The notes under the pieces are model-generated. The model did no database searches. It had not been told where the DNA came from and saw only the letters and a program-made list of their open reading frames with translations. 64,000 bases of DNA from Halocaridina rubra (lineage: Eukaryota > Arthropoda > Malacostraca > Decapoda > Atyidae): contig JAXCGZ010007567.1 of assembly GCA_037179515.1 (NCBI GenBank), positions 147,001-211,000 of the forward strand, given 5' to 3'. The first letter of the stretch is position 1; every line of letters starts with the position of its first letter. The translations under genes and the position numbers were made by a program. Below, piece after piece: positions 1 to 64,000 of this stretch.

Positions 1-296
<296 letters not shown>

Positions 297-416
297 GTAA
301 TGACCTGTCAGATGTGAAGGGATTTTAAAAGATGTGTAATGAATATCCAGCTCTGCTGGGTTTTAATATACCTCTGCATTACTTTTATGATGTCTATTCC
401 AAAAATTCTCCTTAGA

Positions 417-480
<64 letters not shown>

Positions 481-1047
481 ATTATTATTATTATTTTTAA
501 CAATTATTTTCCTTTGATAATGATTGTGGAGATTATTATTATTATTATTATTATTATTAATTTCATTATTATTACGAATTTGTAATTAAACCATTATTTT
601 TACAATAAATAATGTAGTTTTGGTTGAATGAACAAGAGTTAATTCAAGATGTCTCTCTCTCTCTCTCCAACATTCTATTCTACCCAACCCCCCACACACT
701 CTTTGTCCCAGCCAACAAGGGAGGGGCACTGTACACAGTTATTAAAGTAAATAGACTAATAGATGTACAAACAATGATGAGCTCTTAATAATAATAATAA
801 TAGTAATAATAATAATAATAATAATAATGATGATGATGATAATAATCTCCACAATCATCATCAAAGGAAAATTATTGTTGCCAATAATAATAATAATAAT
901 AATAATAACAATAATAATAAGATCTAAGGAGAATTATTGGAATAGACATCATGAGAGTAATGCAGAGGTATATTAAAACCCAGCAGAGAGCTGGATATTC
1001 GTTACACACCTTTTATAATCCCTTCACATCTGACAGGTCATTACACT
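297..1047. repeat. Long imperfect inverted repeat with ATT/AAT microsatellites
   Basis: Bases 297-418 reappear as the reverse complement at 919-1047 (for example 'gacctgtcagatgtgaaggg' against 'cccttcacatctgacaggtc'). The match continues inward through 478-545 against 835-890 ('tgataatgattgtggagatt' and its complement). The arms carry (ATT)n and (AAT)n runs at 417-565 and 787-915. The roughly 220-bp centre holds a short CT run and no reading frame. It could be a foldback element or a tail-to-tail duplication of one repeat. Confidence 0.85.
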
Positions 1048-1142
1048 CTCTATCTCTGTTTCTCTTTACAGCCTGATAAAGGCTGTTTTATTTTATCATT
1101 TTTTGGCCCATCCTGGTGTCATAATCATCTTGGGGGAAAAAA

Positions 1143-1216
1143 AAAAATGGCCAAAATAAAATCGCGATACAGTGAATTCGTGATAGGTGAATCGCGATAG
1201 AGCGAGGGATTACTGT
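1143..1216 (-). mobile_element. Tigger-type terminal inverted repeat fragment
   Basis: The segment ending 'gatagagcgagggattactg' followed by TA matches the outer end of the Tigger elements here (18270-18327, and the complement of 4077-4130). Only this terminus is left. The rest of the element is not recognisable to its left, where the inverted repeat lies. Confidence 0.7.
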
Positions 1217-1336
1217 ATATATATACTGTATGCAGGGTGATCCTCAGTTTATGATGTCCTCTACCTATTATGTTTCATGGATATGATGCATCTCCCATAC
1301 ATTATTAATAAATCCTTTTTTTGACCTTTGTGGTTT

Positions 1337-1608
1337 GCATCGTAAATACAAACTTCGCACATGGAACAGTATGATGAGCGTGGCGGAAGAATATGTCGTC
1401 ATACACCATTGTTGTGAACATATATATCAAGTTAATGTTGTTATTTCTGTATTTGATTATGTGAAGGACCTTCGAATTTATTTACAAAATTACCAAATAC
1501 ATAGTTATCAATACCATCTTTACGCGCGGAACAGTTTGTTGACTAAGCCGGAAGAATACGTCGTCACGAGGTATTGTTGTGTATGTATATATCAAGTTAA
1601 TGTCGATT
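1337..1608. repeat. Two direct repeats, period about 165 bp
   Basis: A segment around 1355-1440 recurs at about 1520-1605. Shared words include 'ggaacagt', 'cggaagaata', 'gtcgtca' and 'tatatatcaagttaatgt'. A 107-residue open frame crosses both repeats but shows no domain and is best treated as chance. It lies immediately left of the family E element and may be its subterminal repeat. Confidence 0.6.
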
Positions 1609-2888
1609 TACGACAGGGTTCCGTTCCTGACAGCTGTTGTTACAGTTTTTCATCATGAGTTGCAACACACCTAAATTCAAGCCTAGGTCCCCCACCAATA
1701 CTAAAAATAAATACTCTAATAAATAGAAAAATAATCAAATCTCTTAATCTAAGACATAAAAATAGTAAAAGTAGACTATACAGTATATCTTACCTTTACT
1801 TGTGTAATCTAAGACATAAAAATAGTAATAGTACGCTATACAGTATTAGCTTACCTTTACTAGTGTGGTCGGCATGCACACTTGAAGGTGCATTGCAAGG
1901 GAGGGAGAGACAGACAGGTCTATAAGCAGGAGGACGCTGGAGAAGCAGGTGTAAAGACACAGGCACGTCTGGAGAGGCAAGATGCTGGAGATACTGGAGC
2001 TGGTGAGTGTATAGAGGCACCTGAGGTAGAGGGGACAGGATTTATTGGTGGGGGCTCTACCTTGACGAAGAATTGGTCGAGGCAAGTCTGGAAGGATACC
2101 CTTTTCTTCTCTGGCGACTGTAGTGTACCTGACAGAGTTGGGGCCCTGAGCCTCGAGCTTTCCCAACCCTTCCTCTATCAGAGCAAAAGATTCTTCCAAT
2201 TCTCGGGTTGTGCATCTCTTCGGCTCTGGGCCAGATATTTCTTCCTCCTCTTGAACCATTTGCTTCTTCAGTTGAATGAGGTCCTAAATAGATAACTCTC
2301 TCCATGAGATTCCATACTGAGTTAATAGCTCTCTTCTCCATAAATGTCTTCAACTAAGAAATACCTTTTGTCATGAAATATTAGATAAAGACACTTTTCC
2401 AGAAAAAGTATCGTCAGCAAAGATTGTTTTGTACTTGTTGTGCCACACTGATGCTTCACCAACATGAAATTTCCAGAGATTTCTTCACTACCATTTAATT
2501 TTTATCAAACCTAGGAAAAGCACCAAGTAATAGCAGGTACAAAACAATTATTGCTGAAGACACTCTTCAGGAAAAAGATGTTTGGACCTATCTGGAAGTG
2601 GAACTTCTTGGTCATCGTCTTTGGGTGAAGAATCTCGCTATCCCTCTCTTCAACAGGAACAATGAATCCTCAAAGCTTGTGTAATAATTAGTCCTCTCTG
2701 ATGCTTTTTAACTACTACATAAAATGTAAAGTATGCTGTATTAATGAATTTTTATACAGTATTATAATGTAATAATACAGTACAGTACAGTAATACATAT
2801 ATAATGCATGAGTAGATAATGGTTAAGTTTTTGTTTGTAGTAATGAATGTTCGTAACTCGGTTGTTTGTAAGTAAGGGAGCTTCTGTG

Positions 2889-2892
<4 letters not shown>
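1606..2892 (-). mobile_element. Family E DNA transposon, degenerate pogo/Tigger-like (E1)
   Basis: The left end (cgacagggttccgttcctga) resembles the left end of E3 at 3532. The right end (about 2840-2892, 'gtaagtaagggagcttctgt') matches E2 at about 27325-27341. Between 2057 and 2259 the minus strand encodes a segment with EPKRCTTRELEESFALIEEG, which resembles the C-terminal region of Tigger-type transposases (EPKK-type leader, then an 'a-F-LIE-GL' helix and a 'DPN-erftkv' block). No complete transposase frame remains. The right end meets (TA)n. Confidence 0.6.

Positions 2893-2975
<83 letters not shown>
2893..2975. repeat. (TA)n microsatellite
   Basis: About 40 TA units between the right end of E1 and the short RTE-derived element. 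Confidence 0.97.
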
Positions 2976-2980
<5 letters not shown>

Positions 2981-3380
2981 AGACAGGCAGCGGCGGCCGA
3001 TTACTCCCGCAAAACCCTAGAGGTTTCCCACACGAGGGCGCGGCGGCGCACTCTTGGCCATCCCATCATCATCCTTAGCCCAGCAGGGGCTTTGCCATTG
3101 AGCGGTTGGTTGGAGACGATAATAAGGAGCACATTGGGCCTTTTATATTTGTGCCCTGTGGGGCGGGCATAATATCAAAGAATAGCCTCACCGTATTCCC
3201 TGCGTGTCGTAAAAGGCGACTAAAAGTGGACGGGGCGGGGGGACTGGGAATCCCCCCCCCTTGTATCAACCTCCTGCGAGGCGTCAACGAAGAGGGGGAG
3301 TAGAGGGGAAAATAACTTCTCCCCAAACTTTCCTTTCTTGATGTCGGCTACCCCCCAATTTAAGGGGGAAACAGCCTCGG
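2976..3380 (+). mobile_element. Short internally deleted RTE-type element (non-autonomous)
   Basis: Bases 3150-3330 match the 5' leader of the RTE-like LINE at 58826-59005 ('ccctgcgtgtcgtaaaaggc', then a G-rich 'gtggacggggcggggggact'). Bases 3331-3380 match the LINE's 3' end at 62122-62172 ('ctttcttgatgtcggct', then a CCCCCC...GGGGG hairpin). The EN-RT body is absent, so the two termini are fused. The first 170 bp (2976-3150) have no counterpart in the 58.8-kb copy, whose 5' end may be slightly truncated. Open frames across it are not credible genes. (TA)n flanks both sides. Confidence 0.8.
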
Positions 3381-6826
<3,446 letters not shown>

Positions 6827-6984
6827 TGTTCCCCCGGTTATTCGCGTTTCTTGGTTCGCATTCTCACTCTATCGCTGTTATTTTTTGGATAAATTATTAT
6901 TTTATTTTATGGGTATATGCAAAAATATTAAAATATTGAAGAAAAAAAAAATTCAGTATTTTCATTTTTTTATTGAAAAAAAAT

Positions 6985-8020
6985 TTTCATTATTTAATTG
7001 ATAAAAAAAAATTTATTTCCCAGCCTACGAATAATAAAACAGTAAAAAAATATTAAAAAACATAAATTTAGATATACGTACATACAGTATAACTCACAGT
7101 ACAGGGTATTGCATCATGCGAAATAGTGTCCGATAGCGTACAATGTATTGGGGTCACAGCTATTTGAGTTAGCTTATATATTTATATTTCCAGTAGTTTC
7201 ATGATTTTATTGATAAAAAAAAACGTATTTCTTAGCCTAAGAATAATAAAACAGTAAAAAATAGTAAACAGTATTGCACCACGTAAAATACGATACCGGT
7301 ATCAGTGTTTCGGAAAATGCAAAGGCTCTCACCTACGTGACCTAGTGAATATTAAAATTTTCATTATTTTATTGATAAAACAAGTATTTCCTAGCCTAAG
7401 AATAATAAAACAGTAAAAAATAATAAAAAAACAAAGTACTAACAGTATTTCACCATGTAAAATACGATACCGCTATCAACGTTTCAAAAACGAAAAGGCT
7501 CACACCTACATGACCCAGTGAATATTAAAATTTTCATTATTTTATTGATAAAACAAGTATTTCCTAGACTAAGAATAATAAAACAGTAAAAAATAGTAAA
7601 CAGTATTGCATCACGTAAAATACGATACCGGTATCAGTGTTTCGGAAAACGCAAAGGGTCTCACCTACGTGACCTAGTGAATATTAATATTTTCATTATT
7701 TTATTGATAAAACAAGTATTTCCTAGCCTAAGAATAATAAAACAGTAAAAAATAATAAAAAAAACATAAAGTACTAACAGTATTTCACCATGTAAAATAC
7801 GATACCGCTATCAACGTTTTGGAAAACGAAAAGGCTCTCACCTACGTGACCTATTGAATATTAAAATTTTCATTATTTTATTGATAAAACAAGTATTTCC
7901 TAGCCTAAGAATAATAAAACAGTAAAAAATAATAAAAAACATAAAGTACTAACAGTATTTCACCATGTAAAATACGATACCGCTATCAACGTTTCGGAAA
8001 CGAAAAGGCTCTCACCTACG
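6985..8020 (+). repeat. 5' subterminal tandem repeats of T2, period about 160-177 bp, about 6 units
   Basis: Each unit holds 'ttcattattttattgataaa', 'cctagcctaagaataataaa', 'acagtatttcaccatgtaaa', 'tacgataccgctatcaacg' and 'tctcacctacgtga'. Anchors 'gtatttc' recur near 7010, 7222, 7380, 7552, 7710 and 7887. T1 has one unit at 4205-4400. Homologous units occur inverted at 17745-18230 and 43010-43800. Confidence 0.88.
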
Positions 8021-8261
8021 TGAGATAGTTCATGGAATGCTATTGGCTGAAAGGTCAGGAGACAACGAATCACAGAATTGTTTTTCAATATATTCTGTAT
8101 CATGGGGTCTGATTGGCTTTTTCATTGCAGTTTGCTTTTCCCTCCAATTTCCAATGTGCCGCCTCACTCGCTCAGTCTAACTCTCGTGTGCGCCGTTCTC
8201 GTTGTGCTTACTAATACGTTTTGCTTGTGATTGTGTTTTTACGCATTATTTTACCTTTGCA

Positions 8262-10024
8262 ATGCCTCCCAAACGTCCTTCACCTTCTAAGGCTCCTGCT
8301 AGTCAGCCTAAGCGGCATAGGAAAATGTTAACCATTGTAGAAAAAGTGAAACTCTTAGATATGTTGAAAGAAGGAAAAAGGTTTGTGGATGTCGGCCGCT
8401 ATGTTGGCCTCAATGAATCTACTGTGCGTTACATAAAAGAGGACAAGGCAAAGATCAGGAAAACAGCGAGCATTTCTTTTAATAAATCGGTGAAGAAGCT
8501 CGTATCACCCCGCAATAAGGCAGTAGTGCGCATGGAAGCTGCTTTGGCCCTTTGGATTGCTGATTGCAGAAAGAAAAACATCAGCTTAGACACCAATGTC
8601 GTACAAACAAAGGCGAAGAAGCTGTACGAGACATTCGCTGCAAATGAACCCGATGACGACAGTGGCGACCTTGGAAAGGAGGGGAGAGAAGAAAATATCG
8701 ACGACCCACAACCAGGACCCTCCAGCGATTCTCCATCGAGAATACAACCGTTCGTTGCTAGCAAGGGATGCTTCTTCAAATTTCAAAAACGCTATGGCCT
8801 AAAGAGCGTTTCAGTTTAAGGCGAGGCTGCCTCTGCAGATACAGCTGCCGCAGAAAATTACGTCAAGAATGACTTCAAGAAAATTATCGCCGAAGGGGAA
8901 TATATTCCTGAGCAAGTCTTCAACATGGATGAGACTGGGTTATTTTGGAAGAGAATGCCATCTCGCACTTTTCTCTTCAAGGAAGAAGCTAAAGCCCCGG
9001 GATTTAAAGCGCACAAAGATCGCGTTACCCTCATCATGTGCGGGAATGCTGCGGGCTTCATGTTAAAGCCCGGGCTTATCTACAAGTCAAAGAACCCTAG
9101 GGCTTTGAAGAACAAGAATAAGAATCTGCTGCCAGTGTATTGGATGCATAACCTTAAGGCCTGGATCACGAAAAGCCTCACATTGGACTGGTTTCACCAA
9201 TGCTTAATCCCTCAGGTAAAACTTTATCTTATGGAAAAAGGCCTTGAATTTAAAGTCCTTCTTTTGATGGATAATGCTGGTGGCCACGCAACCAATCTCC
9301 AATATGACGGTGGTCAAGTTGAGTTCCTGCCACCGAATACGACGTCACTGATTCAGCCTATGGATCAAGGCGTTATTCGTGCGTTCAAGGCCCTATACAC
9401 ACGAAATGCCCTGGCGAACCTAGTCGAATCCATGGATTCGGACAAAGACTTCTCATTGAAGACTTACTGGCGTAATTACACGATTGCCACATGCCTAAAA
9501 AGTATTCAGAAAGCAGTCAAAGAGATGAAGTCGGCCACAATCAATGCCAGCTGAAAGAAATTGTGGCCCGAAATCATCCACGACTATAAGGGATTTGCTC
9601 CTGTCGAGGTGCAGAAGGCGGCAGTTGCGAAAGCTGTGAAGTTGGCTGCATTGCTAGGAGGAGAAGGCTTTAAAGATATGACTCCCGAAGATGTGAATGA
9701 ACTGATTAACTACCACTCGCAGCCTTTGAGTGATGAAGACTTAGATGAAATGACGAAATCAGCGAGCGAAGAAGAAGAACTTGAATCGCACGAACCAATT
9801 GAAGACCCTGGCCTTACACTCGAACATTTGGCAGCCATACATGAATATGTGAAAGCAGCCCAAAAGCTCTCGCAGGAATATGACGATAATATGGTTCGTT
9901 CGGTGACCTGTAATTTTCAATCAAAGATGCCATGATTCCTTACCATACCATCCTCCAACAAATGAAGAAACGCCAACAGCAACTCCCTATTACCATGTTC
10001 TTCTCCCCCAAAAAGCAGCCGTAA
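8262..10024 (+). pseudogene. Tigger transposase relic of T2 (two in-frame stops, late frameshift)
   Basis: The frame begins MPPKRPSPSKAPASQPKRH. It carries the CENP-B HTH (KLLDMLKEGKRFVDVGRYVG), the second HTH (ALALWIADCRKKNISLDT), a PQPGPSSDSPS linker and the DDE domain with NMDETGLFWKR, LLMDNAGGHATN and PMDQGVIRAFKALY, so all three acidic residues are kept. It is disabled by TAA at 8817 (where T1 has a His codon), TGA at 9552 (where T1 reads Trp, TGG) and a frameshift near 9905, after which KKQP and the stop at 10022 can still be recognised. Apart from these three lesions it is long and well conserved, so it died recently relative to the LINE remnants. Confidence 0.92.
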
Positions 10025-10069
10025 AGCTTTTATTGGCTGCGAAATAATTTCCTCCGGGGTCGAGAATGA

Positions 10070-10740
10070 TGATCATCACCTCATTCACGGTGAGTTTACC
10101 TATCATGTACATATGTATGTCACGTCATCATCACATTCACCGTAATTTTATCTATCACTTTCATAAAAATTTTCCGTTGCGTGCTGTTATTTATAATGTA
10201 AAGGGTGTTTTTTTAACAGTGCAGGGAGGGTTTATACAGTACGTAAACGAAAAAATTATTGTAAATGAGTATGTGTGTCACGTCATCATCACCTCATTCA
10301 CCGTAATTTTATCTATCACTTTCATAAAAATTTACGTTGCTTGCTGTTATTTATAATGTAAAGGGTGTTTTTTTAACAGTGCAGGGAGGGTTTATACAGT
10401 ACGTAAACGAAAAAATAATTGTAAATGAGTATGTATGTCACGTCATCATCACATTCATGGTAAGTTTTCCTATCACTTTCATAAAAATTTTCGTTGCTTG
10501 CTGTTATCTATAATGTAAAGGGTGTTTTTTTAACAGTGCAGGGAGGGTTTATACAGTACGTAAACGAAAAAATAATTGTAAATGAGTATGTATGTCACGT
10601 CATCATCACATTTACGGTAAGTTTTCCTATCACTTTCGTATAAATTTACGCTTGCATGCCGTTGTCTATGAAGTAAAGGGTGGTATGTTAACAGTACAGG
10701 GACAGTTTATACAGTGTAAATGTAAAAATATATTAAAATA
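10070..10740 (+). repeat. 3' subterminal tandem repeats of T2, period about 120-186 bp, about 4 units
   Basis: Units contain 'gctgttatttataatgtaaa', 'ttaacagtgcagggagggtt', 'tatacagtacgtaaacg' and 'cgtcatcatcac'. The single T1 unit at 6412-6590 is the apparent ancestral state. Confidence 0.88.
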
Positions 10741-10829
10741 TCTATGTACATATAGGCTGATCCTACTCCGCGGATTTCCTGGTTCACGCCGGGACCCGGA
10801 ACCGAACTACCGCGATAAGGGAGGTAACA

Positions 10830-10832
<3 letters not shown>

Positions 10833-10922
<90 letters not shown>
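10833..10922. repeat. (TA)n microsatellite
   Basis: About 45 TA units between the 3' end of T2 and the 3' end of T3 (tail-to-tail). Confidence 0.97.
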
Positions 10923-10927
<5 letters not shown>

Positions 10928-11371
10928 TGATCCCTCGTTTATCCCGGGGGCTAGGTTCCAGGACCGACCGCGATAGGTGAATTTCCGCGAAGTAGGATCA
11001 CCCTATATGTACATAGGTATTTTACATTTATTTTTACGTTTACTGTATAAACCCTCCCTGTACTGTTAACAAACCACCCTTTACTTCATAAATAACAGCA
11101 TGCAAGCGTAAATTTATATGAAAGTGATAGGTAAATTTACCATGAATGAGGTGGTAATGACATGACATACTCATGTACATAGGTATTTTACAATTATTTT
11201 TATGTTTACTGTATAAACCCTCCCTGCACTGTTAAAAAACCACCCTTTACTTTATAAATAACAGCATGCAAGCGTAAATTTATATGAATGTGATAGGTAA
11301 ACTTACCGTGAATGAGGTGGTAATGACGTTTGTAGACTCCATAGGATATTATTCTGCAGCCAATAACAGCT

Positions 11372-13148
11372 TTACGGCTGCTATTTGCGAGCGAAGAACA
11401 TGGTAATGGGGAGCTGCTGTCACTGTTTCTTCTTTTGTTGGAAGATGGTCTTGTAAGGAATCATGGTATCGTCGAGAAGATTGCAGAAGGTCACCGAACG
11501 AACCATATTATACTCATGTTCCTGCGAGAGTTGTTGGACTGCTTTCACATGTTCATACATAGCACCCAGACTTTCGAGTGTAAGGCCAGGTTCTTCAATT
11601 TCTTTGTGCATTTCCTCAAGTTCTTCTTCATCCTCTTCTTCGCTCGCTGATTTTGTTATTTCTTCAAAGTCTTCATTAGTCTAAGGCTACGAGTGGCAGT
11701 CAATCAGTTCATTCACGTCTTCGTGAGCCATTTCTTTAAAGCCTTCTCCTCTTAGCAATGCAGCCAACTTTACAGCTTTCGCAACTGCCGAGTTATGGAC
11801 TTCGTTAGGAGCAAATCCTTTGTAGTCGTAGATGACTTCGGGCCACAACTGCTTCCAGCTGGCATTGATTGTTGCCGGCTTCATCTCTTTGATTGAATTC
11901 TGAATATTTTGAAGGCATGTACCAATCATGTAATTACGCCAGTAAGTCTTCATTGAGAATTCTTTGTCCACATCCATGGCTTCAACCAGGTTCGCCAGGG
12001 CATTTCGTGTGTAGAGGGCCTTGAACGCACTAATAACGCCTTGATCCATAGGCTGAATCAGTGATGTCGTATTCGGTGGCAGGAACTCTGCTTGAACGCC
12101 ATCATATTCTAGATTAGTTGTGTGGCCACCAGCATTATCCATCAAAAGAAGGACTTTAAATTCAAGGCCTTTTTCCACAAGATAAATTTTGGCCTGAGGG
12201 ATAAAGCATTGGTGAAACCAGTCCGATGTGATGCTTTTCGTGATGTGAGGCCTTAGGGTTATGCATCCAATACACTGGCAGCAGATTCTTGTTTTTATTC
12301 TTCAAAGCCCTAGGGTTCTTTGACTTGTAGATAAGCCCGGGCTTTAACATGAAGCCCGCAGCATTCCCGCACATGATGAGGGTAACGCGGTCTTTGTGCG
12401 CTTTAAATCCCGGGGCTTTAGCTTCTTCCTTGAAGAGAAAAGTGCGAGACGGCATTCTCTTCCAAAATAACCCAGTCTCATCCATGTTGAACACTTGCTC
12501 AGGAGCATATTCCCTTTCGGCAATAATTTTCTTGAAGTCGTTGTTCACGTAATCTTCTGCTGCAGCTGTATCTGCAGAGGCAGCTTCGCCATAAACTGTA
12601 ATGCTCTTTAAGCAAAAGCGCTTTTGAAATTTGGCGAATCATCCCTTGCTTGCAACAAACGATTGTTTCCTCGATGAAGAATCGCTGGAGGGTCCTGGTT
12701 GTGGGTCGTCGATATCTTCTTCTCTCTCCTTCTCTCCACGGTCACCACTGTCGTCGTCGGGTTCATATGCAGCAAATATCTCGTACAGCTTCTTCGCCTT
12801 TGTTTGTATGATATTGCTGTCTATGCTGATGTTCTTCTTTCTGCAATCAGCAATCCACAGGGCCAGAGCAGATTCCATCCACACTATTATCTTATCGCGG
12901 GGTGTGAGGACCCTCTTTGCTGATTTACTAAAGGAAATAGTCGCTGTTTTCCTGATATTTTCCTCGCCCTTTTTGATTCAGCGAACAGTAGATTCATTGA
13001 GGCCAAAATGACGGCCGACATCCGCAAACATTCTTCCTTCTTTCAGCATATCTAACAGTTTCACCTTATCTGTTATAGTTAACATCTTCCTTTGCCGCTT
13101 AGGCTCACTACCAGAAGCCTTAGAAGATGAAGCATGCTTGGGAGGCAT
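11372..13148 (-). pseudogene. Tigger transposase relic of T3
   Basis: It starts MPPKHASSSKASGSEPKRQ, followed by the CENP-B HTH, the second HTH (ALALWIADCRKKNISIDS), the PQPGPSSDSS linker and the DDE core with NMDETGLFWKRMPSRTF, LLMDNAGGHTTNLE and PMDQGVISAFKALY. The catalytic residues survive, but the frame is broken several times: near 12970, 12630, 12170 and 11690, plus a TAG replacing the Lys of the terminal KKQP. The protein is closest to T2. It lies between its 3' repeats (lower coordinates) and the LINE inserted in its leader. Confidence 0.9.
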
Positions 13149-13228
13149 TGCAGAGGTTGAAAAAAGTGAAGAAAATAAATCACAAGCACAACGTATTAAT
13201 AAGCACAATGCGAACGGCTCACATGTGA

Positions 13229-15386
13229 TTACCTAATTGTGTTTACGGGAAAGAGCCCAAAGCTCGTATCTTCCCGTCTCCTGATCGGTTCCATTTTATA
13301 CTTAGTGATACTTATCATACCTGTCCTTAAAACTATGGATTGGGATAGCATTAACTACCTCCTCGCTTAGCGAATTCCAATTATCAACTACTCTTACACT
13401 GAAAAAGTATTTCCTTACATCCTGCAAAGAAGTTTTCTTACCAAGCTTCAAACTATGACCTCTAGTTCTAGAGCCAGCCATATCAAAATATCGATCCCTA
13501 TCCACTCTATCATAACCATGAAGGAATTTAAAGACTGTCACCATATCCCCCCTCACTCTTCTAGCTTCGAGTGATGGTAAGTCTAATTCCCTCAGCCTCT
13601 CATCATAACTGAGATTGCGTATTTCTGGCACCAGTTTCGTGGCATGTCTTTGAACTTTTTCAAGCTTAGCTATGTGCTTTTTCAAGTGCGGATTCCAAAA
13701 GGGGGCTGCATATTCCAGTTTTGGCCTCACATAGGTTACATCAATATTTCTGAACATTTCCTTGTCCATGTGCCTGAAGGCTACCCTTACATTTGATAAG
13801 AATGCATATGCTGCCCTTACTATGCCATTTATATGTATTTCTGGAGACAAATCTGCCAGTATGTTTACTCCTAGATCTCTCTCATTTTCTGTCTCTTGAA
13901 GTTGTACTCCAGCCACCGAGTAGTCAAGCTTGGGCCTTCTTGCACTTGTACCCGTTCTCATTACCTTACATTTTGAAGTATTGAATTTCATTAGCCACTT
14001 TTCTGACCACTCATGCAGATTATTTAGATCCTCCTGAAGTTCTCTACCATTGTTCTCGTTTTTTACTTTCTTCACAATCTTTGCATCATCTGCAAACATA
14101 TTCATGAAGGAATTTACAGACTCTGGTAGGTCATTTACATATACAAGGAACAAAAGTGGCCCTAAAACTGAACCCTATGGAACTCCACTACTAACTCTTC
14201 TCCATTCAGACAATGAATGTCTTACTCTAACCCTCTGTTCCCTTCCTTCTAAGTAAGTTTTTATCCATTCCAAAACATTTCCACCTATTCTAGCCATTGA
14301 GTGCAGCTTCCTAATAAGTCTCCCATGTGGAACAGTGTCAAACGCTTTCTGGAAGTCTAGGAATATGCAATCTGCCCAGCCCTCTCTTTCCTGTCAGATT
14401 TGGCTTACCTCATCATAAAATTCTAATAAGTTTGTTACTGTTGATCTACCTTCTCTGAAGCCATGTTGCCTCACTGACAAAAAGTTGAAGGATTCCAAGT
14501 GAAGAGAGATATGTTTCCTTAGTAGTTTCTCCATAACTTTGCAAACTATGCTGGTCAAGGAAACTGGTCTATAGTTCAGAGCCGTATCCCTCCCTCCCTT
14601 TTTGAAGATAGGTATCACATTTGCTTGTTTCCAGCATCTTGGAATCTCCCCCGACTCCAGTGACTCCTTAAATATGATACTTAGTGCCACTGATATTGTG
14701 TTTGCGCATTTTTTAAGCACATGAGGGGATATGTCATCAGGACCTGCAGCTTTATGAACATCTAAATCCATCAGCGCTTTGCATACCTCTGTGGCTGTAA
14801 GGTTGATGTTCTCTAATACCAGCCCTTGAGCTTCTATCACTGCAATCTGAGGGGGTGGGGTATTTTCTACTGTAAATACTGACTGAAACTCCTTGTTCAA
14901 TTCTTTGCAGATCTCTTCATCCGTCTCAGTGATGCTTCCATCCGCTCTCTTTAGCCTTAAAACCTGTTCTTTTACCTTCAGTTTTCCTCTGATAAAGCTG
15001 TGGAAAAGCTTGGGATTTTCTTTAGCCTTCCTGGTGATGTCCCTCTCATAGTCTCTCTCTGCCTCTCTCCTTTTATTTAGGTAGTCATTTCTTGCTCTTT
15101 TGTAGGTTTGCCAGGCATTTATGTTTTTTCTCCTCCTATACCTTTTCCAGCATTTGTCTCTCCACTCCTTAGCTCTTTTACACCCATTATCGAACCATTT
15201 CTCTCTGGCATGAATTACACCTACTTTGGTGTCAGGTATGCAGCAATCTACTATCTTCCCATATTTCTCACAAAAGATGTCATACATTTCTTGTACAGAT
15301 TTGTTGTAAAATAAGGTTCTCCAGTCAATAACTGCAAAAAGCTCATTCATTTTGATGTAATTTCCTTTCGGATAGTTCCTCCTCAT
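13229..15386 (-). mobile_element. LINE family A, copy A1 (5' truncated, jockey/CR1 group)
   Basis: The segment from 15386 down to 14394 encodes the endonuclease-RT linker and RT fingers (LNYRPVSLTSIVCKVMEKLL, QHGFREGRSTVTNLLEFYDE). A TGA stop follows at about 14393, then SVLGPLLFLVYVNDLPESVN and the catalytic MFADDAKIV, with a TAG where related frames read the Gln of GVPQGS (about 14176). The C-terminal domain runs to about 13302. The 3' end carries the 'aattaggtaa' motif shared by all four family A copies. The endonuclease is missing, so it was 5'-truncated on insertion into T3. It would make cDNA by target-primed reverse transcription if intact. Confidence 0.88.
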
Positions 15387-15795
15387 GAGTTAGACTGAAC
15401 GAGTGAGGCGAGACAATGAAAGATGGTGGGAGAACCAAGCTTCAAACAAAAAGCCAATCAGACCCCATGATACAGAACATGCAGAAAAACAATATGTGAT
15501 TCGTCATCTCCCACCCTTTCATCCAATAGCATTCCATGAACTATCTCACGTAGGTGTGAGAGTTTGCATTTTCCAAGATGCCAATACATTGTACACTATC
15601 GTACAGTATTTCTCATGGTGCAGTACTGTGAGTTATACAGTGTTCCCCCGCTCTATCGCGTTTCTTGGTTCGCGTTCTCACTGTATCGTGGGTTTTTTTT
15701 ATAAATTATTATTTTATTTTTTGGGTATACGCAAAAATATTAAAATATTGAAAAAATAAAAATTTTCAGTATTTTCATTTTTTTATTGAAAATGT

Positions 15796-16625
15796 AAATT
15801 TACATTGCTTGCTGTTATTTATAATGTAAAGAGTGTTTTTTTAACAGTGCAGGGAGGGTTTATACAGTACGTAAACGTAAAAATAATTGTAAAATACCTA
15901 TGTACATGAGTATGTCATGTAATTACCACTTCATTCAATGTAATTTTATCTACCACTTTCATGTATATTTTCGTTGCTTGCTGTTATTTATAATGTAAAG
16001 GGTGTTTTTTTAACAGTGCAGGGAGGGTTTATACAGTACGTAAATGTAAAAATAATTGTAAAATACCTATGTACATGAGTATGTCATGTAATTACCACTT
16101 CATTCACCGTAATTTTATCTATCACTTTCATGTAAATTTACGTTACTTGCTGTTATTTATAATGTAAAGGGTGTTTTTTTAACAGTGCAGGGAGGGTTTA
16201 TACAGTAGGTAAACGTAATAATAATTGTAAAATACCTATGTACATGAGTATGTCATGTAATTACTACTTCATTCACCGTAATTTTATCTATCACTCATGT
16301 AAATTTACGTTGCTTGCTGTTATTTATAGTGTAAAGGGTGTTTTTTTAACAGTGCAGGGAGGGTTTATACAGTACGTAAACTAAAAATAATTGTAAAATA
16401 CCTATAGTGTAAAGGGTGTTTTTTTAACAGTGCAGGGAGGGTTTATACAGTACGTAAACTAAAAATAATTGTAAAATACCTATGTCATGTAATTACCACT
16501 TCATTCACCGTAATTTTCTCTATCACTTTCATGTAAATTTACGTTGCTTGCTGTTATTTATAATGTAAAGGGTGTTTTTTTAACAGTGCAGGGAGGGTTT
16601 ATACAGTACGTAAACGTAAAAATAA
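15796..16625 (+). repeat. Amplified 3' subterminal repeats in T4, about 5 units
   Basis: Units of about 165-185 bp each contain 'gtaaagggtgtttttttaac', 'agtgcagggagggtttatac' and 'aataattgtaaaatacctat'. One shortened unit lies near 16400. Two or three further units lie beyond the insertion at 17267-17640. Confidence 0.88.
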
Positions 16626-17024
16626 TTATTTCTTTGTCTCTGTATCTTGACTTAAATGTACAAAATATTAGTAAATTTTATGGATATTGTAAAGATTAAT
16701 GACCTGCTGTAAGTTTAATTATGGTATTCTTACCTTATTGTTTTCATTGTAATTTATCCGAGATATTTTGAGATAATCACCTTTACGGGCTTTGATTTTT
16801 GGCGAATATCTGAATGTACAAGGTCTTTCAATGCTAGTCATCTTATAAGGAGTAAGATTGCGAGATCGCACTTCATGGAATACATAGAAACTTTAGTTAC
16901 AGGTGGAAAGCCTATGTCTCTTTGCTAGAACAGACTAAACAATCTTCATGGAGTATTTCTCAGTGTTAATGCGCTTGGGTTTTTCTGGACGAGATAGTGA
17001 AACGTGGATATCAAACACCGTAGA

Positions 17025-17269
<245 letters not shown>

Positions 17270-18323
17270 CAGGGAGGGTTTATACAATATGTAAACGTAA
17301 AAATAATTGTAAAATACTTATGTACATACGTATGTCATGTAATTACCACTTCATTCACCGTACTTTTATCTATCACTTTCATGTAAATTTACGTTGCATG
17401 CTGTTATTTATAATGTAAAGGGTGCTTTTTTAACAGTACAGGGAGGGTTTATACAATACATAAATGTAAAAATAATTGTAAAATACCTATGTACATGAGT
17501 ATGTCATGTAATTACCACTTCATTCACCGTAATTTTATCTATCACTTTCATATAAATTTACGTTGCATGCTGTTATTTATGAAGTAAAGGGTGGTTTTTT
17601 AACAGTACAGGGAGGGTTTATACAGTGTAAACGTAAAAATAAATTAAAATATCTATGTAAATATAGGCTGATCCTACTCCGCGGTTTTCCTGTCTCGCGC
17701 CGGGTCCCGGAACCGAACTACCGCAATAAGGGGGGGAACACTGTATGTTTAAATTTATGTTTTTTACTAAATTTTACTGTTCTCTTATTCTTAGGCTAGG
17801 AAATACTTTTTTTATCAATAAAATAATGAAAATTTCAATATGTACTAGCTCTCGTATGTGCGACCCTTTTCATTTTCCGAAACGCTGATACCGGTATCGT
17901 ATTTTACATGGTGCAATACTGTGAGTATTTATGTTTTTTACTATTTTTTACTGTTTTATTATTCTTAGGCTAAGAAATACTTTTTTTTATCAATAAAATC
18001 ATGAAACTCCTGAAAATTTTAATATATGCTAGCTCACATAGGTGCGACCCTTTACGTTTTCCGAAACGTTGATACCGGTATCGTACTTTCTATGGTGCAG
18101 AGTTACATGTTCAAATTTATGTTCTTTTACTATTTCCTACAGTTTTATTATTAGTAGGCTGGGAAATACATTTTTTTTTATCAATAAAATAATGAAAATA
18201 CTGAAAATTTCTATTTTTTAAAATTTTAATATTTTCGAATCTACCCAGAAGAAAAAAACTCGCCAAAATAAACTACGATGCACTGAATCCGCGATAGGTG
18301 AACCGCGATATAGCGAGGGATTA

Positions 18324-18432
<109 letters not shown>

Positions 18433-18462
18433 CTGTATCATAAGATTACTTCCCACCCAGTG

Positions 18463-23965
<5,503 letters not shown>

Positions 23966-26581
23966 TATGTATGTATGTATGTGATTACCTAATTGTGCTT
24001 ACGGGAAAGAGACTAAAGCTCGTATTTTACAGTCTCCTGATCGGTTCCATTTTGTACTTAGTGATACTTATCACACTTGTCCTTAAAACTATGGATCGAG
24101 TTACCATTAACTACCTCCTTGCTTAGCGAATTCCAATTATCAACTACTCTTACACTAAAACAGTACTGTACTTCTTTACATCCTTCAAAGAAGTTTTCTT
24201 TCGAAGTTTCAAATTATGACCTATAGTTTTAGTGCCAGCCATATCAAAAGATCAATCCCTGTCCACTCTATCATAACCATGAAGGAATTTAAAGACTGTC
24301 ACCATATCCTCCTTCAATCTTCTAGCTTTGAGTGATGGTAAGTGTAAGTCCCTCAGCGTCTCATCATAACTGAGATTGTGTATTTCTGGCACCAGTTTCG
24401 TGGCAAGACTTTGAACTTTTTCAAGTTTAGCTATGTGCTTTTTCAAGTGCGGATTCCAAAAGGGGGCTGCATATTGAAGTTTTGACCACACATAGGTTAC
24501 ATAAATATTTCTGAACATTTCCTTGCCCATGTGCCTGAAGGCTACTCTTACATTTGCTAACAAAGCATATGCTACCCTAACCATGCCATTTATATGCATT
24601 TCTGGAGACAAATCTGCCAGTATGTTTACTCCTAGATCTCTCTCATTCTTTGTCTCTTGAATTTATACTCCTGCCACCAAGTAGTCAAGCTTGGGCCTTC
24701 TTGCACCTGTACCCATTCTCATTACCTTACATTTTGAAGTATTGAATTTCATTGGCCACTTTTCTTACCAATCATGCAGACTATTTAGATCTTCCTCAAG
24801 TTTTCTACCATTGTTCTCGTTTCTTACTTGCTTCACAGTCTTTGCATCATCTGCAAACATAGTCATGAATGAATTTACAGACTGGTAGGTCATTAACATA
24901 TACAAGGAACAAAAGTGGCTCTTAAACTGAAACCTGTGGAACTCCACTACTAACTCTTCTCTATTCAGACAGTGAGTGTCTTACTCTAACCCTCTGTTCC
25001 CTTCCTTCTAAGTATGTTTTTATCGATTTCAAGACAATTCCACCTATTCTAGTCATTGCTTGCAGCTTCTTAATAAGTCTCCCATGTGGGACAGTGTCAA
25101 ATGCTTTTTGGAAGTCTAGGACTATGCAATCTGCCCAGCCCTCTCTTTCCTGTAAGACTCGGCTTACCTCATCATAAAATTCTAATAAGTTTGTCACTGT
25201 TGATCTACCTTCTCTGAAGCCATGTTGTCTCACTGACAAAAAGTTGAAGGATTCCAAGTGAAGAGAGATATGTTTCCTCAGTAGTTTCTCCATAACTTTG
25301 CAAACAATGCTGGTTAAAGAAACAGGTCTACAGTTTAGACCCATATCCCTCCTTCCCTTTTTGAAGATAGGTATTACGTTCGCTTGTTTCCAGCATCTTG
25401 GAGTCTCCCCTGACTCCAGCGACTTTTTAAATACGATACTTAGTGCCATTGATATTGAATTTGCGCATTCTTTAAGTACATGAGGGGATATATCATCAGG
25501 ACCTGTAGCTTTATGGACATCTAACTCCATCAGCCTGTGGTGGCTGAAAGGATGATGTTTTCTAATACCGGCCCATGAGCTTCTATCTCAGCAAGCTGAG
25601 GGGGTGAGGTATTTTCTACTGTGAATACTGACTGAAATTCCTTGTTCAATTCCTTGCAGATCTCTTTATCCGTCTCAGTGATGCTTCCATCTGCTCTCTT
25701 AAGCTTTAAAACCTATTCTTTTACCTTCAGTTTTCCTCTGATAAAGCTGTGGAAAAGCTTGAGATTTTCTTTAGCCTTCCTGGTGATGTCCCTTTCATAG
25801 TCTCTGTCTGCCTCTCTTGTTTAACTTAAGTAATCATTTCTTACTCTTTTATAGGTGTGCCAGGCATTTATGTTTTTTCTCCTCCTATACCTCTTCCAGC
25901 ATTTGTCTCTCCACTCCTTAGCTCTTTTACACTCATTATCGAACCATTTCTCACTGGCATGATTTACACCTACTTTGGTGACAGGTATGCATCAATCTTC
26001 AATCTTCCCATATTTCTCACAAAAGATGTCGCACATTTCTTGTACAGATCTGTTGTAAAATAAGGTCCTCCAGTCAAAAGCTGCAGAAGGCTTATTAATT
26101 TTGATGTAATCTCCTTTTGGATAGTTCCTCCTTGTGTCCTAAGTGCCACTTCTCTCAGACAGAACATCTTTAGTGATATACTCCATCAATAACATGCAGT
26201 GGTCACTCTTTCCAATTGGTGGTTCATACTCAAACTTCTCAATATCCAACACGTTATCTGTGAATTCCAGATCAAGTAGTGATGGCTCATCCCCATCCCT
26301 GGCCCTTGTTGGTTCCAGTACATGTTGGTATAGGAAATTCCCTTGAATGCAATCTAGGAATCTTGCCCCGAATGAGTCCTCACCACTGTGTGGGTCAAGA
26401 TTTATCCAATCTGTCTCTTTATGATTGAAATCTCCCATTATCAAAATCCTACATTTTCTCTCCCGTGCCATGTTAACAACTGAGTTTATGACTTCAATAG
26501 TACCTATATGACTTTCCTCATAAACTTCTAGCCTATGTTGGTTCCTTGGTGGGTTATATACAGCAGTTATTATAATGCTCA
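23966..26581 (-). mobile_element. LINE family A, copy A4, longest copy with partial endonuclease
   Basis: From 26581 to 26139 the frame encodes the C-terminal half of an APE-type endonuclease, with the motif GDFNHKETDW and the closing SDHCMLL. RT follows (25530-24961: GPDDISPHVLKECANSISMA, SLTSIVCKVMEKLLRKHISL, VLDFQKAFDTVPHGRLIKKL) and then the C-terminal domain (24611-24252), with several frameshifts. The FADDAKTV box is at about 24850. The 3' tail is a short CATA run (23966-23982) abutting A3, so A4 landed next to A3 or the reverse. Confidence 0.88.
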
Positions 26582-27929
<1,348 letters not shown>

Positions 27930-28540
27930 TTTCACAAGATTGTCTTATGAATACTGATCTGTGTCATGTTCTTGGGACATATTAGCCTCCACTGTGTCTC
28001 TCATGATTGCTCCAATGTGCTTGGTGGGGTTGAGGTCTGGTGATCCCATTGAAATAATCAATACTGGAGTTCATAAAATTTTGCGTTTCATTCGTGCGAA
28101 AGCATGGTGCACTGTTGTGAAGAAAACACTTTTTCAGGATCCAACACATTTCCTGACTCTTCAAGAATGGGATCACTTTTACAAAAAATGTTTTCCAAAA
28201 GGAAGCTCCTTTCCTATTTCCTTCCTCCTTGCTTACCCACAAGAGGTGCATCACAGTGAAACACAGAAAATTCCTATGCAACTTGGAGCCCAACACACTA
28301 CTGTCATTTAGTGTCATCAATCTCATCCACACTCAATGCACAGATCCTGTCATTTTGTAAGTTGACAGACTGAACAGTCCAGAGGAATTCATCACTTCAG
28401 CAGAGATGGAGGAAGTCTTCTTCCTCCCATTTCAAAACAAGACACAAACCAAAGGCAGTTCTTAATAGTTAGAGCAGATTATATGGACTTGGCATCGCGT
28501 GAAAAGCCTTCATCCCACCTCCTGAGCGGTACAGAACTAA
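27930..28540 (-). pseudogene. Degenerate Tc1-like transposase
   Basis: On the minus strand one frame reads WILKKCFLHNSAPCFRT, which fits the Tc1 motif '-Q-DNAPCH-' around the second catalytic Asp (here Asn). About 20 residues later an adjacent frame reads SPDLNPTKHIGAIMRDTVEA, which fits the family's 'SPDLNPIE-LW' block with the third acidic position changed. Upstream text (KVIPFLKSQEMCWI) is compatible with the same domain. Frameshifts and substitutions make it non-functional. The open frame on the opposite strand is its shadow. Confidence 0.72.
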
Positions 28541-28870
28541 TACCTGTCAATTCACAGTTCTTCTTAAGCTCGCATTGATCTCTTTCACATTTGCATTGCT
28601 TCTTCATTGCTTACTTCACAATTCTGAGTTGATGTTTTTGCTTTCCTCCGAGTTTTTCTGGTGCACCTAGGACAAGGTCATGTGAATGTTGTCATATCTC
28701 CTTTCAATTGTCAGTACCTCAAACGTTCACTTTGCCTATTTTGTTGGCACCACTTCCAAGTACTGAAGGTAGCTCTGGTTTCTATACCCTAATAGTAGGC
28801 ATTTTCCTTGAATTGGTTAATAACATGAATAGATGAAATGTCTCCAACTTCGATAATCATGCAAACTATA

Positions 28871-29517
28871 CACTCATCTCGCTTTTTACTCATCGCTATA
28901 ATACGCAAAATTGGAATAATGCCTCCAAAAAATAATAGTAAAAAAATACGAAATGCTCGAGCTACGCACTTGAGTGCGAGAAAAAGCGAAAAAAAATGGT
29001 TGTTTAGTAACTAAGTGACCGCCTCTGAGGCAGTTTCCCACCATGCTACCACGTGCTTCAATCACTCTTCACCCAGTATTAACTCCAACAACAACCAGTG
29101 GTTTGCTCTCCCCCTTCCTCCTCCTCTTCTCCTCTCTCTCCTACCGCTTAAGTCTTCTCCTCCTTCTCATACCGCCAACGTCGTCTTTGTTTACGTTTGC
29201 AGATAAGGGTTCGTTCTCAGGGTTCATTAATTATTTTTTGCTGTACAGTGTTTAGTTGTAAATCTGTATATCTTTTATACTCTACACTATTTGCATGTTA
29301 ATATAAATAACTACAGGTCTTCCTGCTTGGATATGTACTTATAAAATATGTTTTACTTATCTTATATCTTTGGCATAGTGTGTTTATGTACGGTTGTGGA
29401 ACGTATATATGCCTATTATCATTGTTTCTCATGGTGTATGACAGTTAACATTATGCAAAATATTCATTACACATCACTTCTGAGAACCTATTCTCGCGTT
29501 GTTCCAAGAGGTGAGTG
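28871..29517. mobile_element. Non-autonomous TA-flanked DNA element F2
   Basis: The ends CACTCATCTC and the complement of GAGGTGAGTG form short inverted repeats, with TA directly outside both, giving clean boundaries. The interior matches F1 apart from the minisatellite, of which F2 keeps only a single edge ('gtttgcagataagggttcgt'). A pyrimidine-rich stretch at 29100-29165 is specific to this copy. There is no coding capacity. Confidence 0.78.
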
Positions 29518-30088
29518 TATATGGAAAACAATGAAAAACTATATAAATAACAATATGTACAATGCCTGGCTTTCTCACTAGCAAAAGGTTATGCACATAT
29601 ATGATGCCATATCCAGCAGATTAACATTTTAGACTCAGATGTAAAAAAGAAAAGAGGTAGCCTGGCTTCATCATACCCTTATTATCCTGATCTATTCTTT
29701 TCGATAGTAGTGATATTCTTTTCTACATGCAGAAAGTACTGGGGTAGGATAATTTATACCAAACCCTATTATCGTTTTGATAAAGAGTTATACTACATGC
29801 TGAACTCTTGGACATGCTGTACAATATGCCAATAGTTATCCCATTATATAGCAATTGTATACGAGATTTATACCTGAAGCTGGACCACTGGGAGCAGATA
29901 GTCATTTTTCAATGAGGGAAAAATTAAAACTTATGCAGAATAGAAGGTAATTTGAATATTATATACTAAGGAAGAGTCAAACATACAAGGAAACAGTCTC
30001 AAATTCAGAACAGTTACCATTTTCATATGCAAATAGTAACATCAGAGATACTATCCAGAGGTCATTCCATCTACTGATTTCCATCCAT
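29518..30088. other. No gene seen
   Basis: AT-rich DNA with short chance frames only. It may be an intron of the FGD-like gene, whose terminal exons start at 30682, but no exon could be recognised. Confidence 0.4.
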
Positions 30089-30231
30089 ATACCAATGCCA
30101 TATTCTCCCTTATAAGGGGGGTGACTGAGTCAAATAAAATACTTTGACTTTTTGTTAGTCGACTTTTACGACATGCAGGGAACACAGAGGCAGTATTCTT
30201 ACCCCCCTCCCTCAGGGGAATATACTGATGT
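30089..30231 (-). mobile_element. Remnant of the RTE-derived leader/short element
   Basis: The complement contains 'ccctgcatgtcgtaaaagtc', matching the RTE leader at 58870-58905 and 3195-3225. A short hairpin word 'cccttataaggggggt' lies alongside, as seen also near 45885. It is diverged. Confidence 0.65.
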
Positions 30232-30681
30232 AATTATGAATGATCTACCTGCAGATTTATCCCTGATATTTCTCAAAATTGGCATCTGAGAATTTTGTGT
30301 CTGGAGTTATTCCCATATTTGTCTCCATCCCTGAAGTTTTTCCTGGTCACAGAATAGATAATTGATGATGGGTCAAGGTTTTGATAAAGCCCCTTGACCT
30401 AACTTCTTTTATTGAATAGAGGTGGCCACATCTGCCTGATATTATTGATCGTTTTTCATTAGGGTATATTTTCAGTCTCACCCCTTGATTTTCAGTTTTG
30501 AGACAGAATCTCGATATTCTCCTATGCCAGTTTTATATGATGGACTAAATTCAATGTTTATTGCAAAGTTTTTTTTAATAATATTCTATTTCATTTATGT
30601 ATCAGTTTACAAACTATGAAGCCTTCTTTTTCAGTTTTGAAGAGATGTGAACATTAACTTTTGCCGTTTGCTATATGACAG

Positions 30682-30864
30682 GTTAGTGCCAGTGATAACG
30701 CTTCTCAGATGTGTGGATATTTACGTGTCATGGTTAGAAGATCACTACGAAGAGGCTGGTTTGTTCTTAAGGACCGTGTTCTTTATGAATATCGAGCTCC
30801 ACAAGATGTTTGTGCCCTTCAGTCTCTGCCTGTCTTAGGCTATCAAGTGGAAGCCATGAATACG
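30682..30864 (+). CDS. FGD-like protein, C-terminal PH domain, exon n-2
   Basis: After a plausible acceptor (ctatatgacag) the frame reads VSASDNASQMCGYLRVMVRR, then GWFVLKDRVLYEYRAPQDVC and SLPVLGYQVEAMNT. These are the first beta strands of a PH domain: a 'GYL' start, 'WFVLKD-VLY-Y-APQDV', then 'LPLLGY-V'. The pattern resembles the C-terminal PH domain of FGD-family (FYVE, RhoGEF and PH) Cdc42 exchange factors. The exon ends in phase 0 before GTATTT, a weak donor. If the intron were retained, a stop would follow four codons later. Upstream exons with DH, first PH and FYVE domains were not found in the repeat-rich DNA to the left. The family call is from motif memory, so another PH protein is possible. 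Confidence 0.72.
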
Positions 30865-30884
30865 GTATTTTTTAAATAGAGGAT

Positions 30885-31335
30885 TATTATGAAAAAAATT
30901 AATATGAAAAGAGTAGTAACGAATTGTAGTAGTGGTGTTAGGTTGAGTAACTTGCAGGTATGATTAATCAGGCTGGTACATGAGGATGTTGATAGTTTTA
31001 GCCACTTGGGAAGGTTTATGATGGCAGATGACAATCAGGGAATGGAGTTATACCATAAAGTAAGAGAAAGTCAAAGCTATTTAGGGCATCGAGTAGTGTG
31101 GAAAGAGAGAACCATACGAAGGCAGCAGACTGTTCATATTGTACAAGGAAGTATGTGCAAACAGAATTATATAGTAGTAGATTTTTGTACTCATGAGGAA
31201 GAGAAAATACGAAAATTGAAGAGCTGCTGAAGATAGCACCATAGGGTTAAGAATGAGAGATAAAAATTCGTATAAGAGTAGAAAGTATTTCATGCGGAGT
31301 GGAATAAGAACCGTCTTAGCAGCTTTAGACAACTA
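30885..31335 (+). mobile_element. Degenerate RTE-like LINE fragment in the FGD-like intron
   Basis: The frame at 31006-31230 (GRFMMADDNQGMELYHKVRE then VVWKERTIRRQQTV) resembles the region after the RT catalytic box of RTE-like elements (an 'LG--m--dg---E--hRi--g' block, then 'k--lye'). Stops and indels are frequent. It lies between the two PH-domain exons. Confidence 0.55.
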
Positions 31336-32221
31336 ATAAAGACTATGAGAGAATCAATAACCGTGCTCATAAATCAAGTTCACTGAACCAAAGGTAGGCC
31401 AAGAAAATGGAGGGTAGATGCGTGTGTGTGTGTGGGGGGGGGGTACCTTGTCAAGGGGAGGTCTTGACAGCTGAGGTAGGAGGTGTGCTAGAGTTGACAC
31501 AAAGTGATATATAGTCTACTGTGACAAACCCCGTTTAGGGAAATCTGAGGCCTGATTCTGTAATTGATAATGGCTTAATACTGTTCACTATATACTTCAT
31601 TGTATGTAAATTTTTTAAACTGGAAAGATGAAAGCAACTTTTTATATTATGAAGTTTTCTACCTTTTGCTGTGGCCACCCTACTGACCCTGAAGGGAAAT
31701 AGAAATTCTGGAAAAATATACGAGAAATTTGTTTTCAGGTATCGTTGCAAGACATATGAAGCAGTTTATGGAAGATGTCATCTCTTTTAAAAATACAGTA
31801 TTATAATTCTTAAAATGCTGAAAAATAGCAGGTGGTTGTAATAACTTGCAACATCTAAGATTTGAAGCATCATCACATTGTTAGTCTTGTCATCAGTGGT
31901 TTATAGAACTAGTTTTAGTGTTCCCGCCATTTCTGTAAAGCTTTTTCTTTTAGGATTACATTAAACTTTCAAAACTTTCACACCCATGTATGTGGTATGG
32001 AGTTCTCCTTGAAGTGGAATTGAACCTGTTTCCATTTCACTGATTTAAGAAATCCTTAAGAGCCTGTTAATCATTTGGCAAAAATTAACTTGGTATTGTG
32101 AGCTGCATAGCATAGTCTTTCATTTCTAGAGAAGCTTGGCTCACTCCTTTATGAGTGGAAAGTTTAAAAGTATAAGTATAGGAACTATAATATTAATACT
32201 TATACAGTAATGAACTTACAG
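31336..32221. other. Intron sequence of FGD-like gene, nothing else seen
   Basis: AT-rich with a GT/G-run near 31420-31445. No exon, element end or structured repeat is recognised. Confidence 0.5.
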
Positions 32222-32328
32222 AATAAGGACGTTACCAGTGAGTATGACAGCTGCTTGGCTTTCCAGCTAAAGCATCCTAATCAACCTCCAATTGTCTTCC
32301 ATGCAGACTCTCCACATTTAACTGAGAA
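32222..32328 (+). CDS. FGD-like protein, PH domain, penultimate exon
   Basis: Acceptor 'aacttacag', then phase 0 reading NKDVTSEYDSCLAFQLKHPN and QPPIVFHADSPHLTEK, ended by the consensus donor AA|GTAAGT. This is the second half of the PH fold (a 'F-L-H--q-p-vF-A-s----eKWi' pattern) and continues exon n-2 in frame. Length is 107 nt (35 codons plus 2 nt), and the split Lys codon is completed by the next exon. The match of frame, phase and domain across three separate segments is the main support for the gene. Confidence 0.8.
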
Positions 32329-32743
32329 GTAAGTAATTTGCAATATACCACTGTAAACTTTTGAAGAAAATATGCAAACATTCTTGCAATATCTTAAAGT
32401 GTTTGCCCTTAAGTGCTTAGTATGACAGAGAGAGCTTCCATCTGCATAGTAATAATGCATAAAGCCTTGTTTGAAGACAAATATGTGATTATATATTATT
32501 TTTTAGTGATGTTCGCAAATCAAAAGACTTTACAATTAATTTAAAGACTCTCACCACGATATGATTTGTTTGAAAGCTTTCATCAAAGCATTACTCAACC
32601 AATTGTAGTAGAGTTTTATGACAAGTGAAGCTTCCTTCACTAAAACAGTTTTTCTCACGTATTTTCATAAGTAATTATGCAACTCCTGATAATTTTCACC
32701 AAATATCTGGAGTAAAATGCTGGAATAATTTGTATTTTTCCAG

Positions 32744-32783
32744 GTGGATACTAGCAATGAAAGAAGCTGTGGTCCTATACTGA
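32744..32783 (+). CDS. FGD-like protein, last exon
   Basis: After the acceptor 'tgtatttttccag' the frame completes the split codon and reads WILAMKEAVVLY then TGA. It supplies the C-terminal alpha helix of the PH domain, with its invariant Trp. The protein ends directly after the domain, as in some FGD members. Confidence 0.8.
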
Positions 32784-32802
32784 TAACTACTAGAGAAATT
32801 AA

Positions 32803-32808
32803 AATAAA
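32803..32808 (+). terminator. Poly(A) signal AATAAA of the FGD-like gene
   Basis: A canonical AATAAA 20 nt after the stop codon gives a very short 3' UTR if used. A (TA)n array follows 60 bp on. Confidence 0.5.
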
Positions 32809-32867
32809 TGTCCTTACCCTAACTCGAAGTGCAGCAGCATATATATCACTTGAATTTATATAAAATT

Positions 32868-32983
<116 letters not shown>

Positions 32984-33183
32984 ATTTGGTACGATCTGAA
33001 ATCAGGAGACAATGGAGTACCTTGGCACTTTCAAGTATATTTACGTACCCTACTTCAGAAGAAAATGAAGATGGAAAAACATATATTGTATAATCATAAG
33101 ACCTAAGGGACTCCATTGTTTCCTGTTTTCCTATCTTAGTCAAAATAATCATATTTACAATATTCATGCTTCTCCTGAAAGAA

Positions 33184-34839
<1,656 letters not shown>

Positions 34840-36760
34840 AGAATTTAACAAAAGAGACAATAAAAGATGTGAATGGACAGTTGTTAAAAGGAAACGATAC
34901 GAGAAAGCGATGGGCTGAATATTTTGAGGAGTTGCTGAAGGTACAGGAGGATAGAGAGGCAGATATAGCAGCAGTAGGGGGAGTTCAAGTTCTAGTAATG
35001 GGAGAGGAGAATGAGAGAAAGATTACAAGAGCGGAGATGAAGAGGGCATTGAATGAAACAAAAGGAGGTAAAGCACCTGGAATGGATGGTGTAAGAGTAA
35101 AAATGTTGAAAGAGGGGGGTGTAACTGCATTGGAATGGTTGGTGAGTGTTTAATATATGTTTTATGTTGTCAATGGTGCCAGTGGACTGGGCAATTGCAT
35201 GTATAGTGCCACTATACAAAGGTAAGAGAGACTAAGTGTAGTAATATTAGGGGTATAAGTTTGCTGAGTGTGGTAGGATACTGATAAATAGCATTAGGGA
35301 TAAAACAGATGTTATTGCGGAAGTACAGAGTGGTTTTAGGAGTAGAGAATGTACTGATCAAAGTTTTATAGTTAGGCAGATATGTGAGAAGTATTTGGCA
35401 AAACGTAAGGATGTGTATTTTGCAATTTGGATCTGGAAAAAGTATATGACAGTTGATAGAGATGCAATGAGGAATGTTTAGAGAATACAGTATATGGAAT
35501 TGGTGATAGATTATTACGAGCAGTGAAGAGTTTATATGTGGCCAGTAAAGCTTGTGTTAGGGTGGGGCATGAAGTGAATGGTTTGCAGTGAGAGTGGTGT
35601 TGAGACAGGGATGTGTAATGTCACCGTGGCTGTTCAATTTGAATATGGATGGAGTGGTAAGAGAGGTAAATGCTCGAGTACTTGGTCACGGATTGAAGCT
35701 TGTAGATGGGAATGAAAATGAGTGGGAGTTGAATCAGTTGCTGCTTGCAGATGATACTGTGGTGGTGGCAGACTCTGAGAGTAAGCTGTGTCACTTAGTG
35801 ACAGAATTTGGAAGGGTGTGTGAGAGAAGGAAGTTACGAGTGAATGTGGGAAAGAGTAAGGTTATGAGGTGCACAAGAAACGAGGATGGTGCTAGACTGA
35901 ATGCTATGTTGAATGGAGAGGCAATTGAGGAAGTAGACCAGTTCAAATATTTAGGCTCCGTTATAGCTGCAAATGGTGGAGTGCAAGCAGATGTGCACCA
36001 CTGAGTGAATGAAGGAAGCAAAGTGTTTGGTGCATTGAAGGGGGTAATGAAGATTAGAGGGCTGGGAATGAATGTTAAGAAAATTTTGTATGAGAAAGTG
36101 GTTGTGCCAACTGTAATGTGTGGCTGAGTCATGGGATATGAAAGAAACTGAGAGACAGAAACTGAATGTGTTTGAGATGAAATGTCTGAGGAGTATGACT
36201 GGTGTATCGCGGTTGGATAGGGTTAGGAATGAAGAAGTGAGAAGGAGAATGGGTGCAAGGAGAGATTTGGCATCTAGAGTAGATATAAATGTTTTGAGAT
36301 GGTTTGGTCATGTAGAGAGGATGGATAATGAACGACTACTGAAAAAGGTAATGACATCGGAAATGGATGGGAGAAATGCCAGAGGGAGGCCTAGGTTGGG
36401 CTGGATGGATGGAGTAAGGAGGATATTGAATGATAGGAGAATGGATGTGAGGGAGGCAAGTGAGCGTGCTAGGAATAGAAATGAGTGGTGAATGCTTGTG
36501 ACACAGTTCTTATTGGCATCTGCTGTTATCATGGAGTGCCTTGTAGAGGCAACCTGTGGTAGGGGCAGTAGGGGATTTGGTAGTATGAAGCGACGTAAGT
36601 TGTGGAAAAGGGGGGAGGATGGGATGTGGCACTCCAGCAGTACTATCCAAACCCTTGGCCAAATACCGTGTCATTGTTAGAACGAAGTGTAACCACACGT
36701 TGTGTTATTTTGCTTATTCTTTATTGTTGGCTACCAGCCAAAATGGGGAAAAAGGCCAAG
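34840..36760 (+). mobile_element. RTE-like LINE copy D1 (5' truncated, frameshifted)
   Basis: Begins in the linker before RT (KDVNGQLLKGNDTRKRWAEY), then GGKAPGMDGVRVKMLKEGGV. A frameshifted stretch follows, then the catalytic core LADDTVVVADSESKLCHLVT (about 35744) and the C-terminal block (LNVFEMKCLRSMTGVSRLDR, VLRWFGHVERMDNERLLKKV, ARGRPRLGWMDGVR) to 36491. The 3' UTR shares 'gtggcactccagcagt' with D3 and ends near 'ggccaagg' followed by an AT-rich tail. It is the same family as D3 at 58.8-62.2 kb and is inactive. Confidence 0.88.
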
Positions 36761-36849
36761 GTAAATATAATATAATATAAATATAACTTTCTTGAAAATG
36801 CAATAATTGTACAGGTAATGATTGTGAAAAGACAAATTTAAATTGGGTA

Positions 36850-36855
36850 TTTATT
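36850..36855 (-). terminator. Candidate poly(A) signal for the five-gene locus
   Basis: The minus strand carries AATAAA about 210 nt after the YIPF3 stop. No AATAAA or ATTAAA is present on that strand in the spacers between NCBP2AS2-like, COX17, BANF1 and YIPF3, so this is the first canonical signal after the cluster. Confidence 0.5.
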
Positions 36856-37065
36856 GTACTCCTTATTTACAGTGTTTGTTACAAATTATCAAGATTTTAC
36901 TTCACTTTTGAAATATTAAAATTTTCATACAACTACCAAGGGTCTAGCCATGTTGACGCACAGTCCAACAGAATACATTACCAGGCTACTTGTGCTGCAC
37001 ATATTTTAATCTGAATTAATACTTATTTTATCAGACACCCATTTCTAGAAGGAATATTGTCAAAC

Positions 37066-37743
37066 TTAGACGTTGAGTGTTTTCCTCATGACTGCAAAAT
37101 GCAAGTATAATAAGTGCATTAGATGTATACAAGCTAGAGTAGAACACATAAGTAGTCTCTGTCCAGGACCTGGAGTATGCGCTAACATTATGAGAGTTAG
37201 CCTGCCAGTTGTGAGGCCTCCAAATACAGTCATTAAAAAGAAGAAAATGCCATGATTCTCTTCTTGGTGTAAAAGTTCAGTTATGACAAGTACAAGACAA
37301 TGTCCTGTTAAGCTGTAACCAGTTACAGAGAGAAACTGAGAAAAAGAGAGACTAGTCTGGCAAAAATATCCCAGGAAAAAGGCTAAAATGGAAAAGCCTA
37401 ACCAATAACCAAATGTCAGTTTTGCTGTAGTTGATATCTCTGCTAATGCTGTCTGTTCAGGGCTATGGAAGCCGTACAAAAGTATAGCTGCAAGGAAAGT
37501 TACTATAATGAAAGGTCCTTTCAGGTCTGAATAAACTCGCTGAAATTCAGGGAAGAAGAAAGGAGGAGCCATAGAAGAAACAATTCTACGAGGAATACGA
37601 CTATTTGATACAGAAAAATAGGGCCTGGCATACCTGACAATATTCAATAAGTTTTGGTATAATGAGGCCCGAGTATGTCTTAGAACTTCACCTGGGTAAA
37701 TGGACTCTATAGTCACAACCGAGTAATGTTTAGGCGACATCAT
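37066..37743 (-). CDS. YIPF3: YIPF3-like Golgi membrane protein
   Basis: A 225-residue Yip1-domain protein. A cytosolic lead (residues 1-75, with ARPYFSV and SMAPPFFFPEFQRVYSDL before the membrane part) is followed by five hydrophobic segments at about 77-93, 111-128, 137-156, 165-187 and 196-217. FGYWLG, GYSLTGHCLVL, FGGLTTGR and GPGQRLLMCSTLACIHLMHL are arranged as in YIPF3. Members sit in cis-Golgi membranes, YIPF3 in complex with YIPF4. Vertebrate YIPF3 has a longer acidic N-terminus and a longer C-tail, so this one is compact, or a 5' exon is missing. A T-rich acceptor-like site (tatgtacataag) lies 10 nt before the ATG. It is the last gene of the cluster, 151 nt after BANF1. Confidence 0.88.
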   Translation of the reverse strand: MMSPKHYSVVTIESIYPGEVLRHTRASLYQNLLNIVRYARPYFSVSNSRIPRRIVSSMAPPFFFPEFQRVYSDLKGPFIIVTFLAAILLYGFHSPEQTALAEISTTAKLTFGYWLGFSILAFFLGYFCQTSLSFSQFLSVTGYSLTGHCLVLVITELLHQEENHGIFFFLMTVFGGLTTGRLTLIMLAHTPGPGQRLLMCSTLACIHLMHLLYLHFAVMRKTLNV

Positions 37744-37894
37744 ATTACTGTCCTTATGTACATAAAAAATAAATTTACTTTAGATAAAAATACTGTATAT
37801 CCTGCAATTAATAGATCTTCAGCCCCTTCGTATTAATTCACCAACAGTTACAGTAATACCGTGAAACCCCCCAAATGAACACCTTTAGAACTTG

Positions 37895-38173
37895 TCACAA
37901 GAACTCACTGCACCAGTCGGCTAAACACTGGTAACATTCCGAGGCTTGATTTGAATTAGCTCCTACCAGGTCCTGCAACCATTCCACAAAGAGTTCTCGA
38001 TTTTTCTTAAGAACAAGAAACTGTCCAAGAACAACAAATGCCTTGTCAAATCCTCGATTCTCAAGCCGTCTCCCAAGAACTTCTCCAATGCCGGCCAACT
38101 CAGTTACAGGTTTTTCACCCATTGGTTCAGCAACAAATAAGGTATGCTTCTGGGATGTAGTTGTCATTGTCAT
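37895..38173 (-). CDS. BANF1: Barrier-to-autointegration factor (BAF)
   Basis: A 92-residue protein, the usual BAF size within 2-3 residues. It has [18 protein letters not shown], then the helix-hairpin-helix DNA-binding segment ([18 protein letters not shown], residues about 25-42), [20 protein letters not shown] and a Cys-containing C-terminus ending CSEFL. BAF is a dimeric DNA-bridging protein that binds LEM-domain proteins and lamin, and helps rebuild the nuclear envelope after mitosis. Two in-frame ATGs (MTM) open the frame. The second gives an N-terminus closer to the family. It is one uninterrupted exon, 73 nt downstream of COX17 with no acceptor-like tract in the spacer. The frame is intact and looks functional. 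Confidence 0.97.
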
Positions 38174-38246
38174 TCACAGTTACACAAAAAGCCCATTAAT
38201 AAATCATAATTTTCATTTACAAGCTTCATTTATAATGACAGTCACT

Positions 38247-38447
38247 TTAAATATTAAAACCCATTTCCCTCATACACTTTTTATGCGCTTCTATAAGTTC
38301 CTGGCAGTTTTCTTCACCTTTCTCCACAATACAAGCATCTCTCAACTGCTTTGTTTCAGGGCATGCACAGCATGCTTTACACTTGGGCTTTTTCTCAGCA
38401 TCTGAGGTCTTACTGCTGACTTCACTCCCTGCATTTACTTCAGGCAT
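38247..38447 (-). CDS. COX17: COX17 copper chaperone
   Basis: A 66-residue intact protein. The C-terminal half has C26-C27 followed by the twin CX9C helices C29/C39 and C48/C58 ([31 protein letters not shown]), the signature of Cox17. It is an intermembrane-space protein oxidised by Mia40 that hands Cu(I) to Sco1 and Cox11 for cytochrome c oxidase assembly. The N-terminal 22 residues are polar and variable, as usual. One exon. The spacer to the upstream NCBP2AS2-like gene is 91 nt and holds a strong polypyrimidine-AG site. No poly(A) signal lies between this gene and BANF1. Confidence 0.97.
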
Positions 38448-38500
38448 GATGAATTTTACAGAAAAAAGTAAATCTTAATGATAATTACCTTAAATACAAC

Positions 38501-38530
38501 ACTTACTGCTGTAAAAAAGGAGAAAGGAAA
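38501..38530 (-). promoter_or_regulatory. Strong 3' splice-site-like element between two ORFs
   Basis: Directly after the NCBP2AS2-like stop the minus strand has 'tttcctttctccttttttac' followed by AG. Two bases later comes GTAAGT, a consensus donor. A pyrimidine tract of this quality between two cistrons is what a trans-splice acceptor, a cis-intron acceptor or a recursive splice point would look like. Use in vivo is not shown. Confidence 0.5.
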
Positions 38531-38538
38531 CTCCAGAG

Positions 38539-38790
38539 TTACTGCTGCTTCTTCTGATTCCCTTGTTCTATTTCTTTGAATCCCTTCTGAACCTCATGTG
38601 TGAATCTTTCTGAGAAACGTGAAATGCGTTTCTTGGTTTCTGATTCTAAAGCTTCCTCTGCAGCAATTCTTCCCCTGTTCAATGCATAAGCTGTCAGCTG
38701 AGCAGCACGACGAATGGGATAGGACTCAGCAATTTTATCGATAACCTGCGGATTGTTTAGGATTTTGTTGAGGAGGTAACGCAGTACCAT
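38539..38790 (-). CDS. NCBP2AS2: NCBP2AS2-like small protein
   Basis: An 83-residue protein starting MVLRYLLNKILNNPQVIDKI, then SYPIRRAAQLTAYALNRGRI and an amphipathic, basic/acidic C-terminus ending in KKQQ. The 'PIRRAAQLTA-AL' block after an 'MVLR-LL--L---P-----' start fits the conserved small protein NCBP2AS2, whose human form is a small, reportedly mitochondrial protein of little-known function. Although the frame is open 11 codons further upstream, a good acceptor (acttttttattttag) ends at 38799 and the exon begins 8 nt before this ATG, so this start is preferred. An overlapping out-of-frame ATG sits at the exon start. It is followed by COX17 on the same strand. Confidence 0.82.
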   Translation of the reverse strand: MVLRYLLNKILNNPQVIDKIAESYPIRRAAQLTAYALNRGRIAAEEALESETKKRISRFSERFTHEVQKGFKEIEQGNQKKQQ

Positions 38791-38798
38791 GTCCACAT

Positions 38799-40435
38799 CT
38801 AAAATAAAAAAGTGAAACTTCACTTAAATACCAACTGGGACAACAATGGACTTTAAAAATTCAACCCTTAAACAATACCTGCCAAACACTATAATTAAAA
38901 ATATATTCTAGAGTAGAGAATAAAAAATGTATATCTGTAGAAAGCTAAATCAATAAAACGACAAACGAATTAATTAAACGTTCCTAATGTTGAAAACACA
39001 GAAAATGTGTTAAATTATACACTGCTGAAAATGTATTTATAAAATAAAGTTCAGAATATGTAACACTAAAACTAAGAAGTTTCATACACAGAACAATCTT
39101 AACAAGCCATGATGACAATTTACAACTGCCCTCAGTAACTTATTCAGAAAACTGAGAGTAGTATATGATAAACGTGATGTACTGTTATGACAGTGCATGC
39201 GGTTACTGGCTTACGAAAGAGGTAGATTTCAGCCAATGAGATGATAATCAAACTGATTTTGAAGTTTAAAAATATGAAGTACTGTACTTAGGGTCACAGC
39301 TCTGCTATATAATGTGTTGCACAGTAAACTATACAATGTACATAATGTAAAAACCAGAAACATATAAGTAATGTAAGTTTTCTTTATTTCTTTATCTTAT
39401 GACTACAGTGCTGTAAGTAAGTGCTATCCTAGTGAGGAGTAGAGTGCTCATCCTCCCATTTCATTCTCAATTTCTCGGTATTTTCTTCTCTTTCTCCTGG
39501 AATGAGGATTAATGTATAATACCTTCATAAGGCAACTAAATGGGGTAGAGCCGGAGGATCGTATCTACCCCTTCATATATTTCATCCATGAAGAGTCAAG
39601 GCATACTACACGTAAAAAAAATCAAGATAGAATTATAGCAGTTAGGTCTCTGAAAGTGCGTGATTGTGGAACAAGTGACAACAAAATGGAGCATTGTAGC
39701 AAGTTTGCTATTAGAAAAATGGATGCGTCAGCACTAATAGAAACAAAGAAGGGGAAGGGGAAGAATGTATTTTTTGGTGAATGGGTGTACTTTGACTTGG
39801 CAACCCCCACAAGGGATAATGTAACTTTTGTACTGTAGCTAGATAGATATCTTGATTGCCTTTCATAATATAAAAAGCAATTATAATTGCTTAAGAAAAT
39901 ATTCTTGGAAGTCTGGATATCGCAAGACGAAATGTTGTAATGCAAGGACTAATTATTGTACAACGAAAGGCAGTAGACATCAACTGTTTTAATATTTAGA
40001 CATCATTAGAAATACATTTCTGGGAGAGTAATTTCGACACAGAGAGACAACTAATATCAGTAGCTGAGAGAGAGAGGAATTATGTATGTGTTAAACATTC
40101 ACACAGAGTTTTAAAATATCTGGAGTGTTGGAGATCATAAAGAAAATATTTTAGATACTGTTAAATTGCTAAAATTCATGGCGATAAGGGTATTTAGTTT
40201 TCAATATCTTCTTGGACACAATTAACTAATTAAAAAAACGGATTGCAAGATAAATTATAAAATACAGTTATAGCAAAGCTTATTCATGCTTAAGCTATGG
40301 CCTTTAAGCACTATACACAGCTAAAACAGTCACATATTTATATCTAACAAGACAATTCCTATTAGTATATTAATCTACATTTCCATAGGTATTGCAACCC
40401 ATCAACATTGCAATGTTCAATGCAATATTACTTAC
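38799..40435 (-). other. Proposed intron joining MED9 exon 3 to the NCBP2AS2-like exon
   Basis: It runs from a GTAAGT donor touching the MED9 stop codon to a pyrimidine-rich acceptor just before the NCBP2AS2-like start. The DNA is AT-rich. On the other strand, 39512-39838 is open for 108 codons (start MYNTFIRQLNGVEPEDRIYP), with no recognised domain. It is not annotated as a gene because there is no homology or promoter evidence. Confidence 0.55.
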
Positions 40436-40438
40436 CTA

Positions 40439-40570
40439 CTAATGTTGAGTCTCACTTTTAGCTTTGTACTTGAATAACAATCGTTTCTTGAGCATCAACT
40501 GCTTTCGAAGAGCTTCTAGATGTTTCAGTTGTTCTTCCTTGCTGTATTCTACTCCAGGAAGTTTGCGAAC
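40439..40570 (-). CDS. MED9: Mediator subunit 9, exon 3 (C-terminal)
   Basis: After the acceptor 'ccctgtttaatag' the exon continues in phase 0: VRKLPGVEYSKEEQLKHLEA, then LRKQLMLKKRLLFKYKAKSE and a TAG stop. This is the conserved C-terminal coiled-coil region of MED9 (a 'lPGi--s-eeQ---L--LR-ql--K--Ll-KYK' pattern), which packs in the Mediator middle module with MED4. The stop is TAG TAG and is followed at once by GTAAGT, so exon 3 probably does not end the transcript but splices onward to the NCBP2AS2-like exon. The next exon upstream is 3.9 kb away, across satellite and Tigger sequence. Confidence 0.88.
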   Translation of the reverse strand, partial: VRKLPGVEYSKEEQLKHLEALRKQLMLKKRLLFKYKAKSETQH

Positions 40571-40589
40571 CTATTAAACAGGGATTGTA

Positions 40590-41400
40590 CATAATTACAC
40601 AATTATTAAAAGATTTTTATGCTGAGTGTCTTGATGGAGAAGTATAGATAATGCAAGGAGTTGCAGTGTGTATTTGTAGTTTTAGAGAGGGTATATGACA
40701 TGATGCAGAGAGAGGAGGTATGGTATTACATGAAGAAGTCCAGAGTGCTGAGAAATACGTGAGGGTGGTGCAGGATATATATGAGAACAGTGACAGCATT
40801 TTTGTATGCAGAAGGATTGAAGGACAGGTTCATAGTGGGGGTGGGATTACTTCAAGGATCAGGTCTGAGCATTTTCTTATTGCAATGGAAATGAACAGGT
40901 TGACAGACAAAGATCAGACAGAAGTCACCGTGGACTTTCAAGTTTGTGGATAATATTGTGATCTGAGCTAGAGGTGGGGATATGCATTAGAGTGAAATGG
41001 AATAAAAGTAAGAATAAGAATGACAGAGTATATGTGTGTGAATGAGAGGGAGGTTAGTGGAGTGATAAGGTTGCAAGGCAAAAAAGTGTTGAAGATGGAT
41101 GAGCTTAAACATATGGGGTCACCTGTTCAAAGTAATGGAGAGTGTGGTAGAGAGATGAAGAAGAGTGGAGGCACAATGGCGTGGGTGGATAAGAGGGACA
41201 GAAGAGATAGTTGACAAAAAGGTACCTATAAGAGTGAAAAGTAAAGTTCACAAGATGGTACTAGGATCAGCTATGTTGTATGGTTTAGAGATTGTCCTAC
41301 TAACAAAAAGACAATAGGTAATGCTGGAGTTGGCAAAGTTGATGATAGACTTTTGCTTGAATGTGACAAGGATGGACAGGTTAAAGAATTCGGGCCATGA
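40590..41400 (+). mobile_element. Degenerate RTE-like LINE fragment (family G)
   Basis: Broken frames give YVRVVQDIYENSDSIF, VGVGLLQGSGL and a degenerate 'W-f-F-DNIVI' where RT has its YADD/FADD box, then VLKMDELKHMGSPVQSNGEC. The order fits the palm and post-catalytic region of RTE-like elements, and the family is distinct from D. Many stops. It lies in MED9 intron 2, opposite in orientation to MED9. Confidence 0.7.
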
Positions 41401-42390
41401 AATAACATAGTGGCATTCAGATAGAATGCTTCATTCCTAAGTATAGTAGATATAAGCTATAAGGGTGGATTCCTTTTAACCTTCTGTGGTGTGTAGTTAG
41501 TAGCGCCTTGACTTAGTAATTATAAGTCCTAGGTTCGAGTCCCGGTCGGGGTAAATAATGATTCATGTTTTCACATGTGTAATGTGCTTATTTGGTTTTT
41601 TCATGGCCTGAATGAGACTGGGAATTGAATTAAACGCAAAAATTAAGCCACGAGTGAGGTTGGGGAATCTGTAATATGAACATAATGGCATTCAGATAGA
41701 ATGCGTTCATTCCTAAGTATAGAAGATATAAGCTATAAGGTTGGATTCCTTTTAACCTTCTGTGGCGTGTAGTTGGTAGCGCCTTGACTTAGTAATTATA
41801 AGTCCTAGGTTCGAGTCCCGGTCGGGGTAAAAAATGATTCATGTTTTCACATATGTAATGTGCTTATTTGGTTCTTTCATGGCCCGAATGAGATTGGGAA
41901 TTGAATTAAACGCAAAAATGAAGCCACGAGTGAGGTTGGGGAATCTGTAATATGAACATAGTGGCATTCAGATAGAATGCGTTCATTCCTAAGTATAGCA
42001 GATATAAGCTATTAGGTTGGATTCCTTTTAACCTTCTGTGGTGTGTAGTTGGTAGCGCCTTGACTTAGTAATTATAAGTCCTAGGTTCGAGTCCCGGTCG
42101 GGGTAAAAAATGATTAATGTTTTCACATATGTAATGTGCTTATATGGTTATTTCATGGCCCGAATGAAATTAGGAATTGAATTAAACGCGAAAATGAAGC
42201 CACGAGTGAGGTTGGGGAATCTGTAATATGAACATAGTGGCATTCAGATAGAATGCGTTCATTCCTAAGTATAGCAGATATAAGCTATAAGGTTGGATTC
42301 CTTTTAACCTTCTGTGGAGTGTAGTTGGTAGCGCCTTGACTTAGTAATTATAAATCCTAGGTTCGAGTCCCAGTCGGGGTAAAAAAAAGA

Positions 42391-42392
<2 letters not shown>
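41393..42392 (+). repeat. Tandem array of 276-bp units, each with a tRNA-like module (about 3.6 units)
   Basis: The B-box-like word GGTTCGAGTCC starts at 41532, 41808, 42084 and 42360, a constant 276-bp spacing. Each unit has an A-box-like 'gtagttggtagcgcc', a 6-bp anticodon-like stem (gactta/taagtc) and 'cccggtcggggta', then 'gattcatgttttcacatatg'. The 5' flank does not pair with the 3' 'tcgggg' acceptor arm, so these are tRNA-derived modules and not tRNA genes. Related units lie at 57811-57960 and 62641-63205, on the other strand. The array ends in a (TA)n run. Confidence 0.9.

Positions 42393-42393
<1 letters not shown>

Positions 42394-42482
<89 letters not shown>
42394..42482. repeat. 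(TA)n microsatellite
   Basis: About 44 TA units between the 276-bp satellite and Tigger derivative T5. Confidence 0.97.
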
Positions 42483-44471
<1,989 letters not shown>

Positions 44472-44568
44472 CTGTTCCCTTGCAATCTGGATCTTGCGTT
44501 GAAGTTCAAGAACTTTCTGACTCGATTCCTGGGATACGCGAGACAGATCTGTCTGCTCCTTTTCAAGG
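44472..44568 (-). CDS. MED9: Mediator subunit 9, exon 2
   Basis: A 97-nt exon between the acceptor 'gttttatcctttag' and the donor CAG|GTAAAA. It completes a Cys codon split from exon 1 and reads LEKEQTDLSRVSQESSQKVL then ELQRKIQIAREQ, running in phase into VRKLPGV of exon 3. The stretch fits the helix that precedes the conserved 'lPG' of MED9. Phase and length agree with both neighbouring exons. Confidence 0.85.
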
Positions 44569-44571
44569 CTA

Positions 44572-44929
44572 AAGGATAAAACAAATTATAAGTGATATTA
44601 TAATGATAATTTATCAAAATACTGTATACAAATACAAAACCATTATCATTAGTGTTTCATATATATGCCACACATTTGTAATACACATTAAGTCATAAAA
44701 ATATGTATGTGCAGTAGAGGCCTAAAAATCCACATGACATGATGGTTCATTTTATTAATTAAACTGCTTTTCTTTTTCATCACCAGACCCATCAATATAA
44801 AAATGCTTCAAAGTAAATAGTCATTTTTCATGGTTGAAAGTACTGTACATCAAGATTATATTAATGAATTTACATTAACCTGAAGATATATGCTATACAT
44901 TTAGTTAGATTGGATTGTTAAAAGGATGT
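44572..44929. other. MED9 intron 1, no feature seen
   Basis: AT-rich sequence, no element recognised. Confidence 0.5.
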
Positions 44930-45250
44930 ATAAAAGGAGTATATTCACAGTGAAAAGCAGACTGTGGGAAAGCAGGTGTTTATCTGTTAAACCAAAAGTG
45001 AGGCAAGGAGGTGTGCTTCTTCACAGCTATTTATCATTGACATGGACAAAAGCCTAAGATGCATCCGTTGAGAGAGAATGAATGCAGATTTCATTGCTTA
45101 TAAAGATGATGTGGCAGTGATTGCTAACACAGATGAGAAGCTATAGGAGATGGACACAGGACTAGAAGGAAATGTCAGGAAAACCAATACAGATAAAATG
45201 GGAGTAATGCATGTAGGTGAGAAACTGCGAATAACAGTAGATTACTAATT
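44930..45250 (+). mobile_element. Degenerate reverse-transcriptase scrap
   Basis: Broken frames show VKPKVRQGGVL (the 'v-QG--lsp' turn of RT), then FIAYKDDVAVIANTDEKL, a decayed YADD-type catalytic box. It is RTE-like and far gone. Confidence 0.5.
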
Positions 45251-45864
45251 TGATATTAACAAAACACTGATACTTCTGCCGGCATCTATGATCCTCTAGC
45301 CGATAATATTCTCATAATATTAAGCCAAAGGTAGACTATACAAAGCAAAGAAAGTATTTTTTTTGCAAATGTTATTTCTATGGTCTGTGCAGTAAAGGAA
45401 ACGAATTTGAGCATCATATTCAACTGACAGAGCTTTTTAAGATTATTTCACTCCTTTCCCATTTGCATATGTCAGCAACAAGCGTTCATTTACTAGAGTA
45501 GGACTGTAAAAACTAGACATGCACGGTAAAAGAAGGTTGACTTTGCAAGTATATCTTAGCTAAGGATTGCAAATTCTGCCTATATTTGGCATCTTATGTG
45601 CTACCCCCATCAATAAAAAAAAAATAATAAAGTTTCTCCATTACTATTAAGCAAGAAGTTGGAAACATATTCAATATGGGTCATAATTGTGAAAAATAAA
45701 AATAAATTCATTGGAATCAACTAGAAAATCAAGGGAAAGATCGGTTTTGGCTCAAAGCAAGAAAATGGTGTATGTAACAATGTAGTAATGTTCTGTTAAG
45801 TTAGTTCACTTCAAGTTACGAAAAACGTCAGTATTGGAAACTATTGTCTTTTTACATACATATA

Positions 45865-46075
45865 CATATGCCTGGCCTAATTCCCCCTTGTAAGGGGGGT
45901 GGCCGAACCAAGAAACACTCATTCACCATGATCCACACATACTTCAACCACTCCTCTGAGCTGCTTGGGGATAGAGGGTTGCCACATTTACCCCCTTTGA
46001 CCCTGCTTGGGTCGCCCACAAGGTAAAGGGGCAAGGATACTCTACAATGAGGCCCAACAGCCTGGAATACAATAA
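45865..46075 (-). mobile_element. Remnant with RTE-type hairpin terminus
   Basis: A hairpin-forming 'cccccttgtaaggggggtgg' resembles the C/G-run hairpin at the 3' end of the RTE-like elements and the word at 30100. The rest is diverged. The assignment is tentative. Confidence 0.35.
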
Positions 46076-46743
46076 ACAGCCTAATGGGACGAAAACAAAT
46101 TAATCATTCAAAGGAAATCAACTTAAAAAAAAATTATAATGACCACACTGCTAATATCTTTAATAATTATTTTTTAACTATAGCACAACTGACACAGGAA
46201 CAACAAAATGTGCAACAAAACTCACACCGACAATTTCTTAATAATCCACCAGACTTTTCGTTTTACTTGTATCCTGTAACAAGGGAAGTCACTAAATATA
46301 TAAAAACCTTAAAACCAAATACAGCGTCAGGATATGATGAAATTCCATCAAAACTACTCCAGGTCACTGCCCATTACATTGGTACCCCACTTACCCACAT
46401 AATCAATCTATGTTTTCAGCAAGGATGTTTTCCAGACAAACCAAAAAGTGCTAAAGTAATACCTATTTTTAAGTCAGGCACTGTAGATGATGAAAATAAC
46501 AATAGACCTATATCTATCTTACCGTCTTTAAGTAAAGTGTTTGAAAAAGCGATTGTTCACAGACTTAAAGAGTTCCTTCAAAAGTTCAACCTATTATCCG
46601 AAAATCAATACGGATTCCGTAATAATAAGACCACTGAAAAAGCAATAATGAATTTTACAAGTGATGTTTATCAAAATTTGGAAAATAAAAACTTTGTTGC
46701 AGGGGTTTTCCTAGACTTGTCCAAATCATTTGACTCATTAGAC
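46076..46743 (+). mobile_element. LINE family C, left part (split by hAT)
   Basis: An open frame gives NYNDHTANIFNNYFLTIAQ, then LKPNTASGYDEIPSKLL, AKVIPIFKSGTVDDENNNRP, ISILPSLSKVFEKAIVHRL, YGFRNNKTTEKAIMNF and [13 protein letters not shown], the fingers and first Asp motif of a non-LTR reverse transcriptase (jockey/I-like pattern). At that point the hAT element begins. The frame resumes after the duplicated cattagac at 52864 with DHDILIEKL. Confidence 0.88.
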
Positions 46744-46823
46744 CAGTGGTTCCCAATCTGTGGTCCGCGGACCCCTGGTGGTCCGCAAAGGTAGTACTGG
46801 GGGTCCGTGAACTGAATTGAAAT

Positions 46824-46958
<135 letters not shown>

Positions 46959-47455
46959 TGAATAAGCATATTAAAAGAAAAAAATAATAATGCACTTATA
47001 CAAAGGCAACGTAACGTACCCATGCTCTCATAATTATGGCAATATTAAAAATAAATGTTTCCTGATTATATAATTTATTTATTTTCCTTTTCTTTCTCTC
47101 TTTAGTTTTTTATGCATTTAACACTGTACATGAAAGTGACATGTCGGATGTCAGGCAATCACAGTACGGTAGGACCGAAGCATTTATACGAGTGAGATTA
47201 CCAACCTGTCATGTGTTGAACATGTACAGTTGGACCGTGGCGTGCGAGCTCAGTCTGAGCTGAAGTTCTGAACACTGATTGCTGCAACTTCCCTCTTCCT
47301 TCACCGTCTTCACGTTTTGAACCGACAGTTGCATCCAAACGTTAATGCAACTTGAGCAGTCCATAGTCAGTGCGTCTGTGTTTGATTCCCGAACCTAAAT
47401 ATTTAGTTGTATTAACTACATCAGTGACTATTAATTGTAAATATCTGATCGGAAG

Positions 47456-48595
47456 ATGAATCGGTGGTTAAAAACCGGAAGCATGTTAAAACGAGACAGT
47501 AGTGACATAGAAGGTGAATGTGCGACAAGCTCAAGTGAAAAGACACCGACTCATCAGTCGAAACGCAAAAACCGTAAATACTGTGATGAATACATATCCT
47601 TTGGATTTACATGTAGAGGCAGTGAAGGTGAACAGAATCCACAATGTGTTCTCTGTAATGAAATATTGTCCAATGAAAGCATGAAGCCAGCCAAACTTCG
47701 CCGGCATTTTGAAACTAAGCATAAGGAGCATACTAACAAACCTGTTGAATATTTTCAAAGAAGACGGGAAGAACTGCTTTCAAGACAAAATATTATAGAA
47801 AAAATAGCAACCGGGGGTGATAATAAGAATGCTGTGTGTGCTTTGTATGATGTTTCTCTTTTAATAGCAAAGAGTGGAAAACCACACACAATAGCAGAGG
47901 AACTAATTCTGCCTGCTGCCAAAGCAATGGCCTCTAGGATGCATGGAGATAAAGTATCAAAGAGTTTTGATCTCATTTCATTGTCAAACACCACTGTCAA
48001 GCAGCAAATAGAAGACATGTCTGACAGTGTTAAAAATCAACTAGTGAAGAGAGTGATTAAAAGTCCATATTATTCTTTACAATTAGATGAAAGTACAGAT
48101 GTTGCTAACAGTGCTGATTTACTTGCATTCATACGATATGAATTTGACGGTACAATTAAGGAAGATTTTCTCTTTTGCCAGTCATTGCCAACACACACAA
48201 CTGGTGAGTCTATTTTTAATAGTTTGAATGATTTTACAATAGCTAATGAAATTGGAAAGTCAAAGTGCGTAGGAGTCAGTACTGATGGGGCTCCAGCAAT
48301 GTCAGGAAAGTACAAAGGACTCAAGGCAAAAATCCAAGCTATAATACCGAATGTCAAGTGGACTCATTGCTGCATACATAGAGAATCGTTGGCAGCAAAG
48401 AAAATGCCAGAAAAATTGAAGACGACTCTAGATGAAGTAGTGAAAATAGTTAACTTTATAAAAGCTCAGCCCTTAAATTCTCGTATTTTTAGTGTTCTTT
48501 GTGAGGAGATGGGTAGCGCTCATGAACAACTGCTCTTGCATTCTCAAGTGCGGTGGCTGTCCCGCGGTAAAGTATTTACCCGCATATTTGAGTTA
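47456..48595 (+). pseudogene. hAT transposase (ZBED-like), N-terminal part, broken by a LINE
   Basis: The frame starts MNRWLKTGSMLKRDSSDIEG. A BED-type zinc finger follows (C64, C67, H84, H89, in CVLC...HFETKH). The RNase-H-like core has the first catalytic Asp in LQLDESTDVA (residue 210) and the second in GVSTDGAPAMSGK (residue 276), then THCCIHRESLAAKKM and LLLHSQVRWLSRGKVF. The pattern resembles the transposase group that gave rise to vertebrate ZBED5/SCAND3-type domesticated genes. The frame is intact until the CR1-like LINE cuts it after RIFEL. The remainder lies at 51864-52610. Confidence 0.92.
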
Positions 48596-48760
48596 AGAAC
48601 ATAAGAACATAAGAATAGAGGACACTGCAACATGCTTACTGGCACACACGAGGCAGCTCCATTTTGAATTGTATTTTCAGCATGTCTAACCTATTCTATT
48701 CTACTCTACTTATTTATTCTATTTTTCTTTTTATGATTTTTCTAATAAGCACTAACCTAT

Positions 48761-51354
48761 TCATACCCACCCTACCTCTGTCATATGTCTATCTAATCTA
48801 CATTTGAAGGTGTCTAAGGTATTGGCATTTACTATCATACTAGGAAGCTTGTTCCATGCATCAGCTACTCTATTACCAAACCAATTTTTACCAATTTCCC
48901 TTCTGAACCTAAATTTATCAAGCTTAAATCTATTATTACGAGTTCTGGTTTGATCATGAATCTTTGAAACTTTATTAATATCTCCCTTGTTAATCCCTTT
49001 AAACCATTTATACACTTCAATCATATCCCCCCTAACTCTTCGCCTCTCTAGAGAATGTAGATTAAGTTTTTTAATCTGTCCTCATATGGTAGATTTCTGA
49101 TATTGTGTATCATCTTGGTCATTCTTCGCTGCACTCTCTCCAAGGATTCAATTTCCAATCTATAATAGGGTGACCAGAATTGCACAGCATAATCTAAATG
49201 GGGCCTAACTAATGCAAGATAGAGCTGCAAAATAACTTTTTCCGTCCTATTGCTAAAGCTTCTTGAGATAAATCCTAGAATTCTGTTTGCTTTATTTCTG
49301 ACTGCTGTGCATTGCTCTCTTGGCTTAAGACTACTACCCACAAGAACTCCCAAATCCCTTTCACAATGAGAACTCATGATTTCATGGTTATTTAGCTTAT
49401 AACTAGTATTGTCTTTTATAGTACCCATTTTAACTACTTTACATTTTTCAACATTAAATTCCATTTGCCATTTGTCCGACCATACAGATAATCTATTTAG
49501 ATCTTCCTGTAAAGCATGAATGTCTTCTTTTCCATTTATAGTTCTACCTATTTCAGTGTCGTCTGCGAATTTACTTAGGTTACTACTGATATCCGAATCC
49601 AGATAATTTAGATATACGATGAATAATAGGGGACCCAGTACCGAGCCTTGTGGTACCCCGCTAGTAACCGAGCCCCACTCTGATTTCTCTCCATTTATGC
49701 AAACCCTCTGTTTTCTGTCTTTTAACCATTGTTTGATCCATCTGAGCACAGCTCCTCCTATACCATGAGCTTCCAGCTTTTTAACTAATCTTTTGTGAGG
49801 AACTCTATCAAAGCTTTGCTAAAATCTAGATATATTGTATCATATTCTTTGCCACAATCTACTGCCTCGTAAACTTCTGAATAAAAAGACAGTAAGTTTG
49901 TAAGGCACGAAAAACCCTTAAGAAACCTGTGTTGTGAAAGTTTTATCAGTCTGTGTAATTCTAGATGTGCCCTTATTTTATTTGCAATTATGGATTCTAG
50001 AATCTTACCCTGCTATTCTAACTTCGTATTTTCTTTTCGACTCTATCTTTTTAACTTCCCTGTTTAACTGTATATATTGCTGCCTCACCTGCTCTTCACC
50101 TCTTTTTAGTTTCCTGTATATTCCTCTTTTAATACCTATAAGATTCTTTATTCTATTGTTCATCCAATTAGGGTAATTTTTTCTTGATCTGCAATGTTTC
50201 ATGGGAATATAGTCTCTCTGACTATTCTTAAGTCATGACAAAATTGTTATATTCCTCATCCAAATTTATATTAACTGACGGACTGCTGTTCTTTCCTGTG
50301 AGAGAATTTAATGTATTGATCTTATCTTGTGATAATCCTTGGCATGTGGTACTCAAATTTTGGGGTAATCCGCTACCTGCGACCTGACCTGCTGGATTAA
50401 CTACCCACATCTGTACCCCAGAAATCCCTTCCCATACCTCATTAGATAATTCAGTTTTTAAGCCCTCAAAATCTCCTGCTCTAAAGTTTGGAACAATATT
50501 CTTATTTTCCTTTATAGTTTCCTTGAAAATTATGTTAAATCTAATGGAATCATGGTCACTGTTGCCCAATTTTTCACCAACTTCTAAATTTGTAACCATA
50601 TTCTCTCTATTACTAAGAACTAAATCTAGTGTATTCACCCCCCGTGTTGCTTCAAGTACATGCTGAGAAAGGAAATTGTCTTCTACTACTTCCGAAAACT
50701 CCTTAGAGCTACTATCACCTGTTATGGTTTCCCAGTTAATATGTCTAAAATTAAAATTGCCTACAATGCAAACTCTATTTGACCTGGTCACTTTAGAAAT
50801 TCATCGTATATAACTTGCGACTCTATATCGTCTAGATCAGGTGGTCTGTAGACTACTCCTACAACTAGACTTTCTATATTATTTTTAATTTCAACCCATA
50901 AGGTTTCTGAATTTAGATTTGTCTTAATTCCAGACTTAATGCAGCTTCTGAGGCTATCTTTAATATACATAATTACCCCTCCCCCTCTTCTATCTGCACT
51001 ACGATCAGCATTATAAAGTTTATATCCTGTAATTATGTACTCAGCTTTAAGGTGTTTGCTTTCTAAATTAATTCAACTTTCACTAATGCATATTATATCC
51101 GGTCTCTCACTACATACTATGGCTCTCAGTTCTTCTATCTTGTTACCTAAACTACGGCTATTTGTATAATAATATATTTTTAAACTTTCTCTAGCTTTAC
51201 CCTTCTTGTGGCTATTCTTTTTGTTAATATTTGTTCTATGTAACAAATGGTTCTTATCCTTGGACTCCCAGTTATTTGACCCACTATTTACTGAATCCTT
51301 GATGACTAATTTCTCTGCACAAGTATTATTCATTTCATTATTTGTGTCTAACAA
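48761..51354 (-). pseudogene. CR1-like ORF2: endonuclease and reverse transcriptase, broken
   Basis: Endonuclease pieces: IYYYTNSRSLGNKIEELRAI and RPDIICISES (51354-51073), VVGVVYRPPDLDD (50970-50788), then VGNFNFRHINWETI, where the usual GDFN has Asn for Asp, and GNSDHDSIRF (50791-50228). A linker segment ends at 50005. After an internal gap the RT resumes with an FDRVPHKRLVKKL-type motif (about 49790), SGVPQGSVLGPLLFIVYLNY, SKFADDTEIG (catalytic box, about 49570) and LALVRPHLDYAVQFWSPYYR. The C-terminal domain KNWFGNRVADAWNKLP ends at 48761. Several frameshifts. Active copies nick DNA and copy their own RNA at the nick. Confidence 0.88.
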
Positions 51355-51833
51355 AACCCCCCTACCTCTCTGTCTATCATACCAGCCAATATAGAGACAC
51401 CTGAAGTAGAAAGATGCACTCCATCCCTTGCATACATATGCTTACGACTAGTGAAGTGATCCCACCCGTCTATAAAACCTATATTATTCTCCTGACAGAA
51501 GACTTTCATCCTAGCATTTACTCCTATAGCTCGAGACCACCACTCTGAACTTTGGCTAAGCCTAGGGAGAATACCACACATCACAGGAACTGCACCCCTT
51601 TTCCTGATCTTATCCAGGGCTTGTCTATACAACCTAATCAGCTCTTCACTTCTACCATCCTGCACGTCATTTCCCCCAGCTATCAAACAAACAACATCTT
51701 TTTTCTCAATCCAGCTATTTATTGACTCACCCACCTTCTTCATACCTGCTCCAGGGAAAAAATATTTTCCTCTAACTCTATGCCTGAGTTTCCTGTCTAC
51801 ATATCTGCATAGTGAATCCCCTACATTTACCAA
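51348..51833 (-). pseudogene. CR1-like ORF1 fragment: SGNH-type esterase domain
   Basis: A 161-residue open segment with the three conserved blocks of GDSL/SGNH hydrolases: VNVGDSLCR (nucleophile Ser block), LIAGGNDVQDG (the Gly-x-Asn-Asp block) and ARDGVHLSTSG (Asp-x-x-His block). Esterase domains of this kind are known in ORF1 proteins of CR1-group retrotransposons, where their role in transposition is unclear. All catalytic blocks look intact. The frame is open for about ten more codons to the left (SHPPDKSRSL), and the N-terminal part of ORF1 is missing because the copy is 5'-truncated. Its stop lies just past the start of the ORF2 frame. Confidence 0.85.
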
Positions 51834-51863
51834 AGAACGAGACTTATCTGGAGGATGGGATAC

Positions 51864-52610
51864 TTGCGTGATGAAATAAGACTATTTCTTCATGATAAAT
51901 CATTTCATGGGAGAGAATGGTTTAATAACTCTTCGTGGCTAGCTATTGTGGCATACATGTCTGACATCTTTACTTATTTGAATGACCTAAATTTGAGCCT
52001 ACAAGGGAGATCCGTAACTATTTTTAAAGTTGAAGATAAAGAGGAAGCCATGATCAAGAAATTAGAATTGTGGTCTGAACGTCTGCATAGTGGTGTGTTT
52101 GAATCCTTTCCAACACTTTATGACTTTCTTGGAACTTCTGAAGAAAACATTTCTGAAGAAATAAGAAGCCTTTTTATTCAGCATTTGCAAGGTTTAAAGA
52201 TCAGTTTTAGGGATTATTTTCCTCCTCATGATGGTAATAACAAGTGGATTAGGGATCCTTTTCATGTAAATGTAAAAGATGTAAAAGAATTAACAGCAAA
52301 AGAAGAAAATAGTCTTGTTGAACTTTCATGTGACACTTCACTAAGATCACTTTTCAGCCGTTACAATTTATCAGACTTTTGGTTACTATTGAAAAATGAG
52401 TACCCAGAACTGGCAACCAAGGCCCTGAAATATCTAATGCCATTCCCTACTACGTATTTATGCGAGCAGGCTTTCTCACAGCTCATTTACATAAAATCAA
52501 AATACAGAAATAGGAGGAATGTGGAACCTGATCTTCGCTTAAAACTGTCTGCCACTGAACCTGAAATTGAAAACATAGTAGCAGCAAAACAACATCATCC
52601 ATCTCATTAA
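51864..52610 (+). pseudogene. hAT transposase, C-terminal part
   Basis: Resumes RDEIRLFLHDKSFHGREWFN directly after the LINE. It contains the remaining RNase-H/insertion region (WLAIVAYMSDIFTYLNDLN, FRDYFPPHDGNNKWIRDPF) and the hAT dimerisation domain at the C-terminus (YPELATKALKYLMPFPTTYL, EQAFSQLIYIKSKYRNRR). The frame is open to TAA at 52608. With 47456-48595 it would make about 630 residues, a normal length for the group. Apart from the LINE, no other break is visible, so the element was probably intact when hit. Confidence 0.92.
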
Positions 52611-52863
52611 TGAGATTAAAATAGAGTATTTTTTTTCTGCTCTGTTATGTATTTCTTTCTTTATATTTTTTATATATTTTCCCATTTTTTCATTTACATA
52701 TGTCTTTCTGCAGAAATGAATCTAGTTTTCTGATAAGAGGAGTTTGTTGCTAGTTTATTAAAGCAGCATGTTAAGTTGACAGACATTTCAATATCCTGGG
52801 GTCCGGGGAAAAAATCATTTAAATAAAAGGGGTCCTTGGTAGTGAAAATTTTGGGAACCACTG

Positions 52864-54190
52864 CATTAGACCATGATATACTAATAGAAAAACTAACTTG
52901 TGTGGGTATTAGGGGAACACCATTACAGTTATTTAAGAGCTACTTGAAAAATAGAAAATAAGCCATATATTGTAATGGGAAAGCATCTTTGTTGCAAACT
53001 ATTGAGAGGGGATTACCACAGGGATCAATACTGGGCCCATCGTTATTTTTAGTTTATATAAATGATATTTCCAATGCCAGTAATAAATTCAAATACTGTA
53101 TATTCTTTATGCAGATGACACCTACCTTCTCTTGCATGATAATAACCTTGACCACCTGCATTTTGTTTTAAATAGTGAACTAGAAAAAATTAACAACTGG
53201 GTCTCTGTTAATAAATTAAAGCTAAATGTTTCCAGAACTGACTATATCTTATTTCAAAATAGATCTGTAGTACACAATATTGGTCAAGTTAATATGAATG
53301 GGTATGAAGTTAAAAGAGGTGCTTGTAAGAAATTTCTGGGAGTAATTATTGATGAAAATTTAAGTTGGAAATATCATATTCAATGTCTGCTCAAAACTGT
53401 CCAAGACGTGTGGAATTTTGTATAAAATTCGCCATAACCTAACAAATGAGGCCTTAAAAAGCATATACTATTCTCTGTGTTATGCTCATATTATATACTT
53501 TTGGCCATCTGGGGTTGTACTTGGCCGTCAATTGTAAGGGATGTATTTATAACTCAGAAAAGACTGATCAGAACTATTACATATAGTGGAAAATATGACT
53601 CAACTTCCTCTTTATTCAAGGAGCTAAACTTGCTTAAATATAATTACTTGATACAATATTTCTGTCTTATTATTATACATAGTGATGTTAATGATAACAG
53701 AAAATTATTTAGATTTATTCAACACAACCATGGAACCAGAGGTAACAATATAAATTTGATATGTCCACAGCCGAGAACAACCTTGTACAAATATTCTATT
53801 CACTGTTTTGGCCCAAAATGTTGGAATGCATTACCAGAAGATTTAAAAACAATAACTGGCACAACTTTATTTAAAAAGAAACTCAAACAGCATTTATTTA
53901 CTAGGCAAAATCAAGCAGCTGTTGATTAATAATTAATACAGTATTGGTGTATCATTATGTCCAGGTTAAGGTCAGGCTACTGTTTTGTTTTATTACAAGA
54001 TAAGTATGAGATTGCTCTATTGGAGCTTTTGTTAACTATTGCCATCATACTTTAATTTATGTGAAATGTATATTAAACTGCCTGCCAAGGAGCTCTTGCT
54101 CAGCAGGCTAGTGCCTCTGAATATAATGTACATATTTATTCCTGTATGTATACTAAATATTTGGCAATAAAATCTATGACAATGACTATG
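52864..54190 (+). mobile_element. LINE family C, right part
   Basis: Continues DHDILIEKLTCVGIRGTPL, then IERGLPQGSILGPSLFLVYI, a frameshift just before the catalytic box LYADDTYLLLHDNNLDH (about 53108), INNWVSVNKLKLNVSRTDYI, KFLGVIIDENLSWKYHI and the C-terminal domain (FGPKCWNALPEDLKTITGTT) to 53929. The 3' end has 'ggcaataaaatctatgacaa' and a short 'tgac'-rich tail. Frameshifts and a TAA after the hAT site show it is dead. Confidence 0.87.
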
Positions 54191-56541
54191 ACAGCCGCAA
54201 ATGGTTCACCCCTACCGCTTCATCACATGTCAACTCCCTCACACCCGTCCATCACAGTTCAATGAGTCAGCAGGTGCAAGAAATCCTTTTGGCCCGTGTC
54301 ACCTATATACAATCTTCTTCCACTCATGTCTATCTCTTCCTTGCTCCACTGACATTCCACATGCATTCAGTGCCCTTTTCACGCCATCCATCCAAGGTCT
54401 TCCTCTTGACCTAACTCCAATCACTTCTGAACACTCTCTCTTCACTATTCGTTCATCACTCCTTTCCATGCGTCCAATCCAAGTCAACACTTTCTGATCT
54501 AATTTATCCGACATATTCCTTTCAACATCCATTCTGCCTGACATCCTCATTTTTACTCTATTTATTCTAGATACACCAATCATACTTCTCAAACACCTCA
54601 TCTCCATTACATTCAATTTGTTCCATTCAACCTCTCTTGAATTCCAAGTCTCTGCTCCAAACAATGCTGTTGTCACAATCACACCTTCATATATCTTTCT
54701 CTTTGCATTCATTCCCAAATATCTATTTCTCATTACACTTTTCAATCCACTTAGACATTTACTTGCTTCTTTCACTCTATGACTTACCTCTGTATCCACT
54801 CGCCCACTCCTTGATGCATGCGACCCCAGATACTTAAAACTCTCAACTTCTTCAAGCAACTCCCCACTCACTCCTACATTCAATCTGTAAACATTAACAC
54901 TCTTCGTGCATCTCGAGACTTTACTTTTACCAATATTCACTCGCAATTTCCTTCTTTCACACACCCTAACAAACTCAGTAAACACATGATTCAGTTCATT
55001 CTCAGAATCACCCTCCAGTACAGTATCATCTGCAAATAGCAACTGATTCAATTTCCACAACCTTCCATTCTTAACCACTAGTTCCAACCTCTGTCTCATA
55101 TTCTTTCATTTATTTCCCTTATCACTCCATCCATATACACATTAAACAACCATGGACATATTACACAACCTTGAAGTAGCTCTACATGCACCGCTCCACA
55201 ACTCCTCTCAATCAACCCTGTCATACACTTTCGCTAAGTCCATAAAAGCCAAAAAAGTCTCCCTACCTTTCTCCATGAACTTCTTACAAACCTGTCTTAC
55301 CATAAACACCTGATCCGCACATCCTCTTCCTCTTCTGAACCCACACTGTTCTTCCCCAATCAATCTCTCAGAGCCTTTCCTAATTCTATCTCTCAGAGCC
55401 TTTCCTAATTCTCTCGATTAACACTCTTCCATATCTCTCACCAACTACACTCAACAAACTAATTCCCCTAAAACAACGACACTCATATTTATCTCCCTTT
55501 CCTTTATAAAGTGGAACTACACATGCACTCCTCCAATTAACAGGGGCCCTCCCTTTTCAGATTATACATTCAAGAACCTAACCATCCATTCTACTGATGC
55601 CTCCCTACCATTTGACAAGCATTCAGCATGACATCCATCTATCCCAGGTGCTTTACCTGGTTTCGTTGCTCTCAATGCCAAACGTACCTCCTCTTTGGTT
55701 ATATATCTATCCTAGCATTGGCATTCTCCATTCGTTTTCCACAGCCACAATCTCTGCCTTTCCATCATCTTCCTTATTCAGCAGGTTCTTGAAATATTCA
55801 GCCCATCTCTCTCTCACCTTTATTTCATCCACTAGCAATTGTCCATCTGCTCCTTTCACCCTCTTCTCCCTACCACATTCACCTTTCCTCACTTTTTTCA
55901 CTTTCTCCCAAAACATCTTTTTATTCCTTTCAAAATTCACAGACAAGCATCTGCCCCACCTTCCATCTGCCTCTCTCTTTGCCTCCCTCACCACGTGCTT
56001 TGCTAATCTCCTCTTTGCACAATACCTTTCATACGTCTCTATATTACCTACCTGCAACCATACCTCATAAGCCCACTTTTCAGCCACTACTGCACTCACC
56101 TGCTCATTCCACCATTCACTACCTTCCTTTTACTTCCACCAGTTAGTCTACTTCCGCACACTGCCTCGGCAAACTTCATAACTTCCTCCTTGAAACAGCC
56201 CCATTCTTCTTCCACTCCCTCCTCAACTTTCTCTTCCACTACATTCCACATATTTCTCACAATATCCTAATACTCACAGTCTCTCTCTTTCTTATACAAT
56301 TCATTCACTTTTAGCACCTCTCTTCTTCTCTCGCTTCGCCTCTTTCTCCACTTTTCTCCCACTCTTACTCTACCTTCCACTAAATAATGATCAGATATTC
56401 CACCACTAGCTCCTCACAGGACATTCACATCCAATACTCTTCCAGTCACCCTCCTGTTCACCACAACATAAGCCATTAATGCTCTGTCAACTACTCTTTT
56501 AACGAATCTAGCCTCTAAAACGTCATAAACTACTGGTTTTT
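54191..56541 (-). mobile_element. RTE-like LINE copy D2 (5' truncated in the endonuclease)
   Basis: From 56541 the frame gives the end of an APE endonuclease (ISDHYLVEGRVRVGEKWRKR). A linker frame follows (55707-56099: KMFWEKVKKVRKGECGREKR, VRERWAEYFKNLLNKEDDGK). A broken RT region is next, then an open segment 54299-55099 with the catalytic LLFADDTVLEGDSENELNHV, RRKLRVNIGKSKVSRCTKS, LNVMEMRCLRSMIGVSRINR and SRGRPWMDGVKRALNACGM. It is related to D1 and D3 but a separate subfamily. It starts directly after the LINE C tail, in MED9 intron 1. Confidence 0.88.
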
Positions 56542-57679
56542 AGGTTACATTATATTTGGATAAAGTAGGTGAAGGGGTAGTTCACAATTTTGCGGGCCAA
56601 GCCGCTCAACGACCTCACCCCTCCGCTCAGGTAAGGAGTTCGACCCTAACCTGTATGATGGGGGGGTTCCAGAGGGGTCGAAGCCCCCTGGCTAAGAGGT
56701 TAGGTAGGTATTTTTAGTTAGGATAGTAAAAAATTGTTTCGTATGTCTATTGTCGCCATTTTTGTTCTGCATTCATCCGCCAGTTCTCTAGTTAGAGCCT
56801 AGCGCCATCTATTGGTAGGTTTTGAACATTGGTATGGCCCGCAAAACTGTAGGTGTCCCAGGTGAAGTGTTAATAGGTTAGGTAAAGTTAATAATTCCCG
56901 ACAGTTTAAAAGGTCATAATAATGCAAAACATCAAAGGCCAAAGGATAAATGCGACGGATGGAACCATACAAATTACCCATTTTCCCTCATGGTCTTTGA
57001 TTAACATGTCGACTAGCAGGTTCTAGCAAACATTTACCAACATTATTTTTTACTCAAAGGTACGTGCTAAAATAACATACCTTCAACTCACTCTCATAAC
57101 CTGAAAAATAACATTTCAAATACTACCACACGGTAGCCGGGTATAGATAGGACCTGCTACGGTAGAAAAATATGATGATAATGTTCCGACAACACTCTTA
57201 ATCCAGGATTATTATTATGTTTTGCCCTTACCCATGTGGATAATGCAATCTATAAATATCACGTGTTGCAATATTACGGCGAGAATTGTAATAATTACCA
57301 ATTCTGTAACTCCCCCCGTGGCCTGTACGAACGAAGAACTTGCGTAACAGAGAATCCGACCGGCGGCCGTCATTTGAATATTTACCTTGGCCAGGCAAGA
57401 AATAAAGCATAAACAAAAAAAAATACTAACTCACGCATGCAACAGGCATACTTCAGTACTCAAAGCAGGACCTCGAGACCATCCATACCTGTGGGCCAAT
57501 CATATTCCGCTATTAAAAATATGCATGCATGCTCTTCCAAGTCCGCATAGTTTGGCACTCGAACACAAATCGAATTTCCTATTTTTTTTTACTAAACACC
57601 AAAACATTTCGGCAACATGAGTCATCGTTTGCATATACCTGGAGTTACTATATACGTTAAGGAGCAATATTAATCTTAC
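56542..57679. other. 5' part of MED9 intron 1, unique-looking DNA
   Basis: Less AT-rich than its surroundings, with 'gttaggtaggta' words and no recognised transposon. Frames at 56799-56981, 57228-57416 and 57500-57838 on the minus strand show no domain. As it lies just downstream of MED9 exon 1, it may hold regulatory sequence. See the CTCF-like site. Confidence 0.45.
56802..56815 (-). promoter_or_regulatory. CTCF-like motif
   Basis: The minus strand reads CCAATAGATGGCGC, which fits the core CTCF consensus CCASYAGRKGGCRS at 13 of 14 positions. It lies in MED9 intron 1, about 0.9 kb from exon 1. One match in 64 kb may be chance. Occupancy is unknown. Confidence 0.3.
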
Positions 57680-57756
57680 CAGCGCAAATATTGATAAATA
57701 ATTGGTAAAAAATCTACATCGATGTCCTCGGCAGCAACTACTTGGGATGACATCAT
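57680..57756 (-). CDS. MED9: Mediator subunit 9, exon 1 (start)
   Basis: The frame opens MMSSQVVAAEDIDVDFLPII then YQYLR, with an in-frame TAA five codons before the first ATG, so the start is fixed. It ends CGC TG|GTAAGA, leaving two bases that combine with the first base of exon 2 to give Cys. The joined text FLPIIYQYLRC-LEKEQTD fits the conserved N-terminal 'FLPli--iik/rc--kd' block of MED9. The three exons give a protein of 101 residues, short but complete. Mediator subunit 9 links regulators to RNA polymerase II through the middle module. Intron 1 is 13 kb and mostly transposon. Confidence 0.88.
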
Positions 57757-57810
57757 TGAGTACAGTATTTAGAAAAGACAAACTCCTCAAAACTGAAATT
57801 GAAGTGACTG

Positions 57811-57960
57811 AACATTGGTAAATTACATGTGAATACATGATTCATATTTTACCGGGACTAGAATCTATGACACTTACTTTGTGTGCCAAGGCGTTACCAA
57901 CTACATCACTGAAGGTCTAAAAGAAGAGGTAAACCTCACATTTAACTGCAGTGCTGCATT
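57811..57960 (-). repeat. Partial unit of the tRNA-like satellite
   Basis: The minus strand carries 'gatgtagttggtaacgcctt' and 'tgaatcatgtattcacatgt', matching the 276-bp units at 41.4-42.4 kb. It lies about 55 bp upstream of the MED9 start codon, so it may be in the promoter or 5' UTR. Confidence 0.75.
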
Positions 57961-58052
57961 TATGATAAGTATCACTAAGTATAAAATGGAACCGATCAGG
58001 AGACGGGAAGATACGAGCTTTGGGCTCTTTCCCGTAAACACAATTAGGTACG
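57961..58052 (+). mobile_element. LINE family A 3' tail fragment (A5)
   Basis: The sequence 'ataaaatggaaccgatcagg' through 'gtaaacacaattaggta' is the complement of the 3' end of A1 and A3, here in the opposite orientation. It is only about 90 bp. Confidence 0.85.
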
Positions 58053-58827
58053 TACCATTAGGTAAGTTGTCTTCTGGAAGAAGCTTATGCCTGTGACTCC
58101 AGCTCAATAGCCTCGTTACTACCATGACGGCGGGTGCGTGTGGTGGTTATGTTTGCCCTGTACTTGAAGTTCTGCCCCTGATCCCTCCACACTTTATCCA
58201 AGCGAATTTCAATTTTTTCTACTGTCTCTGCATTCATTGCCCACTTTGGTAACGCATTCCAATTATTCACTATTCTGTGCTGGAAAGAGTTCTTTCTCAG
58301 GTTGAGCGTTGCCCTTCTCTTAAAGATTTTCTTCGTATTACCACGTGCGTTGTCTTCCTCTCTCATTTGGAATAATCCCTCTGTACATTCATCATCATAC
58401 TTGTTGGTGATAATCTTGTATGCTTAAGTTTGATCACCACGAGATCTTCTGTAGGTCAGTGTGGGGAGGTTCAGCTTTTGCAATCTTTCTTCAAAGGTGA
58501 CGTTTTTCAATTGAGGAACCAGCTTTGTGGCTCGATTGTGTACATTTTCAAGAGCCTCTACATCCTTTAATAAGTACGGGCACCATACCTGATTAGTATA
58601 TTCAAGATGTGGTCTTACTGTGGTCGTATATAATGCCTTGAAAAGGTCTGGATCTAAATAAACAAAGATTAGCCTTATGAGACCCACAATCTTCATGCTT
58701 TATTGATTTTCTCTGCTAGGTGGTAAGAGAATGTTAAAATGTCATTCACAATTACTCCTATACCCTTTTCTGCAATAGTCTTAGTAACGGTATTAAACAA
58801 AACATAGTTATGGTCCTCTATATTGGA
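58053..58827 (-). mobile_element. LINE family H, 3' part (split by D3)
   Basis: Minus-strand frames give IAEKGIGVIVNDILTFSYHL, LFKALYTTTVRPHLEYTNQV, LQKLNLPTLTYRRSRGDQ and the C-terminal LRKNSFQHRIVNNWNALPKW. This is the post-catalytic and C-terminal region of a CR1/jockey-type RT. The 5' part continues at 62192-62640 beyond the D3 insertion. Confidence 0.85.
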
Positions 58828-59061
58828 GTGCCCTGTGGTGCCGGGCACAACAAAAAAGAATAGCCTCAACGTATTCCCTGCGTGTCATAAAAGGCGACTA
58901 AAAGTGGACGGGGCGGGGGGACTAGGAATCACCCCCCTTGTATTAACCTCCTGCGAGATGTCAAAGAAGAAGAGGAGTAGAGGGGAGAATAACTTTACCC
59001 CAAACTCTAGTTTTGGGGTGTCTAAATGTGCGTGGTTGTAGTACGATAGAGAGCAAAAGAT

Positions 59062-59844
59062 GTGAGATTGGATATATGTTTGGTAGGAGGAGGATGGATG
59101 TATTGGCATTGTGAGACGAAAATGAAAGGAAAAGGAGAAGTGGCATTTGGTGATGTGACAGGTAGGGTGTCTGGGGTTGAAAGGGGGAGAGCGAGAGAAG
59201 GTGTGGCATTATTGCTGAGTGAATGGATGGTAAATAAAGTAGTGGAATGGAAAGAAATGTCATCTAGGCTGATGTGGGTGAGGGCTAGGATAGGAAGGGA
59301 ATGTTGGGCTTTTGTTAGTGAGTATGGGCCAGGATGTGAGAGAAGTGAGGAAGAGCAGGATGAATTCTGGAATGAATTAACTAGGTGTGTAGATGGTCTG
59401 AGTAGAAGGAACTATGTAGTTGTGTTGGGTGTCTTTAATGCCAGAGTTGGTGATGCAGAGATAGAAGGTGTTGTAGGAAAGTATGGGGTACCAGGTGGGA
59501 ATGAGAGTGGCGAGAGATTGTTAGATATGTGTGTGGAGCAAGAGTTGGTGATAGGTAATAGTTTATTTAAGAAGAAGTTAATAAATAAGTATACATGGAT
59601 AAGAGTGGCATTGATGGATTATGTGTTGGTAGCAAAGAGCATGCTTGGTAGAGTGAAAGATGTGCATGCATTCAGGGATGTGGCTGCTGGGATGTCTGAT
59701 CATTTTTTGGTTGAAGCAAAAGTGGTAGTAGCAAAACAGTGGGGAAATAGTGTGGGGGGATGTAGAAGAGAAATAGTGAAGGTGGAAGAGTTGAAAAAGC
59801 CAGAGAAGAGACGAATATCAGGACAGGTTGAGAGTGGCATATGA
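59062..59844 (+). pseudogene. RTE-like ORF, endonuclease part
   Basis: A 260-residue open segment with VVVLGVFNARVGDAEIEGVV, where the family's catalytic GDFNARVG has Val in place of Asp, VALMDYVLVAKSMLGRVKDV and the terminal SDHFLVEAKVVVAKQWG (Asp-His pair kept). It is an APE-type endonuclease that would nick target DNA. The D-to-V change should kill activity. A frameshift at about 59830 leads into the next frame. Confidence 0.88.
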
Positions 59845-61923
59845 CAGGGTGAAAGAAAGAGAAGTTTGGGAGTTAGGGGAGGAATGGGGGTTGATGAAAG
59901 AATGTTTTGTGGGACATGCAAGTGATGTGTGTGGAAAGAGGTTTGTTGGAGGTGGCATGAGGAGGGGCAGCGAAAGGTGGAATGAAGGGATGAAAATGAA
60001 GGTGGAAGAGAAAAAGAGGGCTTTTGAGGAATGGCTGCAGTGTAAAAGCAGGGAGAAGTATGAAAGATATAGTGAGAAAAATGTGGAAACCAAGCAGAAG
60101 GTAGAGGAAGAGAAGAGGTTGGCAAATGTTAGGTGGGGACAGGAATTTAGTAGGTCATATGAGGAGAATAAAAAGAAGTTTTGGAAAGAAGTGAAGAGAG
60201 TAAGGAAGGGTGGATCGAGGATGGAAGAGACAGTGAAAGATGTGAATGGACAGATGCTAGGAGGGAACGATGCAAGGAAAAGATGAGCAGAATATTTTGA
60301 GTGCTTGCTGAATGTTGAGGAAGATAGAGAAGCAGCAATAGAGGCAGTGGAGGGAGGGTGAACAAGGGCCAGTAACTGGTGATGAAAATGAGAGAGAGAT
60401 TACAAAAGAGGAGGTGAAAAGGGCATTGTATGAAGCGAAAGCAGGTAAAGCACCTGGAATGGATGGTGTGAGAGCGGAGATGTTGAAAGAAGGGGGTGTG
60501 ACTGCATTGGAATGGTTAGTGAGAGTGTTTAATATATGCTTTATGTTTTCATTGGTGCCTGTGGAATGGGTGATTGCCTGTATAGTGCCCCTATACAAAG
60601 GTAAGGGAGATGTGTATGAATGCAGTAATTTTAGGGGTATAAGTTTGTTGAGTGTGGTAGGAAAAGTGTATGGTAGGATACTGATTAATAGGATTAGGGA
60701 TAAGACAGAATATGTGATCACGGAAGTGCAGAGTGGTTTTAGGAGAGGTAGAGGTTGTATAGATCAGATTTTTATAGTTAGGCAGTTATGTGAGAAATAT
60801 TTAGCAAAGGGTAAGGATGTGTATTTTGCATTGTTGGATCTGGAGAAAGCATATGATAGAGTTGATAGAGAGGCTATGTGGAATGTTTTGAGATTATATA
60901 GAATTAATGGTAAATTGTTGCATGCAGTGAAGAGTTTGTATGAGGGCAGTAGAGCTTGTGTTAGGGTAGGGAATGAAGTGAGTGAGTGGTTTCCAGTGAG
61001 TGTGGGACTGAGATTGGGATGTGTGATGTCACCATGGCTGTTCAATTTGTATATTGATGGAGTTGTAAGAGAGGTGAATGAGTGAGTGCGTGGTCGAGGT
61101 TTGAGAATGGTAGATGGGGATGATAACGAGTGGGAGCTGAATCAGTTGCTGTTTGCAGATGATACTGTGGTGGTGGCAGATTCAGAGGAAAAGCTATGTC
61201 AGTTAGTGTCAGAATTTGGAATGGTGTGTGAGAGAAGGAAGTTGCGAGTGAATGTGGGAAAGAGTAAGGTTATGAGGTGTACAAGAAATGAAGATGGTGC
61301 TGGATTGCATGTTATATTGAATGGGGAGACACTTGAGGAGGTTAATCAGTTTAAGTATTTAGGCTCGGTTATAGCTGCAAATGGTGGTGTGGAAGCAGAT
61401 GTGTGTCACAGAGTGAATGAAGGATGTAAAGTGTTGAGTGCATTGAAAGGAGTGATGAAGAATAGAGGGTTGGAAAATGAATGTTAAGAAAGTTTTGTAT
61501 GAGAAAGTGGTTGTGCCATCTGTGATGTATGGATCGGAGTTATGGGGTATGAAAGTAAGTGAGAGACGGAAACTAAATGTGTTTGAGATGAAATGCCTGA
61601 GGAGTATGATTGGTGTATTTCGATTGGATAGGGTTAGGAATGAAGTGGTGAGAGCAAGAATGGGTGTGAGGAGAGAAATTGCAGCTAGAGTAGATATGAA
61701 TGTTCTGAGATGGTTTGGCCATGTGGAAAGGATGGATGATGAAAGGCTGCTGAAAAAGGTGATGAATGCGAGAGTTGGTGGGAGAAATGCTAGAGGAAGG
61801 CCTAGGTTTGGATGGATGGATGGAGTAAGGAGAGCCCTGAATGATAGGAGGATGGATGTGAGGGAAGCAAGCGAGCGTGCTAGGAATAGGAATGAGTGGC
61901 GAGCGATTGTGATGCAGCTCTGA
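59828..61923 (+). pseudogene. RTE-like ORF, linker, reverse transcriptase and C-terminal domain
   Basis: Successive open segments: linker (59828-60286, NKKKFWKEVKRVRKGGSRME), RT fingers and palm (60414-61085: GKAPGMDGVRAEMLKEGGVT, IVPLYKGKGDVYECSNFRGI, EVQSGFRRGRGCIDQIFIVR, LLDLEKAYDRVDREAMWNVL), catalytic LLFADDTVVVADSEEKLCQL (61086-61487), then LNVFEMKCLRSMIGVFRLDR, VLRWFGHVERMDDERLLKKV and ARGRPRFGWMDGVRRALNDR (61477-61923). Breaks are a stop at 60284, a frameshift before 60414, TGA at 61083 and a one-base shift near 61480. It is the best preserved RT in the window. Confidence 0.9.
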
Positions 61924-62191
61924 TGGGCATCTGCTGTTACCACGGGGCTGCATCTTACAGAGGTAGCCCTGTGGTAGGGGCAGTAGGAGAAGTTGGCAGT
62001 TGTGAAGCAACACAGGTTGTGGAAGAGCCGGGAGGATGGGCTGTGGCACTCCAGCAGTGCCATCTGAACGGTCGCTAGCTCCCTCATCATTGCCCAGAGA
62101 GCAAAGTAATCCCCTTATTGTTTCCCTTTCTTGATGTTGGCTTCCCCCCAATTAGAGGGGGAAACAGCCAAGGGAGATAGATAGATAGATA

Positions 62192-62640
62192 TTAGACCTC
62201 CCCACTCTCATGGTCTTGCTTTAATCTGGGTGGAAATCTTGCATCCAGCTTTCTGACCATTTTCTTACTTTGTATGGGTCTTCCTGTAATCTACTGCAGT
62301 CCTCTCTCTTTCCAGTTTTTCTGAACTACTTTGTGTCATCAGCATACAGGTATATTTCACTTTCATGTTTAATTTCTTCAGGTAGGCCATTGATAAATGA
62401 AATAAACAGTATTGGACCGGGCACTGAACCTTGTTGGACACCACTCGTAACTTCTCTCCATTCAGATGCTACTCCATTCACCATAAGTTCTCTGTTGCCT
62501 TCCTGTCAAGAAGTTCTTTATCCACCCCAGAATGTTTCCCTCAATCCTGTAGGTGTTTACCTTCTCCTTGAGTCTCTTATGTGGTAATCTATCGAAGGCT
62601 TTCATGCAGTCGCAGTAGATAATAATAATAAAAAAAAAAA
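62192..62640 (-). mobile_element. LINE family H, 5' part of remaining copy
   Basis: The minus strand encodes CMKAFDRLPHKRLKEKVNTY, EGNILGWIKNFLTGRQQ, a 'GV-QGSVPGP-LF' type block and EIYLYADDT (catalytic, about 62340), running into the D3 insertion. It continues in 58053-58827. It is 5' truncated at the satellite units. Confidence 0.82.
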
Positions 62641-63205
62641 CATCAACATATATGAAAGCATGAATCATCGTTTGTCCTTGGCCAAAACTCGAACCTAAGA
62701 CACCTAATTAGTGTGCCAAGATGCTACCAACTACACCACTGTTGGTCTAAAAGAAAAAGAATAACTTACAGCTAACTGTTTTGCTAAGAAATAAACTCAT
62801 TCCTTCTGAATACTTGTTGTTCATATTACAGCTTCTTCCCAACATCACTCGTTGTTTCGTGTTTTTATTTAATTCATATCCCATTCTATATAGACATCAG
62901 CAATAATTAAAAAAACCCACACATTAACATATGGACACGTGAATCATATTTTACCCATGGTCGAGAGTCAAACCTAAGTCACTTGATTACTGTGCCAAGG
63001 ATATACCTACTACACCACTGAAGGTCTAAAAGAAGAAGCAAACTTCACAACTAACTGCTGAACTAGGGAGTGAACATATTCTTTCTGAATTCTTTTTGTT
63101 CATATTACAGCTTTTCCAAATCTCAGTTGTAGCTTCGTTTTCACATTTAATTCAAATCCCATGCTATATAGTCATCAATGATAATCAAGCACATTAACAT
63201 ATGTA
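62641..63205 (-). repeat. Two tandem units of the tRNA-like satellite
   Basis: Units of about 270-282 bp, with 'aacatatg'-type starts at 62641, 62922 and 63189. The minus strand shows 'gtgtagttggtagcatctt' and 'cttaggttcgagttttggcc' (A- and B-box-like). Both carry 'ttcatattacagctt' in plus sense. They are diverged relatives of the 41.4-kb array. Confidence 0.78.
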
Positions 63206-63632
63206 TTTGTGGTTTTGTGGAGACAATAGTTTTCATTTATGATTTTGTATAATTTGGATCTGGTAACACTGGTTGGCAACACTGTGCACGACATGTTGTT
63301 TATATTTTCGGCCAAACGATTGGGGATGAAGAGCAGTGCTCGTGGGGCTGTCGAGTTGGTTGAGTTGTGTGATGGATTTGCTTTATTGGATGAGTTGTGA
63401 GATGAAATCGCTTATTATTGAGTTGTGGAGGTTTAGAGGGAGCTCCCAATGTAGGTGTTGATTTCTTTTTGTATGTGGTGGTTTAGAGAAAGGGACAAGA
63501 AATCGGGTTTTGAACAGTTGTGAGTGGACTTTTAACTTCCAACATGTGCAAGTGGAGTTAAGTTGAGGTAAGTGATATATATTATTTTTTCTATCTCGAC
63601 CACAAGCTATCTAGGCCGTCTGAAAATCACTA
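63206..63632. other. Leader of the gag-like retroelement, possible LTR/5' UTR
   Basis: No coding frame. GT-rich text with 'gagttgtg' words precedes the gag-like frame. An LTR cannot be recognised because the other copy would be outside the window. Confidence 0.35.
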
Positions 63633-64000
63633 TGGATGGAAAAAGCAAATTGTGTGGTGAAATGATGAAATCATTTGATGGCCAAGGTGATGTGGTTGCC
63701 TGGCTAAAAAAGGCCGAGTTGGTGGCGAGATTAGTGGAAATTAAGGATTTAGCCAGTTTTATACCTTTGTACCTTGAAGGAGATCCTTTGACTCTGTATC
63801 TCCAAATGAGTGGTGATGATCAGCTAGATGCCAAGAAAATCGCGAGCAGATTAAAGTTGGCCTTCTCACAATGGAAGGCTTAGGAAGGCACACTAGCGAT
63901 TAGCAGGACTGGCAGGATGGAAGGGAGAGGTCTGGCTCAGTCAGTAAAGCTGGCCTTTGTGACTGGTTTCCCAGATCGGATCTCCATGGAACCTCAGCAG
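63632..64000 (+). pseudogene. Gag-like retroelement protein, start, runs off window
   Basis: From MDGKSKLCGEMMKSFDGQGD the frame reads VVAWLKKAELVARLVEIKDL and ASFIPLYLEGDPLTLYLQMS, a 'F-G-gdv-eWl-k-elva-l--i-dla--lPL-L-G-a---y--l' pattern typical of retrotransposon gag-like proteins. It stops at 63883 (TAG), but a neighbouring frame continues the pattern with LAFVTGFPDRISMEPQQ to the window end, so a frameshift breaks this copy. The class (Ty3/gypsy or other) cannot be decided without the pol region. Confidence 0.68.

Follow-up and report, generated by a model that had tools for sequence, protein, structure and literature searches.

A candidate five-cistron mRNA, MED9 to YIPF3, in the decapod Halocaridina rubra

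Five genes whose products we take to act in unrelated places follow one another on the minus strand of a 64,000-nt stretch of DNA from the Hawaiian shrimp Halocaridina rubra (contig JAXCGZ010007567.1; hereafter the window): MED9 in Mediator, NCBP2AS2 as a small conserved protein, COX17 in copper delivery to cytochrome oxidase, BANF1 at the nuclear envelope, and YIPF3 in the Golgi. Are they expressed from one RNA, and if so, how would ribosomes reach the later cistrons? A preliminary description of this locus proposed that the unit is transcribed as one RNA and is either translated polycistronically or resolved by trans-splicing. Our analysis favors one promoter that probably gives rise to a single spliced polycistronic mRNA of all five genes, which would be unusual in an animal.

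Results

The gene models, spacings, and splice-site scores given here are observations on the sequence itself. All five frames are present in the window in the order MED9, NCBP2AS2, COX17, BANF1, YIPF3, as first described, and the spacers of 91, 73, and 151 nt claimed for the last four genes match exactly. The MED9 coding sequence is split over three exons (57756-57680, 44568-44472, and 40570-40436). Exon 1 (57680..57756) ends at the donor TG/GTAAGA, and the ortholog start is its second ATG, at 57753. Exon 2, of 97 nt (44472..44568), lies between the acceptor CCTTTAG/C and the donor CAG/GTAAAA, the latter scoring only 3.3. Exon 3 (40436..40570), whose acceptor scores only 0.5, ends in TAG TAG; translation stops at the first TAG (40441-40439), and the second is the final exonic triplet. 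The 101-aa model is identical to the deposited Halocaridina rubra protein SK128_010187 (match P0036). Our searches returned this protein but neither an NCBP2AS2 nor a YIPF3 from Halocaridina.

The four downstream genes are all intronless. The NCBP2AS2 ORF (38539..38790, 83 aa) had no match in a Pfam search and takes its name from homologs named NCBP2AS2 in Haliotis, Lineus, and Spea. COX17 (38247..38447, 66 aa) matches Pfam COX17 at 2.9e-21. BANF1 (BAF; 37895..38173, 92 aa) matches SAM_BAF at 7.8e-42 and, among solved structures, a top BAF chain at 6.1e-40; the start matching that of solved BAFs is probably its second ATG, at 38167. YIPF3 (37066..37743, 225 aa), whose ortholog start is also probably the second ATG (37740), reaches 28.4 bits against Pfam Yip1, slightly below the cut-off of 28.6, and is 60-64% identical to proteins named YIPF3 in Penaeus, Cherax, Homarus, and Procambarus and 47% in Petrolisthes. 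The frames are intact, and the conservation of MED9, NCBP2AS2, and YIPF3 suggests that these products are made, without indicating from which RNA.

The case first made for a common RNA drew on poly(A) signals. Neither AATAAA nor ATTAAA occurs in the three spacers (315 nt), and the first canonical signals downstream of 38798 do come after YIPF3 (36850..37010, minus strand; ATTAAA from 37010, AATAAA from 36855). However, only 0.77 signals are expected in the spacers, and zero arises in 47% of simulations (P = 0.47). Their absence is therefore uninformative alone, and this argument carries no weight; the one-RNA proposal is supported instead by a predicted intron and by contigs of equal size in relatives.

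The spacers differ in their splice acceptors. The 91-nt NCBP2AS2-COX17 spacer (38448..38538) has no ATG, folds more stably than 198 of its 200 shuffled versions (z -2.9), and contains the acceptor TTTCCTTTCTCCTTTTTTACAG/CAG (exon start 38508; score 8.9, rank 2 of 4103 AG sites). The 73-nt COX17-BANF1 spacer (38174..38246) holds a single TATA-like string, at 38234, and just two AGs, with none in its last 50 nt. Neither it nor the 151-nt BANF1-YIPF3 spacer (37744..37894) contains an acceptor scoring at least 5. Each of these two spacers also carries a short ORF, of 19 codons with a UGA overlapping the first BANF1 ATG and of 7 codons with a UGA overlapping the YIPF3 start. Both are within chance, random BANF1 and YIPF3 spacers placing a stop at most 12 nt from the start in 29% and 47% of trials, respectively.

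This distribution bears directly on trans-splicing. In nematode operons, spliced-leader trans-splicing turns a polycistronic pre-mRNA into capped mRNAs of one cistron each; a similar route here would suit the short spacers, the shared strand, and the strong acceptor upstream of COX17, and spliced leaders are reported in the malacostracan Parhyale in a passage of PMC5111886. Such operons have an acceptor near each downstream cistron, and here the pattern fails at BANF1, given the two AGs of its spacer; YIPF3 also has no upstream acceptor scoring at least 5, but weak ones could serve, as the 0.5 site of MED9 exon 3 does. For amphipods and copepods, operons and polycistronic mRNAs were as yet unreported according to the relevant section of PMC7986045, and contigs in relatives that apparently span NCBP2AS2 to YIPF3, if RNA, are unlike resolved mRNAs. 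We consider this route extremely unlikely. Of the two fates first proposed for the RNA, polycistronic translation may occur, whereas trans-splicing is poorly supported because of the COX17-BANF1 spacer.

The strongest evidence, overlooked in the preliminary description, is a pair of splice sites, one just after the MED9 stop and one just ahead of the NCBP2AS2 start. Based on splice-site scores, they bound a predicted intron 3 of 1637 nt (38799..40435, minus strand). Its donor, TAG/GTAAGT, lies immediately 3′ of the MED9 stop and scores 6.5 (rank 18 of 3150 GT sites); the chance of so good a donor 0-6 nt from a stop is about 0.2%. The acceptor before 38798, 8 nt upstream of the NCBP2AS2 ATG, scores 4.9 (rank 63 of 4103 AG sites), with a chance of about 1.2% for one so good within 12 nt of an ATG. 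A rival acceptor before 38907, 117 nt upstream of the NCBP2AS2 start, scores higher (6.0, rank 23 of 4103). A scan of 40600-36900 found no second donor scoring at least 5. If spliced, the 1.65-kb gap between MED9 and NCBP2AS2 would shrink to 11 nt from stop to start, or to 120 nt with acceptor 38907.

The same gap contains ATTAAA at 39993 and AATAAA at 39388, both inside the predicted intron, and these could be the ends of a MED9-only RNA. Together with two initiator-like TCAGT[CT] motifs and three TATA-like ones in the gap, they would suit two overlapping units: a MED9-only mRNA ending in the 1.6-kb gap, and a tetracistronic mRNA, perhaps with a noncoding first exon, from a gap promoter, with the five-gene RNA as minor read-through. 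Polycistronic fly loci often also make monocistronic RNAs, according to part of PMC4528330. Nonetheless, a first exon in the gap would be poorly served, since no donor scoring at least 5 lies there except at the gap's own start; a MED9-only mRNA would have no obvious use for that donor, right behind the MED9 stop; and joined-exon MED9 and NCBP2AS2 occur on equal-size contigs in a relative. We regard two units as decidedly unlikely. Weak donors can serve, as MED9 exon 2 uses one scoring 3.3, which tempers the argument from gap donors.

The splice sites around the MED9 stop and NCBP2AS2 start also speak against a cluster that shares no RNA, made up either of closely packed genes transcribed independently or of relocated intronless copies. 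That all four downstream genes are intronless would fit such a cluster, as would the TATA-like string between COX17 and BANF1, and the contig evidence from relatives may be partly genomic. But spacers of 73-151 nt offer scant space for both a terminator and a promoter, NCBP2AS2 and YIPF3 remain near each other in relatives, the frames are intact, and three of the products (NCBP2AS2, MED9, and YIPF3) are conserved. Independent transcription is thus very unlikely.

Three of the genes, MED9, NCBP2AS2, and YIPF3, were searched for in relatives, and a common contig was inferred from identical nucleotide sizes. A comparison of 26 x 26 short contigs gave 10 rows in which NCBP2AS2 and YIPF3 matches shared a size, where 0.26 were expected; in simulation, 10 was reached in 0 of 5000 trials and the maximum was 5. 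One further equal-size pair occurs at 19785. The short contigs matched in this way range from 1756 to 3025 nt, around the predicted 2.3 kb. For ten pairs, the distances of the two proteins agree (Mantel r 0.69, 0 of 10000 permutations), and the equal-size pairs fall in groups with Halocaridina rubra, Penaeus, krill, and probable crabs. One of the 11 rows (P0020-P0090) must be coincidence, since it sets a krill-type protein against a probable crab clade. No equal-size partner exists for 16 of the 26 short NCBP2AS2 contigs and 17 of the 26 short YIPF3 contigs, and the contigs pairing NCBP2AS2 with YIPF3 may themselves be genomic.

A MED9 match in which exons 1-3 are joined (P0045) and an NCBP2AS2 match (P0008) both lie on 1276-nt contigs, both from JGI sources. 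Another MED9 match, in which exons 2-3 are joined (P0053), and a YIPF3 match (P0086) both lie on 2798-nt contigs, the single short MED9-YIPF3 match (0.11 expected; 538 of 5000 trials reach one). Because P0053 is nearest Petrolisthes and Panulirus (94.1% each), its clade gives no confirmation of this pairing. Two of the four crustacean-like spliced MED9 matches on short contigs are partnerless (P0044, 2115; P0048, 2590). At exon borders, matches such as P0054, P0056, P0059, P0060, and P0061 continue into non-MED9 residues, and they look genomic; the 2896 match of P0060 with P0004 therefore indicates proximity only.

MED9 and YIPF3 lie on equal-size contigs in all five genera with NCBI proteins for both (Procambarus, Petrolisthes, Penaeus, Oratosquilla, and Homarus), three of these contigs being whole chromosomes. 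In Petrolisthes, NCBP2AS2 (P0013) was found on a different contig from the other two. Overall, the equal-size contigs suggest several cistrons on one molecule in relatives, where a common RNA is supported indirectly.

A deposited 150-aa NCBP2AS2-like protein of Homarus (P0057) joins MED9 exons 1-2 to NCBP2AS2, with exon 3 absent, which favors a common RNA, and a Panulirus MED9 isoform (P0049) has a different N-terminus. With the acceptor at 38508, these two proteins would accord with one pre-mRNA whose cistrons come mostly from separate cis-spliced isoforms, each bringing its ORF nearer the 5′ end, as when MED9 exons are joined to 38508 and NCBP2AS2 is skipped. However, BANF1 and YIPF3 would not be separable in this way, since their spacers have no acceptor scoring at least 5, unless sites as weak as that of MED9 exon 3 serve, and joining MED9 exon 2 to 38798 in the window would be out of frame with NCBP2AS2. 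Such isoforms, which overlap with our preferred explanation of one spliced polycistronic mRNA, are unlikely as the main source of the five proteins.

Discussion

Under the preferred explanation, a single transcription unit would begin at a promoter upstream of MED9 exon 1 and yield a pre-mRNA of about 21 kb. Three introns would be removed, the last of them separating MED9's stop from the NCBP2AS2 start, and polyadenylation downstream of YIPF3 would leave a mature five-cistron mRNA of ~2.3 kb with stop-to-start distances of 11 (or 120, by acceptor), 91, 73, and 151 nt. The four downstream cistrons would share one terminal exon, with the MED9 stop 3 nt upstream of the last exon junction; therefore, no stop would have a decay-marking junction far downstream. 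What we infer here is the promoter, the export of the entire RNA, and all translation steps.

Ribosomes reinitiating after MED9 would reach NCBP2AS2, later cistrons would be served by reinitiating or newly loaded ribosomes, and shorter isoforms may assist, for example one that, by using the very strong site at 38508, would make COX17 the second cistron. Plain leaky scanning is a poor fit here: it relies on few upstream AUGs, and counting from the MED9 AUG, 5, 8, 20, and 26 AUGs lie ahead of NCBP2AS2, COX17, BANF1, and YIPF3. Coupled termination-reinitiation, as outlined in part of PMC5972666, uses overlapping stop/restart codons (UAAUG, AUGA) or an AUG a few nucleotides before the stop; here, all four main-ORF starts lie 3′ of the preceding stops. 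The same source, in that part, has reinitiation in mammals usually permitted by ORFs of <30 codons, and the cistrons here, at 66-101 codons, are longer. A search of 36800-58100 for described IRES families found none: the three matches with E up to 1 all scored below their gathering scores, and none of them is an IRES.

A bolder claim, that a five-cistron mRNA of unrelated housekeeping functions was fixed before the decapod/krill split and is still translated without trans-splicing, we advance tentatively, as conceivable rather than probable. If true, it would be a deeply conserved animal operon without spliced leaders, in which intronless ORFs had gathered behind MED9 in an arrangement that keeps exon junctions from lying far past any stop and so avoids decay. 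A five-cistron mRNA that is real and translated would offer a natural test of how animal ribosomes gain access to third, fourth, and fifth cistrons, and of whether fixed co-expression benefits unrelated housekeeping proteins. Annotation pipelines that assign one CDS per transcript would miss such genes.

Compact multi-gene units had been called unusual in arthropods, a claim softened by FlyBase, for which the consulted portion of PMC4528330 lists 159 dicistronic loci and a further nine with three or four cistrons; five cistrons, if real and translated, would exceed that catalogue's maximum of four. Drosophila polycistronic mRNAs are the nearest known kind. As in the loci that portion describes, one proposed processed mRNA would carry several CDSs for small proteins and no spliced leader, and the distances of 91, 73, and 151 nt, and of 11 or 120 nt once the predicted intron is removed, fall within the -34 to 319 nt given for exclusively polycistronic fly loci. 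Unlike them, the locus has five cistrons, unrelated protein roles, an intron separating the first cistron's stop from the start of the second, and signs of conservation in decapods and krill. The sloth1/sloth2 bicistronic transcript, in the account excerpted from PMC9681215, similarly has small ORFs (5 nt apart there, 11 nt here with 38798) and a good start context at the downstream ORF, but its products are proposed paralogs made by leaky scanning, whereas here the proteins bear no relation to one another, and the intervening AUGs are too numerous for scanning alone to serve the later cistrons. Green algal bicistronic mRNAs, as presented in part of PMC11291117, share a nuclear origin, a short first ORF, and short inter-ORF gaps; there, in mRNAs of two ORFs, a smaller number of upstream AUGs permits leaky scanning, whereas 20 AUGs precede BANF1. 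Finally, nematode and tunicate spliced-leader operons (PMC7986045, in part) likewise have short spacers and a pre-mRNA shared by several genes; the locus differs from them in having no good acceptor before BANF1 and in the apparent multi-cistron contigs of its relatives.

Gene order and the predicted intron behind the MED9 stop

The preliminary description placed MED9, NCBP2AS2, COX17, BANF1 and YIPF3 in this order, all on the minus strand, and the reading frames, Pfam matches and homologs bear this out. MED9 consists of three coding exons spread over 17.3 kb of the minus strand, and 101 residues of its spliced model are 100% identical to a deposited Halocaridina rubra protein, SK128_010187 (P0036 among our protein-search matches), which assigns the window to this atyid shrimp or a near relative of it. 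The other four genes lack introns and lie within 1725 nt (38790-37066, minus strand). Pfam matches were obtained for Med9, COX17 and SAM_BAF, with Yip1 slightly below the cut-off; BANF1 also matches solved BAF chains, and the identities of NCBP2AS2 and YIPF3 are taken from named homologs. MED9 exon 2 ranked fifth in an unconstrained exon scan and was confirmed by P0036; the top candidates of a phase-constrained scan were wrong, the true exon being fixed by that same protein. Among the matches for the three products searched, a deposited Halocaridina protein appeared for MED9 only and was absent for NCBP2AS2 and YIPF3, as expected if annotation permits one CDS per transcript.

The spacers between the last four genes measure 91, 73 and 151 nt and contain no AATAAA or ATTAAA, as first described. 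This absence had been offered as evidence for a single RNA, an argument that we have dropped: under a first-order Markov model of the spacers, 0.77 signals are expected and zero occur in 47% of draws, and the chance of zero over the 1733-nt coding unit is 0.15. Canonical signals occur in the gap between MED9 and NCBP2AS2 (39993 and 39388) and downstream of YIPF3 (37010 and 36855).

The MED9 stop codon, TAG, is followed by a second TAG and then by a GTAAGT donor that ranks 18th of 3150 GT sites on the minus strand of the window; its score of 6.5, like all splice scores here, comes from generic metazoan weights, which lack species-specific training. The predicted intron (40435-38799) would end at an acceptor 8 nt before the NCBP2AS2 ATG (first exon base 38798; score 4.9, 63rd of 4103 AG sites) or at a rival acceptor 109 nt farther upstream (before 38907; score 6.0, 23rd). 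From site densities over the window, the chance of so good a donor 0-6 nt from a stop is ∼0.2%, and finding an acceptor that equals or exceeds the score at 38798 no more than 12 nt from an ATG has a chance of ∼1.2%. The proven MED9 introns, confirmed by P0036, have donors of 5.5 and 3.3 and acceptors of 3.1 and 0.5. Thus, the predicted sites are at least equal to the proven ones.

If this intron is spliced, the MED9 stop and the NCBP2AS2 start would lie 11 nt apart (120 nt via 38907); counted from the MED9 ATG to 36820, the RNA would measure 2288 nt with the acceptor at 38798. Four intronless cistrons would then share the terminal exon, and the sole junction behind any stop would fall 3 nt past that of MED9. 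By the mammalian rule of 50-55 nt, such a junction would not trigger decay, which suggests that a five-cistron RNA would escape junction-triggered decay; the decay rules of insects are not the same. The second-best acceptor of the strand (first exon base 38508) sits in the NCBP2AS2-COX17 spacer (38448-38538, minus strand), on the 5′ arm of a hairpin; of 200 shuffles, 198 fold less well. This acceptor hints at an isoform with COX17 directly after MED9, and it may be regulated.

MED9 intron 1 also holds two plus-strand ORFs, one without a Pfam match (47456-48604) and one with a weak hAT dimerisation match (51855-52610; 0.0003, slightly below the cut-off). By eye, the two appear to be parts of a single hAT-type element, interrupted by minus-strand ORFs that resemble reverse transcriptase (48761-51743). 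A minus-strand reverse transcriptase fragment lies at 54299-55099 in the same intron (RVT_1, 1.5e-05, below the cut-off). Open IYIYIY frames at 43783-44166 and 46826-47023 (minus strand) are spurious products of long TA-dinucleotide runs.

Apparent contig sharing in related species

Protein searches with NCBP2AS2, MED9 and YIPF3 returned 35, 26 and 34 proteins, many on assembled contigs whose source, lgn, we take to be Logan SRA contigs. As a fingerprint we used the size of the longest contig in each protein's cluster, reading equal sizes as a shared contig; the comparison covers these three proteins and omits P0046 because no size is given for its contig. Equal sizes occurred in 10 rows between 26 short NCBP2AS2 and 26 short YIPF3 contigs (under 6000 nt), compared with a mean of 0.26 and a maximum of 5 when sizes were jittered by up to 300 nt in 5000 trials. 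One further pair was found at 19785, and 16 of the 26 short NCBP2AS2 contigs and 17 of the 26 YIPF3 contigs had no partner. One row, P0020-P0090, is discordant: P0020 equals P0025 over their overlap, the partner of P0025 (P0079) groups with krill, and P0090 falls in a probable crab clade. P0012 also equals P0090 in size and, because of this krill-type link of P0020, was the one used in the Mantel test. Removing the discordant row leaves nine short pairs and the long pair, and across these ten the NCBP2AS2 and YIPF3 distance matrices are correlated (Mantel r 0.69, with 0 of 10000 permutations as high).

A YIPF3 tree of 34 rows places the linked contigs, named here by size, among several groups. 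Contig 2384 adjoins Penaeus, 3025 and 19785 group with Halocaridina, and 2747 groups with the krill Meganyctiphanes; 2493 and 2681 stand beside Homarus, Cherax and Procambarus, their exact place not settled by the tree. Contigs 2307, 1994, 2741 and 2798 (the MED9 match) belong to a clade with no named member whose sister is the Petrolisthes clade, and which we take to be crabs, and 1756 lies in a clade near krill and Oratosquilla. In NCBI records, MED9 and YIPF3 occupy equal-length contigs in all five genera in which both were found. By size these are whole chromosomes, and weak evidence, in Procambarus (38.9 Mb), Penaeus (35.7 Mb) and Oratosquilla (89 Mb), with shorter shared contigs in Petrolisthes (203 kb) and Homarus (787 kb). 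The Petrolisthes locus tags, Pmani_007860 and Pmani_007863, leave room for two genes between. Its NCBP2AS2 (P0013, Pmani_027629) is on a separate 279-kb contig, which argues against the five-gene cluster being universal; this could reflect a copied gene, a relocation or a break in the assembly. IMG/VR, scanned for BANF1, for YIPF3 and with an NCBP2AS2 alignment, yielded no related locus, and neither did genome contigs scanned with BANF1 and the NCBP2AS2 alignment. Two MED9 matches close to the protein of the stink bug Halyomorpha halys, P0051 and P0052, come from 17 and 43 contigs with maximum lengths of 2379 and 2510 nt, much more than 119 codons require. The unit might predate crustaceans; alternatively, these contigs might contain a long 3′ UTR or genomic DNA.

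Short contigs may be genomic, and MED9 is informative on this point because introns separate its exons. P0045 has MED9 exons 1-3 joined and equals the NCBP2AS2 match P0008 in length (1276); P0053 has exons 2-3 joined and equals the YIPF3 match P0086 (2798). Two other joined-exon matches, P0044 (2115) and P0048 (2590), have no partner. P0054, P0056, P0059, P0060 and P0061 continue into non-MED9 residues where an exon ends and thus resemble genomic DNA, so that the match of P0060 with the NCBP2AS2 protein P0004 at 2896 shows proximity only. Two short MED9-NCBP2AS2 matches were observed against 0.11 expected (31 of 5000 trials reach two), and one MED9-YIPF3 match, a number reached in 538 of 5000 trials. 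P0053 is 94.1% identical to Petrolisthes, 94.1% to Panulirus and 92.6% to Portunus; being closest to the first two, its group fails to confirm the pairing with P0086. The evidence that the linked contigs derive from RNA is suggestive, not decisive. A deposited Homarus protein, P0057, fuses MED9 exons 1-2 to NCBP2AS2 and could be either a genuine isoform or an annotation forced into one CDS.

Possible translation of the later cistrons

Counted from the MED9 AUG, 5, 8, 20 and 26 AUGs precede the starts of NCBP2AS2, COX17, BANF1 and YIPF3, which makes it unlikely that plain leaky scanning gets as far as the later cistrons. The NCBP2AS2 start has G at both −3 and +4; A occupies −3 at the COX17 and YIPF3 starts and at the second ATG of each of MED9 and BANF1. 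In coupled termination-reinitiation, as described in the accessible part of PMC5972666, stop and restart codons overlap or the restart precedes the stop. Neither arrangement occurs in any main-ORF pair of the unit; the predicted 11-nt step from the MED9 stop to NCBP2AS2 would be close to this geometry. The same portion states that reinitiation in mammals is usually permitted after cistrons under 30 codons (PMC5972666), a length that the unit's cistrons exceed. Spacer ORFs with stops overlapping the BANF1 and YIPF3 starts were discarded as a reinitiation signal, since a stop falls 12 nt or less from the start in 29% and 47% of random spacers; the COX17 start has no overlapping spacer ORF (43% in random spacers).

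A structured IRES was likewise rejected. Among four folded stretches, the NCBP2AS2-COX17 spacer has a z of −2.9 (equalled by 2 of 200 shuffles), the other three giving −1.9 (COX17-BANF1, 5 of 200), +1.1 (BANF1-YIPF3) and +1.2 (start of exon 4), and a scan of the locus found no Rfam IRES. Our chosen reading is a polycistronic mRNA that uses reinitiation together with alternative 3′ splice sites, and we give its translation part about even chances.

Comparison with known systems

Among the open-access matches listed, none describes this cluster or any polycistronic nuclear mRNA of a decapod. In the open-access literature, no paper names at least three of the five genes together, as searched, and none combines MED9, dicistronic and Drosophila. 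The long-read papers on Scylla and Litopenaeus mention "polycistronic" solely in the reference list. The accessible part of PMC2276209 deals with uORFs of flies and is unrelated to the cluster.

Resolution by trans-splicing, which the preliminary description had proposed as one of two alternatives, fails the SL-operon acceptor test at BANF1, and in this respect the unit is unlike SL operons. The unit is of the same kind as the polycistronic loci of flies, to judge from the accessible text of PMC4528330, which counts 159 dicistronic loci and nine with three or four cistrons. The predicted 11-nt step from MED9 to NCBP2AS2 is comparable to the 5-nt gap between fly sloth1 and sloth2, which are read by leaky scanning according to the available portion of PMC9681215. 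The five-gene unit differs from the fly loci in its five cistrons, in its predicted stop-adjacent intron, and in the indications that it is conserved among decapods and krill.
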